From positions 2,914,001 to 2,978,000 of the forward strand of contig CP018627.1 in NCBI GenBank assembly GCA_002021875.1: a stretch of 64,000 bases of DNA, written 5' to 3'. A model generated the notes under the pieces. It did not search any database, was not told the origin of the DNA, and was given only the letters and a program-made list of their open reading frames with translations. Of the stretch, positions 1 through 64,000 are shown in pieces. Every line of letters begins with the position of its first letter. The first letter of the stretch is position 1. Made by a program: the position numbers and the translations under genes. The stretch is from Streptomyces hygroscopicus. GTDB taxonomy: Bacteria; Actinomycetota; Actinomycetes; Streptomycetales; Streptomycetaceae.

Positions 1-8
1 CCCCCGGG

Positions 9-704
9 ATGGGCCAGGTGCTCTGCGCGACGCCGAACACCCTCTCGGTCGGCCAGCACATCGCCGACCTCTCGCCGCTCGACGGGCGCGGGCGCATCCA
101 GACCGGCCCGGAGGCCGTCCCGCTGACCAATGAGAACGGCGCCTATATATGTGAGGTGACCGCGATCGGGCGGCTGCTGGCGATGCTCGCCCACGCTCCC
201 GCCCCCGCGGACGGCGGCGGCGTTCTCACGCTCAGCGTCCTCAACACCCGCGACCCGGGAAACCACAAGATCCACCGGATGAGCTGGTCGGCGGGCGAAC
301 TGGTCACGGCGCTACTGCCCTATCTCCAGCCGGATTCCTGGTCGCGCCGGCCTCTGGTGCACTGGGCCTCGGTGACGGACGGCGAGTCCTCCGCGGCCAT
401 CGGCTCCTCCCCCGACACCCTGGCGCGTCAGGGTTTCCTGGCCGACGTCAGGGCGCGGATCCAGCGGTCGTCCTCGCCGCGCCGCCGCGAGGAAATCATC
501 GCGGGTGAGCTGGAGCGCATCCGGATGCGGGTGCAGAACGCCGACCCCGCCAAGGCTCCCCTGCTGTTCCTCTACGGTCCGGGTGACTACGACAGCCACC
601 GGGCCTCCGGCCTGCCCGCACCGGACGGCACGAGCGCGGCGCCGGACGGGGTGAACCACCAGGCGCCTGACACCGCGCTCTCACAGAGCTGCTTCCTGAA
701 CTGA
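9..704 (+). CDS. Hypothetical protein, probably 5'-truncated by the window edge
   Basis: I do not recognise this protein. The frame is open to the left edge with no stop, and the first ATG lies only 8 bases in, so the true start is probably outside the window. Codon use is typical for the genome, with strong third-position GC. The visible 231 residues have no signal peptide, membrane segment or familiar catalytic motif. The last 50 residues are rich in Pro, Ala, Asp and Gly and look disordered, and the protein ends in Cys-Phe-Leu-Asn. A run of charged residues near 155-175 (RRREEI, ELERIRMRV) could form a helix. It converges on the truncated glycosyltransferase gene. Confidence 0.55.
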   Translation: MGQVLCATPNTLSVGQHIADLSPLDGRGRIQTGPEAVPLTNENGAYICEVTAIGRLLAMLAHAPAPADGGGVLTLSVLNTRDPGNHKIHRMSWSAGELVTALLPYLQPDSWSRRPLVHWASVTDGESSAAIGSSPDTLARQGFLADVRARIQRSSSPRRREEIIAGELERIRMRVQNADPAKAPLLFLYGPGDYDSHRASGLPAPDGTSAAPDGVNHQAPDTALSQSCFLN

Positions 705-740
705 TCAGGCGGCCAGTTCCGCTCAGGCGACGAGCTCCGC

Positions 741-1530
741 TCAGGGGACGAGTTCGGCGATGATCCGGGCGGCGGCTTCCGGCCGGTATTCGCGGCGAAG
801 CCGGCCGGCGACGTCCTTCGCGGCCAGCCGGTAGCTGTCGTCCGTGAGCAGGCGCTGGAGTTCCTCCCTGAGAGCAGGTACGGACGCTTCGAGTCGAAGG
901 TGACGGCCCGCGCCCAAATCCGCTGCCCGGCGCGCGTTGTTGAACGCGTCCTGCTCAAAGGGGATCACCAGCATGGGGACCCCAAAGGCCAGGCCCCGTA
1001 CGAAGGTGCCATGACCGCCGAGCGTCACCAGAACAGAGCTTTCAGGGAGCAGCTCCTCGATGGGCCGATAACCCGACGCGCTGACATTTCCCGGCAGTTC
1101 TTCATCCTGGACGACTCCCCCGATGAAGTGGAATTCCGCGTCGATTCCCTCGGCGGCCTCCAGGAGCGAACGCACCAACTCGGGCTGAGCGGAATGCGGT
1201 GTGGTCGACAGGCTGATCAGAACACGGCGAGTATCGCCCGTCTCATCCGCCCGCTCTTGTGGTGGCGCGAAACCCGGACCCACGTAATGGACGCGCTCGG
1301 GAACCGCGTCCGCCGCCGGGTCCACCGTGGGAAAGGTCGCCACCATGCACCGGTCCGCCCGTGTGTACTGATCCCTTGCGGCACTCAGTGGCGCCAGCCC
1401 CCAGGGGACACGCACATCGTTCAAGGCCGGAAGCGCCTTCTTGGTCATGCGCTCGAACAGCGGAACGAAGGGCCCGTTGCGCATCGTCTCGTGCGAGGGT
1501 TCGCCGACGGACATCGGATAGATCGCGTTC
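741..1530 (-). pseudogene. Glycosyltransferase (GT1/MGT family), C-terminal remnant
   Basis: The reading frame encodes the C-terminal Rossmann half of a macrolide-type GT-B glycosyltransferase. It shows the start of the nucleotide-sugar domain (HYVGPGF), the strand RVLISLST, and the sugar-diphosphate site GGHGTFVRGLAFGVPMLVIP followed by a Phe-Glu-Gln-Asp acceptor/donor motif. These features are known for enzymes such as DesVII, OleD and YjiC. The acceptor-binding N-terminal half is absent: upstream of the codons for NAIYPMSVGEP the frame runs straight into the terminal hairpin of an IS605-type element near 1531. Full enzymes are about 400 residues and roughly 260 remain, so this is a non-functional remnant. 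It implies the locus once glycosylated a product. Confidence 0.8.
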
Positions 1531-2383
1531 TTGGCTTCCTCCCTCTCCTGAAGGAGGGGGATTCCTACGGCTCGCGCCGTGGGATTTCCTGTTTCATCGC
1601 CGACTGCCCGCCGGGAGAGCTCCGTTGAGGTCTTACACCGGCTCCACAGGCCGACACCGCCAGCCCGGCGGCCAGAATGTTCCGCGCCGCGTTCACGTCG
1701 CGGTCGTGGGTGACGCCACAACTGCCGCAGGTCCAGGTGCGGACGCTGAGCGGCATCTTGTCCTGAAGGGTTCCGCAGTGCGAGCACAGCTTGGAGGAGG
1801 GGAACCAGCGGTCGACCGCGATCACCTCGCGGCCGTACCACCGGGCCTTGTACTCCAGCATGCTCCGGAACGCAGACCAGGCCGCGTCCGAGATGGCGCG
1901 GGCCAGCCTGCCGTTCTTCCCGTCCTGGAACCGGAACGCGCTGGTGGTGTACTCCGCCGACTTGCGGGACTTCTTCCGCGACTTGAACCGCGGGTGCCGG
2001 GCCCGCTGGGCGAAGAAGTGGGTGAACGCTGTCTGAAGGTGGCGCAGAGCTTGCTGCAGCGGGACGGAGGAAACCTCGTTCAGGTAGGCGAGTTCCTGGG
2101 TCTTCTTCCACTGGGTGAGCATGGCCGAGGTGGCGTGTAGTTCACCCGCTCCTGCCGCAGCGCCCACGCCTGGGTGCGTGCCGCCAGGGCCAGGTTGTAG
2201 ACCTTGCGCACGCATCCGAACGTGCGCGACAGCTCAGCCGCCTGCGCATCGGTCGGATAGAAACGGTACTTGAACGCCCGTTTCACGTGCATGGTCCCCA
2301 CGTCTCACGTGCTAGCGCATCAACTTGTGACCCACTGCGAGTAGTTGGGAGTGAACGCCGGTCGGCCCTGACGGCGAACCGGC
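1531..2383 (-). mobile_element. IS605/IS1341-type insertion element, degenerate
   Basis: The element carries only a tnpB-like gene and no tnpA. At the GT-proximal end, about 1531-1562, lies a hairpin (CCCTCCTTCAGGAGGGGG type when read on the minus strand) preceded by GAATCC. This is the usual right-end structure of Streptomyces IS1341-like elements and overlaps where the omega/re-RNA of TnpB systems would be encoded. The outer end is not defined; it lies somewhere between the tnpB start (2301) and the methyltransferase start (2384). The element separates a glycosyltransferase fragment from a methyltransferase and appears to have removed the 5' part of both. There is no target duplication to find, as expected for this IS200/IS605 superfamily. 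Confidence 0.7.
1565..2301 (-). pseudogene. tnpB: TnpB (IS605 OrfB) pseudogene, frameshifted and internally deleted
   Basis: The N-terminal part (from GTG 2301) encodes the OrfB helix-turn-helix start KRAFKYRFYPT...RKVYNLAL. It leaves frame just after ERVNYT, where one base appears to be missing near 2134. The next frame continues with ATSAMLTQWKKT, LNEVSSVPLQQALRHLQ and FKSRKKSRKSAEYT. It then jumps directly from RFQDGKNGRL to ARAISDAAWSAFRSML. In intact TnpB proteins about 130-150 residues lie between these segments, including the first RuvC Asp (DLG) and the catalytic Glu. The zinc finger (CSHCG, then CGSCG) and final Asp motif (DRDVNAARNIL) remain. Intact proteins are about 380-400 residues. 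The protein cannot be active. Confidence 0.85.
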
Positions 2384-3046
2384 TTGTATCTGATCGACAA
2401 TCTCCCGGTGTATCTCCGCCGCCATCAGCTCGCGGATCTGCTGACGATGGACGCGCTGTACCGGATGCTCCCCGAGATCCCCGGCGTGATCATGGAGTTC
2501 GGTGTCCTGCACGGACGCCATCTCGCCACCCTCACCGCGCTGCGCGGCCTGTACGAGCCGTACAACTCCTACCGCCGGATCATCGGATTCGACACCTTCA
2601 CCGGATTTCCCGACCTCTCCGAGATCGACCAGGTGAGCCCGAGCGCGGCCGTCGGCAGGTTCGCCGTCCCCGAGAACGAGGTGGACCACCTGCGTGAGGT
2701 GCTCGCCGCACACGAGGCGGGCGACCCCATTCCGCATGTCCAGCGGACCTTCGTGGTCCAGGGAGACGTCAGGGAAACGGTCCCGCGTTATCTGGCGGAG
2801 AATCCGGAGACGGTCATCGGGATGGCCTTCTTCGATCTCGACCTGTACGAGCCGACGCGTGAGGTGCTCCAGGCGATCCGTCCCCATCTCGCCAAGGGCA
2901 GCATCGTGGCCTTCGACGAACTCGGGCATCCCCGGTGGCCCGGGGTGACCGCCGCGATCCGCGAGACCCTCGGCCTCGACCATATGACGCTGCGGCAGCT
3001 CCCCTTCCGCGAGCAACCCGTGATCTACCTGAAGTGGGGCGAGTGA
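2384..3046 (+). CDS. TylF/MycF-like O-methyltransferase, N-terminus probably lost
   Basis: A 220-residue SAM-dependent methyltransferase of the macrocin O-methyltransferase (TylF/MycF/NovP) family. Visible motifs are VIMEFGVLHGRHLATL (SAM-binding loop), RIIGFDTFTGFPD, and the acidic segment FFDLDLYEPT that binds SAM and Mg2+ in this family, followed by GSIVAFDELGHPRWPG. These enzymes methylate sugar or phenolic hydroxyls of secondary metabolites. The only available start is TTG 2384 with no clear ribosome binding site, 80 bases from the IS element. Homologues have about 20-35 more residues in front, so the IS insertion probably removed the true start. It is on the opposite strand to the glycosyltransferase remnant and may belong to the same former tailoring locus. 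Confidence 0.75.
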   Translation: MYLIDNLPVYLRRHQLADLLTMDALYRMLPEIPGVIMEFGVLHGRHLATLTALRGLYEPYNSYRRIIGFDTFTGFPDLSEIDQVSPSAAVGRFAVPENEVDHLREVLAAHEAGDPIPHVQRTFVVQGDVRETVPRYLAENPETVIGMAFFDLDLYEPTREVLQAIRPHLAKGSIVAFDELGHPRWPGVTAAIRETLGLDHMTLRQLPFREQPVIYLKWGE

Positions 3047-3077
3047 GCCCGAAGCGCCGGGCGGGGCGAACGGACGG

Positions 3078-3425
3078 TCAGACCGGGCGCAGCCGGCGGG
3101 GCAGCGACGCCACCACGATCTCGTAGGACTGCCCGAGCAGTTCGCGCACCTCTTCGGCCTCCAGGCCCCCGCTCAGCAGCACGGTGACCCAGTGTCGCTT
3201 GTTGAGGTGGTAGCCGGGCAGCACGGTGTCCGGGTGCTGGGCGCGCATCGCGAGGACCTCGTCGGGCGGCAGCTTCACGCTGACGCGAGGCGGTACCGCG
3301 CCCTCGCTGAGGAGGGCGAAGATCTTGCCGCCGACGCGGTAGACGGCCGGCGAATCGCCGAAGGGGAAGTCCTCGGCCGCGCCGGGCAGGGCGAGGCAGT
3401 GCGCGGTGACGTCGTCGGGTTTCAC
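3078..3425 (-). CDS. MmcQ/YjbR family protein
   Basis: A 115-residue protein of the MmcQ/YjbR family, which has a CyaY-like fold and is annotated as DNA-binding, although its cellular role is unsettled. Family hallmarks are visible: the early LPGAAEDFPFG, VGGKIFALL, SVKLPP, the central LPGYHLNKRHWVTVLL, and a C-terminal helix ending SYEIVVASLPRR. The length matches the family. The gene converges with the TylF-like gene (31 bases between stops) and starts 38 bases from the stop of the next minus-strand gene, so it could be read from operon A or its own promoter. It looks like an ordinary accessory gene rather than a biosynthetic one. Confidence 0.85.
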   Translation of the reverse strand: MKPDDVTAHCLALPGAAEDFPFGDSPAVYRVGGKIFALLSEGAVPPRVSVKLPPDEVLAMRAQHPDTVLPGYHLNKRHWVTVLLSGGLEAEEVRELLGQSYEIVVASLPRRLRPV

Positions 3426-3462
3426 GGTGCGAGCCTATCCACGGGCGGTGGCACCCGGACGG

Positions 3463-4287
3463 CTATCGCGGCCGGACGCCGACGGCGATGAGGCTGCTGG
3501 CGTCGAGGTGGGAGTGGCCGGCGGCCGCCATGTCGGCGTGCAGCCGGTCCCGGACACGGCCGAGCTGTTGTTCGTCCATGCCGAGCACAAAGCGGCGGGG
3601 CGCGGCGCCGAGCAGGAACATCCAGGCGTCGTCGCCGAGCAGCGGGACGCGGTAGTCGACCCGGTGCACCGCGACGTCCACGAGGCCGAACGAGCGCAGC
3701 CAGGCGGCGAGCCCATCGGCCGAGTCCACTCGGGTGCGCGGGTCGGGGGCGGTCGGCGGTGCGGGCAGCGGGCGGACCGCGGAGGCGGCCTCGCGTGCGC
3801 GGCGGACCATGCTGTCCATCCCGCCGCCGACCCAGGTGCTGAGGGCTATCCGGCCGCCGGGGCGCAGCAGATCCACCAGGTGCCGGGTCCCGGCGTCCAT
3901 GTCGGGGAAGAAGAACACGCCGTAGCAGCACTGGACGAGGTCGTAGGGGGCGTCCGCGCGCCATGCGGTGACATCGCCGCGGTGGAACCGCAGATGGCCG
4001 AGCCCTTGCCGGTCCGCCTCGGCCCGGCCCTGGTCCAGCAGGGCGCCGGCCATGTCGACGGCGTCGACATGGCCGGCGGCACCAACGGCGCGGGCGGCGG
4101 GCAGGGCCGACGCGCCGGAGCCGCAGCAGGCGTCCAGGACCCGCTCCCCCGCGCGGGGCCGGGAGACGCCGGTGGCGAGCGCCCCCAGCGGCCCCCACAG
4201 CCGCGAATACCAGGAGGCGAACTCGCGGCGGGTCTGGCTGAACAGCGCGCCCACCGGGAGGGTGGGCACGGCGGATATCACGGTCAT
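3463..4287 (-). CDS. Class I SAM-dependent methyltransferase
   Basis: A UbiE/MenG-like methyltransferase of 274 residues. Motif I is VLDACCGSGASAL, motif II VDAVDMAG, then the acidic LRFHRGDVTAW, the post-II segment YDLVQCCYGVFFFPD and motif III LLRPGGRIALSTW. The substrate cannot be read from sequence. ATG 4287 is chosen over an upstream ATG because it overlaps the stop of the helix-hairpin-helix gene by ATGA. A C-terminal region with YRVPLLGDDAWMFLLGA may form the substrate lid. It is the last gene of the long minus-strand operon A, but its functional link to the biosynthetic cluster is uncertain because the gene just before it is a general one. Confidence 0.85.
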   Translation of the reverse strand: MTVISAVPTLPVGALFSQTRREFASWYSRLWGPLGALATGVSRPRAGERVLDACCGSGASALPAARAVGAAGHVDAVDMAGALLDQGRAEADRQGLGHLRFHRGDVTAWRADAPYDLVQCCYGVFFFPDMDAGTRHLVDLLRPGGRIALSTWVGGGMDSMVRRAREAASAVRPLPAPPTAPDPRTRVDSADGLAAWLRSFGLVDVAVHRVDYRVPLLGDDAWMFLLGAAPRRFVLGMDEQQLGRVRDRLHADMAAAGHSHLDASSLIAVGVRPR

Positions 4288-4541
4288 GGTGTCTTCGAGT
4301 CCTTCCAGTTCCACCAACGGAGCTTCTCCGGCTCCCTGCCGCCCTCGGCGTAGTAGACGGCGCACCGGAAGACGTAGAGCATGCAGCGGTCCACATAGGC
4401 CCCCTGTTCGAGCATCAGCCGGTCGTACAGTTCCTCGGGGTCCTGCCCGACGAGTTCCTCGACGCGGTGGATGCCCATGCCGTGCAGGTCGCCCTCGACG
4501 GCCTTGCCGACGCCGGGGATCTGCCTCAGGTCGCTCTCCAT
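4284..4541 (-). CDS. Helix-hairpin-helix (Cdd1-like) small protein
   Basis: An 85-residue protein. Residues 6-40 form a helix-hairpin-helix (IPGVGKAVEGDLHGMGI, then EELYDRL). The C-terminal half has the Cys/Tyr/Trp-rich block CMLYVFRCAVYYAEGG and LRWWNWKD, which together match the Cdd1 'pathogenicity locus' family of short HhH proteins found widely in bacteria. The family function is unknown; HhH motifs usually bind nucleic acid without sequence specificity. The start ATG 4541 has a GAGGAG ribosome binding site. It lies 11 bases after the exporter gene and overlaps the methyltransferase start by 4 bases, so it is co-translated with it. A role in the biosynthetic pathway is not evident. Confidence 0.8.
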   Translation of the reverse strand: MESDLRQIPGVGKAVEGDLHGMGIHRVEELVGQDPEELYDRLMLEQGAYVDRCMLYVFRCAVYYAEGGREPEKLRWWNWKDSKTP

Positions 4542-4552
4542 AGGGCTGCTCC

Positions 4553-6061
4553 TCACTCTCCCAACGCGCGGTCGCGCATCGCGAGCGACAGTACGAGAGC
4601 CAGCAGCAGAACGGGCACCGCGATGAAGAAGACGGTGCCCAGCGAGTCGGCGTACGCCTCGGTGAAGCCGTGCCGCAGGTCGCCGGGGAGCTTGTCGAGC
4701 GCGTCGGCGGTCAGGTTCGTCATGGACTGGGCGCTGTCCCCGGGCACGTGCCGGGGCAGTTCGGTGGCCAGCCGCGCCGAGAACACCGCGCCGAACGCCG
4801 AGATCCCGAAGGAGGGCCCGACCAGCCGCGCGTAGGTGACCGTCGCGGTCACCGCACCGATCTGGGCGGGCGGTGCGCAGCTCTGCACGGCCACCATGAA
4901 CACCTGCATCGACAGGCCGGAGCCGACGCCGAGCAGCACCGAGTAGGCCACCACGAGCGGCCAGGGCGTGTCCGCGTCCATGGTGGACAGCAGATACGAC
5001 GCGAGCGCCGCGACGGCCATGCTGGCCACCGGGAACCAGCGGTATTTCTTGGTCTCGGCGATCCGGCGGCCGACCAGGGTGGAGGCGACGAGCAGGCCGA
5101 ACATCATCGGGATCAGCAGCAGACCGGAGGTGACGGCCGACGCGCCCGAGGCGGCCTGCAGGAAGAGCGGCAGGAAGTTGACGGTGGCGAGGATCGCGAA
5201 CCCGGCCAGCATGGTGATCGTGTTCGACAGGACGAAGGTGGAGTTGCGGAACAGGGTGAGCGGGATCATCGGTTCGGCCGCGCGCCGCTCCACCACGATC
5301 CACGCGGGGATGAGCAGGACGATCGCGACGATCAGCGCGATACCGCGCGTGGACAGCACCGCGTCCAGGCTGCCGACGCGCCCCGCCAGCAGCGCCACGC
5401 AGACCGACAGGGCCGCCAGCAGCGCCGCACCCGGGTAGTCGATCTTCGGCCGGCCGCGGGTGGCGGCGGTCGGCAGCAGGAACGCCACCACGGCGAGGGT
5501 GACCAGGCCGAGCGGCAGATTGACGTAGAACACCCAGCGCCAGCCGATGGCGTCGGTGACGACGCCGCCGACGAGCGGGCCCGCGACGCTGGCGACGGCG
5601 AACACGCTGGTGGAGTACCCGGCGTACTTGGCGCGCTCGGCGGGCTCGAACAGCTGGCCGATGAGTGAGAAGGAGGCGACCACCAGCGCGCCGCCGCCAA
5701 TCCCCTGGATCACCCGGAAGGCGATCAACTGGCCCATGCTCCCGGCCAGTCCGCACAGCATCGACCCGGCGATGAACACCACGACGCCGCCGAGGTACAC
5801 CAGGCGGTGGCCGAACAGGTCGCCGAGCTTGCCGCCGACGATGGTGGTGATGCTGAGCGTGAGCCCGTACCCGGTGAAGACCCAGGCGAAGTGCTCGAGC
5901 CCGCCCACGTCGTGCACGACGCTCGGCAGCGCCGCGGCGACGACGGACTGGTCCAGGGTGGACAGCAGCATCCCGAGAAGGATGCCGCCGAAGACCCACA
6001 GCCGACGGCTGAGGCTTGGGGGGGCCGCCGCCGGGGCGGGCGCCGTCGTTTCAGCGGTCAC
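4553..6061 (-). CDS. DHA2-family MFS drug exporter (14 TM)
   Basis: A 502-residue major facilitator of the EmrB/QacA (DHA2) family, predicted to export the cluster product by proton antiport at the cytoplasmic membrane. Motifs include TLDQSVVAAALPSVVHDVG in TM1 (motif D1), GGKLGDLFGHR (motif A), FRVIQGIGGGALVVAS (motif B) and AGPLVGGVVTDAIGWRWVFYVNLPLG (motif C), which marks antiporters. About 14 hydrophobic segments fit the family. ATG 6061 overlaps the stop of the MtrA-like gene (ATGA), so it is translated with operon A. Its position makes it the likely self-resistance and secretion gene for the pathway. Confidence 0.92.
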   Translation of the reverse strand: MTAETTAPAPAAAPPSLSRRLWVFGGILLGMLLSTLDQSVVAAALPSVVHDVGGLEHFAWVFTGYGLTLSITTIVGGKLGDLFGHRLVYLGGVVVFIAGSMLCGLAGSMGQLIAFRVIQGIGGGALVVASFSLIGQLFEPAERAKYAGYSTSVFAVASVAGPLVGGVVTDAIGWRWVFYVNLPLGLVTLAVVAFLLPTAATRGRPKIDYPGAALLAALSVCVALLAGRVGSLDAVLSTRGIALIVAIVLLIPAWIVVERRAAEPMIPLTLFRNSTFVLSNTITMLAGFAILATVNFLPLFLQAASGASAVTSGLLLIPMMFGLLVASTLVGRRIAETKKYRWFPVASMAVAALASYLLSTMDADTPWPLVVAYSVLLGVGSGLSMQVFMVAVQSCAPPAQIGAVTATVTYARLVGPSFGISAFGAVFSARLATELPRHVPGDSAQSMTNLTADALDKLPGDLRHGFTEAYADSLGTVFFIAVPVLLLALVLSLAMRDRALGE

Positions 6062-6933
6062 AGGGCTACTCCCTTGGGGGGTTCGGCGGTCACCGGGCCG
6101 GCCCAGTGGAGGGAAGGGACCGGATCGGCGGACCGGGAGTCGAGCGGGCGGTCCTGGACGTAGGCGAGGCCCAGCCGCAGCGCGGTCTCGGCTTTGGCCA
6201 GTTCACCGCCCAGGTAGCCCGCGTGGGCGGGGTCGTCGGTGAGCCCGTGGGCGACCGCCGCGAGGGTGAGGGCGGTCGCGCTGCGGCTGCGCAGTTCGTG
6301 CCCGCTCGCCAGGTCCTCGCCGTAGTGCCGGAGCACGATCCGGCCGGCCGGGCGGTCGAGGGAGATGACGAAGCAGCCGGCTCCGGCCGAGGCGATCGGA
6401 CGGACCCGGCCGACCGCGGCCAGCGGCACCAACCGGGGCGTGCTGGCCGCCAGTTCCTCCCCCAGGACACCGGCCACACAGTCCGGGCCCTTCACATCGC
6501 CCGCCCCGTCCGCGTCGTCGGCGTGGCGGGGCAGGGCGTCGACGGCGGCCAGCACGGCGGCCGGGTCGTCCTGGCCGCGCAGGTCGTGGACGGCGATCCG
6601 GCGGCGGAAGGCGGCCACGACGGGCGGCCGCAGGTTGGGGAGATGGGCCCGGTGGCCGTGCGCGCCGATGATGGTGCCGTCCGGGGCGGTGCCGTGCGCG
6701 GCCAGCGCCAGCAGGCTCTGGCCGGGGTGAAACAGCCGGGAGTCGTGCCCGCACACCACCAGATGCCGGACCGCCGGGCGGGCGAGGGCGCCCCGGACGA
6801 GCTCCTCGATCCCCAGGTTGGCGGTGGCCAGCGGGGCCGCGACCGCCACCCGGGGATGTCCGGCCAGCCGCGCGGGCAGCGTGTGCGTGCGCAGCGTGCA
6901 GACCGCGACGTCGGCGGTCCGGTGGGTCACCAC
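6058..6933 (-). CDS. MtrA-like corrinoid protein with DUF4346-like C-terminal domain
   Basis: A 291-residue protein. Residues 25-125 resemble subunit A of methanogen tetrahydromethanopterin S-methyltransferase (MtrA): ATANLGIEELV, HLVVCG, FHPGQSLLALAAHG and TIIGAHGHRAHLPN match MtrA segments of the type TENLGIEKV, FLILCG, GHxTGQ, ALHEHG and NIIGATGAIPYI. In MtrA the His of GHxTGQ is the lower ligand of the cobamide; here His69 (or His63) sits at that place. Residues 170-270 (GCFVISLD, IVLRHYGEDL, HAGYLGGELAKAETAL, YVQDRPL) look like the DUF4346 domain that occurs beside pterin/methyl-transfer proteins in archaea. It overlaps the B12 radical SAM gene upstream by 7 bases and the exporter downstream by 4. 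Inference: a methyl-carrier or methyltransferase acting with that enzyme. The family call rests on remembered motifs only. Confidence 0.65.
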   Translation of the reverse strand: MVTHRTADVAVCTLRTHTLPARLAGHPRVAVAAPLATANLGIEELVRGALARPAVRHLVVCGHDSRLFHPGQSLLALAAHGTAPDGTIIGAHGHRAHLPNLRPPVVAAFRRRIAVHDLRGQDDPAAVLAAVDALPRHADDADGAGDVKGPDCVAGVLGEELAASTPRLVPLAAVGRVRPIASAGAGCFVISLDRPAGRIVLRHYGEDLASGHELRSRSATALTLAAVAHGLTDDPAHAGYLGGELAKAETALRLGLAYVQDRPLDSRSADPVPSLHWAGPVTAEPPKGVAL

Positions 6934-8756
6934 GTGGGGGCACCCCCGTTGTACGAGCGGGGCGCGCCGCCGGGGGTCACCGGCGGGAGGCTGGAGCTGA
7001 TGGCGGTGACGTCCGCGCCGAACCGGTGCAGCCGCATCCCGACGCGGAGCTGCTCGGCGCGGATGCGGTCGATGCAGGAGCGGAAACGGGCCTCGATCTG
7101 CTCCAGCTGGCGGCGGCGCTTGACCGGGTCCAGGCGGTCGGTCAGGACGTCGTCGAGGTTCTCCATGAAGAACTCGTGGTTCTGCCGCCCCATGTCCTGG
7201 CGGGTCTCGTGCAGGAAGTCCTTGAACCGCTCCAGGACCTCCATCGCCCCCGGAAGGGCGTGAAAGCGGCGGTAGAGCCGGGAGACGAAGGTCTGCACGA
7301 CGACGTTGAACGTCTCGAACTCGAACACCGCCGACTGGTCGGTGATGACGCCGCGCTTGTGGTAGTCCTCGTCGTTGTAGAGCGAGGCGAAGTGGACGGC
7401 GAGCCGCTCGACGCGCTCATCGCTGTGGCGGTAGTCGTAGGGATCGAGATTGTCCTCGTAGCGGTCGCCGAGCAGGCCGTCGTCCGCCAGCTTGCGGGCG
7501 ATGGACGTGCCCGGGTAGACCTCCAGCCGCTCGGTGAGACGGCGCAGGTTGTGCCCGGCGTGCTCGCGCAGGAAGTCGGCGTTCTGGGTCAGGGTCTCCA
7601 CCGTGGCGTAGGGGTGGAACGGAATGAACCCCATGGCCAGATAGATGCCGTGCTCGCGCAGCAGCCGGATGATGCTGATGTTGTCCTCGACGGTGGCGCG
7701 CTTCTCCCATAGCAGCAGCTCTTCGGGGACGCCGGATTCGATGCCGACGTTGACCTTCTCCAGGCCGCTGCGGACGAGCAGGTCGAGCAGGTCGTGGTCC
7801 TCGGCGGAGTCGGACCAGTTCTCGGCGCGCATGCAGACGTTGTAGTAGATGTCGAGACCGCGGTCGAGGATGCCCTCGGCGATGGCGCGGACACGTTTTT
7901 TGCCGACCCGGCCGCCGTCGGGGTCCTCGAAGGTGGAGTCGATGAAGTCGAAGGTGCGGAACCGGTGGTCGCGGACGAGCTGCTCCACCTCGTCCAGTAC
8001 GTAGTCGGGGCCGACCCCGCGCCACGCCTTGCCCGCCTGGACGCGGTTGCCGAGGTTGGGGGCCGAGCAGAAGGTGCAGCGGGCGACGCAGCCGCGGCTG
8101 GTGCTGACCCGGACGTATTCGAGCTTGTTGCCGTGGGCGATGAGCTGATCGCGGACCGGGTACGGCAGCACCTCCAGGTTGTGGACGAGCGGGCGGGCCG
8201 GGTTCTGCCGGTATCCGCCGTCGGCGTCGCGGTATCCGATGCCGGGGCAGCCGGCGATGTCCTCGCCGAGGGCGAGCCGCTGGGCGAGGTCCAGGATGAT
8301 GGGCTCGCCCTCGCCGACCGCGACGATGTCGGCGTGCGGGTTGACCCGCAGCACATCGGTGCCGGTGAACGTCCCGGCGGGGCCGCCGCAGGCGATGACC
8401 ACCTCGGGCATCTCCTTGCGCAGGGCCGCGCAGAACTCCACGCAGCTCGGCACGTTCAGGCTCATCAGCGTGAAGCACACCAGGCCGGGGGCGTAGGCCG
8501 CGATGGCGTCCACGACCTCCTGGTGGCGGCCGTGCTCGGCCTCGCGGATCTCGCAGGAGAAGCCCGCCGCGCGCAGCGTCGCGGCCATATAGGCGACGCC
8601 GAGGTGCTCGGGGGACATCACCAGGTCGCCGTCGAGCAGGATCACGAAGCTGACCCGGAACGCGGCCGGGTCGGTGATCCTCGCGTCGAGCGCTATCTCG
8701 AAGTGTCCCGGCTTCTCCCGGGGTGCGAGCCCGAGCTCTTTCCCAGACGTCACCAT
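6927..8756 (-). CDS. B12-binding domain radical SAM enzyme (class B-like)
   Basis: A 609-residue protein. Residues 40-165 form a cobalamin-binding Rossmann domain (LGVAYMAATLRAAGF, LVCFTLMSLNVPS, VVIACGGPAGTF, IVAVGEGE) without the DxHxxG base-off His, as usual in this class. The radical SAM core carries CVARCTFC (Cys223, 227, 230) for the [4Fe-4S] cluster; GIESG and later barrel strands follow. The C-terminal 170 residues are helical and unassigned. Such enzymes methylate unreactive carbon or phosphorus, or rearrange carbon skeletons, using SAM and cobalamin. The start ATG 8756 has GAGGAGG upstream and overlaps the AP1 stop by 7 bases. The MtrA-like protein follows directly, hinting at shared corrinoid methyl chemistry. 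Confidence 0.9.
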   Translation of the reverse strand: MVTSGKELGLAPREKPGHFEIALDARITDPAAFRVSFVILLDGDLVMSPEHLGVAYMAATLRAAGFSCEIREAEHGRHQEVVDAIAAYAPGLVCFTLMSLNVPSCVEFCAALRKEMPEVVIACGGPAGTFTGTDVLRVNPHADIVAVGEGEPIILDLAQRLALGEDIAGCPGIGYRDADGGYRQNPARPLVHNLEVLPYPVRDQLIAHGNKLEYVRVSTSRGCVARCTFCSAPNLGNRVQAGKAWRGVGPDYVLDEVEQLVRDHRFRTFDFIDSTFEDPDGGRVGKKRVRAIAEGILDRGLDIYYNVCMRAENWSDSAEDHDLLDLLVRSGLEKVNVGIESGVPEELLLWEKRATVEDNISIIRLLREHGIYLAMGFIPFHPYATVETLTQNADFLREHAGHNLRRLTERLEVYPGTSIARKLADDGLLGDRYEDNLDPYDYRHSDERVERLAVHFASLYNDEDYHKRGVITDQSAVFEFETFNVVVQTFVSRLYRRFHALPGAMEVLERFKDFLHETRQDMGRQNHEFFMENLDDVLTDRLDPVKRRRQLEQIEARFRSCIDRIRAEQLRVGMRLHRFGADVTAISSSLPPVTPGGAPRSYNGGAPTW

Positions 8757-10093
8757 CGGATGTCCTCCTCGTTCCCAGGCCGCATGACCCGCACGTCGGT
8801 GCCCTCGGTTCCGGGTGGCGGGTCGATGCCCAGGGAGGCCAGGACGGTCGGCGCCACGTCTCGCATGTGCAGGGGGTCGGTGCCCTGGTCGCCCCGGCAC
8901 CAGAAGGTGGCGTCCGGGCGGGTGTGGGTGCCGGTCAGCGGGGCGTCCCCGGTGATCTGGTCGGTGGCCCACGCGCCCCGGATCTGTACGCCGGGGGCGG
9001 GCATCACGACCAGGTCGGGGGCGTCGTCCGCGTACGGCCCGGCGTAGGTCTTCGGCCCGGAGAGCACCTCGGAGACGACGGGGGTGCCGGGGCCGCCCTC
9101 GGCGATCCGGCCGTCCTCGGTGAGCCGCAGGGCGAGCAGCCGCGCGGTGAGTTCGCCGGGGTCGGTGTGGGGTCCGCCGCGGGGGAAGCGGTCGGCGGTG
9201 TTGAGGTAGATACGGCCGGGGTCGAGCGCGAACGCCCGGGTGCGCTCGTCGATCTCCTCCAGGGTCCCGGCGCCGGGCGGCAGCGCGAGATACCCGGCCC
9301 GCCGCAGCCAGGCGTTCAGATAGAACTGCGTATGCGCCGGGCCGAAGCCGTGGTCGCTGGCGAGGAACAGCGCGCCGTCCCCGGCGCGGTCGGCCAGCTC
9401 CGCCACGGCCTCGTCGACCCTTCGGTAGAAGTCGAGGACGCGCCCGTGGAGCCGGGCGGCGGGGTCGGTGAGCGAACTCCACAGGAAGTGGTGGACGCGG
9501 TCGGTTTCGGTGATGACGCACACCGCCAGGTCCCAGCCGCCGGACAGGACGTGGGCGAAGGCGGCGCGGCGGGCGGCGAGGGCGGCCTCCGCCCGGTCCA
9601 GGAACCCGTCCGGGTCGGCGGCCACCTCGCCGACCTCGACATCGAGCTGGTAGCCCAGGGCGCGCAGCGGCCCGCGCAGCTCGGGCGGGTACACGGCCCG
9701 GTCGAAGTCGGGGGCCACGAAGCCGGACACCAGCGTGCCGCGCAGCGGCGGCGCGGGGTAGGTGCTCGGCACGTTCATGATCACGCTGCGGCCGCCGTCG
9801 CGGTCGACCGCCTCCCACAGCGGCGGGGCCTTCAGGTCGCCGTAGCCCGGGAAGTACGTGCGGTAGGTGCCGGGCCGCAGGTCCACGAAGCCGTAGATGC
9901 CGTGGGTGCCCGGGTCGGTCCCGGTCAGGAAGCTGGCCCAGGACGTGGAGCTGATCTCCGGGACGGGCGCGCTCATCGCGCGCAGGCTCCCCTGCGGAAG
10001 CAGGCCCGCGGTCTTCGGCATGACGCCCTGGTCGGCCAGGTCGCGCAGCAGCCAGTACGGGACGCCGTCCAGCCCGATCACCATCGCGCTCAT
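8750..10093 (-). CDS. Alkaline-phosphatase-superfamily hydrolase (type I phosphodiesterase-like), AP1
   Basis: A 447-residue protein of the nucleotide pyrophosphatase/phosphodiesterase branch of the alkaline phosphatase superfamily. Two-metal site residues are in place: Asp9 (GLDGV), nucleophile-region Ser48 in EISSTSWASFLTG, Asp199 and His203 (ETDRVHHF), Asp248-His249 (ASDHGFGP), and a late His in GTHTRPD. HGIYGFVD follows the nucleophile as in family members. It probably hydrolyses or transfers a phosphate, phosphodiester or sulfate ester in the cytoplasm; there is no signal peptide. ATG 10093 overlaps the CysN-like stop (ATGA). It is one of three paralogues in this operon and, by its intact site, should be active. 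Confidence 0.85.
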   Translation of the reverse strand: MSAMVIGLDGVPYWLLRDLADQGVMPKTAGLLPQGSLRAMSAPVPEISSTSWASFLTGTDPGTHGIYGFVDLRPGTYRTYFPGYGDLKAPPLWEAVDRDGGRSVIMNVPSTYPAPPLRGTLVSGFVAPDFDRAVYPPELRGPLRALGYQLDVEVGEVAADPDGFLDRAEAALAARRAAFAHVLSGGWDLAVCVITETDRVHHFLWSSLTDPAARLHGRVLDFYRRVDEAVAELADRAGDGALFLASDHGFGPAHTQFYLNAWLRRAGYLALPPGAGTLEEIDERTRAFALDPGRIYLNTADRFPRGGPHTDPGELTARLLALRLTEDGRIAEGGPGTPVVSEVLSGPKTYAGPYADDAPDLVVMPAPGVQIRGAWATDQITGDAPLTGTHTRPDATFWCRGDQGTDPLHMRDVAPTVLASLGIDPPPGTEGTDVRVMRPGNEEDIRW

Positions 10094-11355
10094 CGCCGGT
10101 CCTCCCCCGCGATCTCGTCCACGATGCCCAGGCCGAGGATGCGGACGGAGCCGTCGGTGAGCATGAAGCGGCCCAGCGGCGCGCACACCCGTACGTCGTC
10201 GCCGTCGGCGGGCCGGTCGAGCAGCACGGTCAGCTCGGCGACCTCGCTGAACCGCACCGGGCCCCGGTCGGTCGCGGCCGGGGCGCGCCGGGCGCTGTCC
10301 CAGTGGCGCTCCACCCGGGCGATGCGGCCGGTCAGGTCGGCGCCGGCCCGGCGCAGTGTGCACCGGGCGCCCTCGGCGAACCCGTCCTCGGCGGTGCACA
10401 GCACGCGGACCCGCCACCGGTCGCCGCGCAGCGGCCGCCGGTCGGGGGGCGCGAGCAGGGTGCCCGGCGCGCAGGGCGGCCCGGAAAGCACCAGCCCGAT
10501 GTTGTCGCCCGTGGCGGCCGACTCCTGGGGCGGCTCCCCGAAGCGCTCGATGCGCAGGGCGGTGCGGGCGTCCTCGCCGGGTGCGACGAGGCGGTCCCCG
10601 GTGCGCAGTTCACCGCTGAGCACGCGGGCCAGCACCCGGCCTTCGACGACGTCCTGGGCCTCGACCCGCAGCGGCGCGCCGCCATCGCCCCAGGGGGTCA
10701 GGTCGGCGAGCGTGTCGAGCAGGGGACGGCCCGCGTACCAGGGCAGCCGGGTGCCGGGGGCGGTGACGTTGTCGCCGGTCATCGCGCTGACCGGGACGGC
10801 GGCCACCAGCGTCAGGCCGATCTCGTCGGCGAGCGCGGCCACCTGCCGGGCGGCGGTGTGGAACTCCGCTTCCGCCCAGTCGGCGAGATCCATCTTGGTG
10901 ATGGCGCAGACGACGGCGGTGACGCCCATCATCGCCAGGACCCGCATATGCCGCCGGGTCTGCTCGGCGGCGCGCTCGCGGCAGTCCACCACGATCACGG
11001 CGGCCTCCGCACGGGACGCCCCGGTCGCCATGTTGACGAGCAGTTCGGCGTGGCCGGGCACGTCGATCAGCACGTACCGGCGGCTTCCGGTCTCCAGGAC
11101 GGCGCTGGCGGTGTCGAGGGTGAACAGGTCGGCGCGCTCCTCGGTCAGCCCGTCGAGCAGGAACGCCAGCCCGCCGTCCGCGACGGGCACCTCCAGCCGG
11201 TCGGTCGTGACGCTGCCGGTGTCCAGCAGGAGCCGGCCGAGCAGGGTGGACTTGCCGTGGTCCACCTCCCCCACGAACGCCACGCGCAAGGTGTCGGCGT
11301 CACGGGCGGTGGCTGCGGGGGTCGGTCCCCCCTCGGGCAGTACGGGTGTCGTCAC
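10090..11355 (-). CDS. cysN: CysN-like GTPase, sulfate adenylyltransferase subunit 1 homologue
   Basis: A 421-residue translation-factor-type GTPase homologous to CysN, the regulatory subunit that couples GTP hydrolysis to formation of adenosine 5'-phosphosulfate. G1 is GEVDHGKS (29-36), followed by LLGRLLLDTGSV; G3 is DVPGHAE with NMATGAS, both CysN-like. Two deviations stand out: the switch I GIT triad reads LFT in ERADLFTLD, and G4 is TKMD instead of NKMD. Two beta-barrel domains follow. There is no fused APS-kinase (CysC) domain, and none is encoded elsewhere in the window. The start is GTG 11355, 10 bases after the CysD-like stop. The pair is cluster-borne, so it probably serves the pathway rather than primary sulfur assimilation. 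Confidence 0.85.
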   Translation of the reverse strand: MTTPVLPEGGPTPAATARDADTLRVAFVGEVDHGKSTLLGRLLLDTGSVTTDRLEVPVADGGLAFLLDGLTEERADLFTLDTASAVLETGSRRYVLIDVPGHAELLVNMATGASRAEAAVIVVDCRERAAEQTRRHMRVLAMMGVTAVVCAITKMDLADWAEAEFHTAARQVAALADEIGLTLVAAVPVSAMTGDNVTAPGTRLPWYAGRPLLDTLADLTPWGDGGAPLRVEAQDVVEGRVLARVLSGELRTGDRLVAPGEDARTALRIERFGEPPQESAATGDNIGLVLSGPPCAPGTLLAPPDRRPLRGDRWRVRVLCTAEDGFAEGARCTLRRAGADLTGRIARVERHWDSARRAPAATDRGPVRFSEVAELTVLLDRPADGDDVRVCAPLGRFMLTDGSVRILGLGIVDEIAGEDRR

Positions 11356-11365
11356 TGATGCCGCC

Positions 11366-12172
11366 TCACATGTATCCGAGGGCGCGGAGCTTCTCCATCG
11401 CCGCCGCGTCTTCCTTGTCCTGCGCCCGGCCCGCGCGCTCGCCTTCGCGGGAGCGGCGGACCTCGATGACCACGTCGGTGACCGTCCCGGCGTCGCTGCG
11501 CACCGGCGAGCAGCAGCACTCGCAGCCGATCGACCGGTAGCGGTTCCCGTCGTTCGCGAAGTACAGATCGGGGACGGGGATGCCCTCCTGTCGCACGTAC
11601 TCCCAGATGTCGATCTCCCGCCAGGAGAGCATCGGGTGGACGCGCATATGTCCGCCCTCGTCCACCGCGGCCTGCCGCAGGTCCCAGAATTCGGCCGGCT
11701 GGTTGCGGTAGTCCCAGCCGAAGGACCGGTCCCGCGGGCTGAAGACCCGCTCCTTGGCGCGCACCCCGTGCTCGTCACCGCGGATGCCGAGCAGCACCGC
11801 GTCGTGTCCGCCGGCCTCCAGGGCCTCTTGGAGGGCGTTGGTCTTCAGGGCCGTGCAGCATTCGAGCTTGGTCGCGGCGGTCGGGCCCATCCCCGCGGCC
11901 AGCGCCTTCTCGTTCCGGTGCACCCGCAGGTCCAGGCCCCACTCCCGGGACCAGCGGTCGCGGAACTCGTACATCTGCCGGAACTTGTAGGAGGTGTCGA
12001 TGTGGATGACGGGGAAGGGCACGTCCCCGAAGAACGCCTTGCGGACCAGCCACAGGAGCGTGGTCGAGTCCTTGCCCATCGACCACAGCAGGGCCGGGTT
12101 GGTGAACCTGCCGCGCACCTCGCGCAGCACCTGCACCGTGTCGTTCTCAAGGTCGCGCAGCGCCGAGGGCAC
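11366..12172 (-). CDS. cysD: CysD-like sulfate adenylyltransferase subunit 2
   Basis: A 268-residue ATP-pyrophosphatase-fold protein matching CysD. Family blocks are LRDLENDTVQVLREV, the PP-loop SMGKDST (31-37), FPVIHIDTSYKFRQMYEFRD, GIRGDEHGVRAKERVFSPRD, RVHPMLSWREIDIWEYV, and the end AQDKEDAAAMEKLRALGYM. CysD adenylylates sulfate using ATP while CysN hydrolyses GTP. A Cys-rich GCECCCSPV replaces the usual GCxPCTGPV block. GTG 12172 is chosen because it restores the normal CysD N-terminus and has AAAGGGG upstream, although it overlaps the previous gene by 26 bases. It is slightly shorter than typical CysD (about 300). It probably supplies activated sulfate, or an adenylylated analogue, to the pathway. 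Confidence 0.88.
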   Translation of the reverse strand: MPSALRDLENDTVQVLREVRGRFTNPALLWSMGKDSTTLLWLVRKAFFGDVPFPVIHIDTSYKFRQMYEFRDRWSREWGLDLRVHRNEKALAAGMGPTAATKLECCTALKTNALQEALEAGGHDAVLLGIRGDEHGVRAKERVFSPRDRSFGWDYRNQPAEFWDLRQAAVDEGGHMRVHPMLSWREIDIWEYVRQEGIPVPDLYFANDGNRYRSIGCECCCSPVRSDAGTVTDVVIEVRRSREGERAGRAQDKEDAAAMEKLRALGYM

Positions 12173-12788
12173 TCACGTCACCCCTTTCGGAAAGAACCCC
12201 CACCACGAGGGGATGACAGCCCCGGAACCGTCCGGGGAACCGGCCGTTCGGCTTGGTCAGGCCGATGGACAGAAAGCAGGGCCCCGCCAGGTCGGGCAGC
12301 GGCCCCTCCAGCGGCGCCGGGAACGCGCGGACCAGCCGCGCGTCGCGCACGATCCAGTCGTGCTCGGCACCGGAGGCGTCGGTGAACTCCAGCCGCAGGA
12401 AGGACCGGCCGCCGGTGGAGCGCCGCCCGTAGATCCGGCGCACATCGGCGGGCACCAGACCGGCACTGCGCTCGCCCGCGAACGCCTTCTCCACGGTCAC
12501 GTCGGCGGTGTCCTTCAGCAGGCGCTCGCGCATCGCGGGGTCGAGGGCCGGGCCGGCGGGCCGGGGAGGCGCGACGACGGCACGGTCCTCGGGCCGGGCG
12601 TCCGGCTCGGTGCTCGGGCCGAGGCCGATCCGGACGGGTTGGAAGAACGCGTACGGCCCCTCAGGGCCCACCTGCTCGGCGGTGACGGGCTCGGGGCGGA
12701 TCCAGCGGCCGTCCAGGTCGAGGCCCGCGACGCACGCGCCGCCATCGGCGTCGAGCGTCACCGCCAGGGGCAGGAGGGTGCCGGTCAT
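12147..12788 (-). CDS. Small protein of uncertain family (possible dual-OB fold)
   Basis: A 213-residue protein that I cannot assign firmly. The start (PLAVTLDADGGACVAGLDLDGRWIRPEPVT), the following AFFQPVRIGL, the middle RSFLRLEFTD...EHDWIVRDARLV and the closing CFLSIGLTKP...CHPLVVGVL suggest all-beta modules with a repeated strand pattern. This recalls the 'dual OB-containing domain' proteins, in which GGRCVAGI and GGWIRPV motifs recur; this is a tentative match. No catalytic motif, signal or membrane segment is visible. ATG 12788 overlaps the stop of the AP2 gene by 4 bases and its 3' end overlaps cysD, so it is an integral member of operon A. Roles as a binding partner of CysD/CysN or of a nucleotide intermediate are possible. 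Confidence 0.6.
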   Translation of the reverse strand: MTGTLLPLAVTLDADGGACVAGLDLDGRWIRPEPVTAEQVGPEGPYAFFQPVRIGLGPSTEPDARPEDRAVVAPPRPAGPALDPAMRERLLKDTADVTVEKAFAGERSAGLVPADVRRIYGRRSTGGRSFLRLEFTDASGAEHDWIVRDARLVRAFPAPLEGPLPDLAGPCFLSIGLTKPNGRFPGRFRGCHPLVVGVLSERGDVSALGAARP

Positions 12789-14161
12789 GAGGCACCCGCC
12801 GGGGCCGGTCGGAGCGCGGGGGCGGTCAAGGCCGTGCCGGGCAGGTCGGGGGCGGGGTCCAGGCCGAGCATCGTCAGCAGCGTCGGCGCGACGTCCAGCG
12901 GCCGGGCCGGGCCGCCGCGCCCGGCGGTGAACGCCGCGCCCGCCCCGGCCCAGTAGGAGTCGCGCCGGTGCCAGCCGCTCTGCAGCATCCGGTTGGTGCG
13001 GCCGGACCAGAACGGGTCGCCCAGCGGCAGATACCGCCAGTCGGCCGGGTCGAGTACGAGGTCGGGGGCGGCGTCGGCGGCCGGTCCGGCGTGCAACTCC
13101 TCGCGCGGGATGGCGCGGGTGAGGAACCGGGTGCCGGTCGCCGGGTTGATGTGCTCCTCCAGGACGGCGGCGACATCGGCCAGCACCCGGGCGCGGTCCG
13201 CGGGGCGGACGGCGCCGTCCCGGTAGCGGCCCGCGAGGTTGAGGTTGACGCCCTGCGCGCCCTGCACCGCCTCGAACGCGGTCGTCCGCGACCAGTCGGG
13301 CGTGCCGTCCGGGCCGAGGGTGAGCAGCCCGGCCGCCGCCAGCACGTCGTTGACCGACCGGTAGGAGCGCAGGGGCCCGAATCCGATCTCGGAGAACGCC
13401 AGCAGGCTGGTGTGGTCGTCGAGCCGCTCCAGCAGCTCGCCCAGCACCCGGTCGGCGAGTTGGTAGGCGCGCAGCACCGCCTGGTCGGCCTCGGGGACCG
13501 GGCTGCCCGGCTCGGTCTCCTGCCAGTACACGTGCGAGAGCCGGTCGATGGCGGTGAGGTTGAGGACGGTCAGGTCGGGGCGGTCGCCGACCCGGCCGTC
13601 CAGCATCGCCAGGGCCGCGTCGGCGCGCTGCCGGTCGGCGTTCAGGACACCGGCGACGAACGGGTCCTTCGGGCCGCCGGTGAACCAGACGGTGACGTCG
13701 TGCACCGGCCGCACACCCTCGCGGGCCAGCAGCACCGGCAGATTCCGCGGATGGCAGGCCCGCACGGTGGCCCGCATCGGATAGCTGAGGCAGTACCCGT
13801 CGACCGGCTCCACCGGATGGGTGCCGAACACGTTCACCAGCGCGACCCGGCGGCCCGTCAGCTCCGGCCGCCGCCACAGGAACGGGCGGCGGGCGGCGGA
13901 TCCGTCGAGCACGACCGGCCGGTAGTCGGGCGCGTGTACGTCCCAGTAGGAGAAGCACCCGTGCTCGTCGGGCGCGAATCCGGTGAACGCGCTGAACAGC
14001 CCGGGCGCCTCGTAGGGGACGAAGTCCGAGCGCAGCGGCCCGCTCGCGCCGAGCGCGCGCAACCGGTGCAGATGCGGCAGCCGCTCCGGGCCCCACCGGT
14101 CGATCAGCTCCGGGCACGCCCCCTCGGTGATCAGGACGACGGCCCGTGCCCGGGCGCTCAT
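12785..14161 (-). CDS. AP-superfamily protein lacking catalytic residues (AP2, predicted pseudoenzyme)
   Basis: A 458-residue paralogue of AP1 and AP3 with the same architecture, but with key residues replaced. The first metal ligand Asp is Glu13 (LITEGA against GLDGV/GIDGG). The nucleophile position is Glu51 (PYEAPGLFSAFTG against Ser or Thr). The Asp-His pair of SDHGFGP is Glu258-Ile259 (FSEIGFGP). Asp206 and His210 (AIDRLSHVYW) and the C-terminal His of GWHRRDSYW remain. A two-metal hydrolase mechanism is therefore unlikely. It could be a structural partner, a ligand-binding protein or an enzyme of altered chemistry. ATG 14161 overlaps the KS gene stop (ATGA). The frame is intact, has normal codon use and shows no sign of decay. 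Confidence 0.82.
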   Translation of the reverse strand: MSARARAVVLITEGACPELIDRWGPERLPHLHRLRALGASGPLRSDFVPYEAPGLFSAFTGFAPDEHGCFSYWDVHAPDYRPVVLDGSAARRPFLWRRPELTGRRVALVNVFGTHPVEPVDGYCLSYPMRATVRACHPRNLPVLLAREGVRPVHDVTVWFTGGPKDPFVAGVLNADRQRADAALAMLDGRVGDRPDLTVLNLTAIDRLSHVYWQETEPGSPVPEADQAVLRAYQLADRVLGELLERLDDHTSLLAFSEIGFGPLRSYRSVNDVLAAAGLLTLGPDGTPDWSRTTAFEAVQGAQGVNLNLAGRYRDGAVRPADRARVLADVAAVLEEHINPATGTRFLTRAIPREELHAGPAADAAPDLVLDPADWRYLPLGDPFWSGRTNRMLQSGWHRRDSYWAGAGAAFTAGRGGPARPLDVAPTLLTMLGLDPAPDLPGTALTAPALRPAPAGAS

Positions 14162-16455
14162 CCGCGCCCCCCGTCCGGGCCGGCCAGCCGCAGCGCGGCG
14201 GCCGAGCCGCCCGGTGCGACGGTGGACACGATCGCGGCCGCGCCGGGCTCGACGGCGACCCGCGCGACCGCCGCGACGACGGCCAGCAGCGGCCCGGCGG
14301 CCAGCGCGCCGCCGAGCGCCTCGGGCTGGAAGCCGGAGGCGAGCAGCTTGACCTCGCCGGTGTCGGACAGATTGCCCTTGCCCACGTGGTACGAGAGGTG
14401 CGGCCGGTCGGCGCCGTCCGCGCCGACCGCCGTCAGACAGCGGGTCAGCGCGCCCGCCGCCGCGTCGGTCCGGTCCGGCGCCTGGGGCTCCGACCAGCTC
14501 GCGCAACCCGTGACGACCGCACGTACCGGCGCGCCGCGCTCGCGCGCTCCGTCGGCGCGCTCCAGCACCACACATGCCGCGCTGTCCGTCGGCTCCTCCC
14601 CGGCCCGTCCCTGACGGCCCGCCAGCAGCCGCGCCGCGTCGCGGGTGGGGGCGTCGCCCGCGTCGCCGCCGCCCGCGATCACGATGTCGCAGGCACCGGC
14701 CGCCAGCAGCGCCCGGCCGACCTCCACCGCCTGCAGACCGGCGGCCGGTCCGCTGATCAGGGTGACCATCGGGCCGGTGACACCGGCGGCCCGGCACACC
14801 AGGGTCGCGGCGAGCTGCGGCCCGTGGTCCAGCGACATCGACGGGGTGATGCGGGTGGGGTCGGCGGACAGGTGCGGGCACAGCGTCTCGGCCATCGCGC
14901 TCAAGCCCCCGACGGCCGTGCCCATGACCACCGCCACCCGGCGGCCGGCGAGCGGCCCTTCGGCGGGCAGGGGTACGGGCAGGCCCGCGTCGGCCATCGC
15001 CTGCGCCGCCGCGCCGAACCCGAGCTGTGCCGAGCGGCTGAGGTACTGGTAGCCCGCCGCCGCGTCGATGTGGTCCAGCACGGAGAAGGGCCGGGTCCGC
15101 CCGGGTGCGGCGTTGGGACCGTAGGCGGCCTCCAGTGCGTCCGGGCCGTCGCCGAGCCTGCTCACCGCGCCGGTCCCGGTCACCACCACGTCGGGGACGG
15201 GCTCGAAGGCGTCGGGGACGGGCTCGAGCGTCTCCTGCGCGGCGGGGGCGGAGTCCTGCGGGCGGAACGCCAGGACGGCGTTGGTGCCGCCGCCGCCCAG
15301 CGAGTTGGACACCGCCGCGCGGATCCGCTGCGGACGGCCGCGCAGCGGAACGTAGTCCAAGGTGAGCGCGGGGTCGATCCGGTCCAGCTTGGCCGTGGGG
15401 TGCACCCACTGCTCGGTGAGGCAGTACACGGTCGCGATCGCCTCGATGATCGGGGACGCCGCGGCCAGGTGCCCGACGATCGACTTGGTGCTGCTGATCG
15501 CGACCTGGCCCGCCCGGTCGCCGAAGACCAGCTTCGCCGAGGCGGTCTCCAGCCGGTCGATCAACGGGGTCCCGGTGCCGTGCGCGTTGAAGTAGTCGAC
15601 GTCCTGCGGCGACAGCCCGGCGTCGGCCAGGGCCAGCCGGACCGCCTCGGCGTTGGACGCGCCGTCCTCCGGCGGGATGATCGCATGCGGGTTGTCGTCG
15701 CAGGTGATGGCCCAGCCGGCGAGCCCGGCCAGTGGTGTGCCGCCGCGCGCGGCCACGTCGGCGGCGCGCTCCAGGACCAGCGCCCCGGCCCCGTCCCCGA
15801 GGACGCTGCCGTCCCGGTCGGCGTGGAAGGGGCGCAGGTCGTGGCCCACGAACCCGGCGCGCTCCGCCCCCCAGTATGAGGTGGCCTTGAGGTGGTCGGC
15901 GCCGACCACCACGGCCCGGTCCACGGTGCCCTGACGCAGCGCCAGCAACGCCATCGCGGTCGCGGTGGTGCCGGACGCGCAGGCGTTCGTCACCGCGTAG
16001 CGGGGGCCCTCGATGCCGAGCCGGTGCGCCAGCACATCGGCGAGCACCCCGATCGGGAACCGCACCATCGCCTCGGCGAGTTCGTCGTCCACCTGCGGGT
16101 CGGCCCCGGCCGCCAGCGCCCGGCGGGCGGCCAGGAAGTCCTCCCAGCGGTCCTCCAGCGCCCGGTTGTCACCGCCGGTCGTGCCCACGTACAGGCCGGT
16201 GACGCCCGGCGCGGGCCCGCCCGACTGCGCGAGCGCCTCGCGGGCGGCGTCCACGGCCATGTCCGACAGCCGCCAGGGGCCCGTCCGGCGTGGGTCCTCG
16301 ATCTGGGCCGAGCGGTTCTTGCCGCGCGCGACCGCGATGCCGCGCAGCTCGTGCAGGCCCGACTCGCCCTTGCGCAGCGCCTCGAACAGCGCGGTGCAGC
16401 CGTCGCCGAATACGGTGACCGCGCCCATGCCCGTGATGACCACCGGGAAGCTCAC
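14158..16455 (-). CDS. Ketosynthase fused to a Cys-less ketosynthase-like (CLF-type) half
   Basis: A single 765-residue protein with two thiolase-fold ketosynthase units. Residues 1-400 form a complete beta-ketoacyl synthase: active Cys159 in TNACASGTT, His292 in NAHGTGTP, Lys324 and His329 in STKSIVGH, and a closing SNSLGGGGTNAVL. Residues 421-765 restart with DVVVTGTGAVSRLGDG but lack the Cys (VTLISGPAAG) and the HGTGT His, resembling a chain-length factor. In type II PKS systems KS and CLF are separate proteins forming a heterodimer; here they are fused. The ACP lies 15 bases upstream and no malonyl-CoA:ACP transferase, ketoreductase or cyclase gene is linked. It presumably condenses one or few acyl units on the ACP. 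The stop overlaps the AP2 start. Confidence 0.88.
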   Translation of the reverse strand: MSFPVVITGMGAVTVFGDGCTALFEALRKGESGLHELRGIAVARGKNRSAQIEDPRRTGPWRLSDMAVDAAREALAQSGGPAPGVTGLYVGTTGGDNRALEDRWEDFLAARRALAAGADPQVDDELAEAMVRFPIGVLADVLAHRLGIEGPRYAVTNACASGTTATAMALLALRQGTVDRAVVVGADHLKATSYWGAERAGFVGHDLRPFHADRDGSVLGDGAGALVLERAADVAARGGTPLAGLAGWAITCDDNPHAIIPPEDGASNAEAVRLALADAGLSPQDVDYFNAHGTGTPLIDRLETASAKLVFGDRAGQVAISSTKSIVGHLAAASPIIEAIATVYCLTEQWVHPTAKLDRIDPALTLDYVPLRGRPQRIRAAVSNSLGGGGTNAVLAFRPQDSAPAAQETLEPVPDAFEPVPDVVVTGTGAVSRLGDGPDALEAAYGPNAAPGRTRPFSVLDHIDAAAGYQYLSRSAQLGFGAAAQAMADAGLPVPLPAEGPLAGRRVAVVMGTAVGGLSAMAETLCPHLSADPTRITPSMSLDHGPQLAATLVCRAAGVTGPMVTLISGPAAGLQAVEVGRALLAAGACDIVIAGGGDAGDAPTRDAARLLAGRQGRAGEEPTDSAACVVLERADGARERGAPVRAVVTGCASWSEPQAPDRTDAAAGALTRCLTAVGADGADRPHLSYHVGKGNLSDTGEVKLLASGFQPEALGGALAAGPLLAVVAAVARVAVEPGAAAIVSTVAPGGSAAALRLAGPDGGRG

Positions 16456-16470
16456 GCTCGCCGCCCCCCG

Positions 16471-16737
16471 TCAATCCCGGGCGGCGGCGGTCTGCGCCGC
16501 GCGCTCGTCCACGTAGGCGGCGAGCGTGTCGAGCGAGTCGACCAGCTCGACGCTGAGGTCCTCGTCCTGGATCTGTATGCCGAACTCGTTCTCCACCCAG
16601 ATGAGGAACTCCAGCCCCATCACCGAGTCGATGCCGACCGCCTCGCGCAGGCCGGTGTCGGGCACCGCCTCGGGGGCGAGATCCAGCCGCAGTGATTCCA
16701 CCAGCACGCGGCGCAGACGGTCCTTGGTCTCGTTCAT
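16471..16737 (-). CDS. Acyl carrier protein
   Basis: An 88-residue type II acyl carrier protein. The phosphopantetheine attachment motif is GIDSVMGLEFL with Ser38, followed by the acidic recognition helix and ENEFGIQIQDEDLS, a standard carrier-protein helix 3. The leading helix is KDRLRRVLVESLRL. It carries acyl intermediates for the adjacent fused ketosynthase. It starts 165 bases downstream of the AP3 stop, the only real gap in operon A, and is followed after 15 bases by the KS gene. No phosphopantetheinyl transferase gene is in the window, so a general one must serve it. Confidence 0.93.
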   Translation of the reverse strand: MNETKDRLRRVLVESLRLDLAPEAVPDTGLREAVGIDSVMGLEFLIWVENEFGIQIQDEDLSVELVDSLDTLAAYVDERAAQTAAARD

Positions 16738-16902
16738 CAGACCTCCGTACGTTGTCGGGCGGCCCGGGAGGGCCGGATGTTGTGCCAGTCGTGGCTCGAA
16801 GGAGTGGCCGTCCGGCCCTCCGGGGCGCCCTGGTCGCTGATGGACATGCGCGGAGTGGCCGCGGTCGCCGGATTGGTCGCTGTCACCGGATTCGTCGCTG
16901 TC

Positions 16903-18444
16903 TCACAGGTAGCCCATGGCGCCGAGCGCCTTGGCGGTCAGGTCCTCTTCGCTCAGCCGCGCCGTCTCCCCGGCTCCCCCGGAGGCCACCGCGGAAGCGG
17001 TCCGCCCGGGGGCGAGGAAGGCGCGTCCACCGTCCGCGCCGTCCCACTGGAGCGGGCGGCCGTGGACGGCGGCCGGGAAGGTGAGGCCGGCCTCCTCCAG
17101 CAGCGTGGGCATCAGATCGGCGAGCGCGACGGGCGCGGTGCGGCGGCCGGGCGTGAGGCTCGTCCCGCGCAGCGCCCACATCCCCAGGTAGCGGTGCATG
17201 CCGGTTTGTTCGCTGGGCCGCCACAGCGGGCCGCTGATCGCCGGGCTCGCCAGCACGCCCTCGTCGGCGGGGATGAGCAGCAGATCGGGGGCCGCGTGCG
17301 TCATCGGGCCCGGGTAGGCGTCCGCGCGCGGCAGCGCGGCGGCGAAAACCGGTGCGCCGGTGTCGGGGGCGCGCAGCCCCAGCAGCAGCTCGGCGGCCTC
17401 GGCCAGGACGGGGCCCGGGTCGGTCACCATGCCGTCGCGCTGGCGGCCCGCGAGGTTGACGTTGACCGCGTAGCAGCCGGGCGTGGGCATATAGGCGCGG
17501 GTGCGGGTGAAGTCCACCTCGCGGCCGTCGGCCCGGAACCAGTCGGCGAGGCCGTCGCCCTCGGCGGGCGGCGTGGCGGCGGGCCGGGTGGCCAGCAGCC
17601 CGGCCTCGGCGAGGACGGCGTTGACGGCGACGTTGTAGCGGCCCGGCCCGAACCCGTGGTCCGACAGCAGCAGTACGGGCGTCTCCTCGCCCACCGCGTC
17701 GAGGATCTCGCCGAACACCTCGTCGATCGCGACATAGGTGGCGCGGATCGCGTTGGCCCACTCCTGGCGGTCGGGGGTGGTGTGGCGGTCGTGGCAGGCG
17801 TCGGCGAAGTGCCAGTAGTGGTGGCAGATGCGGTCGATCTCGGTGATGACCGCCATGAAGACGTCGACCGGGCGCTCACGCAGCACGTACTGGATCGTCC
17901 GGCCGCGCGCCCTCACGTGCTCGACGGCGGCCTCCGCGTAGGACAGGTCGCCCCGGAACATCGCGGCGATGTCGGCCTTGAAGCCCGCGCCCGCCCGGGC
18001 CAGCTCCCCCAGCAGGCCCGGCGGTTCGCTGTAGCGCAGGGTCCGCGCCAGCGGCCAGGTGAGCTGGTAGCCGGGGACCTCGCGGGGCGGGTGGGACATC
18101 GGCACATTGACGAGCCCGACGCTCCACCCCTGCCGGGCGAACCACTCCCAGGCGGTGTCGCAGCCGTAGTCGCCGGTGCCGACCAGGCGGTCCCCGTAGA
18201 CCGCGTCCTGGGTGTCGAAGAATTGGTAGATGCCGTGGCCGCCGGGGCGGCGCGCGGTGACGAACGTGCTCCAGCCGGGCGCGGTGTGCGCCGGCCAGGT
18301 GGTGGTGGTCGGGCCGTGTGCGCTGTCGGCGAGCAGCCTCCCGAGCACCGGCAGCGCGCCCTCGGCGACCAGCGGCTCGATCAGGTCGAGACTGCCCCCG
18401 TCGATGCCGAGCACGACGGCTTTGGGTGGTGCGGTATGCGGCAT
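16903..18444 (-). CDS. Alkaline-phosphatase-superfamily hydrolase AP3, first gene of operon A
   Basis: A 513-residue type I phosphodiesterase/nucleotide-pyrophosphatase-like protein. Metal and catalytic residues are intact: Asp15 (GIDGGS), Thr54 in AHTAPGWSTF, the Asp and His of EIDRICHHYWH, Asp-His in LSDHGFGPGRY, and a late His in TGMHRYLG. GGHGIYQFFD follows the nucleophile. It is longer than AP1 and AP2, with an extra C-terminal tail ending KALGAMGYL. There is no signal peptide, so it should act on a cytoplasmic phosphoester or sulfoester intermediate. ATG 18444 is used because a GGGGGGA ribosome binding site precedes it and the predicted promoter lies just upstream. It opens operon A. 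Confidence 0.87.
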   Translation of the reverse strand: MPHTAPPKAVVLGIDGGSLDLIEPLVAEGALPVLGRLLADSAHGPTTTTWPAHTAPGWSTFVTARRPGGHGIYQFFDTQDAVYGDRLVGTGDYGCDTAWEWFARQGWSVGLVNVPMSHPPREVPGYQLTWPLARTLRYSEPPGLLGELARAGAGFKADIAAMFRGDLSYAEAAVEHVRARGRTIQYVLRERPVDVFMAVITEIDRICHHYWHFADACHDRHTTPDRQEWANAIRATYVAIDEVFGEILDAVGEETPVLLLSDHGFGPGRYNVAVNAVLAEAGLLATRPAATPPAEGDGLADWFRADGREVDFTRTRAYMPTPGCYAVNVNLAGRQRDGMVTDPGPVLAEAAELLLGLRAPDTGAPVFAAALPRADAYPGPMTHAAPDLLLIPADEGVLASPAISGPLWRPSEQTGMHRYLGMWALRGTSLTPGRRTAPVALADLMPTLLEEAGLTFPAAVHGRPLQWDGADGGRAFLAPGRTASAVASGGAGETARLSEEDLTAKALGAMGYL

Positions 18445-18477
18445 GGTCGGTCCCCCCTGCTCACCGCTTGTGGAGCC

Positions 18478-18506
18478 ACGGTATGCAGCTTGACAACTAA
18501 AGTCAA
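18478..18506 (-). promoter_or_regulatory. Predicted promoter of operon A with overlapping operator
   Basis: Read on the minus strand, TTGACT (18506-18501) is followed after 17 bases by TACCGT (18483-18478), a good sigma-70/HrdB-type match. The start codon lies 33 bases further on. The -35 box is inside a 17-base inverted repeat, TTGAC-7-GTCAA (18490-18506), which is shared in part with the promoter region at 27517-27535. A protein bound there would control access to the -35 element. Confidence 0.6.
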
Positions 18507-18544
18507 ACATCCTCATTGACTTTGGTCATCACGCTCGCAATCAT
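18490..18544 (+). promoter_or_regulatory. Divergent promoter region of operon B with two operator-like sites
   Basis: The inverted repeat at 18490-18506 (TTGAC...GTCAA) and a second copy of its half (TTGACTTTGGTCATC, 18516-18530) lie between the divergent operons. On the plus strand TTGACT (18516-18521) with 17 bases to AATCAT (18539-18544) could be a promoter; it would start transcription almost at ATG 18552, giving a leaderless mRNA. Which box is used is inference. The repeats match the element in front of operon C. Confidence 0.5.
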
Positions 18545-18551
18545 CGAGGTC

Positions 18552-19235
18552 ATGAGCGCTACCTCCGCTGTCGTCTTCGACCTGGACGGCGTCCTGCTCG
18601 ACACCACCGAGAACATGCGCCGCGCCTTCGCCGCCACCTGGCGGGCCGCCGGACGGCCGGGCGATCCGCCGTTCAGCACATTCCTGGCCCATATGGGCGC
18701 GCCGCTGCCCCGGATCCTCGATGCCCTGGGCCTGCCCACCGAGTTGGCGGCGGTCTACGCGGCCGAGAGCACCCGCCATATCGAGCTGGTCACCGCGCAC
18801 CCGGGCATCCCCGTGGTGCTGGCCTCGCTCGCCTCGGCCGGGGTGCCGACCGCCGTCGCGACCGGCAAGACATACCAACGCGCCATGCAGGCGCTCACCG
18901 CGGCCGGGATCGCCCACGGCCTGGACGTCGTGATCGGCAGCGACCAGGTGACGCGCCCCAAGCCCGATCCGGAGATCGTGCTGACCGCGCTCGCCGCACT
19001 GCCCGACGCCCCTGCCGCGGCGCGGGCGTTCTTCGTCGGCGACAGCGTGCTGGACATGCGCTCCGGCCGCGCCGCGGGCGCCACCGTGGTCGCGGCGGGC
19101 TGGGGGCAGACCGCCCCGGAGACGCTGCGCGCCGAAGGCCCCGACCACTACGCGGGGACCGCCCTCGACCTGCTCGCCGTGTTCGGCCTGCCCTCCCCCG
19201 TACGGGAGACGTCCCCAGGAGCCCACGATGTCTGA
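18552..19235 (+). CDS. HAD-family phosphatase (phosphoglycolate-phosphatase-like)
   Basis: A 227-residue haloacid-dehalogenase-superfamily hydrolase. Motif I is VVFDLDGVLLDT (nucleophile Asp10, acid/base Asp12), motif II VATGKT, motif III the Lys in RPKPDPE, motif IV FVGDSVLDM. The cap domain lies between residues 20 and 85, as in subclass I phosphatases acting on small sugar or acid phosphates. ATG 18552 is preferred (GAGG 4 bases upstream); an earlier in-frame ATG at 18516 would overlap the operator. It overlaps the AroQ-like gene by 8 bases. It probably removes phosphate from a sugar, cyclitol or acyl intermediate. Confidence 0.88.
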   Translation: MSATSAVVFDLDGVLLDTTENMRRAFAATWRAAGRPGDPPFSTFLAHMGAPLPRILDALGLPTELAAVYAAESTRHIELVTAHPGIPVVLASLASAGVPTAVATGKTYQRAMQALTAAGIAHGLDVVIGSDQVTRPKPDPEIVLTALAALPDAPAAARAFFVGDSVLDMRSGRAAGATVVAAGWGQTAPETLRAEGPDHYAGTALDLLAVFGLPSPVRETSPGAHDV

Positions 19236-19656
19236 GCTGCTGCTGCTCAACGGCCCGAATCTGGCTCAACTCGGCCGGCGCCGCCCGGAGATCTACGGCA
19301 CCACGACGCTCGCCGGGATCGAGGAGATGGTCCGTAAGGCCGTCCCCGGCCACACCGTGCGGGCCGTGCAGGACGAATGTGAGGGGGCGCTGGTGCGCGC
19401 CGTGCACGCCGCCGGCGACTGCGCGGGCGCCATCGTCAACCCGGGTGCGCTGATGATGGCCGGGTGGAGCCTGCGCGACGCGCTGGAGAGCTTCCCCGCC
19501 CCATGGATCGAGGTCCACCTGTCGAATGTGTGGGCCCGCGAGGAGTTCCGGCACCACTCGGTGCTCTCGCCGCTGGCCTCGGGCGTCATCGCGGGCCTGG
19601 GCGCCGACGGGTACCGGGTCGCGGCGCTGGCGCTGCTGGCCAAGATCGAGGGCTGA
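19228..19656 (+). CDS. Type II dehydroquinase (AroQ)-like protein with altered active site
   Basis: A 142-residue flavodoxin-like protein clearly homologous to type II 3-dehydroquinate dehydratase: LLLNGPNLAQLGRRRPEIYG at the start and EVHLSNVWAREEFRHHS near the end. The catalytic Tyr23 and His97 and the Arg residues of REEFRHH are kept. The usual substrate-binding block AAYTHTS, with its conserved His, has become ALMMAGW, so that His is Met77 and the neighbouring Thr/Ser contacts are lost. Binding of dehydroquinate should therefore differ. It probably dehydrates, or otherwise acts by Tyr/enolate chemistry on, another keto-cyclitol or keto-acid in the pathway. The stop overlaps the PIG-L start (ATGA-type TGATG). 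Confidence 0.85.
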   Translation: MSELLLLNGPNLAQLGRRRPEIYGTTTLAGIEEMVRKAVPGHTVRAVQDECEGALVRAVHAAGDCAGAIVNPGALMMAGWSLRDALESFPAPWIEVHLSNVWAREEFRHHSVLSPLASGVIAGLGADGYRVAALALLAKIEG

Positions 19657-20318
19657 TGCGCCGCGTCGTGGTGAGCCCGCATCCCGATGACGCCGTGTGG
19701 TCCTGCGGCGGGATGTTCGGCGCGTGGGCGGCGGGCCCCGACGCTCTCACCGTGGTCACCGTCTTCGACGGCGGTCCCACGGCCGCCGTCCGCCGCGCCG
19801 AGGACGCCGCCGCGCTGGCCGCCTGGCCGGTCAGGGCGGTCGGCCTCGGCTTCCCCGACGCCGTGCATCGCGAGGACCGTTATCCGGGGCCGCTGTCGCG
19901 CCGCCGCGCCATGCACCCCGACGACGCGGAGACGGCCGAGGCGGTCGCGGCCGCGCTGGCCCCGTATCTGCGCGAGGGAGACCTGTTGCTGCTTCCCCTC
20001 GCGAGACGCACCCACGTGGACCATGTCATCGCGCGTGCCGCCGCCGAGCGCGCGACGGCCGGGACCGCCGTCCAGGTCGCGTACTACGCCGAGTTCCCCT
20101 ATCGGCCGCCCCCGGCGGGCGGGCCCGGCATGGAGGTCACCGAGCACCGGGCCGACTTCTCCGGCTGGCTGCGCGGTGCTCTCGCCTACCGGTCCCAGGT
20201 AACGCAGATGTTCGGCGGACCGCTGCCGTTCGGCCGGGCACTGGCCGGGCACGCCCGCACCCCGGCGGTGTGGCGGGAGCACCGCCTGGCCGCTCAGGAC
20301 TCCGCGGCGGTGAAGTAG
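19656..20318 (+). CDS. PIG-L/LmbE-type deacetylase
   Basis: A 220-residue zinc N-deacetylase of the PIG-L family, which includes MshB, BtrD and GlcNAc-PI deacetylases. The zinc motif is SPHPDDAVWSCGG (His9, Asp12; Asp11 general base) and the third ligand comes from THVDHV (His120-Asp122-His123). It presumably removes an N-acetyl group from an amino sugar or aminocyclitol intermediate in the cytosol. In antibiotic pathways this step typically follows glycosyl transfer of GlcNAc. The start ATG overlaps the previous stop. The last 25 bases overlap the 3' end of the convergent GT2 gene, so there is no space for a terminator between the two operons. Confidence 0.85.
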   Translation: MRRVVVSPHPDDAVWSCGGMFGAWAAGPDALTVVTVFDGGPTAAVRRAEDAAALAAWPVRAVGLGFPDAVHREDRYPGPLSRRRAMHPDDAETAEAVAAALAPYLREGDLLLLPLARRTHVDHVIARAAAERATAGTAVQVAYYAEFPYRPPPAGGPGMEVTEHRADFSGWLRGALAYRSQVTQMFGGPLPFGRALAGHARTPAVWREHRLAAQDSAAVK

Positions 20319-21274
20319 GCGGCCGGACTCCCCGTCAGCAGCAGCGGCAGGGCGCGGACCTCGGCGGTGTCGTGGAGCGAGGCGAACCGCTGGTGGGTGA
20401 CTTCGTGCTGCTCCCAGCGGTCGGGGCGGGCGTGGGTGAGGTGGACGCCGGGCGCGGCCTGGTCCACCGTGGGCCGGTGCCCCGCCGCCAGCAGCCGCAC
20501 TCCCAGTTCCAGGTCCTCACAGCCCCAGCGGGTGCCGAAGCCCTCGTCGAACCCGCCCGCCTGGTCGAACGCCGCCCGCGACAGCGACAGGTTGGCGCCC
20601 ACACAGGCCAGCCAGCCCAGCCGGGCCGGGACCGCCCCGGTGGCCACGGCCAGCACGGCGGCCTCCAGGTTGTTGCGGACCAGCCGCTCGCCTCCGTTCA
20701 GCACGGCCGCCGCCGCGACCGGGTCGGGGCCATGGGCCGCCAGCCAGCGGCGGGCGGCGGGGAATTCCATCAGCGGACCGTGGACGAAGCCGGGCCCGGT
20801 GCCGTGCGCGGCGTGCGCGGACAGGAAGCCGGGGCCGGTGAGGATGTCGTCGTCCACGAACAGCAGGCGGGAGCCACCGGCCGCTCGCGCACCGGTGTTA
20901 CGGGCGGCGGCGCGGCCTTGGCGCGGCCCCTCGACGACGCGGACCGGCGCGTCCGCCGGGACGGCCACAGGCCCCTCCCCGTCGTTGACGAGGACGATCT
21001 CCGCCGAGGGCGGTCCATCGGCCAGCAGACACGCCAGGGTGGCGCGCAGCGACTCCGGCTTGTCCTTCGTCGGGATGACGACGCTCAGCCCATTGCTGAC
21101 GCCTGGCCCGTCGCTGATGCCCGGTCGGTTCTCGACGCCCGGTCCGTTCTCGACGCCCAGCCCGTTCGCGCCCAGCCCGTTCGCGACGCCTGGTCGGATC
21201 CTGATGCCCGGTCCACTCCCGGCATCCGGCCCACTCCTGACTTCCGGTCCGTTCCTGCCGCTCGGTCCGTTCAT
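20294..21274 (-). CDS. GT2-family glycosyltransferase with repetitive N-terminal tail
   Basis: A 326-residue GT-A glycosyltransferase. After an unusual N-terminal tail the fold begins with LSVVIPTKDKPESLRATL, the DXD motif is LLFVDDDILTG, and the acceptor/catalytic region is FGTRWGCEDLELGVRLL, as in family 2 and GalNAc-transferase-like enzymes. The first 65 or so residues are degenerate six-residue repeats of the type NGPGVE/NRPGIS/DGPGVS, encoded by 18-base DNA repeats (about 21100-21270), probably a flexible extension. ATG 21274 overlaps the Gfo/Idh stop. It presumably attaches the sugar or cyclitol unit, with the PIG-L deacetylase acting before or after it. It is the last gene of operon C. 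Confidence 0.85.
   Translation of the reverse strand: MNGPSGRNGPEVRSGPDAGSGPGIRIRPGVANGLGANGLGVENGPGVENRPGISDGPGVSNGLSVVIPTKDKPESLRATLACLLADGPPSAEIVLVNDGEGPVAVPADAPVRVVEGPRQGRAAARNTGARAAGGSRLLFVDDDILTGPGFLSAHAAHGTGPGFVHGPLMEFPAARRWLAAHGPDPVAAAAVLNGGERLVRNNLEAAVLAVATGAVPARLGWLACVGANLSLSRAAFDQAGGFDEGFGTRWGCEDLELGVRLLAAGHRPTVDQAAPGVHLTHARPDRWEQHEVTHQRFASLHDTAEVRALPLLLTGSPAAYFTAAES
21095..21270. repeat. Degenerate 18-base tandem repeats inside the GT2 gene
   Basis: About nine imperfect copies of an 18-base unit of the form CGACGCCCGGTCCGTTCT follow each other with occasional 3-base indels that keep the frame. They encode the Asn/Asp-Gly-Pro-Gly-rich N-terminal tail of the glycosyltransferase. 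The copies differ enough to be an old or purified expansion. Copy number may vary between strains. Confidence 0.75.
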
Positions 21275-22323
21275 ACGGCTGTGCCCTCCGGCAAGGCCAG
21301 CGGACGGCCCGACGCCCGGTAGGCGGCCTCCAGCAGGTCCACCACGGCGGCGGACTCGGCCAGCTCCGCCTCCCAGTCCAGGGTCCCGGAGGCGAAGTCG
21401 GCGATGGCCTGCACCTGCGCGTCGTACTCCCGCCCGACCGGGTCCGGCAAGGTGACGCGGCGGTAGGAGTCGGGGCCCCACGCGGTCAGCGCCGGCTCGG
21501 CCACCCGGTTCGGGCTGAACCCGAACGTCCCGGTCAGCACCCGGCGCTCGCCGCCGCCCTCGACGACGAACCGGGTGCGGTCGGTGGCGACTTCGCTCTC
21601 CCAGGCCGCTCGCAGCACCAGCCGGGCGCCGCCCTCGAACTCGGCGCGGACCGTGCCGTCCACCTCGACGTCCACCGGACCCGTACCGGCTCCGTCGCCG
21701 CGCCAAGTGGCCCGCCCGGGGGTGTGCCCACCGGCGTGCTCGCCACCCGGCGTGCGCAGTTCGGCCGCCACCGCGACGAGCCGGGGCCGGGCCAGCAGCC
21801 CGAGCGCCACGTCGGCCAGATGCCAGCCGAGGTCGAGCAGGGCTCCACCGCCCGCCGTGGCGCGGCCGGTGAACCACGAGCCGGGGCGCGGCACCCCGCC
21901 CGCGCGCAGCCAGCTCGCCCGTACGGTCAGCGGCCCGGGCGGCAGAGCACCGGCCAGGCGCCGCACGTCCGCACGGCGCACGGCGGCCCGGCTGACCAGC
22001 AGCCCGACTCCGCGCGCCCGCTCGGCAAGCGGGTCGAACTCCGCGCGGCTCAGGCACAGCGGCTTCTCCACCACCACGGGTATTCCGCGTTCCAGCACGG
22101 CGGAGGCCAGCGCGGCGTGGGTGTGGTTGGGGGTGCCGATCACGACCACGTCGGGACGGGCGTCCAGGAAACCGGCCCAGGACGTGGCCGCCGGAGCACC
22201 GGCGGCCTCCGGGTCGTGGACGGCCGCCAGTTCCAGGCGCGGATGGCGGCGGATCCGCGGCAGCCAGACCGTCCGGTTGACCCAGCCGTATCCGAGCAGG
22301 CCCACCCGCAGCGCAGCGGTCAC
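21271..22323 (-). CDS. Gfo/Idh/MocA-family NAD(P)-dependent dehydrogenase
   Basis: A 350-residue oxidoreductase. The N-terminal Rossmann domain starts ALRVGLLGYGWVNRT and carries DVVVIGTPNHTHAAL and the hallmark VVVEKPLCLS, where the Lys binds the substrate hydroxyl. The C-terminal alpha/beta domain has ALLDLGWHLADVALGLL with the catalytic His. Family members oxidise inositol or NDP-sugar ring hydroxyls to ketones. Next to a DegT aminotransferase this gives the classic oxidise-then-transaminate pair for amino sugars or aminocyclitols. The start is GTG 22323 overlapping the aminotransferase stop by GTGA. Operon C member. Confidence 0.88.
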   Translation of the reverse strand: MTAALRVGLLGYGWVNRTVWLPRIRRHPRLELAAVHDPEAAGAPAATSWAGFLDARPDVVVIGTPNHTHAALASAVLERGIPVVVEKPLCLSRAEFDPLAERARGVGLLVSRAAVRRADVRRLAGALPPGPLTVRASWLRAGGVPRPGSWFTGRATAGGGALLDLGWHLADVALGLLARPRLVAVAAELRTPGGEHAGGHTPGRATWRGDGAGTGPVDVEVDGTVRAEFEGGARLVLRAAWESEVATDRTRFVVEGGGERRVLTGTFGFSPNRVAEPALTAWGPDSYRRVTLPDPVGREYDAQVQAIADFASGTLDWEAELAESAAVVDLLEAAYRASGRPLALPEGTAV

Positions 22324-23540
22324 CGCGTCACCACGGCGTCGGTGGCCCGCGCGGCCAGGGCGGCGACCACGGTGGCCACGCGCTCCACCACCGGTGGTTC
22401 GGCCAGCAGCACCCGGTGGTGGATCCACAGGCCGTGGGCGCCCAGGTCCTCCGCCACCGCGCACCGCTCGGCCAGCTCCGGTACGGGCGTCGTGGGCACC
22501 GGGCCCGCCTGGAAGGACGCGGTGCGGTAGACGGGCGGGAAGTTGACGCACGCCGGGACGCCCGCCGCCTTCAGCCCCTCCACCAGCGCGTCGCGCCCCG
22601 CCCGGCCCGCCGACGGGTCGACGGCCACCAGGTACATGTAGTGCGGGTTGACGTCCATCCGCGGGTCGCGGGCCTGCAGGCGCAGCCCGGGCACGTCCGC
22701 CAGCAGCGCGTCGAGCAGGGCGGCACGCTGCTCCCGGATCCGCGTCTGCCCGGCCAGGCGGGCGAGTTGGGCGCGCAGGATCGCCGCCGTGAACTCGCTG
22801 ACGCGGTAGTTGGAGCCGCCCGTCATGTGCTGGTAGGTGGTGTCGCCGCGGGGCCGCCCGCAGGTGTGCATCAGGTACGCCTGCTCGTACGTCTTCTCGT
22901 CGGGCAGGGTCAGCGCCCCGCCCTCCCCGGCGGTCATCAGCTTGCCGTTCTGGAAGCTGTAGCAGGCGACCGTGGGGAACGCGCCGACCGGCGTCCCGTC
23001 CCACACCCCGCCCTGGGCGTGCGCGGCGTCCTGGATGAGCGCCAGGCCGTGTTCGGCGGCCAGGTCCCCCAGCCCGTGCATATCGGCGAGATGACCGGCC
23101 ATATGGACGGGGATGACCGCGCGGGCCTCCGGGGTCAGCGCGGCACGGACGGCTTCGGGTGTCAGGCAGTAGGTTTCGGGGTCCACGTCCGCCGGGACGG
23201 GGATCGCGCCGACGTTCTGTACGGCCAGCGAGGTGCTGATGAAGGTGAACGCGGGCACCACGACCTCGTCGCCGGGCCCGATGCCATGCAGCCGGAGCGC
23301 CAGTTCGAGCGCGGCGGTGCCGTTGGTCACCGCGAGCGCGCGCGGCGCGCCGTTGTACGCGGCGAACTCGCGCTCGAAGTCCTCGTTCTCGGTGCCCGCC
23401 GCCCGCCACCACTGTCCCTGCGCCAGGACACGGTCCAGGGCCGCGCGCTCCGTATGGTCGTGCTGGGGCCACGGCGGCAGGTCGTCGGCGTCGATCCGGC
23501 GGACGGGGGCCGGGGGCGCGGCTGTCGGGTCGAGGGTCAC
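22320..23540 (-). CDS. DegT/DnrJ/EryC1 PLP-dependent aminotransferase
   Basis: A 406-residue fold-type I aminotransferase. PLP contacts are NGTAALELAL, PAFTFISTSLAV, QDAAHAQG (Asp171) and the Schiff-base Lys200 in SFQNGKLMTAGEGG. The family aminates keto sugars (NDP-4-keto or 3-keto), scyllo-inosose or AHBA precursors. PAFTFISTS and QNGKLMTAGEGG resemble the cyclitol/AHBA branch somewhat more than NDP-sugar enzymes, but this is a visual judgement. The start is GTG 23540. It works most simply on the ketone made by the Gfo/Idh enzyme encoded just downstream. Operon C member, 36 bases after the SDR gene. Confidence 0.9.
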   Translation of the reverse strand: MTLDPTAAPPAPVRRIDADDLPPWPQHDHTERAALDRVLAQGQWWRAAGTENEDFEREFAAYNGAPRALAVTNGTAALELALRLHGIGPGDEVVVPAFTFISTSLAVQNVGAIPVPADVDPETYCLTPEAVRAALTPEARAVIPVHMAGHLADMHGLGDLAAEHGLALIQDAAHAQGGVWDGTPVGAFPTVACYSFQNGKLMTAGEGGALTLPDEKTYEQAYLMHTCGRPRGDTTYQHMTGGSNYRVSEFTAAILRAQLARLAGQTRIREQRAALLDALLADVPGLRLQARDPRMDVNPHYMYLVAVDPSAGRAGRDALVEGLKAAGVPACVNFPPVYRTASFQAGPVPTTPVPELAERCAVAEDLGAHGLWIHHRVLLAEPPVVERVATVVAALAARATDAVVTR

Positions 23541-23576
23541 GTCAGAGTCCTTTCGTCGCAGGAGTGCGTCCGGGCG

Positions 23577-24293
23577 TCACCATCGCGCGGCTCCGTCCAC
23601 CAGCAGCGTCTGCCCGGTGATGTAGCCGGAGCGCGGCCCGGCCAGGAAGGCCACCGCGTCGGCGACCTCCTCCGGCGTGGCGAGGCGGCGCAGCGCGATG
23701 CGCTCGGTGACGGCGTGGTTCTCCTCCTCCGTGTAGAGCGAGGAGCCGGGGCCGGGCTGGACGGCGCCGGGCGCCACGACGTTGACGGTGACGCCGAAGC
23801 GGCCGAAGTCCCAGGCGGCCGACGCCGCCCACGCCGACAGCGCGGCCTTGGTGGCCGCGTACTCGGCCTGGCCGGGCATCCCGACGCTTCCGGCGCGGGA
23901 TCCGACCAGCACGATCCGGCCGCCCCGCTGCCGGAGCATCCCCTTGCCGACGAGCCCGGCCAGCCGGGTCACCGAGTGGACGTTGAGGTCCCACAGGCCG
24001 TCGTCGCCGCCGGGGGTCAGGACGGAGCGCCGCAGCGTCCTGCCGTGGGCGCACACCAGGACGCCGGGCACGACCCCGCGCTCCCTGATCCGGCCCATCG
24101 CGGCGGCCGGGTCGGTCAGGTCGGCCCGGACGGGTTCGAGCGCGCCGATCTTCGCGGCGAGCTCGGCCGCCCGGTCCATGCCCTGGTGGCATACGGGCAG
24201 GACGGTCATGCCCGCGTCGGCGAGGGCGTGGCAGATCGCGGCACCGAGCAGGCCGCTCGCGCCGGTCACCAGCGCCACGGGCGAATCGGTCAC
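23577..24293 (-). CDS. Short-chain dehydrogenase/reductase
   Basis: A 238-residue classical SDR. The cofactor motif is ALVTGASGLLGAAI (TGxxxGxG variant), VLVCAHG replaces NNAG, the catalytic triad is Ser in VLVGSRAGS, Tyr and Lys in YAATKAAL, and the C-terminus has GYITGQTLLVDGA as in FabG-like proteins. Substrate may be an acyl-ACP ketone made by the fused ketosynthase, since no other ketoreductase is linked, or a sugar/cyclitol ketone. GTG 24293 overlaps the stop of the adenylation-methyltransferase gene by GTGA. Operon C member. Confidence 0.88.
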   Translation of the reverse strand: MTDSPVALVTGASGLLGAAICHALADAGMTVLPVCHQGMDRAAELAAKIGALEPVRADLTDPAAAMGRIRERGVVPGVLVCAHGRTLRRSVLTPGGDDGLWDLNVHSVTRLAGLVGKGMLRQRGGRIVLVGSRAGSVGMPGQAEYAATKAALSAWAASAAWDFGRFGVTVNVVAPGAVQPGPGSSLYTEEENHAVTERIALRRLATPEEVADAVAFLAGPRSGYITGQTLLVDGAARW

Positions 24294-26377
24294 GGCCGCT
24301 CCCGGGCGGCGAGCAGCAGTGTGCAGGCGGGGCGGCCGAGGTGCAGGGTCCGCTGGACGGTCAGCCCGGCGGCGGCCAGCCCGGCGGTCGCCGCCGTCTC
24401 GGTGGGCCAGGCGGTACCGCCGTGGGTGAGCCAGTCCAGCCGGGTCTCCGGCGGAACGCCCTCGGGCGCGTCCAGGAACACGTCGTCCACCAGCAGCCGC
24501 CCGCCGGGGGCCAGCCGCTCGGCCACGGCACGCAGGTCGGCCGCCGGACCGTGGATCGCGTTGGCGAGCACCACCAGGTCGAAGACCCCGTCGGGGAGCG
24601 GTCCGCGCCCGGCGTAGGTGCCCTCGCCGGCGACATGGCGGTAGACACCGGGCCCGGCGGAGACCTCCAGGAGTCTTTGGCCTACGGCGAAGCGGGCCAG
24701 CGCCAGGCCGCTGCGGGCACGGCGGTGCGCGGCCTCGCCGTGCAGGGCCGTCTCGTAGACCTCGCGCAGCCGCTCGGAGGGCCCCTCGCGGTCGAACGGG
24801 CGCCGCGCGGCCCCGGACCGGACGACCTCCGCCAGGGCCTCGCGGGTCACCCACGATCGCGACAGCTCCGCCTCCAGCGCGACCAGCGCCGTATCCGCGC
24901 CCCCGGTCCCCTCACCGGCGGTGGCGACGAGGTCCTCGGGGCGCAGCAGCCCGGCATCCTCGGCGGCGCGCAGCAACTCGGCGCAGGCCGCCTCGTCCAG
25001 GCCCAGCCGCGCCGCCAGTTCCGGCGCGGTGCTCGCTCCTTCGCCGAGCGCCTCGACGATGCCGAGGTCCACCAGAGTGAAGAGCAGCTCACTGCGCTTG
25101 TAGGCGGTGGCGGCGGCGACCAGGGCGTCCCGGCCCGCCAGGGCGAGCGCACGCGGCGGAAGGGGTTTGCCGACCCGGCCGCGCGGCACCTCGCCGACGC
25201 ACCGGACACGGTCGGGGACCTTCTGGGGGCCGAGCAGCGCCTTCGCGTGCTCGCCGAGGCCGGAGACGTCCGCGCCCGGTCCGCGCACATGCACCACCTC
25301 GGCCTGAAGCGCGACCGAGGTGCCGTGCCGGACGGGGTAGACGCGGGCGTCGGCGATGTCGGGGTGGCGGCACAGCGCGGCCTCGATCTCCTCCGGCGCG
25401 ATCCACCGGTCCCCGCGCCGGATGGCACGCGTGCGGCGGCCCAGCAGCCGGAGCCCGGCGGCGGGGTCGTAGGAGGCCAGATCGCCCATGGGGTGCCACG
25501 CCCCGCCGTCCACCCGCACCAGCAACTCGCCCTGCGCACCGGGCCGCATATCGGCGCCGTCCGGGGCGACGACGCGGAATTCCACGCCGTCCAGCGGGAA
25601 CCCGACGCTGCCGGGCGGGCTGCCGGGCACGCCGCTGAACAGCCCCCCGGTCTCGGTGGAGCCGTAGTTGCGCGCCAGGCCGATCCCGAACGCGGCGGTG
25701 AACCGCTCCTCGAGCGCCGCGTCGACCGGCCCCGCGCCGACCATGGCCAGGCGCAGCGCGTTGTCCGGCACCGCTCGGCCGGTGCGCTGCGCGAGCAGGC
25801 GCGCGACGGTCGGGACGAGGGCGAGCACGGTCGCCCCGGCGGCGATGTGCTCCGCGCAGCGGCCGAGCGCATTCGGCGGGACCGCGGCGATCGTGCACTC
25901 GGCCTCGAACGCGGCGTGCGCCCAGCCGAGCGCGTAGGCGTGCCACAGGTGCAGCGGCACCAGCAGCGTGTCATCCGCGCCCAGGCCCGCGTACCGCGCG
26001 TGCCGGCGCCCCTCCGCGCGCAGGGATTCCGGCGAGCGCGGGACCAGCTTGGGCGCGCCGGTGGTTCCCGAGCTGGGCAGCAGTACGGTGCCCGGCGGGT
26101 GGCCCGAGGGCGCGGGGGCGCCGGTGACCGTGACGCGGTCGCCGTCCACGGCCACGAGGCGTCCGCCCCCGGCCGCGTCCAGGAGTCTGCGGTGCTCGGC
26201 GGGCGGCGCGTCGCGGTCGAGAAGCAGCACCACGGCCCCGGCGTCGGTCAGCGTCCGGTAGGCCGCGAGCCATGGGCCACCGTTCGCTCCGGCGAGCGCG
26301 ACGGTCGTCGCGGGCTCGATGCCGTCGAGCCCGTCGAGACCGTCGAGACCGCCCGCGGTGATCGCCAGGTCAGCCAC
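24290..26377 (-). CDS. AMP-dependent acyl ligase fused to a SAM methyltransferase
   Basis: A 695-residue two-domain protein. Residues 1-415 are an adenylate-forming ligase: LLPSSGTTGAPKLVPRS (P-loop), NYGSTETGG, MGDLASYD and the C-terminal GKPLPPRAL Lys. The N-terminal lobe is short, about 100 residues less than usual. Residues 425-695 are a plant-OMT-like methyltransferase with dimerisation helices (KRSELLFTLVDLGIVEALGEG, ELAARLGLDEAA), a shortened SAM site (LLEVSAGPGVYRHV), FDLVVLANAIHG and LAPGGRLLVDDVF. No carrier domain is fused, so the acid may be loaded on the separate ACP or CoA. GTG 26377 overlaps the radical SAM stop. This domain combination is unusual and not a frame error; the linker is in frame with uniform codon use. 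Confidence 0.83.
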   Translation of the reverse strand: MADLAITAGGLDGLDGLDGIEPATTVALAGANGGPWLAAYRTLTDAGAVVLLLDRDAPPAEHRRLLDAAGGGRLVAVDGDRVTVTGAPAPSGHPPGTVLLPSSGTTGAPKLVPRSPESLRAEGRRHARYAGLGADDTLLVPLHLWHAYALGWAHAAFEAECTIAAVPPNALGRCAEHIAAGATVLALVPTVARLLAQRTGRAVPDNALRLAMVGAGPVDAALEERFTAAFGIGLARNYGSTETGGLFSGVPGSPPGSVGFPLDGVEFRVVAPDGADMRPGAQGELLVRVDGGAWHPMGDLASYDPAAGLRLLGRRTRAIRRGDRWIAPEEIEAALCRHPDIADARVYPVRHGTSVALQAEVVHVRGPGADVSGLGEHAKALLGPQKVPDRVRCVGEVPRGRVGKPLPPRALALAGRDALVAAATAYKRSELLFTLVDLGIVEALGEGASTAPELAARLGLDEAACAELLRAAEDAGLLRPEDLVATAGEGTGGADTALVALEAELSRSWVTREALAEVVRSGAARRPFDREGPSERLREVYETALHGEAAHRRARSGLALARFAVGQRLLEVSAGPGVYRHVAGEGTYAGRGPLPDGVFDLVVLANAIHGPAADLRAVAERLAPGGRLLVDDVFLDAPEGVPPETRLDWLTHGGTAWPTETAATAGLAAAGLTVQRTLHLGRPACTLLLAARERP

Positions 26378-27485
26378 CGCAGCTCACCCCGTCGCGCCCC
26401 TCCTTGTAGAGGCGCTTGCGCTCGGCGATCAACTCCCGGATCACCGGCGGGGCGTAGGTGGGGGCCTGGCACAGCTCGTCGAGGGTGATCTCGTCCTCGA
26501 AGTACATCGACAGCGTGTCCCAGGGCGTGAAGCAGCCCTTGCACGCGTTGAGACGGGGCCGTTCGGCCAGCAGCGCGGTGTACAGGCCGGTCTCGCCGAC
26601 CCGCCGCAGCGACTCGGCGTGGTCGTCCTCCAGCAGGTTGCCCATATTGGAGAACCAGATGTTCGGGCACGGGGTCACCATGCCGTCGCTGAAGGTCGAG
26701 ATGACCAGGCGCGGCAGATGGCAGCGGAAGGTCCGCTCGCCCTCCCGCAGGAACGACAGCAGCCGGTCGAAGTAGGGGCGGGGCGGCAGCACCGCCGCCA
26801 GCTCGTCGTAGCGGTCGACCAGCTCCTCGATGTGGACGATCTGGTCCGGCCGCATCGCGAACCGCTCGGAGTCGGGGCCCCGCACCGGGAACGGGAAGAA
26901 GGTCGGCGGGCGCTCCCGGTCCGCGAGCCAGCGGGCGAACGCCGGCGCCTCGGGGGCGCTGCGGTCGTTCAGCACGCCGTAGATCTCCACCGGCAGGCCG
27001 CTGTCGAGGATCGTCTCGATCCGGCGCAGCACCTTGCCGTGCAGCGATTCGGTCTGCACCCGGTGTGAGTTGCCGGAGAACAGGTGGCTGTCCAGCGACA
27101 CTTGAAGCACGACGTTCTTCCAGCCGCGCAGTTCCTCGAGGTGCTCCTCACGGACCAGCACCCCATTGGTCTGGACGATCAGCACCTCGTGCTGAGCGGC
27201 CTGCTCGCGCAGATAGTCCATGATCCCGGCGACCAGGAAGATCTCCCCGCCGGTGACCTTGAGCATCGGCGCGCGGAACGTGTCGTCGATGCGCCCGGCG
27301 ATGAGCGGGAGGCGGCGCCCGAGGAGGCTGCCCTCGGCGTAGCGGTCCCGGGTCGGCGGCCCGAATATGAGCTGTGCGTGGTGCGACTGCTTGAGGTTGC
27401 TCTGGCCGGTGAGGCAGTACGTGCAGCTGAGATTGCACGAGTCCTCATTGATGACCAGGTCGTTTCCGAGGAGTGTGTCGATCAC
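26370..27485 (-). CDS. Radical SAM enzyme with SPASM-like C-terminal cysteines
   Basis: A 371-residue radical SAM protein. The cluster motif is CNLSCTYC (Cys17, 21, 24) right at the N-terminus, then KVTGGEIFLV (GGE motif) and VLIVQTNGVLV. Later cysteines occur in FRCHLPR, TPCPN and NACKGCFTPWD, the spacing pattern of SPASM/Twitch auxiliary clusters that are used for dehydrogenation or crosslinking chemistry. Substrate cannot be predicted; there is no precursor peptide gene in view. The start GTG 27485 is chosen for its GGAAGGAC ribosome binding site and because it puts the Cys motif at the usual distance. It is the first gene of operon C, with the operator 32 bases upstream. Confidence 0.85.
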   Translation of the reverse strand: MIDTLLGNDLVINEDSCNLSCTYCLTGQSNLKQSHHAQLIFGPPTRDRYAEGSLLGRRLPLIAGRIDDTFRAPMLKVTGGEIFLVAGIMDYLREQAAQHEVLIVQTNGVLVREEHLEELRGWKNVVLQVSLDSHLFSGNSHRVQTESLHGKVLRRIETILDSGLPVEIYGVLNDRSAPEAPAFARWLADRERPPTFFPFPVRGPDSERFAMRPDQIVHIEELVDRYDELAAVLPPRPYFDRLLSFLREGERTFRCHLPRLVISTFSDGMVTPCPNIWFSNMGNLLEDDHAESLRRVGETGLYTALLAERPRLNACKGCFTPWDTLSMYFEDEITLDELCQAPTYAPPVIRELIAERKRLYKEGRDGVSCGG

Positions 27486-27514
27486 GGCGCGTCCTTCCGG
27501 CAGTGGACGCCCAA

Positions 27515-27544
27515 ACGTTAACTTTAGTTGGTGACTATCGTCAA
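27515..27544 (-). promoter_or_regulatory. Predicted promoter of operon C with shared operator motif
   Basis: On the minus strand TTGACG (27544-27539) and TAACGT (27520-27515) are 18 bases apart and 29 bases upstream of GTG 27485. The spacer holds GTTAACTTTAGTTGGTGAC (27517-27535, plus-strand reading), whose core TTnACTTTAGTTG matches the inverted repeat in the operon A/B promoter region at 12 of 13 positions. The site is also upstream of the XRE regulator gene, as expected for a cluster-specific regulator that may also act on itself. Confidence 0.6.
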
Positions 27545-27581
27545 TACGCCGAACTGCCTCCATCACCTGCAGGTCAAAGGA

Positions 27582-27609
27582 TGGTCAGGGGGCGAGTTCC
27601 CGGCTACAA
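27582..27609 (+). promoter_or_regulatory. Predicted promoter of the XRE regulator
   Basis: TGGTCA (27582-27587), 16 bases, then TACAAT (27604-27609), an excellent -10 box in a GC-rich genome. The ATG at 27621 follows 11 bases after the -10 box, so the transcript would be leaderless or nearly so, which is common in Streptomyces. No Shine-Dalgarno sequence is present in front of this ATG. Confidence 0.6.
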
Positions 27610-27620
27610 TAGTCACAGCC

Positions 27621-28877
27621 ATGAGAGCCGAACACAGTCAGCAGCCAGAGTTCGGTCAGCGTGTCCGGCGGCGACGCGAGGAGTTGGGCTTCTCCCAACG
27701 CCGACTCGCTGGCGACATCGTGACCGCCAGCTATATCTCCCTCCTGGAGTCCGGTCAGCGCTCCCCCACACTCGACCTCGTACTCCACCTCTCCGAGGTG
27801 CTCCAGATGCCGCTGGAGGAGCTGACCGGCCGCGGCGGGTCTTCCGCCGCGGCCGCCGAGCCCGGCGGCCTCGACCTGGTCATCGCGCGCTCCGCCGCAC
27901 GCGGCGCCGCCGAGCTGGGGGACCACGCCCGCGCGGCCGAGCTGCTCGCGACCGCCTACACCACCGCGGTCGAGCACGGCACGACCGCCCTCCAGTTCGA
28001 CCTCGGTCTGGCGCTGCAGGAGGAGCTGCGGTCGGCCGGGCGGCAGCCCGACCGGCTGGCGCTGCTGGAGCGCCTCGCCGATCAGGAGTGGGCCAAGACC
28101 GATCCGCATCTGCGCGTCGTCCTGTTCACCGAGCTGGCCACCGCGCAGCGCGACACCGGGCGGCTGACGGACGCGCGCAAGTCGGCCTATACGGCGCTGG
28201 GCGAGATCGGCCCGGCCAAGCTCACCGGCGCGTTCGAGCATGTCCGGCTGCTCGGCATCCTGATCTCGGTGCTCTGCGAGCTCAACGACCTCGGCCAGGT
28301 CGAGCTGCTGCTCAAGGAGATGCTCTCGCTCGCCGAGGGCCACCGGCCGCCCGTGCGCGGCCGGGCCCACTGGGTCTCCAGCATCGCGTACTCCCAGCTC
28401 GGCATGGCCACCGCCGCGCGCCACCATCTGGACCTGGCCCGCGCCCAGCTCACCACGCCCGACACTCCGGTGCGCGACTGGCTGCGGTTCATGCGGTCGG
28501 CCGGCAATGTCCTGCTGGACGACGGCGACCCCGGCGCGGCGCTGCCGTGGCTGCAGGCCGCCGAGCAGGTCGGCCCCATGGTCAACGCCCCCGACGAGAC
28601 CACCCGGATCGTCGCGCTGCGCGCCCGCTATGAACTGGCCGTGGGCGCCGCCGCCCAGGTCGTCGAGGTCTACCCCCGGCTCAGTGCGGGCTCCGCGCCG
28701 CTGACCGGGCCCGATCTGGTCCGCGCCAACCTCATCCAGGCCGAGGCGCTGGCCGACTTGGGCCGCACCGAGGAGGCCCAGGCGTTGCTGCGCCGGACCG
28801 CGGCCCTCTGCGACGAACTGACCGCCTATGAACTGGCCGTCCGCGTCTGGAAGCGCATCGACACGCTTCGCTCATGA
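27621..28877 (+). CDS. XRE-family transcriptional regulator with TPR-like domain
   Basis: A 418-residue regulator. Residues 8-65 are a Cro/CI-type helix-turn-helix (FGQRVRRRREELGFSQRRLAG, ASYISLLESGQRSPTLDLVLHLSEVL). The remaining 340 residues are helical repeats rich in Ala, Leu and Glu with TPR-like periodicity. In streptomycetes such proteins often act as cluster-situated regulators. The gene lies between the operon C promoter and the dehydratase gene, and its neighbourhood contains a motif shared with the operon A/B promoters, so it is the best candidate to bind that motif; whether it activates or represses is unknown. Start ATG 27621 is supported by the adjacent -10 box. The stop overlaps the next start (ATGA). 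Confidence 0.87.
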   Translation: MRAEHSQQPEFGQRVRRRREELGFSQRRLAGDIVTASYISLLESGQRSPTLDLVLHLSEVLQMPLEELTGRGGSSAAAAEPGGLDLVIARSAARGAAELGDHARAAELLATAYTTAVEHGTTALQFDLGLALQEELRSAGRQPDRLALLERLADQEWAKTDPHLRVVLFTELATAQRDTGRLTDARKSAYTALGEIGPAKLTGAFEHVRLLGILISVLCELNDLGQVELLLKEMLSLAEGHRPPVRGRAHWVSSIAYSQLGMATAARHHLDLARAQLTTPDTPVRDWLRFMRSAGNVLLDDGDPGAALPWLQAAEQVGPMVNAPDETTRIVALRARYELAVGAAAQVVEVYPRLSAGSAPLTGPDLVRANLIQAEALADLGRTEEAQALLRRTAALCDELTAYELAVRVWKRIDTLRS

Positions 28878-29863
28878 GGATCTTCGTCACCGGTGGCGCC
28901 GGCTTCATCGGTTCCCAGTTCGTGCGGGCCCTGCTCGCGGGCGAGCCGGCAGTCTCCGAGGGTGCCTCGGTGACCGTGTTCGACAAGCTCACCTACTCGG
29001 GCAACCTCGCCAATCTCGCCCCCGTGGCCGGCCACCCCGGCTACTCCTTCGTCCAGGGCGACATCTGCGACGCCGAGGCCGTCGACCGGGCCATGGCCGG
29101 TCACGACGCGGTGGTGCACTTCGCCGCCGAGACCCATGTGGATCGCTCCATCCTGCGCTCGGCTCCGTTCGTCACCACCAATGTGCTGGGCACCCATGTC
29201 CTCCTGGACGCGGCGCGCACGCACCGGGTGAGCCGGTTCCTGCACGTGTCCACGGACGAGGTGTACGGCTCCATCACCGAGGGATCCTGGACCGAGGACT
29301 GTCCGCCGGCCCCCAACTCGCCCTACTCCGCCTCCAAGGCCGGTTCGGATCTGCTGGCCCTGTCCTACCACCGCACCCACGGCCTGGACGTGGTGGTCAC
29401 CCGCTGCTCCAACAACTACGGCTGGTATCACTTCCCGGAGAAGATGATCCCGCTGTTCGTCACCCACCTGATGGACGGCAGGAAGGTCCCGCTGTAGGGG
29501 GACGGCTCCCACGTCCGCGACTGGCTGCATGTGTCCGACCACTGCCGCGGCATCGCCCTGGCGCCGGGCCAGGGCCAGGCGGGCGAGGTCTACCACATAG
29601 GCGGCGGCACCGAGGTGTCCAACAAGGAGCTCACCAGCATGCTCCTCGAGGCCACCGGGCAGGGCTGGGACATGGTCGAGCACGTCGAGGACCGCAAGGG
29701 CCACGACCTGCGCCACTCCCTGGACATCAGCAAGATCCGCAAGGAACTGGGCTACGAGCCGCGGATCTCTTTCGCGGACGGTCTGGCCGCGACGGTGCGG
29801 TGGTACGAGGACAACCGCACCTGGTGGGAACCGCTGAAGAAGAAGGCCACCTTGATGCGCTGA
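28874..29863 (+). pseudogene. rmlB: NDP-glucose 4,6-dehydratase (RmlB-like), interrupted by an in-frame TAG
   Basis: The same frame runs for 329 codons and encodes a full RmlB-type extended SDR: FVTGGAGFIGSQF, the sequence HFAAETHVDRS, STDEVYG, and YSASKAGSD (catalytic Tyr/Lys), then DWLHVSDHCRGI and the C-terminal HDLRHSLDISKIRKELGY. Codon 208 is TAG (29495-29497) in VPL-stop-GDGSHVRDW, where the family has Tyr (VPLYGDG), so a single base change explains it. The truncated 207-residue product lacks part of the substrate domain. Either it is a recent pseudogene, a sequencing error, or it is read through. No rmlA, rmlC or rmlD is nearby. The ATGA overlap with the regulator shows that it was translated with it. 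Confidence 0.85.
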
Positions 29864-29977
29864 GCGGATCGCGTGCCTTCCGCCTCTCCTACCCGGCCCA
29901 GCGCCTCGCCCGGGAGGGCCTGTTCCTCGTCGTCCAGGGGCAGACTCACGCATTTGTACGATCACACAAGTGCATGA

Positions 29978-29993
29978 GTGCATGGGTATGCAC
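29978..29993. promoter_or_regulatory. Inverted repeat upstream of the CDF exporter, possible metal-regulator site
   Basis: GTGCAT-GGGT-ATGCAC is a perfect 6-4-6 inverted repeat 69 bases in front of the exporter start, with further GTGCATG copies just upstream (29970-29983). Sites of this kind are typical for SmtB/ArsR-type or other metal sensors, but no regulator gene is adjacent. Function is inferred from place only. Confidence 0.4.
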
Positions 29994-30061
29994 ATAATGG
30001 AGTCAGGGGCCACCTCGACACCCCTCCTCCTGCGGCGACACTCCTGGAAGGTGAGCCACAC

Positions 30062-31240
30062 GTGAAGGCCCATGAGCACTCCCATCCCCCTGCCCCAGCA
30101 CACGTTCATGCGGAAGCCCAGGCATCGGCTCACGCCCATGGGCGCAAACATGACCACGGGCACAAGCACGACAATGGACACCCGCATGACCATGGACACG
30201 GTCACGGTCATGAGCACGGACCCGACCATGGGCATGGACACGGCCGAAGCCGCTGGTCGCGCTGGAAGCACCAGATCACCCATGTGGTGAAACCCCACTC
30301 GCACGAGGCGGCGGACAAGGTCGACTCCGCCATGGAGTCCTCGGCCGAGGGCATGCGCGCCCTGTGGCTCTCCCTCGCCATCCTGGGCGTCACCGCGGTC
30401 TTCCAGACCGTGGTCGTCCTGGTGTCCGGATCGGTGGCGCTGCTGGGTGACACCATCCACAACTTCGCCGACGCGATGACCGCGCTTCCGCTCGGGGTCG
30501 CGTTCGTCCTCGGGCGGCGCGCGGCGAACCGCAAGTTCACCTACGGATACGGCCGCGCCGAGGACCTGGCCGGGATCGTCATCGTCCTCACGATCGCCGC
30601 CTCGGCGGCCGTGGCCGCCTACGAGGCCATCGACCGGCTGCTGAATCCGCGCGACATCTCCCATCTGGGGATCGTGGCCATCGCGGCGGTCGTCGGGTTC
30701 ATCGGCAACGAATGGGTGGCCCGCTACCGCATCAACGTCGGGCGCAAGATCGGCTCCGCAGCGCTGGTCGCCGACGGGCTGCACGCCCGCACCGACGGAT
30801 TCACGTCCCTTGCCGTGCTGTTGGGCGCCGGTGGTGCCGCGCTCGGGTGGCGGCTGGCCGACCCGATCGTCGGCCTGCTCATCACGGCCGCGATCCTTCT
30901 CGTCCTCAAGGACGCGGCACGCGAGGTCTTCCGTCGCCTGATGGACTCCGTCGACCCGGCGCTCATCGACACGGGCGAGGCCGCGATCCGCGAGGCCCCG
31001 GGCGTGCTGAGCGTGACGGAGCTGCGGATGCGCTGGATCGGGCACAGGCTGCGCGCCGAGGCCACGGTCGAGGTGGACGGCGGCCTGAGCGTGCAGGAGG
31101 CCCACGCCGTCGCAGTCGAAGTGGAACACGCGCTGATCCACGCGGTGCCACGGCTGACGGCCGCCATGGTGCACACCGACCCGGTCATCGGACCGGACAT
31201 GGACGATCCGCATCTCAAGCTGGCGCCTCATCTGACATGA
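30062..31240 (+). CDS. Cation diffusion facilitator (CDF) metal exporter with His-rich N-terminus
   Basis: A 392-residue CzcD/ZitB-like transporter. The first 85 residues are a His/Asp/Gly-rich metal-binding tail (more than 25 His). About six membrane segments follow; the metal site is formed by GDTIHNFADAM in TM2 and ADGLHARTDGFTSL in TM5 (HxxxD in each). A cytoplasmic ferredoxin-like domain with VLSVTELRMRWIGHRLRAEATVEVDG closes the protein. It exports Zn2+ or a related divalent metal by proton exchange. GTG 30062 is chosen over GTG 29978 because GGAAGGTGAG precedes it and the earlier start lies in the inverted repeat. It has its own terminator downstream. Confidence 0.9.
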   Translation: MKAHEHSHPPAPAHVHAEAQASAHAHGRKHDHGHKHDNGHPHDHGHGHGHEHGPDHGHGHGRSRWSRWKHQITHVVKPHSHEAADKVDSAMESSAEGMRALWLSLAILGVTAVFQTVVVLVSGSVALLGDTIHNFADAMTALPLGVAFVLGRRAANRKFTYGYGRAEDLAGIVIVLTIAASAAVAAYEAIDRLLNPRDISHLGIVAIAAVVGFIGNEWVARYRINVGRKIGSAALVADGLHARTDGFTSLAVLLGAGGAALGWRLADPIVGLLITAAILLVLKDAAREVFRRLMDSVDPALIDTGEAAIREAPGVLSVTELRMRWIGHRLRAEATVEVDGGLSVQEAHAVAVEVEHALIHAVPRLTAAMVHTDPVIGPDMDDPHLKLAPHLT

Positions 31241-31243
31241 GAC

Positions 31244-31279
31244 CGGGCGGCCCCGGCCCGCCCCGCCGGGGCCGCCCGT
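31244..31279 (+). terminator. Rho-independent-type hairpin after the CDF gene
   Basis: CGGGCGGCCCCGGC, a 7-base loop, then the complementary GCCGGGGCCGCCCG form a perfect 14-base GC stem, starting 3 bases after the stop codon. There is no U tract, which is normal for Streptomyces terminators. Confidence 0.8.
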
Positions 31280-31561
31280 CCAGGCAATATCCAGACCAAT
31301 CGGCGTGACGGTCCTGGATATATTCGGCATGCCTTTTTACTGGCCACTCCGGCTGCTCACGCCATTACGGCCCTGACGAACGGGTGACCTGACGGCAATA
31401 GGTTGTTTACAAAATATCGTCGACAACGTATCGACAGCGCCATCATCGCCTCTTACCTTCGTCAACCAAGCGCCACCTCCCCGATTCCGGCCCTCCCCCG
31501 CCGCGCCGACTCCCCCGGCGACTGGGAACTCCCAGTAGCTCCGATCGGACCAGTGAGATTC
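31280..31561. other. Intergenic region before the ABC operon with two possible operators
   Basis: No gene is visible here. An imperfect inverted repeat (AATATCCAGACC at 31286-31297 and GGTCCTGGATATATT at 31310-31324) and a short palindrome TTGTTTACAA (31403-31412) stand out as AT-rich islands. The second resembles the TnGT-ACnA half-sites of FadR-type GntR regulators, though with a 2-base spacer. The GntR gene inside the following operon is a candidate binder. The promoter of the nine-gene operon must lie here. Confidence 0.4.
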
Positions 31562-33094
31562 ATGAAAAAACCGCGCTTGGCTCTTGTACTGACGGCAACG
31601 ACCCTGACTCTCTCGGCTTGCGGAATGGGCGGCCAGACCTCCGGTGGTGCGGGCACCGCCGGAACTCGGAGCATCGTCATAGACGAGCCCTTCGCCCCCG
31701 CCGCCAACTGGTCCCTGGAGACGGATGACGCCTTCGTCCTCACCAAGGCCGGCTGCCTGGAAACCCTGGTGAGGTACGAAACGAGTGGCGCGATCAAGCC
31801 GATGCTCGCCACGTCCTGGACGCAGACCACCCCGACCACCTGGGACATCAAGCTCCGCCGGGGCGTGACGTTCCAGGACGGCACCCCGCTGGACGCGAAG
31901 GCCGTCGTGGGAGCCCTGAAGCAGGCGCTCGCCGCGAAGACGCCCGCGCCCGGCTTCTCGCCCAAGACGATCGACGGGGTCACGGCGGTGGGTGGTTCGA
32001 CGGTCCGGATGACCACCCCCGGCCCGGACGCCCTCCTGCCGTACCGTCTCGCCTCTCCCAACACCGGAATTCTTGCCCCGAAGGCGTACTCCGGAACGTC
32101 CACCAACCCCAAGGGAACGTGCACCGGCCCCTTCCGGATCACCAAGGAAATTCCCCAGCAGGCGATTCAGCTGAAGCGCAACTCCTCGTACTGGGGAGGA
32201 TCGGTGAAACTGGCCTCCGCCGAGGTGCGGTTCATTGCCGACGCCGCCAAACGCGCCACCCAGGTGCAGACCGGCGAGGCTCAGATATCCAGAAAGCTCT
32301 CCGTGCCGAGCGTCCAGGATCTCAAGGGAAACGGCACGGTCACCGTACGGACCGAACAGCTTCCCCGGACCACGGAGCTCGTCCTCAACAATAAGAAGGC
32401 ACCGTTCAGCAACGAAAAGGTGCGGCAGGCTTTCCGGGCAGCGATCGACACCAAGGCGATCACCAGCGCCGTGTACCAGGGAGCCGGGCGGCCGGCCGTC
32501 GGCCCGTTCGCCCCCGGTGAGCCCTGGACACCTGAGGGGGCGGCGCCGGTCAAGGCCGATCCGGCCAAGGCCAAGGCCCTGCTCACCGAGGCGGGCGTCG
32601 CACCCTCCGCCATCAAAGTGCAGCTCATCGCCTACAACGAGGGGTCAGGATTCTCCGATCTCGCCGCCGTCATCCAACAGGAGCTCAAAGCCATCGGTGT
32701 GAAGGCGACCATCCGGACCGGCGACTACGCCTCGGTGGAACCGGACCTCCTCTCGGGCGGCTTCCAGGCCGCACTGCTCTCCCGCAACCACCTCGGTGAC
32801 ATGCCCGACCCGGCCGGCTACCTGACCGCCGACTACACCTGCAAGGGGAACTACAACCTCTCGCACTACTGCGACCCGAAGACCGACGCCCTCATCCAGA
32901 AGGCCGCGGCCACCAAGGACGCCAAGGCCCGCTATGCCGACTACGCCAAGGTCGCCGCCCGCCTCCAGGCCGACGCGGTAGACGTCTTCCTCGCCCACGA
33001 GACCGAGTCCGTCGCCGTGGCCTCCGGGGTCAAGGGCTTCGCCGTCCACCCGTACTACACCCTCACCGCGGACCTGACTCTCAACACGAAATGA
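31562..33094 (+). CDS. ABC transporter substrate-binding lipoprotein (family 5)
   Basis: A 510-residue solute-binding protein of the DppA/OppA/NikA family. The signal is MKKPRLALVLTATTLTLSAC with lipobox LSAC, so it is anchored outside the membrane. Family blocks are WDIKLRRGVTFQDGTPLDAKAVV, the central TSTNPKGTCTGPFRITKE, and FSNEKVRQAFRAAIDTKAI. It captures a peptide, opine or related amine for import by the two permeases and two ATPases encoded downstream. The ATG at 31562 starts the signal peptide; an earlier in-frame start would add 53 implausible residues. It opens the operon. Confidence 0.9.
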   Translation: MKKPRLALVLTATTLTLSACGMGGQTSGGAGTAGTRSIVIDEPFAPAANWSLETDDAFVLTKAGCLETLVRYETSGAIKPMLATSWTQTTPTTWDIKLRRGVTFQDGTPLDAKAVVGALKQALAAKTPAPGFSPKTIDGVTAVGGSTVRMTTPGPDALLPYRLASPNTGILAPKAYSGTSTNPKGTCTGPFRITKEIPQQAIQLKRNSSYWGGSVKLASAEVRFIADAAKRATQVQTGEAQISRKLSVPSVQDLKGNGTVTVRTEQLPRTTELVLNNKKAPFSNEKVRQAFRAAIDTKAITSAVYQGAGRPAVGPFAPGEPWTPEGAAPVKADPAKAKALLTEAGVAPSAIKVQLIAYNEGSGFSDLAAVIQQELKAIGVKATIRTGDYASVEPDLLSGGFQAALLSRNHLGDMPDPAGYLTADYTCKGNYNLSHYCDPKTDALIQKAAATKDAKARYADYAKVAARLQADAVDVFLAHETESVAVASGVKGFAVHPYYTLTADLTLNTK

Positions 33095-33141
33095 CCCCGG
33101 CACGCACCCACCGCACCCACCGCGCACAGAAGGAGTACGTC

Positions 33142-33810
33142 GTGATCGACTTCCGGCCCAAGTACATCACCTTCGACTGCTACGGCACCCTCACCGCCTT
33201 CGGGATGTCCGCGCTCACCCGTCAACTGTTCGCCGACCGCATCGCCGCCGACCGGATGGAGGACTTCCTCGACGACTTCGAGGCGTACCGCATCGACGAG
33301 GTGCTGGGCGCCTACCAGCTCTACCCCGACGTCATCAAGAACGCCCTGAAGCGGGCCTGCGCCCTGTGGGGCGTGGAGTACCGCGACACGGACGGCGAGG
33401 CGATCGTCGCCGCCGTGCCCTCCTGGGGCCCGCACCCGGACGTGCCGGACGCGCTGCGCACCCTCGCCGAGAGCTATCCGCTGGTCATCCTCTCCAACGC
33501 CGCCAACGACCAGATCGGCGGCAACGTCGAGAAGCTGGGCGCCCCGTTCCACGCCGTCTACACGGCCGAGCACGCCCGTGCGTACAAGCCGCGCCTGCAG
33601 GCGTTCGAGTACATGCTGGAGCAGCTCGGGTGCGGACCCGGCGAGATCCTGCACGTGTCCTCGAGCCTGCGCTACGACCTGATCCCGGCCCACGATCTGC
33701 GGATCCCCAACAAGGTCTACGTCAACCGGGGATACGAGCCGAGCGTGCCGTACTACGGCTACCACGAGGTCTCGGTCCTGTCCGAGCTGCCCGCGCTACT
33801 CGGGCTGTGA
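33142..33810 (+). CDS. HAD-superfamily enzyme, type II haloacid-dehalogenase-like
   Basis: A 222-residue protein. The nucleophile motif is ITFDCYGTLT, motif II LSNAAND, the Lys motif AYKPRL, and the last motif HVSSSLRYDLIPA, all typical of L-2-haloacid dehalogenase-like proteins. True dehalogenation is only one option; many members are phosphatases or have unknown substrates. GTG 33142 is chosen for AAGGAG 6 bases upstream; an ATG at 33091 overlapping the previous gene would add 17 residues. The stop overlaps a possible GTG start of the oxidase. Operon context points to breakdown of the imported compound. Confidence 0.82.
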   Translation: MIDFRPKYITFDCYGTLTAFGMSALTRQLFADRIAADRMEDFLDDFEAYRIDEVLGAYQLYPDVIKNALKRACALWGVEYRDTDGEAIVAAVPSWGPHPDVPDALRTLAESYPLVILSNAANDQIGGNVEKLGAPFHAVYTAEHARAYKPRLQAFEYMLEQLGCGPGEILHVSSSLRYDLIPAHDLRIPNKVYVNRGYEPSVPYYGYHEVSVLSELPALLGL

Positions 33811-33815
33811 GCGCC

Positions 33816-35093
33816 ATGAAGACCGTTCCGTACTGGCTGGACACGGCCCCGGCCGGTCCCGACCGCAGCGCGGTGGAGATCGACGGCCGCACCGATGTGG
33901 CGATCGTGGGCGCCGGGCTGACCGGGCTGTCCGCCGCCCTCCACCTCGCCCGCAAAGGCACCCAGGTCACCGTCCTGGAGCAGGAGACGGTGGGCTGGGG
34001 AGCCTCGGGGCGCAACGGCGGCATGTGCACCACGGGGCTGGCCATCGGCTTCCTCACCGCCGTGGAGCGCTACGGCCTCCCGACCGCCAAGGCGGCCTAC
34101 CTGGCGTACAACGAAGCGATCGACACCGTTGAGAGGCTGGTGGACGAGGAGGCCATCGACTGCGACTTCTCCCGTACCGGAAAGCTCAACCTCGCCGCCA
34201 AGCCCGCACACTACGAGCGTCTCGCCCGCACCCATGAGGCGCTCGCCGAACTGATCGGCTACAAGACACAGTTGATCCCCAAGCGGGACATCAGGTCCGA
34301 GATCGGATCCGACCACTACCACGGCGCGATGGCCGACCCTCAGGGCGCCGGACTGCATGTGGGCAAGTTCGTCCGCGGGCTCGCCGAGGCCGCCGCGAAT
34401 CTGGGGGTGCGAATCCATGAGAAGGCCCCGGTGACCAAGACGCGCCGGATCGGCGGCACGGTGCACGATCTGACCACCCCGGTCGGCACCTTGCGCGCGG
34501 ACAACGTGCTGGTCGCCACGAGCGGCTACACCGGCTCCCCGTTCCCCTGGCTGCGCAACCGCATCGTCCCGGTCGGCAGCTTCATCATCGTCACCGAACC
34601 GCTGCGGCAGGAGGTGGTCGACGAGCTGATGCCCACCCGCCGGATGGCCTCCGACTCCAAGAACATCCTCTACTACTTCCGCATCACCCCGGACAACCGG
34701 CTGCTGTTCGGCGGGCGGGCCCGCTTCGCGATGTCCAATCCGCAGTCCGACGCCAAGAGCGGACGCATTCTGCGCAAGGGCATGCTCTCGGTGTTCCCGC
34801 AGCTCGACGGCGTGCGCATCGACTACCTCTGGGGCGGCCTGGTCGACATCAGCCTCGATCAGATGGTCCACTCCGGCGACCGGGACGGGCTGTACTACTC
34901 CGTCGGCTACTCCGGCCACGGAGTCCAGATGGCCACGCACATGGGCAAGCAGATGGCCGAGGTCATCGACGGCAGGCCCGAGGCGAACCTCTGGCGGGGG
35001 ATGAAGTTCCCCCGGGTGCCCGGACACTTCGGACCGCCGTGGTTCCTGCCGTTCGCCGGGGCCTACTACCGGGCCCTGGACGTCATCAAGTAG
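33816..35093 (+). CDS. FAD-dependent amine/amino-acid oxidoreductase (DAO family, PuuB/OrdL-like)
   Basis: A 425-residue flavoprotein. The FAD site is VAIVGAGLTGLSAALHLARKG, followed by VGWGASGRNGGMCTTG as in gamma-glutamylputrescine oxidase (PuuB) and sarcosine-oxidase-like enzymes; YSVGYSGHGVQMATHMGK near the end closes the FAD domain. It should oxidise a C-N bond of the imported substrate to an imine, giving an aldehyde that the operon's aldehyde dehydrogenase can oxidise. The start could be GTG 33807 (overlapping the previous stop) or ATG 33816; neither has a strong ribosome binding site, and I list the ATG. Confidence 0.87.
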   Translation: MKTVPYWLDTAPAGPDRSAVEIDGRTDVAIVGAGLTGLSAALHLARKGTQVTVLEQETVGWGASGRNGGMCTTGLAIGFLTAVERYGLPTAKAAYLAYNEAIDTVERLVDEEAIDCDFSRTGKLNLAAKPAHYERLARTHEALAELIGYKTQLIPKRDIRSEIGSDHYHGAMADPQGAGLHVGKFVRGLAEAAANLGVRIHEKAPVTKTRRIGGTVHDLTTPVGTLRADNVLVATSGYTGSPFPWLRNRIVPVGSFIIVTEPLRQEVVDELMPTRRMASDSKNILYYFRITPDNRLLFGGRARFAMSNPQSDAKSGRILRKGMLSVFPQLDGVRIDYLWGGLVDISLDQMVHSGDRDGLYYSVGYSGHGVQMATHMGKQMAEVIDGRPEANLWRGMKFPRVPGHFGPPWFLPFAGAYYRALDVIK

Positions 35094-35137
35094 CCCGCCG
35101 CCCACTCGCCGGAAGAGCCCGGAAGGAGGAATGAACG

Positions 35138-36085
35138 ATGGTCAGATTCGCCGTGCGGCGGCTTCTGGTGCTGCTGATCACCCTGCTCGCCGTATCAGCC
35201 GCCACCTTCGCCATCCCGTACGCCTCGGGCGGCGACCCCGTCCGGACGATCCTGCGGTCCAGGGTCTCCGATCAGGCCCTCGACCCCTCGGCGCTCGCGG
35301 CCCTGCGCTCCGATCTGGGGCTCGACCGGCCGATCCTGGTGCAGTATCTGAGCTGGCTCGGCCGGGCGGCACACGGGGACTTCGGATTGTCCTTCACCAG
35401 CCGCACGCCGGTCGACCAGCTGCTGGGCAGCGCGATGGGGGTGTCCGGCACGCTCGCCGTCATCGCCATCGGGCTGGCCTTCCTCGCGGCCCTGCCCCTG
35501 GGCACCCTCGCCGCGATGCGGCCGGGGAAGCGGCTGGACAACGGGGTGACGGTGCTGACGCAGAGCTTCGTCGCCGTCCCCGAATACTGGCTGGCCCCCG
35601 TCCTGGTCCTGGTCTTCTCCCGCTACCTCGGCTGGCTGCCGTCCGCCGGATGGCGGGACCCCACCTCGATCGTCCTGCCGGCGGTCGTCCTGGCGCTGCG
35701 GCCGATGGCCTACTTCGCCCAGGTCACCCGGGCCGCGATGAGCGATGTCCTGGCGTCGCCGTACATGACCGCCGCCCGCAGCCGGGGACTGAGCGGACGT
35801 CAGGCCATGCTGCGGCACGGGCTGCGCAACGCCCTGCTGCCGGTGATGACGCTGTTCTCCCTGTGGTTCGCGGGGCTGCTCGGCGGATCGGTGGTCGTGG
35901 AGGTCATCTTCGCCATCCCCGGAATGGGACGGCTCGTCTACAACGCCGTGGTCAACCACGACATCCCGCTGATCCAGGGCGGGATCCTGAGCATCGTGGC
36001 GCTGGCGGTCCTCATCACCACCGCCACCGACTTTCTCTACGCACTGATCAACCCGGCCGTGAGGGTACGCGATGGCGCTGTCTAG
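35138..36085 (+). CDS. ABC transporter permease (DppB/OppB type)
   Basis: A 315-residue inner-membrane permease. It starts MVRFAVRRLLVLLITLLAVSAATFAI, has six predicted membrane segments, the DppB-type GLDRPILVQYLSWL region, and the cytoplasmic EAA-like loop ASPYMTAARSRGLSGRQAMLRHGLRNALLP that contacts the ATPase. It forms the channel with the next permease, which it overlaps by 14 bases. GGAAGGAGG lies ahead of the ATG. Substrate class follows the binding protein (peptides, opines, nickel chelates or amines). Confidence 0.92.
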   Translation: MVRFAVRRLLVLLITLLAVSAATFAIPYASGGDPVRTILRSRVSDQALDPSALAALRSDLGLDRPILVQYLSWLGRAAHGDFGLSFTSRTPVDQLLGSAMGVSGTLAVIAIGLAFLAALPLGTLAAMRPGKRLDNGVTVLTQSFVAVPEYWLAPVLVLVFSRYLGWLPSAGWRDPTSIVLPAVVLALRPMAYFAQVTRAAMSDVLASPYMTAARSRGLSGRQAMLRHGLRNALLPVMTLFSLWFAGLLGGSVVVEVIFAIPGMGRLVYNAVVNHDIPLIQGGILSIVALAVLITTATDFLYALINPAVRVRDGAV

Positions 36086-36977
36086 CTCTCTTCCGCGCAG
36101 TCCGGTCGCCCGCACCGTGACCCGGCGCCTCGCGCGCTGGACCGCCACCTCCCTGCGCGCCTTCTCCGGCCGGCACTGGACGTTGCGCGCCGGCGCCCTC
36201 GTCCTGGCCCTGGTGCTGGTGACCCTGCTGCTCACGCCATGGATCGCCCCCTTCGACCCGGCGCATCAGGACCTCACCCGGCGGCTGGCCGGGCCCAGCG
36301 CCCAGCACTGGCTCGGCACCGACCAGCTGGGGCGGGACGTGCTCAGCCGGCTGATGTACGGCGGACGCTTCTCGGTCTCCATCGCGGCGGTCACCCTGCT
36401 GCTCTCCGCCGTCGCGGGCACGGTGATCGGGGCCTTCAGCGCACGGCGCGGCGGGCTCCTGGACGAGGTGGTCATGCGCACCACCGATCTGCTGATCGCC
36501 ATCCCCGACGTGGTCGTGGCGCTGTTCCTCATCGCGTCCTTCGGCACCGGCTACGGCATGCTGATCGCGGCCCTGACGATCGTGGGCTGGACCCCCTTCG
36601 CCCGGCTGATGCGCGGCCTCGCCCTGGAGATCAACAGCCGGGAGTACATCGAGGCCGCGGAGGCACTCGGCTGCTCCAAGACCTTCATCGTCTTCCGCCA
36701 CGTCATCCCCAACGCACTGCGGCCCATGCTCTCCCTGGGCTTCCTGCGGTTCGGGCACAAGCTCATCACCGTAGGAGGACTGTCCTACCTGGGGCTGGGC
36801 GTCCAGCCGCCCGACTCCGACTGGGGCGCCATGCTGCTGGACGCCCAGCCCTATATGCAGCGCGTCCCGCTGCTCGTGCTCGCGCCCGGCGCCGCGATCT
36901 TCCTTACCGCGCTGAGCGTCACCCTGATCGGCCATGGCATGGAACTCAAACGCGAGAGGAGGACGGATGCCTCATGA
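36072..36977 (+). CDS. ABC transporter permease (DppC/OppC type)
   Basis: A 301-residue permease partner. After a cytoplasmic N-terminus and the first membrane helix (LVLALVLVTLLLTPWIAPFDP) it carries HWLGTDQLGRDVLSRLMYGGRFS, the hallmark of OppC/DppC proteins, and the EAA loop EYIEAAEALGCSKTFIVFRHVIPNALRP. It overlaps DppB-like gene upstream by 14 bases and the GntR gene downstream by 11, so all are translated together. Confidence 0.92.
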   Translation: MALSSSLPRSPVARTVTRRLARWTATSLRAFSGRHWTLRAGALVLALVLVTLLLTPWIAPFDPAHQDLTRRLAGPSAQHWLGTDQLGRDVLSRLMYGGRFSVSIAAVTLLLSAVAGTVIGAFSARRGGLLDEVVMRTTDLLIAIPDVVVALFLIASFGTGYGMLIAALTIVGWTPFARLMRGLALEINSREYIEAAEALGCSKTFIVFRHVIPNALRPMLSLGFLRFGHKLITVGGLSYLGLGVQPPDSDWGAMLLDAQPYMQRVPLLVLAPGAAIFLTALSVTLIGHGMELKRERRTDAS

Positions 36978-37662
36978 CGCCGCGTCGGCGGCACTGTCAT
37001 CGGCCCAGGTCAGCCGCCGTACCCTCGCCGCACAGGTGGTGGAGCGGATCCGGTCCGAACTCCTCACCGGCGCCTTCCCGCCCGGCTCCCAGCTCGGCGA
37101 GGCCGAACTCGCCGAATCCCTGGGGGTCAGTCGCGGCCCGGTGCGCGAAGCCCTCGCCCGGCTGGTCCACGAAGGACTGCTGCTGAGCGTTCCCCACCGC
37201 GGGGTCTTCGTACCGCTGCTCGGCGAGGCCGACGTCCTCGACATCTACTACGCCAGGGAAGCGCTCGAGGCCGCCGCCGTCCGCCGCGTCATCACCTCGC
37301 CCACACCGCCCGGCCTGCTGCCCGCCCTCGACGAGACGGTGGACGAGCTGGCCCGTGCCTCCCGGGTGGGCGACTGGTCGAAGGTGGCCGACCTCGATGT
37401 GCGGTTCCACTCCCTGGTGATCGAGGCGGCCGGCAGTCCACGCCTCCGCCGCATGTTCGACACCGTAATCGCCGAAACCCGGCTGTGCCTCAACCTCCAA
37501 GCCGATGCCGACCCCGCACGGCTCGACCTCCTGGACGAACACCGGGAACTGGCCCGATTGATCGCGGGCGACGATGTCGACGCGGCGCTGGCCACCCTCA
37601 CCCAGCACTTCGAAGAAGCCACCGTGACCGTGCGGAAGCGCCTGCGCGCGGTCCGCCGCTGA
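36967..37662 (+). CDS. GntR-family regulator (FadR/FCD subfamily)
   Basis: A 231-residue regulator embedded inside the transport operon. Residues 15-80 are the winged helix (VVERIRSELLTGAFPPGSQLGEAELAESLGVSRGPVREALARLVHEGLL). Residues 90-225 are an FCD helical domain that binds carboxylate ligands through a metal: the pattern DVRFHSLVIEAAGS and the late DEHRELARLIAGDD supply Asp/His ligands. It probably senses the imported substrate or its acid product and represses the operon it is part of. A GGAGGA ribosome binding site precedes ATG 36967. Confidence 0.9.
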   Translation: MPHDAASAALSSAQVSRRTLAAQVVERIRSELLTGAFPPGSQLGEAELAESLGVSRGPVREALARLVHEGLLLSVPHRGVFVPLLGEADVLDIYYAREALEAAAVRRVITSPTPPGLLPALDETVDELARASRVGDWSKVADLDVRFHSLVIEAAGSPRLRRMFDTVIAETRLCLNLQADADPARLDLLDEHRELARLIAGDDVDAALATLTQHFEEATVTVRKRLRAVRR

Positions 37663-37675
37663 AGGGAACCGGAAC

Positions 37676-38734
37676 ATGCGTCTGCGCCACCGTCCGCCTC
37701 CGGGCCCCGGCACCATCCTCGACACCGCGCTCGACGTCCGGGGTCTGCGGGTGGAGTTCGCCGGGACCGACACCGCCTCGGCCACGCCTGCCGTCGACGG
37801 ACTCGATCTGACCGTCCGGCGTGGCGAGATCGTCGCCCTGGTCGGAGAGTCCGGCTCCGGCAAGACCCTCACGGCGCTCAGTGTCATGGGGTTGCTTCCG
37901 CCCGGTGCCCGGATCACCGGCGGCCACATCACCCTCGGCGAGGACGACCTGGCCTCCCTGCCGCGAAAACGCATGGACCGCATCCGCGGGCACCGGATGG
38001 CGATGCTCTTCCAGCAGCCCAAGGCCATGCTGGATCCCACGGCCACTGTGCGCAGCCAAGTGGCCGAACCCCTGTGGCTGCATCAGGGCCTCAGCCGCCA
38101 CCAGGCGCGGACGCGGGTCGTGGAACTCCTGCGCGACGTCGGCATCCCCGAACCCGAGCGCCGGGCCTCGGCCTACGCCCATCAGCTCTCCGGGGGCATG
38201 GCGCAGCGCGTGATGATCGCGGCCGCCCTGGCCGGGGAGCCAGGACTGCTGATCGCCGATGAGCCGACGACCGCGCTCGACGCCACCGTCCAGGCCCAGA
38301 TCCTGCGGCTGCTCCGCCACAAGCAGCGGGAATCCGGCATGTCCGTGCTGCTCATCACGCACGACCTCACCATCGTCACCTCGATCGCCGATCGTGTCGC
38401 CGTCATGTATGCCGGACGTGTGGTGGAGGAGGGTTCCGTGCGCGAGGTCTTCGACGCGCCCGAGCACCCGTACACCCGCGCCCTGCTGAAGGCGTCGCTG
38501 CTGCAGTCGGAGGAGGGCAAGCTCTTCTCGATCCCCGGCAGCGCGGCTCAGTCCCGCGGCCTGGACCACGGGTGCCGGTTCCAGCCTCGATGTCCGCTCG
38601 CCCTGACCCTCGGCATCACCGGGGAGTGTTCGGGCGCCGAGCCTCCTCTGCACACCTGCGGCGGTGAACACCGCTGCCGGTGCTGGGCGTCCAAGCCCGG
38701 TACCGAGCGCGTCGGCGAGGCGGTGGGCGTATGA
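37676..38734 (+). CDS. ABC transporter ATP-binding protein (DppD/OppD type)
   Basis: A 352-residue ATPase. Walker A is GESGSGKT, the Q-loop is [10 protein letters not shown], the signature is LSGGMAQRV, Walker B is [12 protein letters not shown], with the switch His in LLITHDL. The C-terminal oligopeptide-type extension contains cysteines ([20 protein letters not shown]) that in DppD/OppD homologues may hold an iron-sulfur cluster. It energises import with the paired ATPase; the stop overlaps the next start (ATGA). Confidence 0.93.
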
Positions 38735-39738
38735 GGGCGCCAGCGGCGGATCGCACGCCCCCTCCCACGGCGCGGCGGCCACTGGTCGTCGTCGAGGACC
38801 TGGTCAAGCACTTCCCGCTGAAGGGCCGGGCGTTCGGAGGCAAGCAGCACGTCCACTCCGTCGACCACGTCTCGTTCACCATCGCTCCCGGCGAAGTACT
38901 CGGTCTGGTGGGGGAATCGGGCTGCGGAAAGAGCACACTCGCCAGGGCCATGCTCGGGCTGACCCCGGTCGACTCCGGACGCGTGCTGTTCGACGGGGCC
39001 GACGTGTCCCGGACCAAGGGCCGTGAGCGAAGAGCCCTGCGCCGTTCGATGCAGTTGGTCTTCCAGGACCCGTTCGCCGCGCTGGACCCTCGGATGCGCC
39101 TGGAGACGAGCCTCGACGCACCACTGGCCCAACATGGTCTCGGCAGCCGGGAGGAGCGTCACCAGCGCATCCTCGAAGTGCTCGGTCATGTGGGGCTCGA
39201 CGCGTCGTTCCTCGGCAGGCGCCCCGGCGAATGCTCCGGCGGCCAGCTCCAGCGGATCGTCGTGGCCCGCGCACTGCTGCTCCGCCCGCGCCTGCTGATC
39301 TGCGACGAACCCACCTCCGCCCTCGATGCCTCGGTCCGCGCCCAGATCCTCAACCTGCTGATCGAGCTCAAGGACGAGCTGGACCTCACGCTGCTGATGA
39401 TCTCTCACGACCTGCGCGTCGTACGCCACATCTGCGACCGGGTGGCGGTCATGTATCTCGGCGAGATCCTGGAAGTGGCCTTCCGCGAGGACCTGTTCGA
39501 GCGCCCCGCCCACCCCTACACCCAGGCGCTGCTGACCGCCTCGCTCCCCGAGGAGTCCGGCGCGGAAGCGGACTTCGGCGCCCTGCGCGGTGAGCCGCCC
39601 AGCCCGGTGAACCCGCCCTCGGGATGCCGCTTCCACCCACGCTGCCCCAAGGCCCGCGACCGGTGCCGCACCGAGGCTCCGGCGCTGAGCACCGGGCCTC
39701 AGGGGCGCGTCGTCTCATGCCACTACCCGAGCGCCTGA
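38731..39738 (+). CDS. ABC transporter ATP-binding protein (DppF/OppF type)
   Basis: A 335-residue ATPase. It begins with the OppF-type sequence VEDLVKHFPLKGR, then Walker A GESGCGKS, Q-loop VFQDPFAALDPRM, signature CSGGQLQR, Walker B LLICDEPTSALD and MISHDLRVV. The C-terminus has the second Cys-containing extension GCRFHPRCPKARDRC. The DppD/DppF heterodimer drives the importer. ATG 38731 is fixed by the 4-base overlap with the previous gene. Confidence 0.93.
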   Translation: MRAPAADRTPPPTARRPLVVVEDLVKHFPLKGRAFGGKQHVHSVDHVSFTIAPGEVLGLVGESGCGKSTLARAMLGLTPVDSGRVLFDGADVSRTKGRERRALRRSMQLVFQDPFAALDPRMRLETSLDAPLAQHGLGSREERHQRILEVLGHVGLDASFLGRRPGECSGGQLQRIVVARALLLRPRLLICDEPTSALDASVRAQILNLLIELKDELDLTLLMISHDLRVVRHICDRVAVMYLGEILEVAFREDLFERPAHPYTQALLTASLPEESGAEADFGALRGEPPSPVNPPSGCRFHPRCPKARDRCRTEAPALSTGPQGRVVSCHYPSA

Positions 39739-39767
39739 CGCACCGGACAGACGAAGAGAGCGAGCCG

Positions 39768-41237
39768 ATGACGACAGTCGAGTCCCCGCCCACCGCCCAG
39801 CCGATCTGGCGGCCGCCCGCCGGGGCACTGTGGTCCGGGCGGTGGGTGGACGGTGCGTCCGCCATGCCCGTGCGCGATCCGGAGGACGGCAGCCTCCTCG
39901 GCCACGTCACCGATACCAGTCCCGCCGAGGTCGACCAGGCCGTCGCCGGTGTGGCCGCCGCCGGCACCTCCGGGGAGGAGTGGCCCGCGTGGCGGCGGCG
40001 CGAGGCCCTGGACGCGGCCGCCCGGCTGGTGCTGCGGCGGCGCGAAGTGCTGACGGAGGTGATGTCCCGGGAGGGCTGCAAGACCGTGCGGGAGGCCACC
40101 GCCGAGGTGTCCCGCGCCGCCGAGACCCTCAGGCTCTCGGCCCAGCAGACCGGCCGCCTCACCGGTGAGACCCTGCCCTTCTCCGACACATCGCGGGGCG
40201 CGGGCCGACTGGGCTGGTACACCCGCGAACCGGTCGGGGTGGTCGCCGCCATCACCCCCTTCAACGACCCGCTCAATCTGGTGGCGCACAAGGTGGGCCC
40301 GGCCCTGGCCGCGGGGAACGGCGTCGTCCTCAAACCGGCCGAGGCCACACCGCTCACCGCGCTGGCGTTCGCCGAGGTCCTGCTGGACGCCGGGGTGCCC
40401 GCCGAACGCCTCGCGGTCGTCCCCGGAACCGGCGCCGGCACCGGTCGCGCTCTCGTCGGCCACCCCCTCGTCGACCTCGTGTCCTTCACCGGGGGCTTCC
40501 GCACCGGCAACGAGGTGGCGCGCGCCGCCGGAGCCAAGAAGACCCTCATGGAACTGGGCGGCAACAACGCCGTGCTGGTGCTGGACGACGCCGCCCGCGA
40601 GGCGGCGGCGCACGCCGTGGTGGCGGGCGCGTTCGGGGTGGCCGGGCAGAACTGCCTGTCGGTGCAGCGCGTCTTCGTGTCCTCCCGGATCGCCGACCGC
40701 TTCATCCGGGACGTGGTGACGGCCACCGAGGCGCTACGGGTGGGCCGCAAGGCCGACTCCCGCACGGACATCGGTCCGCTCATCAGCGAGCGCGAGGCCG
40801 ACCGGGTCCAGGAGTGGGTGCGGGAGGCCCGCGAGGGCGGTGCCGAGGTGCGCACGGGCGGGCAGCGGGAGGGCGCGTTCCACTGGCCGACCGTGCTCAC
40901 CGGCGTACCGGCGGACGCGAAGGTGATGACGGAGGAGATCTTCGGCCCGGTGCTGGTGATCGAGCCGTTCGAGACGGTGGACGAGGCCATCACCCGCGCC
41001 AACGGCACCCGCTACGGCCTCCAGGCGGGCATCTTCACCGCCGCGCTGGAGACCGCGCTGGACGTGGCGGAGCGGCTGCGGGTCGGTGCGGTGATGATCA
41101 ACGACAGCAGCGACTTCAGGATCGACGCCATGCCCTTCGGCGGACCCAAACGGTCGGGCGTCGGCCGCGAGGGGGTGCGCTACGCCGTGGAAGCCATGAC
41201 GGAGCCCAAGATCGTCGCTGTGCGCCGCAGCGCGTAA
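39768..41237 (+). CDS. Aldehyde dehydrogenase
   Basis: A 489-residue NAD(P)-dependent aldehyde dehydrogenase. Cofactor and catalytic segments are TPFNDPLNLVAHKVGPALAAG, KPAEATPLTAL, the catalytic Glu in MELGGNN, the catalytic Cys in GQNCLSVQRV, and EEIFGPVLVI. The C-terminus (MPFGGPKRSGVGREG) is of the lactaldehyde/glyceraldehyde type. It ends the ABC operon, 29 bases after the second ATPase gene, and most simply oxidises the aldehyde released by the FAD oxidase to an acid. Confidence 0.92.
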   Translation: MTTVESPPTAQPIWRPPAGALWSGRWVDGASAMPVRDPEDGSLLGHVTDTSPAEVDQAVAGVAAAGTSGEEWPAWRRREALDAAARLVLRRREVLTEVMSREGCKTVREATAEVSRAAETLRLSAQQTGRLTGETLPFSDTSRGAGRLGWYTREPVGVVAAITPFNDPLNLVAHKVGPALAAGNGVVLKPAEATPLTALAFAEVLLDAGVPAERLAVVPGTGAGTGRALVGHPLVDLVSFTGGFRTGNEVARAAGAKKTLMELGGNNAVLVLDDAAREAAAHAVVAGAFGVAGQNCLSVQRVFVSSRIADRFIRDVVTATEALRVGRKADSRTDIGPLISEREADRVQEWVREAREGGAEVRTGGQREGAFHWPTVLTGVPADAKVMTEEIFGPVLVIEPFETVDEAITRANGTRYGLQAGIFTAALETALDVAERLRVGAVMINDSSDFRIDAMPFGGPKRSGVGREGVRYAVEAMTEPKIVAVRRSA

Positions 41238-41310
41238 CAGCCGCCACCCGGATCTCTGCCGTACGGCCTCGGCCAGGTGGCCTCGGCCGCGTCTCCTCCG
41301 CCGGGTGCCC

Positions 41311-41670
41311 TCAGTCGTGCGGCGGGGCCCCGGTGACCATGTGGTCCGCGTGGTTGACGGCCTCGGTGACCAGCCGTCGCAGATGGCCGTCGTGGAGCGA
41401 GTACACCGAGCGGCGGCCCTCCTTGCGCACCTCGACCAGCCCGGCCAGCCGCAGCTTGGCCAGATGCTGGCTCACCGCCGGGCGGGCCGCCCCGCTGGCC
41501 TCGGTGAGGGTGTTCACATCCGCCTCGCCCCGGGCGAGGGACCACACCAGATGCAGCCGGGTGGGATCGGAGAGCAGCGAGAAGACATTGGCGGCCTCGG
41601 CGAACTGCGCCGCGCCACTGGGATGCGTATGCGACCGGGCCGCAGTTGAGGAATCCTCGCTCACCGACAT
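41311..41670 (-). CDS. ArsR/SmtB-family metal-sensing repressor
   Basis: A 119-residue winged-helix regulator (NVFSLLSDPTRLHLVWSLA, then RPAVSQHLAKLRLAGLVEVRKEGRRSVYSL). The C-terminal helix carries DxH...HxxH at Asp94, His96, His107 and His110, the exact spacing of the alpha-5 zinc/cobalt site of SmtB, CzrA and NmtR. No Cys-based arsenic site is present. It should release DNA on binding Zn2+, Co2+ or Ni2+. ATG 41670 is used; an upstream start would add 32 unlikely residues. Its target is unclear: the only metal exporter in the window (CDF, 30062) is 11 kb away and has an inverted repeat upstream. Confidence 0.88.
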   Translation of the reverse strand: MSVSEDSSTAARSHTHPSGAAQFAEAANVFSLLSDPTRLHLVWSLARGEADVNTLTEASGAARPAVSQHLAKLRLAGLVEVRKEGRRSVYSLHDGHLRRLVTEAVNHADHMVTGAPPHD

Positions 41671-41817
41671 GCACCCATCGTAGAGCGCTCCCACGACACG
41701 GGGGCGGCCGTCAGCGGGTCCCGATGGCTCGGACACCGGTCGATCAAGGTCACGGTCGACCGTCAACGGTCACCTCACCGCGGACGGGCGGGAGCGCTGC
41801 CGTCAGGTGGTGGAGTC

Positions 41818-41859
41818 GACCCGTGTCCGGCTACCTGCCGCGGTGACCGGACACGGGTC
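41818..41859 (-). terminator. Hairpin after the C39 peptidase gene
   Basis: GACCCGTGTCCGG and its complement CCGGACACGGGTC form a perfect 13-base stem with a 16-base loop, 3 bases after the stop of the minus-strand peptidase gene. Confidence 0.75.
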
Positions 41860-41862
41860 CGG

Positions 41863-43284
41863 TCACACGATCCCCAGCTCCCGCAGCACACGGTGCTGAC
41901 TCGGTGTCGGCCTGGAAGGGAAGTACAGGTAACACACCCCTCCCGTACCGCTCTTGACCTGGCCTTTCTCATCGTAGCGCTTGGTCCGCAGCCAGATGTT
42001 CTCCCACTGGCGCCGCTTGTAGACGTGGCGGACCGCGTCGTTGCTGGGCGAGGCCGGGTCGTTGGCGATGACGTCGCCGTCCGCCGTGAAGCCGATGACG
42101 GTCATCAGATGGCCCGAGGTGCCGTATCCCGCGCCGTCCAGCTCCGTCTTGAGGAAGGACTGCGAGGTGATCACCGGAATGCCGGCGCCGATCAGCTTCT
42201 CGGCGTCGGCGAGCGAGCCGAGCCGGGTGACCACGCCCTGCAGATCGCGGTAGGTGGCGGCGTAGGCGGCGTTGAACGGCCAGTTGCCGCAGCCGTCGTA
42301 CTGGTAGTCGAAGGTGGCCCGGGCGGCGTGGCAGACCTGCGGATCGGCGTAGTCGGGGTTGACCCAGGACAGGTCCGCGGCGGAGGGCTTACGGCCCCAG
42401 TACTCGATGATCATCTGCGAGGAGGTGGGGCTGCACCATGCCTCGCCGCCGTTGTCGTACTCCGGGTACTGGCCCTTGTGGATCTCCTGCGAGTAGCGCG
42501 GTACGCGCAGTTCGCGCCCCTTGGGCAGGCTCGGGGTGGAGGCGGGCACCTCGAACCGGTCGGGGACGTCCGAGCCCATCGCGCCGACCCGCCACACCGT
42601 GGGGGTGAGCTTGCTGCCGGGCTTGCGGTAGAGGGTCAGCCGCACCTGGTACTTCGCCAGCCGCAGCCCGCTCGCCGGGTCGTCGATGGAGAAGGTGTCG
42701 GTCCACACCGAGCTCTTGTCGTCGCTCTGGTCGTCCACCGAGGTGCGCCGGATGGAGGAGGCGCCGTCGTCGGAGGCCCAGCGGCCCATCACGTACCAGG
42801 GGGTCGCGGAGCCGTCGGAGTAGGTGCCCTTGAGCTCGATCTGGACCCAGGTGCCGGCGGGGGTGCGGGCGTTCCAGGAGACGATGGCCTCGGTCGCGGG
42901 CACCGAGAGCGTGCGCACCGGGGAGGTCCAGGTGGCGTACTCCCAGGCGGCCTTGGTTCCGGTGTGCGGGTCGGTGTAGTCCACACTGCCCAGCGGGCGG
43001 GAGATCACGATGCCGGGGCGGGCCCCGGCCTCGGCGCGGACGCCCTTGGCGGCACCGGCCAGCCAGTCGGCGTGGCCGCTCCAGCCGTGGTACTCCGCGA
43101 CCCGGGCGGCCTTCGATCCCGCCGGGGCCGCGGCGGTCCCGGGGACCTGCGAGCTCGGTGTCGCGGCGGCGGCCGGACGGGCCGTCCCGGCGGTCGCGGC
43201 TGTCGTGGTGACGGCGGCGGCGCCCGCGACGCCGAGGGCGGCGGCGAGCACGGAGCGGCGAGGCGTGGATCCAGATCTGGTCAT
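41863..43284 (-). CDS. Secreted C39-like cysteine peptidase
   Basis: A 473-residue exported protein. The N-terminus (STPRRSVLAAALGVAGAAAV) is a twin-arginine-like signal peptide. A beta-rich region (residues 80-260) precedes a papain-like C39-family domain with Cys in GEAWCSPTSSQM, His in SGHLMTVIGF and Asp in VIANDPAS. The family is often found as secreted peptidases in actinobacteria; the substrate is unknown. ATG 43284 gives the complete signal peptide. It is divergent from the uridine-kinase-like gene, with an inverted repeat (ATTGGT-4-ACCAAT, 43403-43418) in between. Confidence 0.85.
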   Translation of the reverse strand: MTRSGSTPRRSVLAAALGVAGAAAVTTTAATAGTARPAAAATPSSQVPGTAAAPAGSKAARVAEYHGWSGHADWLAGAAKGVRAEAGARPGIVISRPLGSVDYTDPHTGTKAAWEYATWTSPVRTLSVPATEAIVSWNARTPAGTWVQIELKGTYSDGSATPWYVMGRWASDDGASSIRRTSVDDQSDDKSSVWTDTFSIDDPASGLRLAKYQVRLTLYRKPGSKLTPTVWRVGAMGSDVPDRFEVPASTPSLPKGRELRVPRYSQEIHKGQYPEYDNGGEAWCSPTSSQMIIEYWGRKPSAADLSWVNPDYADPQVCHAARATFDYQYDGCGNWPFNAAYAATYRDLQGVVTRLGSLADAEKLIGAGIPVITSQSFLKTELDGAGYGTSGHLMTVIGFTADGDVIANDPASPSNDAVRHVYKRRQWENIWLRTKRYDEKGQVKSGTGGVCYLYFPSRPTPSQHRVLRELGIV

Positions 43285-43456
43285 GCGGGGTTCCCCCAGT
43301 CGTCGTCCAGTCCAGTGGGCGGCGGGTGCGCGACAGTCGCACAACTATGGCCGCTGCGAGTGGTCTCAGGCCAGTGATTCCCCCGGTACCCGCTCCATCA
43401 ATATTGGTGTGAACCAATGGAGTGAACGAGCCGGAAGGGCCGTATGGTGGTCCCCG

Positions 43457-44086
43457 ATGCGAACATACCCACCGGTTGGCAGCCTGGACGCGCTGGCGCG
43501 GCGCCTGCGTGCGCTGCCGCCGTCCTGCGGGCCGGTCCGGCTGGTCGCGGTCGACGGTCACGCCGGGTCCGGGAAGACCACCTTCGCCGGGCGGCTCGCC
43601 GAGGCGCTCGGCGGTGCCCCCGTGCTGCACACGGACGACTTCGCCACCCATGAGGAGCTCTTCGGCTGGGCCGGGCGGCTACGGAGCGAGGTCCTCGCCC
43701 CGCTGGCCCGGGGCACGGCCGCGCGCTACGCCCCGTACGACTGGATGGAGCGCCGCTTCGCCACCACCCGGCGGCGGCTGGATCCCGCGCCGGTCGTGCT
43801 GCTGGAGGGCGTGGGCAGCGGCCGCCGGGCGGTGCGCCCGCGGCTGGCGCGGCTGTTGTGGATGGATCTGCCGGAGCGGGACTCCTGGCGGCGCGGACAG
43901 TTGCGGGACGGTCCGGAGCTGTCCGCATTCTGGGACGGATGGCTGCCCGCCGAGCGTGCGCACTTCGCCGCCGACCCCTCCCGCCCGTACGCCGGAACGT
44001 TGGTTCTGCAGCGAAAGGAGGGGTATGAGGTACTACCGGGACCCGCGGCGAACGGCGGAGACGCGCCCTGGCCTCACACAGCGTGA
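43457..44086 (+). CDS. Uridine-kinase-like P-loop protein
   Basis: A 209-residue P-loop kinase-like protein. Walker A is GHAGSGKTT, then LHTDDFATHEELFGW, VVLLEGVGSGRRAVRP and a lid with the Arg pair of ERDSWRRGQLRDG. This matches actinobacterial proteins annotated as uridine kinase, although the true substrate has not been fixed for this short form. ATG 43457 is 5 bases after the GTGG of the upstream region and no strong ribosome binding site is seen. Confidence 0.8.
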   Translation: MRTYPPVGSLDALARRLRALPPSCGPVRLVAVDGHAGSGKTTFAGRLAEALGGAPVLHTDDFATHEELFGWAGRLRSEVLAPLARGTAARYAPYDWMERRFATTRRRLDPAPVVLLEGVGSGRRAVRPRLARLLWMDLPERDSWRRGQLRDGPELSAFWDGWLPAERAHFAADPSRPYAGTLVLQRKEGYEVLPGPAANGGDAPWPHTA

Positions 44087-44148
44087 ACCGGCGCTCCCGA
44101 CCGGGCCCGACGCCCGCACCCGGCGCATGACGCATCCCCCAACTCGGC

Positions 44149-44178
44149 TTGACCTGGGGCCCATACAGGTCTTACGTT
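44149..44178 (+). promoter_or_regulatory. Predicted promoter of a candidate small RNA
   Basis: TTGACC (44149-44154), 18 bases, then TACGTT (44173-44178). No open reading frame follows before a strong hairpin at 44215-44250, so the transcript would be short. Confidence 0.55.
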
Positions 44179-44184
44179 CTCAAT

Positions 44185-44256
44185 GTGCGACTCGTACGAG
44201 TCGTCCCACAACGCGAAGCCCCCGGTTGTTCCCCCGTGATCGGGGGCTTCGTCCTG
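44185..44256 (+). ncRNA. Candidate small RNA with palindrome and terminator
   Basis: Downstream of the predicted promoter lies a perfect 16-base palindrome (CGACTCGTACGAGTCG, 44188-44203) and then a strong hairpin, GAAGCCCCCG (44215-44224) with CGGGGGCTTC (44241-44250), followed by GTCCTGTCTG. The unit is about 70 bases and lies in a 399-base stretch without genes. Promoter, stem-loop and terminator are seen; that it is expressed as an RNA is inference. The hairpin could also simply end transcription of the kinase gene. Confidence 0.45.
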
Positions 44257-44485
44257 TCTGGTGCCGTTTTTCCGCTGCTTTGCGCCGCCACTCCATCACC
44301 CTGGGTGACGATCCGCTCCGGGCCCTGTGCGCCCCTTACACGCCCCCGCGCACACCTACCCGACCTTGTGTGATTGCAACGAACAACAGTGCGGCACCCT
44401 CGGCCCATGCGGGCTGCGCAGGTACGATGCGAAAGGGGCATTCGCCCCTGCGGCATCCACGGGGGCTGGGGTTGTGGGGGACGTG
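44251..44485. other. Intergenic stretch before the AAA ATPase gene
   Basis: No convincing gene. The region is less GC-biased than coding DNA and must carry the promoter of the TPR-AAA gene. A possible -10 element (TACGAT at 44423-44428) is the only box I can point to. Confidence 0.3.
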
Positions 44486-46375
44486 ATGGATTTCGGCAGG
44501 CAAGGTTCGCACGCCCCGGCCGACCTCGCCTGGCTGCGAGCCGTCGACGCCTACACGATGGGCGCGTACGCACAGGCCGAGGAGGAGTTCCGGGCCGCCA
44601 CGCGACTCGACCCCGGAATGGCCGACGCCTGGCTCGGACTGCACGCGCTGCGGGCCGACACCGCGGCCGCGCTGCTGCGGATGTACCGGCACCGCGACCG
44701 CTTCGGCGAGCAGCGCGCCCGCCACCGCCGCACCCTCAACTCCTGGTATTGGCTTGGCTGGTGGGTCCAGCCGGTGCTGGAGACCAGCCGGGACCTGCTG
44801 CTCGCCCACGCCTCGCACTGGCTCGACGGCCGCCATGTGCCCGAGCTGGACCGGGCGCTGGCCGGCTGCCCGCCGGTGGAGGCCGATCCGCAGGCCCGCT
44901 TTCTGCACGCCTGCCGCGCCTATCTGGTCAAGGACTGGGAGCAGCTCGTGCGCCACACCGAGCCGCTGCTGGACGATCCGTTCCTCGGCATCGAGGCGGG
45001 TCTGTTCGCCGGGATGGCGCGGGTCCGGCTGGAGATGTACAGCCAGGCCGAGCCGCTGCTCGCCGCCGCCTTAATGCGCTGTCGCAGCGAACAGCCCCAG
45101 CGCAAGGAGCTGCGCTACTGGCTCGCCCGCGCACATGAGGGCACCGGGCGCAGCGCCGCCGCGCTCCCCCTCTACCGCGCGGTGCACCGCATCGACTCCA
45201 CCTTCATGGACACCTCGGCGCGGCTCGCGGCGATAGCCGAGTCCGACGGGCTGGACGAGCCCGCGGATCTGGCCGCCGTCTCGCTGGCCGGGGCCGGTGG
45301 CCAGGACGCCACGGACGGCCGGGACACCACCGCCGACCCCGCCGATACGCTGCCCGCCGACGGCCGCGATCCGCGGGCCGCGGCCGAGGGGCCCGAGGGC
45401 CCGCCGCTGATCGGCCCCGCCGTGGTCGGCGCGGGCGGCACCCGCGCCCGGGCCGGTCTGCCCTCCCAGCCCGGCCCCTCGGATCCGGTGCTGCTGGAGA
45501 GCGCGCTGCAGGAGCTGGAGCGCATGGTCGGCCTGGAGCCGGTCAAGCGGCAGGTGCGGGCGCTGTCGGCGCAGCTCCACATGGCGCGGCTGCGCGCCGG
45601 CCAGGGACTGCCGGTCCAGCCGCCCAAGCGGCACTTCGTCTTCTCCGGCCCCTCCGGCACCGGCAAGACCACCGTGGCCCGCATCCTCGGCCGGGTCTTC
45701 TACGCCCTCGGGCTGCTCGGCGGCGACCATCTGGTGGAGGCCGGGCGCGCCGATCTGGTCGGCGAATACCTGGGGCAGACGGCGGTGAAGGCCAATGAGC
45801 TGATCGACTCGGCGCTCGGCGGAGTGCTCTTCGTCGACGAGGCGTACTCCCTGTCCAACTCGGGCTACAGCAAGGGCGACGCGTACGGCGACGAGGCGCT
45901 TCAGGTGCTGCTCAAGCGCGCCGAGGACAACCGCGACCGGCTCGTGGTGATCCTCGCCGGCTACCCCGAGGGCATGGACCGGCTGCTGGCCGCCAACCCC
46001 GGCCTCGGCTCCCGCTTCACCACCCGCGTCGACTTCCCCAGCTACCGCCCGCTGGAGCTCACCCGCATCGGTGAGGTGCTGGCGGCGGAGAACGGGGATG
46101 TGTGGGACGAGGAGGCCGTGGAGGAACTGCGCAGCATCAGCGGCCATGTGGTGGACCAGAGCTGGATCGACGAGCTGGGCAACGGCCGGTTCCTTCGCAC
46201 GCTGTACGAGAAGAGCTGCGCCTACCGGGATCTGCGGCTCTCCGGCTGGAGCGGCACGCCGACCCGCGACGACCTGGCCACGCTGCGGCTGCCGGATCTG
46301 ATGCAGGCGTACGGGGAGGTCCTGTCGGGTCGCGGTCCCATGTACCGCGACCCCCAGGACCCGCCGCTGGGGTAG
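44486..46375 (+). CDS. TPR-containing AAA+ ATPase (CbxX/EccA-like)
   Basis: A 629-residue protein. Residues 1-260 are helical TPR-like repeats (AYTMGAYAQAEEEFRAATRLDPGMADAWLGL). A Pro/Ala/Asp-rich linker follows. From 340 on is a CbxX/CfqX-type AAA+ module: MVGLEPVKRQVRAL, Walker A FSGPSGTGKTT, Walker B GVLFVDEAYSL, sensor 1 VILAGYPEGMD and the Arg of NPGLGSRF. The same architecture is seen in EccA of type VII secretion, though no other ESX gene is here. ATG 44486 is taken; GTG 44483 is equally possible. It probably remodels protein substrates in the cytosol. Confidence 0.87.
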   Translation: MDFGRQGSHAPADLAWLRAVDAYTMGAYAQAEEEFRAATRLDPGMADAWLGLHALRADTAAALLRMYRHRDRFGEQRARHRRTLNSWYWLGWWVQPVLETSRDLLLAHASHWLDGRHVPELDRALAGCPPVEADPQARFLHACRAYLVKDWEQLVRHTEPLLDDPFLGIEAGLFAGMARVRLEMYSQAEPLLAAALMRCRSEQPQRKELRYWLARAHEGTGRSAAALPLYRAVHRIDSTFMDTSARLAAIAESDGLDEPADLAAVSLAGAGGQDATDGRDTTADPADTLPADGRDPRAAAEGPEGPPLIGPAVVGAGGTRARAGLPSQPGPSDPVLLESALQELERMVGLEPVKRQVRALSAQLHMARLRAGQGLPVQPPKRHFVFSGPSGTGKTTVARILGRVFYALGLLGGDHLVEAGRADLVGEYLGQTAVKANELIDSALGGVLFVDEAYSLSNSGYSKGDAYGDEALQVLLKRAEDNRDRLVVILAGYPEGMDRLLAANPGLGSRFTTRVDFPSYRPLELTRIGEVLAAENGDVWDEEAVEELRSISGHVVDQSWIDELGNGRFLRTLYEKSCAYRDLRLSGWSGTPTRDDLATLRLPDLMQAYGEVLSGRGPMYRDPQDPPLG

Positions 46376-46470
46376 CAAGCGCCTGCGGCGGGTCTGGGGT
46401 AGCGGCGCCTGCGGCGGGCTTTCCCCGACCCGCCCCTTCCCGCAACCGGGGCTCCGCCCCGGACCCCGCT

Positions 46471-46517
46471 CCTCAATCGCCGGAGGGGCTGAATTTCAGC
46501 CCGTCCGGCGATTGAGG
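46471..46517. repeat. REP-like palindrome between convergent genes
   Basis: CCTCAATCGCCGGA and TCCGGCGATTGAGG form a perfect 14-base stem around a 19-base centre that itself contains GGGCTGAATTTCAGCCC. This type of intergenic palindrome, flanked by GGGGCTCCGCCCCGGACCCC, is common in Streptomyces genomes. Here it lies between two convergent genes and may act as a bidirectional terminator. Confidence 0.75.
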
Positions 46518-46558
46518 ACACGCCCGAAGGACGTCCGGGGTCCAAGGGGCGGAGCCCA

Positions 46559-47671
46559 TCAGCCAACCATCGCCCGCTCCTCCTTGGACAGTGCGGCGGA
46601 CGCCGCCTCGCCCCTGGGCCCGGCCACCCGGTCCCGGGCCCCGCCGCGGTGGGACGGGTCATGGACCTCGCCGACCAGCTTCTCCAGGACGTCCTCCAGG
46701 GCGACCAGCCCCAGCACCGTGCCGGACGCGTCGGCGACGGCCGCCAGATGGGAGGCGGCCCGGCGCATCGCGGTCAGGGCGTCGTCCAGCGGCAGCTCCG
46801 CCCGGAGCGTCTCGATCGGATGCCAGACCCGCTGCGGCACCGCCCGCTCCGGGAACTCCAGCTCCAGGACGTCCTTCACATGCAGATAGCCCATGAAGGC
46901 GCCGCCGGGGCCGCGCACCGGAAAGCGCGAGTAGCCGGTGCGCACGGTCAGCTCCTCGATCTCCCGGGGGGTGACCGAGGGGTCGACGGTGACCAGGCCC
47001 GCCGGGTCCAGGAGGACGTCGGTGATCGGGCGGCTGCCCAGCTCCAGGGCGTCCGCGAGCCGCTCGTGCTCACCGGGGTCGAGCAGCCCGGCCTGCCGGG
47101 AGTCCTCGACCAGATGGGTCAGCTGCTCACTGGTGAAGACGGCCTCGACCTCGTCCTTGGGCTCCACCCGGAACAGCCGCAGCACCAGCCGGGCGCACGC
47201 CCCCAGCAGCGCGGTGACCGGCCGGCACAGCCGCGCGAAGCCGACCAGCCCGGGGCCGAGCCACAGCGCGGTCTTGGCCGGCGCCGCCATGGCCAGGTTC
47301 TTCGGCACCATCTCGCCGATGAGCAGATGGAGGCAGACGACCACGGCGAGCGCGATGGCGTAGCCGAGGGGGTGCACCAGCTGCTCGGGCAGATGGACGG
47401 TGTGGAAGACCGGCTCCAGGAGCTGGGCGACGGTCGGCTCGGCGACCGCGCCGAGCGTCAGCGAGCAGATGGTGATGCCGAACTGCGCGGCCGCCATCAT
47501 CTGCGGCAGGTTCTCCAGGCCCGTCAGCACCGTACGGGCGCGCCCGGAGCCCTCGGCCGCGCGCGGTTCGATCTGGCTGCGGCGCACCGAGACCAGGGCG
47601 AACTCGGCGCCCACGAAGAAGCCGTTGACGAGGACCAGCAGGGCGGCGAAGAGAAGCTGTACCACACTCAT
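46559..47671 (-). CDS. CNNM/CBS-domain membrane protein (HlyC/CorC family), second copy
   Basis: A 370-residue membrane protein. Residues 1-175 are the CNNM domain with four membrane segments (LFAALLVLVNGFFVGAEFALVSVRRS, AQFGITICSLTLGAVAEPTVAQLL, GEMVPKNLAMAAP). A CBS pair follows (PITDVLLDP, GYSRFPVRG, GYLHVKDVLE). Relatives transport or sense Mg2+/Co2+ (CorB/CorC/YfjD). It lacks the C-terminal transporter-associated domain of the upstream paralogue. ATG 47671 overlaps the stop of that paralogue (ATGA), so the two are co-translated and could form a heteromer. Confidence 0.87.
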   Translation of the reverse strand: MSVVQLLFAALLVLVNGFFVGAEFALVSVRRSQIEPRAAEGSGRARTVLTGLENLPQMMAAAQFGITICSLTLGAVAEPTVAQLLEPVFHTVHLPEQLVHPLGYAIALAVVVCLHLLIGEMVPKNLAMAAPAKTALWLGPGLVGFARLCRPVTALLGACARLVLRLFRVEPKDEVEAVFTSEQLTHLVEDSRQAGLLDPGEHERLADALELGSRPITDVLLDPAGLVTVDPSVTPREIEELTVRTGYSRFPVRGPGGAFMGYLHVKDVLELEFPERAVPQRVWHPIETLRAELPLDDALTAMRRAASHLAAVADASGTVLGLVALEDVLEKLVGEVHDPSHRGGARDRVAGPRGEAASAALSKEERAMVG

Positions 47672-49041
47672 CGTCCGGTCCCCTCCCCGGCCGCGGCGCC
47701 GGCAGTCACCTTCAGCGGCGTACCCGGCTTCGTACGGACGATGCGCACCAGCTCCGCCCGGTGATGGCCGACCTGCCGGACGGCCAGTTTCCAGCCGGGC
47801 AGCTCGGCGGTGTCGCCGGGGACGGGGATCCGCGCCAGCAGATCGGCCACCAGCCCGGCCACGGTCTCGTACGGCCCGTCGGGCGCGTCGAGGCCGATCC
47901 GGCGCAGGGCGTCGACGCGGCAACCGCCGTCGGCGTCCCACGCGGTGCGGCCGTCCTCGGTGAGGGCCTGCACCAGGTCCGGGGTCTCCGCGGCCTCGTC
48001 GTCGTGCTCGTCGCGCACCTCGCCGACCAGCTCCTCGACGATGTCCTCCAGGGTGACCACACCGGCCGTGCCGCCGTATTCGTCGACGACCACGGCTATC
48101 GGCTGTTCGCTGCGCAGCCGCTCCAGCAGCGGCTGGACCGGCAGCGTCTCGGGAACCAGCAGCGGCGGCTGGGCGATCCGGCTGACGGATGTGCGCAGCC
48201 GGTCCCCCGCGGGCACCGCGAGGGCGTCCTTGAGGTGCACCATCCCGATGACCTCGTCCAGCCGGTGGCGGTAGACGGGGAAGCGGGACAGCCCGGTGGC
48301 CCGGGTGAGGTTGAGCACATCCACGGCGGTCGCCGAGGAGTGCAGCGCGCTGACCCGCACCCGCGGGGTCATCACATGCTGGGTGGTCAGCTCGCCCAGG
48401 GACAGGGTGCGGACGAACAGATCCGCCGTGTCCTGCTCGATCGCGCCGGCCCGCGCCGAATGGCGGGCGAGTGAGACCAGCTCACCGGGGGTGCGGGCGG
48501 AGGCCAGCTCCTCGGTGGGCTCGACGCCAAGCGCCCGCACCAGCCGGTTGGCCACGGTGTTGAGCAGGGCGATCACGGGCCGGAAGAAGCGGGCGAAGGC
48601 GTACTGCGGGCCCGCGACGAAGCGCGCGACCTGCAGCGGCCGGGAGACCGCCCAGTTCTTGGGCACCAGCTCACCGATGACCATCTGGACCGCGGAGGCC
48701 AGCAGCATGCCGAGGACGACGGCGACACCGGAGACGGCGCCGTGCGGCAGTCCGACCGCCTCCAGCGGCGCGGTCAGCAGATGGCCGAGCGCGGGCTCGG
48801 CGAGCATGCCGACGATCAGCGAGGTGATGGTGATGCCGAGCTGGGTGCCGGAGAGCTGGAAGGACAGCTCGCGCAGCGCCTCGACGACGGTACGGGCGCG
48901 CTTGTCGCCCTCGTCGGCCGCTCGCTCGGCGTCCGGCCGCTCGACGGTGACCAGGCCGAACTCGGCGGCCACGAAGAAGCCGTTGGCGAGGATCAGGACA
49001 AGTGCCGCACAGAGCAGCAGGAGGGACAGGGTGGTGCTCAT
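47668..49041 (-). CDS. CNNM/CBS-domain membrane protein (HlyC/CorC family), first copy
   Basis: A 457-residue protein with the full CNNM-CBS-CorC_HlyC layout: four membrane segments (ALVLILANGFFVAAEFGLVTVERPD, GTQLGITITSLIVGMLAEPAL, GELVPKNWAVSRP), two CBS motifs (HVMTPRVRVSAL, GLSRFPVYRHRLDEVIGMVHLKD, AVVVDEYGGTAGVVTLEDIVEELVGEV) and a C-terminal FAD-fold domain ending HRAELVRIVRT. The family is linked to Mg2+ efflux or control. ATG 49041; the paralogue follows immediately. Confidence 0.9.
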   Translation of the reverse strand: MSTTLSLLLLCAALVLILANGFFVAAEFGLVTVERPDAERAADEGDKRARTVVEALRELSFQLSGTQLGITITSLIVGMLAEPALGHLLTAPLEAVGLPHGAVSGVAVVLGMLLASAVQMVIGELVPKNWAVSRPLQVARFVAGPQYAFARFFRPVIALLNTVANRLVRALGVEPTEELASARTPGELVSLARHSARAGAIEQDTADLFVRTLSLGELTTQHVMTPRVRVSALHSSATAVDVLNLTRATGLSRFPVYRHRLDEVIGMVHLKDALAVPAGDRLRTSVSRIAQPPLLVPETLPVQPLLERLRSEQPIAVVVDEYGGTAGVVTLEDIVEELVGEVRDEHDDEAAETPDLVQALTEDGRTAWDADGGCRVDALRRIGLDAPDGPYETVAGLVADLLARIPVPGDTAELPGWKLAVRQVGHHRAELVRIVRTKPGTPLKVTAGAAAGEGTGR

Positions 49042-49356
49042 GCCGCCGCCTTGTGGTCGGCGGCGGCGCAGGTACTACAGGACGATCCGTCCATCTGCGG
49101 AGGGAGTCACTCCTCGGGTCGCAGGGGAGCCCGCCGGGGCGCACGCGGTGCGTGCGCACAGGGAGAGGCGGGGTGGGGCACCGTTCGGCCCCGGCAACAG
49201 GGTAATCAAGGATGGGGCGTGACGGGCAGGCCCCTCACGCCGTTGGAGTGCCGATCAGTTTCCCGGCCGGTTCGGTGGGACCCGCCCGACAGGGGCGAAA
49301 ACGGGCGCAAAGGGGCAGCTCAGCACTGCTGGGGCCGGGCGGCCCGGCCGGGCGGC
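49042..49356. other. Intergenic region upstream of the CNNM pair
   Basis: No gene is supported here. It holds the upstream region of the minus-strand CNNM pair on its left and, at 49333-49349, a GGCCGGG-CGG-CCCGGCC hairpin just after the stop of the PH-domain gene that probably ends that transcript. Confidence 0.5.
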
Positions 49357-49812
49357 TCAGTCCATGGCACGGCCCGTGCCGTGTTGCTCGGCGAGGGCGC
49401 GCAGGGCCCGCGCGTCGCTGATGGCCCGCGCCTTGGCGATGCCCGGCTGGATGCCCATCGCGGGCAGGCTGGTGCCGTCGGCGAGGTCCAGATAGACCCA
49501 CGGGTCGCCGGGGCGCAGATTGACCCGGAGCACCTCCGCCCACTCCAGCCGCCGCTTGGTGGTGAGGTTGACGACGGTCACGCCGTCCTCCTCGGCCACC
49601 ACCTTGGGGCGGCTGAGCAGCGTCAGCACCCCGAAGAACAGCAGCCCGGTGATGATGAAGCTGGCCCTCTCCCCCGGCCCCAGCCGCTCCAGCAGCAGGG
49701 CGACCACCGTGAGGACGACCAGGACGGCGACGCCGACGGTCATCAGGACGGCCCGGGTCCTGGTCGGCCGGAAGGTGACGGGCAGGGCGGGCGGGGGCGC
49801 GGCGGCGGACAC
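49357..49812 (-). CDS. PH-domain membrane protein
   Basis: A 151-residue actinobacterial protein. Two hydrophobic segments (AVLMTVGVAVLVVLTVVALLL and SFIITGLLFFGVLTLL) form a membrane hairpin, followed by a bacterial PH-like domain (VVAEEDGVTVVNLTTKRRLEWAEVLRVNLR, PWVYLDLADG). A conserved gene often placed next to hisG in Streptomyces; its function is unknown. A hairpin lies directly downstream. Confidence 0.85.
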   Translation of the reverse strand: MSAAAPPPALPVTFRPTRTRAVLMTVGVAVLVVLTVVALLLERLGPGERASFIITGLLFFGVLTLLSRPKVVAEEDGVTVVNLTTKRRLEWAEVLRVNLRPGDPWVYLDLADGTSLPAMGIQPGIAKARAISDARALRALAEQHGTGRAMD

Positions 49813-49869
49813 GTGGGTCGGCCTCTCGGATGAGGAGGAACGGGAGGGAAGGCGGGGCGGGGGCGGCCG

Positions 49870-50718
49870 TCAGAGGCGGCAGGCGTGGATGCCCGTGGTG
49901 AGGATGGCCCGGGCCCCCAGGTCGTAGAGCTCGTCCATGATCCGCTGGGCGTCCTTGGCGGGGACCATCGAGCGGACCGCGACCCAGCCCTCGTGGTGCA
50001 GCGGGGAGACGGTGGGCGACTCCAGGCCCGGGGTGAGCGCGACGGCGCGCTCCACCTGCTCCACCCGGATGTCGTAGTCCATCATCACGTAGCGCCGGGC
50101 GACCAGGACGCCCTGCATGCGGCGGAGGAACTGCTGGACCTTGGGGTCGTCGCTGGGGTCGCCGGTGCGGCGGATGACGACCGCCTCGGACTCCAGGATG
50201 GGCTCGCCGATGATCTCCAGCCCGGCGTTGCGCAGGGTGGTGCCGGTCTCGACCACATCCGCGATGATCTCGGCGACACCGAGCTGGATGGCGGTCTCGA
50301 CGGCCCCGTCGAGGTGGACCACGGCGGCGTCCACCCCGTTGTCGGCGAGGTGCTTGGTGACCAGTCCGGCGAAGGAGGTGGCCACGGTCATCCCGCCGAA
50401 CTCGCTGACGTCCTTCGCCGTGCCGGGGCGGGTGGCGTAGCGGAAGGTGGACCCGGCGAAGCCGAGCTGCATGATCTCCTCGGCCTGGGAGCCGGAATCC
50501 AGCAGCAGATCGCGGCCGGTGATGCCGATGTCGAGCCGGCCGGAGCCCACGTACACGGCGATGTCGCGGGGGCGGAGGAAGAAGAACTCCACCTCGTTCT
50601 CCGCGTCGACGAGGACCAGCTCCCGGCGGTCCTTGCGCTGCCGGTAGCCCGCCTCATGGAGCATCGCCGACGCAGGCTCGGACAGTGAACCCTTGTTGGG
50701 GACGGCGATGCGCAGCAT
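49870..50718 (-). CDS. hisG: ATP phosphoribosyltransferase
   Basis: The first enzyme of histidine biosynthesis, joining ATP and PRPP. The 282-residue length is the long, HisZ-independent form. Landmarks are MLRIAVPNKGSLSEPA, RPRDIAVYVGSGRLDIGITGRDLL, the PRPP loop EIIADVVETGTTLRNAGL, and a C-terminal ACT-like regulatory domain (GWVAVRSMVPAKDAQRIMDEL, ILTTGIHACRL) that binds His for feedback inhibition. It lies 48 bases after hisE, which is the usual actinobacterial arrangement separated from the main his operon. Confidence 0.97.
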   Translation of the reverse strand: MLRIAVPNKGSLSEPASAMLHEAGYRQRKDRRELVLVDAENEVEFFFLRPRDIAVYVGSGRLDIGITGRDLLLDSGSQAEEIMQLGFAGSTFRYATRPGTAKDVSEFGGMTVATSFAGLVTKHLADNGVDAAVVHLDGAVETAIQLGVAEIIADVVETGTTLRNAGLEIIGEPILESEAVVIRRTGDPSDDPKVQQFLRRMQGVLVARRYVMMDYDIRVEQVERAVALTPGLESPTVSPLHHEGWVAVRSMVPAKDAQRIMDELYDLGARAILTTGIHACRL

Positions 50719-50766
50719 GAGTGCTCTTTCCTTCGGTTGCGAGGGTGAGGGTGTGGGCGGGGGGTG

Positions 50767-51051
50767 TCAGAGGTGGGCGTAGACGTCGTCGAGGGTCAGC
50801 CCCTTGGCGACCATCATCACCTGAAGGTGGTACAGGAGCTGGGAGATCTCCTCGGCGGTCGCCTCGTCGCTTTCGTACTCGGCGGCCATCCACACCTCGG
50901 CGGCCTCCTCCACGACCTTCTTACCGATGGCGTGCACACCGGAGTGGACCAGTTCGGCGGTGCGGGAGGTGGCGGGATCGGCCGTGGCGGCCTTCTGCTG
51001 GAGCTCGGTGAAGAGCTCCTCGAACGTCTTCTTGGGCATGGTGTCCGTCAT
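50767..51051 (-). CDS. hisE: Phosphoribosyl-ATP pyrophosphatase
   Basis: A 94-residue single-domain HisE, second step of histidine biosynthesis. The all-helical MazG-like fold shows [31 protein letters not shown] with the Mg2+-binding Glu residues, and [22 protein letters not shown] 51051 is listed; ATG 51039 (starting PKKTFEEL) gives the length usual in Streptomyces and cannot be excluded. It lies 24 bases after ribH on the same strand, so the rib and his genes may be co-transcribed. Confidence 0.95.
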
Positions 51052-51075
51052 CCTACTTGGGCCGTGCGACACCCC

Positions 51076-51561
51076 TCAGCGCCAGGGTTCGGCGACCGAG
51101 CGCAGGGTGGTGGCGGTGGCGACGGCCGCGGTGACCGCCTCATGGCCCTTGTCCTCGCTGGAGCCCGCGATCCCGGCCCGGTCCAGGGCCTGCTCCTCGG
51201 TGTCGCAGGTCAGCACGCCGAAGCCGATGGGAACGCCGGTGTCCACGCTGACCTGGGTCAGCCCCTGGGTGACGCCCTGGCACACATAGTCGAAGTGCGG
51301 GGTGCCGCCGCGGATGACGACGCCCAGGGCCACGATCGCGTCATAGCCGCGGTCCGCGAGCACCTTCGCGACCACCGGCAGCTCGAAGCTGCCCGGCACC
51401 CGCAGCACGGTGGGCTCGTCGATGCCCAGCTCTCCGAGGGCGCGCAGGGCGCCGTCGAGCAGCCCGTCCATCACCTTCTCGTGCCACTGTGCGGCGATGA
51501 CGGCGACGCGCAGGTCCCCGCAGTTCTTCACGGACAGTTCGGGGGCGCCCTTACCGCTCAC
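51076..51561 (-). CDS. ribH: 6,7-Dimethyl-8-ribityllumazine synthase
   Basis: A 161-residue lumazine synthase, the penultimate enzyme of riboflavin synthesis, which assembles as a 60-mer or pentamer. Conserved blocks are [59 protein letters not shown] and [16 protein letters not shown]. The catalytic His lies in GTPHFDYV. It follows ribBA after 54 bases. Confidence 0.96.
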
Positions 51562-51615
51562 GTCTCTCCTCGGTGCTTTCGCTGATGTGCTGGTGTATGG
51601 GGGTACTTGAGGTGG

Positions 51616-52947
51616 TCACTGGTTGCCGCAGGCGGAAACGGGCTCGGCGCGGTCGCCGTCCAGCCAGGGCAGGTCGTGCCCCATCCGGTCCCGCTTCGTC
51701 CGCAGGTAGCGGAGATTGTGCTCGCCGGCCTGGACGGGCATCGGCTCCCGGCCGGTGACCCGCAGCCCGTGCCGGACCAGCCCCGTGGTCTTGTCCGGGT
51801 TGTTGGTCATCAGCCGCAGCGAGCGCACGCCGAGATCGGCGAGGATCTCCGCGCCCGCGGCGTAGTCCCGCGCGTCGGCGGGCAGGCCGAGCTCCAGATT
51901 GGCGTCCAGGGTGTCCCGGCCCAGCTCCTGCAGTTCGTACGCGCGCAGCTTGGACAGCAGTCCGATGCCGCGCCCCTCGTGGCCGCGCAGATACAGGACG
52001 ATGCCACGGCCCTCGGCGGTGACCCGCTCCAGCGCGGCGTGCAGCTGGGGGCCGCAGTCGCAGCGCAGCGAGTGGAAGACATCGCCGGTGAGGCATTCGG
52101 AGTGGACGCGGACCAGCACGTCCTCACCGTCCCCGATCTCGCCCTGGACCAGCGCGATGTGCTCCACGCCGTCGGACGCGCGGTAGCCGAACGCCCGGAA
52201 GTCGCCGAAGGCGGTGGGCAGCCGGGTCTCGGCCTCGCGCCGCACCAGCGGCTCGGCGGGCTTGCGGTACGCGATCAGATCGGCGATGGAGACGATCGCC
52301 AGGTCGTGCTTGCGGGCGAACGCGACCAGGTCGGGCAGGCGCAGCATCACGCCGTCCTCCCCCGCGATCTCGCAGATCACGGCCGCCGGGCGCAGTCCGG
52401 CGAGCCGGGCCAGGTCGACCCCGGCCTCGGTGTGGCCGTCGCGGGCGAGCACACCGCCGGGGCGGGCGCGCAGCGGGAAGATATGGCCGGGGCGCACGAG
52501 GTCGCCGGGGACGGTGCCCGGGTCGGCCAGCAGCCGCAGGGTGGTGGCCCGGTCGGCGGCGGAGATCCCGGTGCTGACGCCGTGTTCGGCGGTGGCGTCG
52601 ACCGAGACGGTGAAGGCGGTCCGCATGGACTCGGTGTTCTCTTCGACCATCTGGGGAAGCCGGAGCCGGTCGAGGTCGGCGCTCTCCATGGGCGCGCAGA
52701 TGAGTCCCCGGCACTCGTTCATCATGAACGCGACGATCTCCGGGGTGATCATCTCGGCGGCGGCGACGAGGTCGCCCTCGTTCTCCCGGTCCTCGTCGTC
52801 CACGACGACGACGGGGCGGCCCGCGGCGATGTCGGCGATGGCCCGCTCGATGGGGTCCAGGGCCAGTTCGTCGGGCCAGTGCGCGGCTCGCAGGGGAGCG
52901 GCCGGGCCACTCGGATGCGGGTCGCTGACCGCGTATGCCTCGCTCAT
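51616..52947 (-). CDS. ribBA: Bifunctional DHBP synthase / GTP cyclohydrolase II
   Basis: A 443-residue fusion. Residues 25-230 are 3,4-dihydroxy-2-butanone-4-phosphate synthase ([54 protein letters not shown]). Residues 235-430 are GTP cyclohydrolase II with its zinc site ([20 protein letters not shown]) and [10 protein letters not shown]. It supplies both precursors of riboflavin. Its start overlaps the ribE stop (ATGA). The usual actinobacterial ribM transporter gene is not found between ribE and ribBA here. Confidence 0.97.
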
Positions 52948-53636
52948 GCTGTGGCCTCCTCGTCCTGCGTGCCGTTGTTCCGCATGCCGTTGTCCAGCAA
53001 GCCGGTGCCCTGCGGGCCGTTGTTCTGCTGGCCGTTGTCCCGTCCCAGCAGCCGTTCGACGTACTTGGCGAGCACATCCACCTCGAGGTTGACCGGGTCC
53101 CCGGCCTGTTTGACGCCGAGCGTGGTGAGCGCGAGGGTCGTCGGGATGAGGCTGACGGTGAAGTAGTCGGGGCCCGCGTCGACGACGGTCAGGCTGATGC
53201 CGTCGACCGTGATGGAGCCCTTCTCGACGACATAGCGGCTCAGCTCGGCGGGCAGCGAGATCTTCACGATCTCCCAGTGCTCGGAGAGCTTGCGGTCCAC
53301 GATGGCGCCGGTGCCGTCCACATGGCCCTGCACGATGTGGCCGCCGAGCCGTCCGCCCAGCGCCATGGGGCGCTCCAGGTTGACCCGGGAGCCGATGTCG
53401 AGCGCGCCGAGGCTGGAGCGGTCCAGGGTCTCGGCCATGACGTCGGCGCTGAACCGGGTGCCCTCCGGGTCCTCGATGAGGTCGACGACGGTGAGACAGA
53501 CGCCGTTGACGGCGATGGAGTCGCCGTGCTTCGCCCCCTCGGTGACGACGGGGCCGCGCACCTGGAAGCGGGACGCGTCGCCCAGGTGCTCGATGGCGAC
53601 GATCTCACCCAGTTCTTCGACAATTCCGGTGAACAC
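52944..53636 (-). CDS. ribE: Riboflavin synthase alpha chain, with Asn/Gly-rich tail
   Basis: A 230-residue trimeric riboflavin synthase. It starts [19 protein letters not shown], and has two lumazine-binding barrel repeats (NGVCLTVVD at the first, DGISLTVVD at the second; [23 protein letters not shown]). The last 35 residues (from [11 protein letters not shown] on) form an Asn/Gly/Gln-rich low-complexity tail not present in most homologues, coded by imperfect GCCGTTGTTC-like repeats. The catalytic domain is complete. It starts one base after the ribD stop. Confidence 0.95.
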
Positions 53637-53637
53637 T

Positions 53638-54747
53638 TCAGTTCTCCTCGGCGAGGGGGGCGGGGGCGACGGGAACGGCGGTGACGCGCAGATCGGGGCC
53701 GAGCCGGGTGACGTCGGCCGTCTCGAGGCGCAACGCCTGCGCGATGGTGGTGATTCCGGCGTCGGCGAGGGCGGCGGGGCCCGCGCCGAGCAGGACGGGA
53801 GCGAGATAGCCGACGACCTTGTCGACGGCGCCCGCGGCGAGGAACGCGCCGGCGAGGGTGGGCCCGCCCTCCAGCAGGACGGAGCGCACCCCGCGGCCGT
53901 GCAGCTCGGCGAGGAGGGCGGGGATCGCGAGGCCGCCGTCCGCGCGTGGCAGCCTTACGGTCTCCACGCCCGGCCGCCGGGGCAGATGGGCGGTACTGGC
54001 GTCCTCGGCGACGGCGAGCAGCGTGGGCGCGGCGTCGTCCAGGACCCGGGCGCCGGGCTTGATGGTCGCGGCCGTGTCCACGACGACCCGCAGCGGCTGG
54101 GTGACACCCTCCCGGTCCCGTACGGCCAGGTGGGGGTCGTCGGCGCGCAGGGTGCCGGAGCCGACGACGACGGCGTCGGCCGCCGCGCGCAACCGGTGCA
54201 CATCGGCGCGGGACTCGGGGGAGGTGATCCACCGGCTGGTGCCGTCGGCGGCGGCGCTGCGGCCGTCCAGGGTCGCGGCGAACTTCCACAGTACGAAGGG
54301 GCGGCCGCGGCGCATCGCGGTCAGCCAGGGCTCGTTGACCGCCTCGGCCTCCTCGGCCAGCAGCCCGGCATCGACCTCCACCCCGGCGGCGGCGAGGGTC
54401 GCGGCGCCGCCCCGGGCCTGTGCGGTGGGATCGCCGACGGCGTAATGGACGCGGGCGATCCCGGCGGCGATCAGGGCCTGGGAGCAGGGGCCGGTGCGGC
54501 CGGTGTGGTCACACGGTTCGAGGGTGACGAGGGCGGTGCCGCCACGGGCCCGCTCCCCCGCCGCGCGCAGCGCGTGGACCTCGGCATGCGGACCACCGGC
54601 CCGCTGGTGCCAGCCCTCGCCGACGACGCGGCCGCCGGCGTCGAGGATGACGCAGCCGACGACGGGGTTGGGGCTGGTGTGGCCGAGGCCGCGGGCGGCG
54701 AGCGCGACGGCATGGCGCATCGCTTGGGCTTCGGCTGCGGTGGCCAC
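53638..54747 (-). CDS. ribD: Bifunctional riboflavin deaminase/reductase
   Basis: A 369-residue fusion. The N-terminal deaminase has the zinc motif HAEVHAL and PCDHTGRTGPC; the C-terminal reductase starts at LWKFAATLDGRSAAADGTSRWI with SVLLEGGPTLAGAFL. It makes the pyrimidine intermediate of riboflavin. GTG 54747 is chosen because AGGAGGA lies 7 bases ahead and the deaminase starts normally from there; an upstream frame start would add 17 residues without homology. It is the first gene after the FMN riboswitch. Confidence 0.94.
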   Translation of the reverse strand: MATAAEAQAMRHAVALAARGLGHTSPNPVVGCVILDAGGRVVGEGWHQRAGGPHAEVHALRAAGERARGGTALVTLEPCDHTGRTGPCSQALIAAGIARVHYAVGDPTAQARGGAATLAAAGVEVDAGLLAEEAEAVNEPWLTAMRRGRPFVLWKFAATLDGRSAAADGTSRWITSPESRADVHRLRAAADAVVVGSGTLRADDPHLAVRDREGVTQPLRVVVDTAATIKPGARVLDDAAPTLLAVAEDASTAHLPRRPGVETVRLPRADGGLAIPALLAELHGRGVRSVLLEGGPTLAGAFLAAGAVDKVVGYLAPVLLGAGPAALADAGITTIAQALRLETADVTRLGPDLRVTAVPVAPAPLAEEN

Positions 54748-54903
54748 CGGGTCCTCCTGCCTCTTCGGGCACGGACTCCGGGGCTGTCGAGATGACAAAG
54801 AAACGGGAACGCCGTCGCCGGCACGCCAGGTTCGGCAAAAGGCCCGCCCTGCCTACGCAAGGACGGACCGCCGAGGCGGCGCACCGGTGATGTCGCTACC
54901 GCC

Positions 54904-55030
54904 GCGCACTGCCTCCCATCCGGACTTTCACCGTCGGTCCAGGAATTTCACCTGGTCAACCGGCCGCTGGCGGCGGACGGGTCGCGGACTGTAACCGCCG
55001 GTTCGGATTTTCACCGACCCCGGAGTGCGC
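54904..55030 (-). promoter_or_regulatory. FMN riboswitch (RFN element)
   Basis: Read on the minus strand the region shows the conserved RFN core: GGGGTCGGTGAAAATCC, CCGGCGGT, AGTCCGCGA, GGTGAAATTCC, and GACGGTGAAAGTCCGGATGG ending with GGAGGCAGT. The closing stem P1 is GCGCACT (55030-55024) paired with AGTGCGC (54910-54904). It lies 157 bases upstream of ribD on the same strand and should shut the rib genes off when FMN is abundant. The expression platform between it and ribD contains several GC-rich hairpins. Confidence 0.95.
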
Positions 55031-55128
55031 TGACGTCACTGGTACGCCCCTAGTGTGCCATGGCCATCAGCGCAGGTGGGAGGCAAGACCAATGTGGCCT
55101 CCCTCACCCGCCCCGCCCGGGGGTAGTT

Positions 55129-55360
55129 CCCCCACCCCGCCCCTTCCCGAACCGGGGGCAAGCCCCCGCCCCCCGGCAGCCCCGGGGCGACGCGCCCACC
55201 ACCGGCGGCCGCGGCGCCCACCGGACGCGGGCCCACGCCTGCCCCGGCCGCCCGCGGGCCGCCCGGGCCTCGGCGGCATCCACGGCATCCACGCCGGTCC
55301 CGAGCCGGGGCCGGGGGGCCGGGGGCTTGACCCCGGTTTCGGGAAGGGGCGGGGTGGGGG
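55129..55360. repeat. Long imperfect inverted repeat, MITE/REP-like
   Basis: The arm 55129-55176 (CCCCACCCCGCCCCTTCCCG...) is matched in inverted orientation by 55311-55360 with only about four mismatches over 48 bases; 134 very GC-rich bases lie between. The region 55048-55378 has no convincing gene. A shorter form of the arm occurs near 46427-46465. It could be a non-autonomous mobile repeat or a transcription barrier between the riboswitch and the lyase gene. Confidence 0.7.
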
Positions 55361-55378
55361 AGAAAACCCGTTGCCCCA

Positions 55379-56683
55379 CTACCCCTGCGCGATGCTGTCC
55401 AGTTGCTCCACCGCCGGCCGCAGGGCCCACAGGTCGCCGCCGGGCGGGGCCTGGAGCTTGTCCACCGCCGCGCGGGCCTTGCGGTCCCCGGCGTCGGCCG
55501 CCGCGTGGACGATGTCGCTCGCCGCGTAGGCGCGGAGGTCGAGCTCCGGATACGGCCAGGGCGCGGCGCCGGTGGCCGCCGGGAGCAGGACGTCGACCGC
55601 CTTGAAGAGGTTCGCGCCGCCGGGCCCGGTGTAGTGCCACAGGTCCACACCGACGTGCTTGCCGATGGCGGCCATCCGGGTGTACGCGACGAGGTTGAAC
55701 GTCGAGTAGTGGAAGCTGCGGGTGCGCTCGAGCTCCTGGGGCTGCGTGCCGTCGGCCGCGATCTGGGTGTCGATGCGCTTGGTGCGGGCGTCGCGGAGCA
55801 CCTGGCGGGCGAGGCCCCGGTCACCCACGGCGGTGGCGATGGCGGCGACCTGCATGTCGTAGAAGGTGCCGTGGTTGTTCTCGGCGGCGCCTTCCTCCTT
55901 GCCGAAGTCGCTGTTCACCAGCCAGTCCAGGAACTGCTTGTTCCAGGTCCGGAAGCCTTCGTGATCGCTCTTGGACCAGCCGGGGGCGCCGGTGTCCAGG
56001 AGGGCGGCGGCGTCGAGGAGGCTGGTGAAGCCCTGGGAGAAGTCGATGATCCCGATCGAGCGGCCGTCGTACATGCAGGGGATGAACTGGGCGTGGTTCA
56101 GGCTCGGGTTCATCCGGGTCGCCGGGGTGACGAACCAGGTGCGCAGGATGTCGGCGGCGTGCTCGGCGTAGGCCCGCTTACCGGTGTAGTACCAGGCCAG
56201 GGAGAGCTCGTAGGCGGATTCGAAGACCTTGCCGACCTCGGGACGGTCCGTCATCTTGTCCACGTCGGGGTTCCGTTGGCCATCCTTCTGAACGTAAGGA
56301 CAGCCGTACGGATTGTCGTCGGTCTTGGGCCGGCTGGGCCACCAGTAGGGGGCCTGGCTGAAGTAGTCGTGTTTGTCGCCGCTGGGCGGCACCTGGTCCT
56401 TGTCGGTGACCGTCCAGGGGCCCTGCTCCATCCACTGGTCGGCCTGGGCAGTCAGATCGCGTACGGTCCGCCGCAGATTCCGGTCTCCTAGCTGCAATTT
56501 CAGCTTGGTGAGGGACAGTCGGGGCCCGTCGAGCACCACCGTCCGGGGCACCGAGCCGGAATGCCGCGCGGGCTCGGCGCCCTGCGCGGAGGGGGCGGCG
56601 GAGACCGCCAGGACGGCCAGGAGGGCGGAGGCGGTGACGATCGCCCGGGCGAACCGCCCGCGTCCCGCTGGAGGTGCACCCAT
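55379..56683 (-). CDS. Secreted alginate-lyase-family protein
   Basis: A 434-residue secreted protein. A Sec-type signal peptide (ARAIVTASALLAVLAVSAAPSAQGA) is followed by an alpha/alpha-toroid alginate lyase domain (PF05426 type): HDYFSQAPYWWPSRP, PSLNHAQFIP, GRSIGIIDFSQGF, ENNHGTFYDMQVAA with the Asn-His pair, and ERTRSFHYSTFNLVAYTRMA. It cleaves uronate-containing polysaccharides by beta-elimination; the actual polymer is not known. The start ATG 56683 has GGAG 6 bases upstream; a TTG four codons earlier overlaps that site. Confidence 0.88.
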   Translation of the reverse strand: MGAPPAGRGRFARAIVTASALLAVLAVSAAPSAQGAEPARHSGSVPRTVVLDGPRLSLTKLKLQLGDRNLRRTVRDLTAQADQWMEQGPWTVTDKDQVPPSGDKHDYFSQAPYWWPSRPKTDDNPYGCPYVQKDGQRNPDVDKMTDRPEVGKVFESAYELSLAWYYTGKRAYAEHAADILRTWFVTPATRMNPSLNHAQFIPCMYDGRSIGIIDFSQGFTSLLDAAALLDTGAPGWSKSDHEGFRTWNKQFLDWLVNSDFGKEEGAAENNHGTFYDMQVAAIATAVGDRGLARQVLRDARTKRIDTQIAADGTQPQELERTRSFHYSTFNLVAYTRMAAIGKHVGVDLWHYTGPGGANLFKAVDVLLPAATGAAPWPYPELDLRAYAASDIVHAAADAGDRKARAAVDKLQAPPGGDLWALRPAVEQLDSIAQG

Positions 56684-56858
56684 TGAGCACTCCAATCAGA
56701 TATCTGAACGCTATTCAGACTTGAGATCGGGCTCAGAGTAGGGCGGCTCCATGGGCACGACAAGAGATCGCACAGGAATGCCCTCACCCCCAGGAGCAGG
56801 AGTGCCCTCACCCCAGGAGCAGGAGTGTCCTCACCCCAGGAGGGACGGTGACCGACGG

Positions 56859-58085
56859 CTACGGGGCGCCGAACAGCTCGTTCTGCGCCGCGTCCAGCGC
56901 CGTCAGCACGGCGCCCCGCAACACCCCGCCGCCGCCGACGACCCCCGCGCGCACCCGCGTCCGCAGCGGCGACAGCCGGGCGACATGGTCCTCCACGCGC
57001 CGGGCGAGCCCATCGCCCCCGGCCCGGCCGACCTCACCGCCGAGCACCGCGCACCCCGGGTCGAGCACCGCGCAGATCGCCGCGACGCCCAGCGCGATAC
57101 GGGCCGCCAACGCGTCCAGGAACGCCTCGCCGCGCTCCCCCGCGTCGAGGGCCGCGCGGATCGCCGCCTCCGCCGCGCCGGAGCCCTCCGCCCCCTCCCC
57201 GCGTTCGCCGCCCGCCGCGGCCTCCAGGCCGTACTCCTGGGCGAGTTCGCAGACCGCGCCGCTGCTCACCAGGGAGTGGAACCCGCCGTCGCAGCCGGTA
57301 GCGGAGGGCAGCCCCGAGGTGCCCGGCACCGGCAGAAAGCCGATCTCCCCGGTACCGCCGGAGGCACCGCGCCGCAGCACCCGGTCGAGCACCACGGCCG
57401 CGCCGATGCCGTGGCCGAGCCACAGCAGGACGAAGGTGTCGCGATCGCGCACCGCGCCCATCCGCTGTTCGGCGACGGCCGCGAGATTGACCTCGTTCTC
57501 CAGCAGCACCGGTGCCGCGAGGTCGGCATGGAGCGCGGTGGCCAGCTCACGGTGCCAGGAGGGCAGCCCGCCGGTGGAGTCGAGCTCCCCGGTGGCGGGG
57601 TCGATGAGACCGGGCACCCCGATGCCGATGTGGTGCAACCGCGCCGCCCCGGCCCGCTCGGCGGCCCGCTCCACCAGGGCCACCGCGGCCGCCACGGTAC
57701 GCGCCGGATCCCCGTCCGGGGCCACCGGAAGCGACTCCTCGGCCTTGGTCCGGCCCAGCAGATCGGCCACGCATACGGCCACGCTGTCCGTACGGACGTC
57801 GACCCCGGCCACATGCGCGCTCTCGGCGACGATTCCGTACACCCGCGCGTTGGGCCCGCGGCGTTCCGCACCCGCCTCCCCCACGACCGCCACCAGCCCG
57901 GTCTGCCGCAGCCGCTCGACCAGGTCCGCGATGGTGGGACGGGACAGCCCGGTCAGCGACTTGAGCTGACCCGCGGTCAACGGCCCCTCGTCCTTGAGCA
58001 GATGCAGGGCGAGGCGGTCGTTGATGGCCCGCGCCGTACTCGGGGAGGCGCTGCGGCCCGCCACGGACACGCTCGTCGACGTCAT
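56859..58085 (-). CDS. ROK-family transcriptional repressor
   Basis: A 408-residue ROK protein with an N-terminal winged helix (INDRLALHLLKDEGPLTAGQLKSLTGLSRPTIADLVERL) and a sugar-kinase-like domain with GIGVPGLIDPATGEL, NEVNLAAVAE and WLGHGIGAAVVLD. The zinc motif is degenerate (GTSGLPSATGCDGG instead of CxCGxxGC), so it is a sensor, not a kinase. It probably represses the divergent MFS gene. An inverted repeat CTATCAGG-7-CCTGATAG (58124-58146) lies between the two. ATG 58085 has GGAAGGA ahead. Confidence 0.88.
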   Translation of the reverse strand: MTSTSVSVAGRSASPSTARAINDRLALHLLKDEGPLTAGQLKSLTGLSRPTIADLVERLRQTGLVAVVGEAGAERRGPNARVYGIVAESAHVAGVDVRTDSVAVCVADLLGRTKAEESLPVAPDGDPARTVAAAVALVERAAERAGAARLHHIGIGVPGLIDPATGELDSTGGLPSWHRELATALHADLAAPVLLENEVNLAAVAEQRMGAVRDRDTFVLLWLGHGIGAAVVLDRVLRRGASGGTGEIGFLPVPGTSGLPSATGCDGGFHSLVSSGAVCELAQEYGLEAAAGGERGEGAEGSGAAEAAIRAALDAGERGEAFLDALAARIALGVAAICAVLDPGCAVLGGEVGRAGGDGLARRVEDHVARLSPLRTRVRAGVVGGGGVLRGAVLTALDAAQNELFGAP

Positions 58086-58123
58086 GCCGGGATCCTTCCA
58101 GAAGGCCACGGGAAAAGCCCTAT

Positions 58124-58146
58124 CTATCAGGGACCCTTCCTGATAG
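58124..58146. promoter_or_regulatory. Operator-like inverted repeat between ROK and MFS genes
   Basis: CTATCAGG (58124-58131), 7 bases, CCTGATAG (58139-58146) is a perfect AT-richer dyad, 39 bases from the ROK start and 52 from the MFS start. It is the natural target of the ROK repressor for auto- and cross-regulation; the AT-rich segment probably also includes the -10 boxes. Confidence 0.65.
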
Positions 58147-58197
58147 TTTCCCGTGGACCACGGTACGGGCCGGCGCTACGGGGAGGGTGCGACAGGT

Positions 58198-59430
58198 ATG
58201 GGCAGGCTCAAGGAAGCGGGGGCGTCCGAGATGCGCCCGGTACGGCGGGCGCGGATCGCCGTGGCCGCGGTGTTCGCCGTGCACGGCGCGGTGACCGGCA
58301 ACTTCGCCACCCGTATCCCCTGGATCCAGGAGCGGCTGGACCTCAGCGCCGGTCAACTCGGCCTCGCGCTCGCCTTTCCCGCCATCGGGGCCTCGCTCGC
58401 GATGCCCCTGGCCGGGCGGATCAGCCATCGCTTCGGCGCCCGCGCGGCGCTGCGCGGACTGCTCGCCCTGTGGACCGCCTGGCTGGTGATGCCCCCGCTG
58501 GCGCCGGGTCTGGTCTGGCTGTGCGGTGCGCTCTTCGTCTTCGGCGCGACGGCCGGGACGTCCGACGTCGCCATGAACGCCCTCGGTGTGGAGGTCGAGA
58601 ACCGCCTCGGCCGCTCCATCATGTCCGGGCTGCACGGCATGTGGAGCGCGGGAGCGCTCATCGGCTCGGCGGCGGGCACGATCGCCGCGCACGCCGAGGC
58701 CGACGCCCGGCTCCACCTCGGCATCGCCGCCGGGGTCCTCACGGTGCTCGGCGCGGTGGCCTGCCGCTGGGTCCTCGACCTGCGCAGCGCCCCCGAGGAG
58801 CACCCGCCGCCGCGGTTCGCCCTCCCGCCCCGCTCCGCACTGATCATCGGCGCGGTGGGTTTCTGCGCGGTCTTCGCCGAGGGGGCGAGCCTGGACTGGT
58901 CGGCGGTCTATCTGCGCGACGTCATGGACTCCTCCCCCGGTATCGCCGCCGCCTGCACCACCGCCTTCTCCTGCACGATGGCCGGTGCCCGGCTCATCGG
59001 GGACGCGGTGGTGGGCCGCTTCGGGCCGGTGCGGACCGTACGAACCGGCGGCCTCCTCGCCACCGCCGGCGGCATACTCGTGGTCACCGCCCCCGGTGCC
59101 GCCCTCGCCATCGCCGGATTCGGCCTCATCGGCCTGGGCATCGCGGTCGTGGTGCCCCTGGCCTTCGCCGCCGCCGGGCGCAGCGGCCCGGCCCCGAGCC
59201 AGGCCATCGCGGGCGTCGCCACGATCACGTACACCTCGGGTCTGATCGCTCCGGCGGCGATGGGCTCGATCGCGGACCTGACCTCGCTGACGATCTCGTT
59301 CTGCCTGGTCACGACGTTGACGCTGGGGCTGGTGGCGGGAGCGGGGGTGCTGCGGACCCCGACGGAGACGGACACCACGGACCCCGCCTCGCACCCCGAT
59401 CCGTCTGCCTCCCGGGCCTCGCTGCCCTGA
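58198..59430 (+). CDS. MFS transporter (12 TM)
   Basis: A 410-residue major facilitator with twelve predicted membrane segments. The first segment AAVFAVHGAVTGNFATRIPWIQERLDLS and the central GTSDVAMNALGVEVENRLGRSIMSGLHGMWSAGALIG place it in the fucose-permease-like/YbjJ group of actinobacterial MFS proteins, whose substrates are mostly unknown. It is divergent from a ROK sugar-sensing repressor, suggesting sugar-related import or export. ATG 58198 is used; GTG 58153 would add 15 residues. Confidence 0.87.
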   Translation: MGRLKEAGASEMRPVRRARIAVAAVFAVHGAVTGNFATRIPWIQERLDLSAGQLGLALAFPAIGASLAMPLAGRISHRFGARAALRGLLALWTAWLVMPPLAPGLVWLCGALFVFGATAGTSDVAMNALGVEVENRLGRSIMSGLHGMWSAGALIGSAAGTIAAHAEADARLHLGIAAGVLTVLGAVACRWVLDLRSAPEEHPPPRFALPPRSALIIGAVGFCAVFAEGASLDWSAVYLRDVMDSSPGIAAACTTAFSCTMAGARLIGDAVVGRFGPVRTVRTGGLLATAGGILVVTAPGAALAIAGFGLIGLGIAVVVPLAFAAAGRSGPAPSQAIAGVATITYTSGLIAPAAMGSIADLTSLTISFCLVTTLTLGLVAGAGVLRTPTETDTTDPASHPDPSASRASLP

Positions 59431-59523
59431 CGGGGGCGGGGCGCGGGGCGGGGCAGCGCGCCGATCCCCGACGGCGCCACAGTTCGGTGAGCGCCGAAGT
59501 GATCCGGCCCTACGGTCGGTGAT

Positions 59524-60399
59524 ATGAGCGACAAGAGCGGCGCCCCGGCGCCCGACCGCCACACCGCCTTCCGCCGGCTCCACCACGGCGAGCGGCCCCT
59601 GCTGCTGCCCAACGCGTGGGACCACGCCTCCGCCGCCGCCCTCGTCCGGCGCGGCTTCCCCGCCATCGGCACCACCAGCCTCGGCGTGGCCGCGGCGGCC
59701 GGGCTGCCGGACGCGACGGGCGCCGCCCGCGACGAGACCCTCGCCCTCGCCCGCGGCATCGCCCGGCTCCCGGCGCTGGTCAGCGTCGACATCGAGGGCG
59801 GGTTCGGCGAGCGGCCCGAGGAGGTCGCGGCGCTCGCGGCCGAGCTGGACCGGGCCGGGGTGGTCGGCGTGAACATCGAGGACGGCCGCCCCGACGGCAC
59901 CCTCGCGCCCCTGGCCCGGCAGTGCGCGGTGCTCGCGGCAGTCAAGGAGCGGGTGCCCCGGCTGTTCGTGAACGCGCGGACCGACACCCACTGGCTCGCC
60001 GCGATCGGTGGCGCCACCCCGCCCTCGCTGTCCATCACCGCCGAGCGCATCGAGGCGTATGTGCAAGCGGGCGCGGACGGGATCTTCGTGCCCGCGCTCA
60101 CCGATGAGCAGGACATCGGCGCACTGGCCGACGACCTCGGCGAAACCCCGCTGAACATCCTCTTCACCCCCGGCCGCCACACCTATGGGCGGCTCGCGGA
60201 GCTCGGGGTGCGGCGGATCAGCTGCGGTTCGCTGCTCTTCCGGGCCGCCCTGGACCGCGCCGTCGAGCTGGCCTGGACGATCGCCCACCCCGACGCCCCC
60301 GCCCCTGCCCATCAGGCCGCCGGCCTGCCCTCCTACACCGAGGCACAGTCACTGGCCGAGGACTTCGCAAAGGACGTCACCGAGGGCACCCCCGCATAG
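59524..60399 (+). CDS. Isocitrate lyase / PEP mutase superfamily enzyme
   Basis: A 291-residue TIM-barrel protein. Motifs are LLLPNAWDHASAAALVRRGFPAIGTTSLG, VSVDIEGGFGE (Mg2+-binding Asp and Glu), GVNIEDG and LFVNARTDTHW. The catalytic loop EDKxxxKxNS of PEP mutase is missing, so it is not a phosphonate enzyme; homologues are annotated as 2-methylisocitrate-lyase-like or oxaloacetate-decarboxylase-like with unknown substrate. ATG 59524 is 5 bases after the GGTGAT of the upstream region. It stands alone on the plus strand. Confidence 0.85.
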   Translation: MSDKSGAPAPDRHTAFRRLHHGERPLLLPNAWDHASAAALVRRGFPAIGTTSLGVAAAAGLPDATGAARDETLALARGIARLPALVSVDIEGGFGERPEEVAALAAELDRAGVVGVNIEDGRPDGTLAPLARQCAVLAAVKERVPRLFVNARTDTHWLAAIGGATPPSLSITAERIEAYVQAGADGIFVPALTDEQDIGALADDLGETPLNILFTPGRHTYGRLAELGVRRISCGSLLFRAALDRAVELAWTIAHPDAPAPAHQAAGLPSYTEAQSLAEDFAKDVTEGTPA

Positions 60400-60502
60400 C
60401 CGCACGGCGCATATTTCGGCCGAGTGGAGCGGTTACGGGCCCCGCGTGCGATCCGGCACCGCCACCGCTGCCGGACGTTGGGGCCCGCCACCTCCGCGGG
60501 TC

Positions 60503-61408
60503 TCAGTCCACGGCTCGGCCCGAGAGCCGTTCGACGCCGCGCAGCAGGGCGGAGTGGTCCAGCGCACCGTCGTCGTTGGCGCGGGCGGAGGCCATCAGCT
60601 GGGCGGTCAGGGAGCACAGGGGGAGGACGGCGCCGACGGCTCGGGCGGCGTCGGTGACGATGCCCATGTCCTTGTGGTGCAGGTCGATGCGGAAGCCGGG
60701 CCTGAAGTCCCGGTTCAGCATGGCGTCCCGCTTCCGGGCGAGGACGGTGGAGCCCGCCAGGCCGCCGCCGAGGACCTCCAGTGCGGAGGGAAGGTCGGCG
60801 CCCGCTTTCTCCAGGAACACGACCGCCTCCGCCAGGGCCTGGATGTTGGCCGCGACGATGAGCTGGTTGGCGGCCTTGACGGTCTGGCCCGCTCCGTGCG
60901 GGCCCACGTGGACGACGGTCGTCCCAAGAGCACGCAGGAGCGGTTCGGCGTCGGCGAAGTCCTCGGCGTCGCCGCCGACCATGATGGACAGCACGGCATC
61001 GATGGCGCCGGCCTCGCCACCGGACACGGGGGCGTCCAGGACCCGGACGTCCTTGTCACGGCCCGCCTCGGCGATCGTGACGGCTGTCTGTGGGCTGACG
61101 CTGCTCATGTCGATGAGGAGGGTGCCGGTGCGGACGTGCGCCAGGAGGCCGTCCGGACCGAGCACGACCTCGGCGACCTGCGGATCCGCGGGGAGCATCG
61201 TGATGACCACGTCCGCGTCGGCGACTGCCGCGGCGGCGCTGTCCGCCCCCTGGCCGCCCGCCCCGACGAGGCGGTCCACCGCCGGGCGGCTCCGGTTGTA
61301 TCCGGTGACAGTGTGCCCGGCCCGGACGAGGTTGGCTGCCATGGGAGAGCCCATGATGCCGAGGCCGATGAAGGCGATGGTGCGGGACTGGGCGGCTGAC
61401 GTAGCCAT
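60503..61408 (-). CDS. NAD(P)-dependent beta-hydroxyacid dehydrogenase (HIBADH/GarR-like)
   Basis: A 301-residue member of the 3-hydroxyisobutyrate dehydrogenase family. The cofactor site is IAFIGLGIMGSPMAANLVRAGH, the substrate-binding DAPVSGGEAGAIDAVLSIMVGG and the catalytic Lys in GQTVKAANQLIVAAN are intact. Tartronate-semialdehyde reductase (GarR/GlxR) is the best fit, reducing tartronate semialdehyde to glycerate; this is family-based. It is divergent from a TIM-barrel isomerase with which it may form one sugar-acid pathway. Confidence 0.88.
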   Translation of the reverse strand: MATSAAQSRTIAFIGLGIMGSPMAANLVRAGHTVTGYNRSRPAVDRLVGAGGQGADSAAAAVADADVVITMLPADPQVAEVVLGPDGLLAHVRTGTLLIDMSSVSPQTAVTIAEAGRDKDVRVLDAPVSGGEAGAIDAVLSIMVGGDAEDFADAEPLLRALGTTVVHVGPHGAGQTVKAANQLIVAANIQALAEAVVFLEKAGADLPSALEVLGGGLAGSTVLARKRDAMLNRDFRPGFRIDLHHKDMGIVTDAARAVGAVLPLCSLTAQLMASARANDDGALDHSALLRGVERLSGRAVD

Positions 61409-61547
61409 GTGGTCTGCGCTTCCTTCTGCTCGTCGAGTGTGACGGGAGGGGGTGCTACGACCGGGGCGACCTGCTGTCCGTTCTTGGAATTGTCATTCGT
61501 TGCGTGCCGGCTCCTTTTTCCGAACATGAGGAATCCAGGAAATATAG

Positions 61548-62396
61548 ATGACCGCTGACGAATTTCTGGCCACGTGTTGGACCACTGCGGGCGACGCCGC
61601 TCCCGATCAGGATGACCAACGCAGTCCGCTGAGCCTGCGGGAACGTGCGGAAGCGGCGGGCGGCGCCGGGTTCACGGGCTTCGGGCTGTTGTACGCGGAC
61701 CTGGTGGAGGCCGAGCGCGCATACGGGCTCGCCGGCATCCGGTCCCTCTTCGAGGACAACGGGATCAGCCACATCGAGTTGGAGCTGCTGACCGACTGGT
61801 GGGCCGACGGACCGCGGCGGGCCGCGTCGGACGCCGTCCGTAGCGGCCTCCTGAGCGCCATCGAGGCGCTCGGCGCACGCACCCTCAAGATCGGGCCCGA
61901 CGTGGCGGACGAGCCCTGGGACCTCGACGTCTGGGCCGAGGAGTTCGCCACGCTGGCGGCGCAGGCCGACGGGGTGGGCGCCCGGCTCGGGATCGAGTTC
62001 CTGCCCTGGTCCAACCTCAAGACCGTGCACGACGGACTCCGGCTCGTCGAGACGGCCGGTCACCCGGCGGGCGGCCTCATCATCGACGTCTGGCACACCG
62101 AGCGCGCCCACACCCCACCCGCCGAACTGGCGGTCGTACCCGGGTCACGGATCGTGGGGGTGGAGCTCAACGACGCCGACAGCGAGGTCGTCGGCACTCT
62201 TTTCGAGGACACGGTCCGGCGCCGTCGCCTGTGCGGAGAGGGCTCTTTCGACCTCCCGGGGATCATCACCGCGCTCCGTACCGCCGGCTGGAACGGCCCC
62301 TGGGGTGTGGAGATCCTCTCCGACACGCACCGTGCGCTGCCGGTGCGGGAGGCCGCCGCAGCGGCGTACCGGACTGCCGCGACGCTGGTGAAGTAG
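61548..62396 (+). CDS. Sugar phosphate isomerase/epimerase (AP endonuclease 2-type TIM barrel)
   Basis: A 282-residue xylose-isomerase-like barrel. Visible metal-site and family segments are ISHIELELLTDWW, LKIGPDV, LGIEFLPWSNL (Glu), GGLIIDVWHTER (Asp, His), GVELNDAD and WGVEILSD (Glu). Relatives include hydroxypyruvate isomerase (Hyi), IolE and IolI. With the divergent tartronate-semialdehyde-reductase-like gene and the LacI gene downstream it suggests catabolism of a sugar acid or glyoxylate-derived compound. AATATAG and AGGAA lie upstream of ATG 61548. Confidence 0.87.
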   Translation: MTADEFLATCWTTAGDAAPDQDDQRSPLSLRERAEAAGGAGFTGFGLLYADLVEAERAYGLAGIRSLFEDNGISHIELELLTDWWADGPRRAASDAVRSGLLSAIEALGARTLKIGPDVADEPWDLDVWAEEFATLAAQADGVGARLGIEFLPWSNLKTVHDGLRLVETAGHPAGGLIIDVWHTERAHTPPAELAVVPGSRIVGVELNDADSEVVGTLFEDTVRRRRLCGEGSFDLPGIITALRTAGWNGPWGVEILSDTHRALPVREAAAAAYRTAATLVK

Positions 62397-62489
62397 CTGC
62401 CGCAGGGGCTCGTCCGTCATCACGTGCGCACCTCGTCGAGTCGTACGGGACGGTGCTCACGGAGCGACAGGGCGGACGCCGTGCCGACG

Positions 62490-62795
62490 TCACCCGCCTC
62501 GCGGCGCGGTCACCCAGCGCACGATGTCGAAGTCGTACCCGCCGCGGTCGCGGAAGATGCCGCAGGAGACGGCCGCGTAGGCGGGTGGGTGCGCTGCGGT
62601 CGCGGCGGCGATCACGACGCCGTCGACTCCGGCGGCGACAGAGCCTCGGGAGAGTCGGTGGCGGTGGCCCCGAGGCGTTCGTACGGCGCTGTTGCGCGCC
62701 TGCGCCGGATCGGAAAGGTCCGCCCGCACGATGCCCGCGCCGACGCCCTGGCTGCCGCCGTTGACGAGGACGACTTTGCCCTCGAGCAGTCCCAT
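62490..62795 (-). pseudogene. SDR remnant (N-terminus with internal deletions)
   Basis: The frame starts like a complete SDR, MGLLEGKVVLVNGGSQGVGAGIVRA, but passes at once to DLSDPAQARNSAV, a segment normally about 40 residues later, and then loses all SDR features (no NNAG, no Ser-Tyr-Lys triad) before the stop. Residues in between and after look like unselected sequence. The neighbouring stretch 62397-62489 may hold the tail of another gene (SLREHRPVRLDEVR, read on the minus strand, recalls the end of Gfo/Idh proteins), but this is weak. The area is a deletion scar between the isomerase and LacI genes. Confidence 0.5.
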
Positions 62796-62880
62796 GAGCG
62801 CTGTGTCCTTTCAAACCGCTCGGCCGAGCCTTTCGCGGTCCGTGGGTTTCTGCCAGTCTTGAGAACCCGACCCATCATTC

Positions 62881-62898
62881 GATGCTTGTCAGTGCATC
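62881..62898. promoter_or_regulatory. LacI-type operator candidate
   Basis: GATGC-TTGTCAGT-GCATC is an inverted repeat 31 bases ahead of the LacI gene start, in an AT-richer stretch. Position suggests autoregulation by the LacI protein. Confidence 0.45.
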
Positions 62899-62929
62899 AA
62901 AGATCCATCATCAGCTCTTGGGACCAGTC

Positions 62930-63976
62930 ATGCGACACCGCTACCCGATCAGGGAAATCGCCCGCCAGGCCGGACTGAGCACGGCCACGGTCGACCGCGT
63001 CCTCAATGAGCGGGGCAACGTGACGGAGAGCACGATCAGGGAGGTACATGAAGCCATCAAGGACCTGGACCGCCAGCAGAGCCAGGTCCGGCTCGGGGGC
63101 CGCACCTTCATGATCGACATCGTGATGCAGACACCGGAGCGGTTCTCCACCGCGGTACGGGACGCGCTCGAAGCCGAACTGCCCTCCCTGCATCCCGCTC
63201 TCGTGCGCTCGCGCTTCCACTTCCGGGAGGCATGCCCTCCCGAGGAGCTGATCGCAACCCTGGACAAGATCGCGAAGCGTGGTTCGCAGGGCGTGATACT
63301 GAAGGCCCCCGACGAGCCGGAGATCGCGGCCGCGGTCGGCCGCCTGGTCACGGCCGGCATCCCGGTCGTCACTCTGGTGACCGACCTGCCCCACAGCGCC
63401 CGCCTGGCGTACGTCGGCATCGACAACCGCGCGGCGGGCACCACCGCCGCCTACCTCCTCGGACAGTGGCTGGGCAAGCGGCCCGGCAACGTGCTCACCA
63501 CGGTCAGCCGCGGTTCCTTCAGGGGCGAGGAGGAACGCGAGATGGGCTTCCGCAGCGCCATGCGTCTCGCCGAGCCCAGACGCTCCCTGGTGGAGGTCAC
63601 CGACAGCGACGGCCTCGACGCCACCCAGCACGACCTCGTTCTCGAGGCACTCAAGCGCGACCAGGACATCATCGCCGTCTACTCCGTGGGCGGCGGCAAC
63701 CTCGCGACCCTCCACGCCTTCGAGGCGCTCGGGCGGGAGTGCGCGGTGTTCATCGCCCACGACCTCGACCACGACAACACCCGCCTGCTGCGCGAGCACC
63801 GCCTCTCCGCGGTCCTCCACCACGACCTGCGCCAGGACATGCGCCGCACCTGCCAGATCATCATGCGCGCCCACAAGGCACTCCCCGACGACGGCCCCGC
63901 GCTGCCCTCGGCGATCCAGGTGGTCACGCCGTTCAACCTGCCACCAGGCGCTCCGTCCGTACCGGTCGTTCCCTGA
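62930..63976 (+). CDS. LacI-family transcriptional regulator
   Basis: A 348-residue regulator. The helix-turn-helix and hinge are YPIREIARQAGLSTATVDRVLNERGNVTESTIREV; the rest is a periplasmic-binding-protein-like sensor (PVVTLVTDLPHSARLAYVGIDNRAAGTTAAYLLGQWL, AVYSVGGGN, VFIAHDLDHDN). The TVDRVLNERG helix is of the type found in regulators of inositol and sugar-acid genes. It probably controls the adjacent reductase and isomerase genes. ATG 62930 is used; the earlier start 62882 would lie in the operator. Confidence 0.9.
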   Translation: MRHRYPIREIARQAGLSTATVDRVLNERGNVTESTIREVHEAIKDLDRQQSQVRLGGRTFMIDIVMQTPERFSTAVRDALEAELPSLHPALVRSRFHFREACPPEELIATLDKIAKRGSQGVILKAPDEPEIAAAVGRLVTAGIPVVTLVTDLPHSARLAYVGIDNRAAGTTAAYLLGQWLGKRPGNVLTTVSRGSFRGEEEREMGFRSAMRLAEPRRSLVEVTDSDGLDATQHDLVLEALKRDQDIIAVYSVGGGNLATLHAFEALGRECAVFIAHDLDHDNTRLLREHRLSAVLHHDLRQDMRRTCQIIMRAHKALPDDGPALPSAIQVVTPFNLPPGAPSVPVVP

Positions 63977-64000
63977 AACCCGCTGTGAGCCTTCGCGCAA

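Follow-up and report, generated by a model that had tools for sequence, protein, structure and literature searches.

A probable mitomycin-family biosynthetic gene cluster in Streptomyces hygroscopicus

The window analysed here is a stretch of 64,000 nucleotides of Streptomyces hygroscopicus DNA (contig CP018627.1, positions 2,914,001 to 2,978,000), numbered from its first letter. Gene calling and Pfam/NCBIfam searches recover every family that an earlier note had listed for the region 3463-29863, which comprises 25 genes (g6 to g30): a ketosynthase pair in a single open reading frame (14158-16455) with an acyl carrier protein (ACP), three PF01663 proteins (AP1 to AP3), CysN and CysD homologues, a B12-binding radical SAM enzyme, an MtrA-like protein with a PterinBD-DUF4346 part, a second radical SAM enzyme, an adenylation-methyltransferase-like fusion, AroQ (DHquinase_II), PIG-L, DegT, Gfo/Idh, SDR and GT2 proteins, and an MFS exporter. 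The 4-base overlaps between neighbouring genes are exact at 8 of the 24 junctions, and the shared promoter motif described in the same note is also real. The sequence ACTAAAGTNA occurs twice in the window, compared to a mean of 0.00 over 100 shuffles, and the 12.0-Mb genome holds exactly two copies of CAACTAAAGTYAA, each within a divergent promoter of the cluster. Motif searches place the operator-like sites in the AP3/HAD promoter (18490..18505, plus strand) and in the promoter between the MitD homologue and the regulator (27519..27528, minus strand). The motif is also found upstream of the X13 gene, at L102:18253. It may serve to co-regulate the blocks.

The cluster extends over approximately 2,908,700-2,943,860 of the contig (G000:C1), i.e. 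window 1-29863 and about 5 kb further left. The previously proposed left edge at 3463 is too tight, because the YjbR-family gene at 3078..3425 (minus strand, PF04237) has a reciprocal best hit (44%) in the mitomycin-type cluster of Streptomyces klenkii, and because genes linked to the cluster occur across window 1-3046 and on to about 5 kb past the window's edge. The YjbR family also goes by the name MmcQ/YjbR. The window opens with the C-terminal part of the 447-residue protein X13 of unknown family (1..704, plus strand), the gene of which starts left of the window. A Pfam search found no domain in its copies in L001 and G393, and a 380-residue part in L102 matches L001:11401-12744 at 95.5% and L002:18921-20267 at 82%. 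Next is an EryCIII-like glycosyltransferase (741..1529, minus strand, PF06722), reduced to its C-terminal 261 residues by loss of the 5' part; the remnant is 79% identical to residues 132-392 of L002:17673-18854. DNA identity to the close relative G393 ends on this side at 1530, and an 856-bp stretch (1531..2386, no strand) replaces 1534 bp of G393 (blastn, window 1-3500 against L088). One frame of its translation presumably resembles the start of an IS605-type TnpB. A TylF/Methyltransf_24-like methyltransferase (2384..3046, plus strand, Pfam) is 97% conserved in G393, and the same family adjoins the cluster of strain NRRL S-350 (L002:14791-15564).

On the right, the cluster ends with an HTH-TPR protein (27720..28877, plus strand; Pfam, with TPR_MalT and HTH_3 matches under their cut-offs) and an RmlB-type dTDP-glucose 4,6-dehydratase (28874..29863, plus strand, Pfam). 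In L095 and L097, too, the HTH-TPR gene is a neighbour of the MitD gene, and its product is likely the pathway regulator. The RmlB gene is split by an in-frame TAG (29495-29497), whereas the G393 copy reads through. The 12-kb stretch at 29,877-41,883 is missing from G393 and was left out of the cluster, while the block g4 to g30 is kept at 84-100%. With RmlB and the glycosyltransferase gene both broken, the deoxysugar branch of the pathway has decayed in this strain. The in-frame stop and the replaced 5' part could in principle reflect decay of the whole cluster, with no active product, but this is improbable: g6 to g28 have open reading frames with 90-100% conservation in G393, and both broken genes are part of the deoxysugar branch (for RmlB, the copy at this locus was considered).

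The leftward block, operon A, starts with AP3 (16903..18414; PF01663, assigned by Pfam, klenkii comparison and alignment); all genes of this block lie on the minus strand. Downstream are AP2 (12785..14161; PF01663, 51% to the klenkii cluster), in which alignment shows a partly degenerate metal site, and AP1 (8750..10093; PF01663), in which the metal-site residues D9, T50, D198, H202, D247, H248 and H390 are intact and invariant in all eight aligned sequences. Between AP2 and AP1 lie g14 (12147..12788), a protein without Pfam or NCBIfam match and with a weak structure model (pLDDT 54), which among the gene-called loci occurs only in L001, L002 and L003, plus G393, and the two sulfate adenylyltransferase genes. 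The CysD-like protein (11366..12172; 38.5% to klenkii) scores 326.5 bits with NF003587, over the cut-off of 195, and the CysN-like GTPase (10090..11355; 41% over 60%) reaches 208 bits with the NCBIfam CysN model, under the cut-off of 336. An APS kinase or sulfotransferase was not recognised in the block by Pfam profile search. The B12-binding radical SAM enzyme (6927..8756, Pfam; 66.5% to klenkii) is BchE/OxsB-like, at 115 bits with the NCBIfam BchE model (cut-off 481) and 58 bits with OxsB. Its gene adjoins that of the MtrA-like protein (6058..6933, Pfam) in 13 of the 30 loci compared, klenkii included. The latter matches the MtrA fold (5l8x; E 2.8e-9, 36% identity, rmsd 1.2 over 130 columns), and the histidine of the MtrA GHI stretch, which we take to be the cobalt-ligating residue, aligns with a nearly invariant phenylalanine, F68. 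Several relatives, including the one from klenkii, are fused to an ACP domain, unlike the window protein. The MtrA-like gene is present in 9 of 392 genomes of the genus, counting its own, which bears out the earlier note in treating operon A as something other than streptomycete housekeeping genes. The block continues with the MFS exporter (4553..6061, PF07690; 33% klenkii reciprocal best hit), a Cdd1 helix-hairpin-helix protein (4284..4541, PF11731) without klenkii counterpart, and the UbiE-type methyltransferase g6 (3463..4314, Pfam), with a weak klenkii reciprocal best hit (30% over 38%).

The ketosynthase fusion (14158..16455, minus strand; Pfam/NCBIfam and alignment) lies downstream of the ACP. 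Its first half has C159, H292 and H329, and the second half lacks the cysteine and reads LISGPAAG, as in the type II polyketide pattern of a Cys-His-His ketosynthase (KS) and a chain length factor (CLF) that has lost the Cys. The KS-CLF has no counterpart in the klenkii cluster, and among the gene-called loci it is found only in NRRL S-350, plus G393.

The remaining genes resemble the early mitomycin route. The DegT protein (22320..23540, minus strand; 58% to the klenkii cluster) scores 404 bits against the AHBA synthase structure 1b9h and 217 bits against the next different enzyme, and by homology it is an AHBA synthase. A Gfo/Idh oxidoreductase (21271..22323, minus strand, PF01408; 38% klenkii reciprocal best hit), a HAD phosphatase (18522..19235, plus strand; 45% klenkii reciprocal best hit) and a type II dehydroquinase (19228..19656, plus strand, PF01220; 61.6% to klenkii) would have RifL-, RifM- and RifJ-like roles, respectively. 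The phosphatase reaches 168.7 bits with TIGR01454 (AHBA_synth_RP), under the cut-off of 246.65. A Pfam profile search of the block found no aminoDHQ synthase, aminoDAHP synthase or kanosamine kinase. Elsewhere in the genome there are two more AHBA synthase genes; DHQ synthase genes are found in the vicinity of each, and a DAHP synthase gene close to one of them.

For loading and sugar chemistry, there are candidate counterparts of MitE (adenylation-methyltransferase-like fusion, 24290..26377, minus strand, Pfam; 46% over 91% to a 762-residue klenkii protein), MmcB (ACP, 16471..16737, minus strand, PF00550; 62.5%), MitB (GT2 glycosyltransferase, 20294..21274, minus strand, PF00535; 48.5%), MitC (PIG-L deacetylase, 19656..20318, plus strand, PF02585; 38%) and MitF (SDR, 23577..24293, minus strand, Pfam; 42%). 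All five are klenkii reciprocal best hits, and the Mit names are matched by family and role, the named mitomycin proteins compared being MitD and MmcR only. Genetics and biochemistry have been reported for MitE, MmcB, MitB and the FabG-like reductase MitF, and MitD has been proposed to catalyze C-C bond chemistry (PMC8621148). The order of MitC and MitD is reported in a review (PMC9570651). The MitD homologue in the window is the second radical SAM enzyme (26370..27485, minus strand), which is 72.6% identical to the klenkii protein and matches, at 72% over 97%, the protein cluster that bears the name of S. lavendulae MitD. It has no Pfam SPASM domain, and its NCBIfam hits to the SPASM and twitch families are weak and under the cut-offs, which corrects its former label as SPASM-type. 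In the MitD tree, it belongs to a 16-row clade (99/96) outside the 13-row clade (83/96) of S. lavendulae MitD; this well-supported clade stands beside that of mitomycin.

The klenkii cluster (L014+L098+L099), through which the S. lavendulae NRRL 2564 mitomycin C cluster was compared, is typed as mitomycin by homology only, through an MmcR homologue (600 bits, next entry 227); it also contains a PF02543 carbamoyltransferase and a BBE oxidoreductase. Reciprocal best hits to it were found for 19 of the 25 cluster genes, including most of operon A, compared to 2 of the 36 other window genes. The statement that no known pathway matches the gene set is thus overturned. Both clusters share the AHBA synthase, the RifL/RifM/RifJ-like proteins, adenylation protein, ACP, GlcNAc transferase, PIG-L, SDR and MitD, as well as the B12 radical SAM enzyme, MtrA-like protein, three AP proteins, CysD/CysN, MFS exporter and, weakly, the methyltransferase. 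Identities are low for PIG-L, Gfo/Idh, CysD, MFS and g6. Because of the AHBA synthase, the MitD identity and the 19 reciprocal best hits, the early route (AHBA, ACP loading, GlcNAc transfer, deacetylation and MitF/MitD chemistry) is very probably that of mitomycin.

The late genes differ. A PF02543 carbamoyltransferase (MmcS) is absent near the cluster in G000, G001 and G002, whereas all 8 mitomycin-type genomes searched carry it on the same contig within 40 kb. For MmcR (PF00891), the same three genomes have only weak matches of 30.7-50.6 bits near the cluster, compared to a match of at least 135 bits in all eight mitomycin-type genomes. Counterparts of the PhyH, luciferase-like, P450 and BBE proteins of klenkii were not found near the window block. 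The klenkii aldehyde dehydrogenase has a 37% reciprocal best hit in g40 (39846-41237), but g40 is part of the 12-kb stretch that G393 lacks. In view of the missing carbamoyltransferase, MmcR, PhyH, luciferase-like and P450 counterparts nearby, mitomycin itself is an unlikely end product, and the cluster probably makes an undescribed relative. The lack of several late genes, and the window genes that have no klenkii counterpart (KS-CLF, g14, Cdd1, HTH-TPR and RmlB, the last a deoxysugar remnant), would also fit an entirely novel pathway to an amino sugar or aminocyclitol, close to the view of the earlier note, in which mitomycin-like genes had been recruited for a different scaffold. We consider this very unlikely, since each early mitomycin step studied biochemically has a candidate gene here, and the unexplained core genes accompany them. 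The earlier note is right that the locus is a biosynthetic cluster, and the product very likely combines an amino sugar with an acyl part, but an aminocyclitol and methylation on carbon have no specific support. As to a sulfated product, sulfate activation is indeed present; it is also present in klenkii and does not imply a sulfated end product.

Two other clusters are organised like the window. That of NRRL S-350 (L002+L095+L096) matches it at 75-94%, KS-CLF among the genes, with the runs between ACP and methyltransferase and between AP3 and HTH-TPR arranged alike; it has additional ROK-family, shikimate-dehydrogenase-like, DHQ synthase and deoxysugar genes, and, unlike the window, has no RmlB adjoining the regulator. 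The S. californicus cluster (L003+L097) shows the window blocks in unchanged order, with identities of 41-77%; g14 and CysD/CysN are present, but KS-CLF is absent; methyltransferase, RmlB, RmlA-like, second DegT and EryCIII-like glycosyltransferase genes follow the regulator, and an NRPS-like gene lies on the opposite side. The pactamycin gene set (KS, ACP, glycosyltransferase, PIG-L, radical SAM, B12 radical SAM, DegT and an adenylation gene) also resembles that of the window. In a pactamycin-type pathway, 3-aminobenzoate from 3-dehydroshikimate would be carried on the ACP, extended by the KS, joined to GlcNAc, deacetylated and rearranged to an aminocyclopentitol. The block indeed lacks an aminoDHQ synthase, and S. 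californicus (G002) has only one DHQ synthase over the family cut-off. Such a pathway is nevertheless hardly to be expected in view of the 19 reciprocal best hits, the 72% identity of the radical SAM enzyme to the MitD group, the position of its clade beside the MitD clade in the tree, and the DHQ synthase, ROK-family and shikimate-dehydrogenase-like genes of NRRL S-350, which resemble an AHBA cassette. Sulfate activation together with sulfatase-type and radical SAM genes, as in the window, is also known from the ascamycin/nucleocidin sulfamate clusters, but their gene table lacks the AHBA, ACP, glycosyltransferase and MitD set and contains alanyl-tRNA synthetase-like and amidinotransferase genes (PMC4257720). 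A literature search, with most subscription papers outside its scope, found no paper on this exact gene set.

Taken together, it is highly probable that the locus is a mitomycin-family cluster in a clade beside the mitomycin clusters. From homology, conserved neighbourhoods and the motif, we infer an eight-step route, in which every reaction is proposed for this organism. Kanosamine-type chemistry (Gfo/Idh, DegT, HAD) and aminoshikimate chemistry (AroQ, DegT) would lead to AHBA, with aminoDHQ and aminoDAHP synthases supplied from other genome loci. The adenylation protein would load AHBA onto the ACP, the GT2 enzyme would attach GlcNAc, and PIG-L would then deacetylate it, followed by further sugar steps of the MitF-like SDR and the MitD homologue. 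The least certain steps are the action of the B12 radical SAM, MtrA-like and AP proteins on later bound intermediates, the activation of sulfate by CysD/CysN, most likely to provide a leaving group for aziridine formation, and the probable addition of a malonyl unit to the ACP-bound acyl group by the KS-CLF. The MFS pump would export the product. For the azinomycin aziridine, sulfation followed by displacement is described in PMC9570651. A more specific and quite speculative version is an undescribed family of mitosane-polyketide hybrids beside the mitomycins, in which the ACP-bound AHBA-glucosamine unit would be malonyl-extended by the KS-CLF rather than made into the mitomycin quinone and carbamate, the aziridine would arise by displacement of the CysD/CysN-supplied sulfate, and the MtrA-like protein, having lost the cobalt-ligating histidine, would work alongside the B12 radical SAM enzyme as its pterin- and ACP-linked partner.

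Mitomycin C is an anticancer drug in use. According to a 2022 review, its biosynthesis is still not well elucidated (PMC9570651). In the three clusters read (window, NRRL S-350 and S. californicus), the AHBA-glucosamine genes, the B12 radical SAM/MtrA-like/AP set and sulfate activation are kept, whereas the carbamate and O-methylation genes are missing. The separate clade would thus divide a common core from mitomycin-specific late genes, point to the unexplained genes that build the scaffold, and give a hint on aziridine formation, with sulfate as the leaving group. Since the MitD clade of the window also holds Amycolatopsis, Micromonospora, Actinomadura and Dactylosporangium rows, placed there by MitD sequence, a family of new and possibly DNA-active compounds may await discovery.

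The gene cluster lies in the window (C1:2,914,001-2,978,000) of a single-contig genome of 12.0 Mb, and the interval singled out by the earlier note holds 25 genes, g6 to g30, according to a simple codon-usage caller, which also set the gene starts. Operon A runs from g18 to g6 on the minus strand. The block g19-g21 (HAD, AroQ and PIG-L) diverges from it, and is followed by the blocks g27 to g22 (radical SAM, adenylation-methyltransferase-like fusion, SDR, DegT, Gfo/Idh and GT2) and g28-g30 (regulator and RmlB). What the earlier note had observed in this interval, namely its genes, overlaps and shared motif, was confirmed: each listed family was recovered by Pfam and NCBIfam, exact 4-base overlaps occur at 8 of the 24 gene junctions, and the motif ACTAAAGTNA is present in 2 copies in the window (shuffle mean 0.00). 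CAACTAAAGTYAA occurs exactly twice in the genome, both times at the cluster. The core ACTAAAGT is found at both corresponding promoters in the close relative G393 and in NRRL S-350, and in S. californicus as one exact copy, at the MitD/regulator promoter only. More copies of the operator-like motif are located at deoxysugar-side promoters (L088:4308 in G393, L002:17520 and 20371 in NRRL S-350, and L102:18253 in the left flank of the window), which suggests that one regulon may span the whole cluster.

Several genes point to a supply of AHBA, as in the mitomycin route. The DegT protein matches AHBA synthase (1b9h) with 404 bits, against 217 bits for the next different enzyme. Among the NCBIfam families, the HAD protein matches "AHBA synthesis associated protein" best, although its 168.7 bits do not reach the cut-off of 246.65. 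Jointly, the AroQ, Gfo/Idh, HAD and DegT proteins fit the roles of RifJ, RifL, RifM and RifK in the aminoshikimate pathway (PMC8788734). The aminoDHQ and aminoDAHP synthases needed for AHBA supply are absent from the block. Two further AHBA synthase genes (53-54%) are found elsewhere in the genome, both with DHQ synthase genes within ~3 kb and one adjoined by a DAHP synthase gene; one of the matches contains a TGA (L093, G000:C1:9359760-9360902, a second AHBA synthase gene with one TGA inside the matched frame). Close to the cluster of NRRL S-350 lie genes for a DHQ synthase, a ROK-family protein and a shikimate-dehydrogenase-like protein.

For the second radical SAM enzyme, the telling match (72% identity over 97%) is a 90%-identity protein cluster that carries the UniRef name MitD of S. 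lavendulae; in a search of solved structures, SkfB was the sole match of this MitD homologue (E 0.041). In mitomycin biosynthesis, AHBA is activated by MitE and carried on the ACP MmcB, GlcNAc is added by MitB, and MitF, a FabG-like reductase, binds MmcB (PMC8621148). Deacetylation by MitC then precedes MitF and MitD (PMC9570651). The window contains candidates for every one of the MitE, MmcB, MitB, MitF, MitC and MitD roles, and it is from homology with enzymes studied in the mitomycin pathway that the steps as far as a deacetylated AHBA-glucosamine on the ACP are predicted. A pactamycin-type pathway is kept as a rival to this reading.

When the species-genome collection was scanned with an MtrA-like alignment of 32 sequences, 78 loci were found, of which 14 were gene-called. 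The first 30 were set against the genes of the window, and in 13 of them the B12 radical SAM gene adjoins the MtrA-like gene. One cluster, from S. klenkii (L014 with L098 and L099), is by homology of the mitomycin type, since its O-methyltransferase matches MmcR with 600 bits (next entry 227), and since it also has a carbamoyltransferase, a BBE oxidoreductase, and an APS kinase adjoining CysD/CysN. Reciprocal best hits to S. klenkii were obtained for 19 of the 25 window cluster genes (the split RmlB entered as g29 and g30), among 54 predicted klenkii genes. The three klenkii loci share ~1 kb at their ends, so that a few genes are counted twice in part. Two of the 19 are weak (g6, 30% over 38%, and the exporter, 33%). 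As a control, 2 of the 36 other window genes had such hits, a neighbouring YjbR-family gene (44%) and the aldehyde dehydrogenase g40 (37%). The shared 19 include the three alkaline-phosphatase-superfamily (AP) proteins, the B12 radical SAM enzyme, the MtrA-like protein, CysN and CysD. Operon A, which had been thought to match no known pathway, is therefore mostly a mitomycin-type core.

The cluster nevertheless differs from mitomycin clusters. Eight mitomycin-type genomes were searched, through L004, L006, L008, L014, L016, L018, L019 and L026. In 8/8, a carbamoyltransferase (PF02543) lies on the contig of the cluster and at most 40 kb from it, and a PF00891 match of at least 135 bits is nearby, whereas the own genome, NRRL S-350 and S. 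californicus have neither near the cluster. Ten gene-called loci count as mitomycin-type by their gene content (of these, L004, L006, L008 and L014 also appear in the tree). PhyH, luciferase-like and aldehyde dehydrogenase genes are present in all 10, but in none of L001-L003 and L095-L097; the aldehyde dehydrogenase family is present in L024 too. For these extra families of the relatives, Pfam was run on one representative each, and BLAST clustering placed the remaining members. When 10 representatives of the extra mitomycin genes were compared with the left flank and with every gene of the window, g40 (39846-41237) was the sole match. Conversely, the window, L001, L002 and L003 carry g14 (12147-12788, minus strand) and a distinct CysN/CysD pair, unlike the mitomycin-type loci. 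The structure predicted for g14 from 4 sequences has a mean pLDDT of 54; g14 may resemble a dual OB-fold protein.

The fused ketosynthase pair (KS-CLF, 14158-16455, minus strand) lies between the ACP and AP2 genes in the window and in NRRL S-350. Because ACP and AP2 are directly adjacent in S. californicus, it is simpler to assume that KS-CLF was inserted in the line of the window than that it was lost in the line of S. californicus. The ketosynthase half retains C159, H292 and H329, and the cysteine is lost in the other half.

G393 carries the block g4-g30 in the same order (84-100%), and the cluster extends to the left, to ~C1:2,908,700, with TylF-like, glycosyltransferase, X13 (447 aa), aminotransferase, methyltransferase and RmlA-like genes. 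Of the EryCIII-like glycosyltransferase, the strain keeps only the last 261 residues (79% to NRRL S-350). Where its 5' part should be, 856 bp of different sequence stand (1531-2386, within the altered stretch 741-2386), which in part read like the start of an IS605-type TnpB. The RmlB-type gene is split by an in-frame TAG (29495-29497), and the G393 copy reads through. Since these genes are broken here and the deoxysugar cassettes of S. californicus and NRRL S-350 are richer, the ancestral product was probably glycosylated; the deoxysugar/glycosylation branch seems to have been lost in the window strain. Beyond the block, a 12-kb stretch (29877-41883) with cation efflux, solute-binding, aldehyde-dehydrogenase-like (g40) and other genes is missing from this place in G393, where ~65 bp stand instead. 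There is no tRNA within the window.

CysD/CysN together with phosphodiesterase-type proteins raised the possibility of a sulfamate nucleoside such as ascamycin or nucleocidin. This was rejected, as the gene sets shown in the examined passages of PMC4257720 and PMC10946740 are without AHBA, ACP and MitD. Sulfate could instead serve as in azinomycin, where a hydroxyl is sulfated and the neighbouring amine displaces the sulfate to form the aziridine (PMC9570651). Pfam recognised no sulfotransferase or APS kinase in the window block, which leaves a gap in this idea. Judged by the ligand pattern that we assume for such proteins, AP1 keeps the seven metal-site residues in 8/8 sequences, and AP2 keeps them only in part, its SDH motif reading SEI. 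The reaction of AP1 is not readable from sequence, because its best PDB match, phosphonoacetate hydrolase, reaches just 27 bits. The MtrA-like protein has the MtrA fold (5l8x, E 2.8e-9), with a nearly invariant Phe in place of the histidine that we take to be the cobalt ligand of MtrA. Several relatives, that of S. klenkii among them, have an ACP domain fused at the C-terminus, which suggests that the MtrA-like protein may act on substrates bound to a carrier. Among B12 radical SAM types, the window's enzyme is closest to BchE and OxsB, and it is not clearly a methylase.

MtrA-DUF4346 homologues also occur in Proteobacteria, Chloroflexi and others (L005, L007, L009-L013, L015, L017, L021-L024 and L027), at loci without other window cluster genes except for a weak partial adenylation-gene match in L023 and the aldehyde dehydrogenase in L024. 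Of the 392 genomes of the genus, 9 have the MtrA-like gene, the own genome counted, in agreement with the earlier view that the cluster is not housekeeping. A class-wide CysN search at E 1e-78 retrieved the own genome only (1/394), and the best 120 of 524 CysN homologues gave a small actinobacterial set that indicates no function. MitD homologues at 57-60% are found in Burkholderia ubonensis and Pseudomonas, including P. protegens (P0278, P0283 and P0285); these Gram-negative proteins possibly belong to related pathways.

The MitD tree has 33 rows: the window, 6 loci rows, and 26 of 120 listed homologues (240 found), hand-chosen for named or diverse origin. The window groups with rows from A. 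orientalis, Micromonospora, Actinomadura, Dactylosporangium, S. canus and S. californicus in a clade of 16 rows (support 99/96). Beside it stands a clade of 13 rows (83/96), to which MitD of S. lavendulae and that of S. klenkii belong. The tree is midpoint-rooted, it contains two long-branched rows, and the fork that unites both clades and one long row is left open; the depth of the split is therefore uncertain.

The interpretation in the earlier note thus holds in part: the cluster is biosynthetic and non-housekeeping, but a known pathway can be matched. The examined passages of PMC10525797 make no mention of a mitomycin-type cluster, and no description of this one was found in the open-access literature, where the original mitomycin cluster and 2022 ACP-intermediate papers appeared only as references. 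On that literature the cluster is undescribed. Judged from its sequence, it is a member of the mitomycin family, in a separate clade and with an added ketosynthase.
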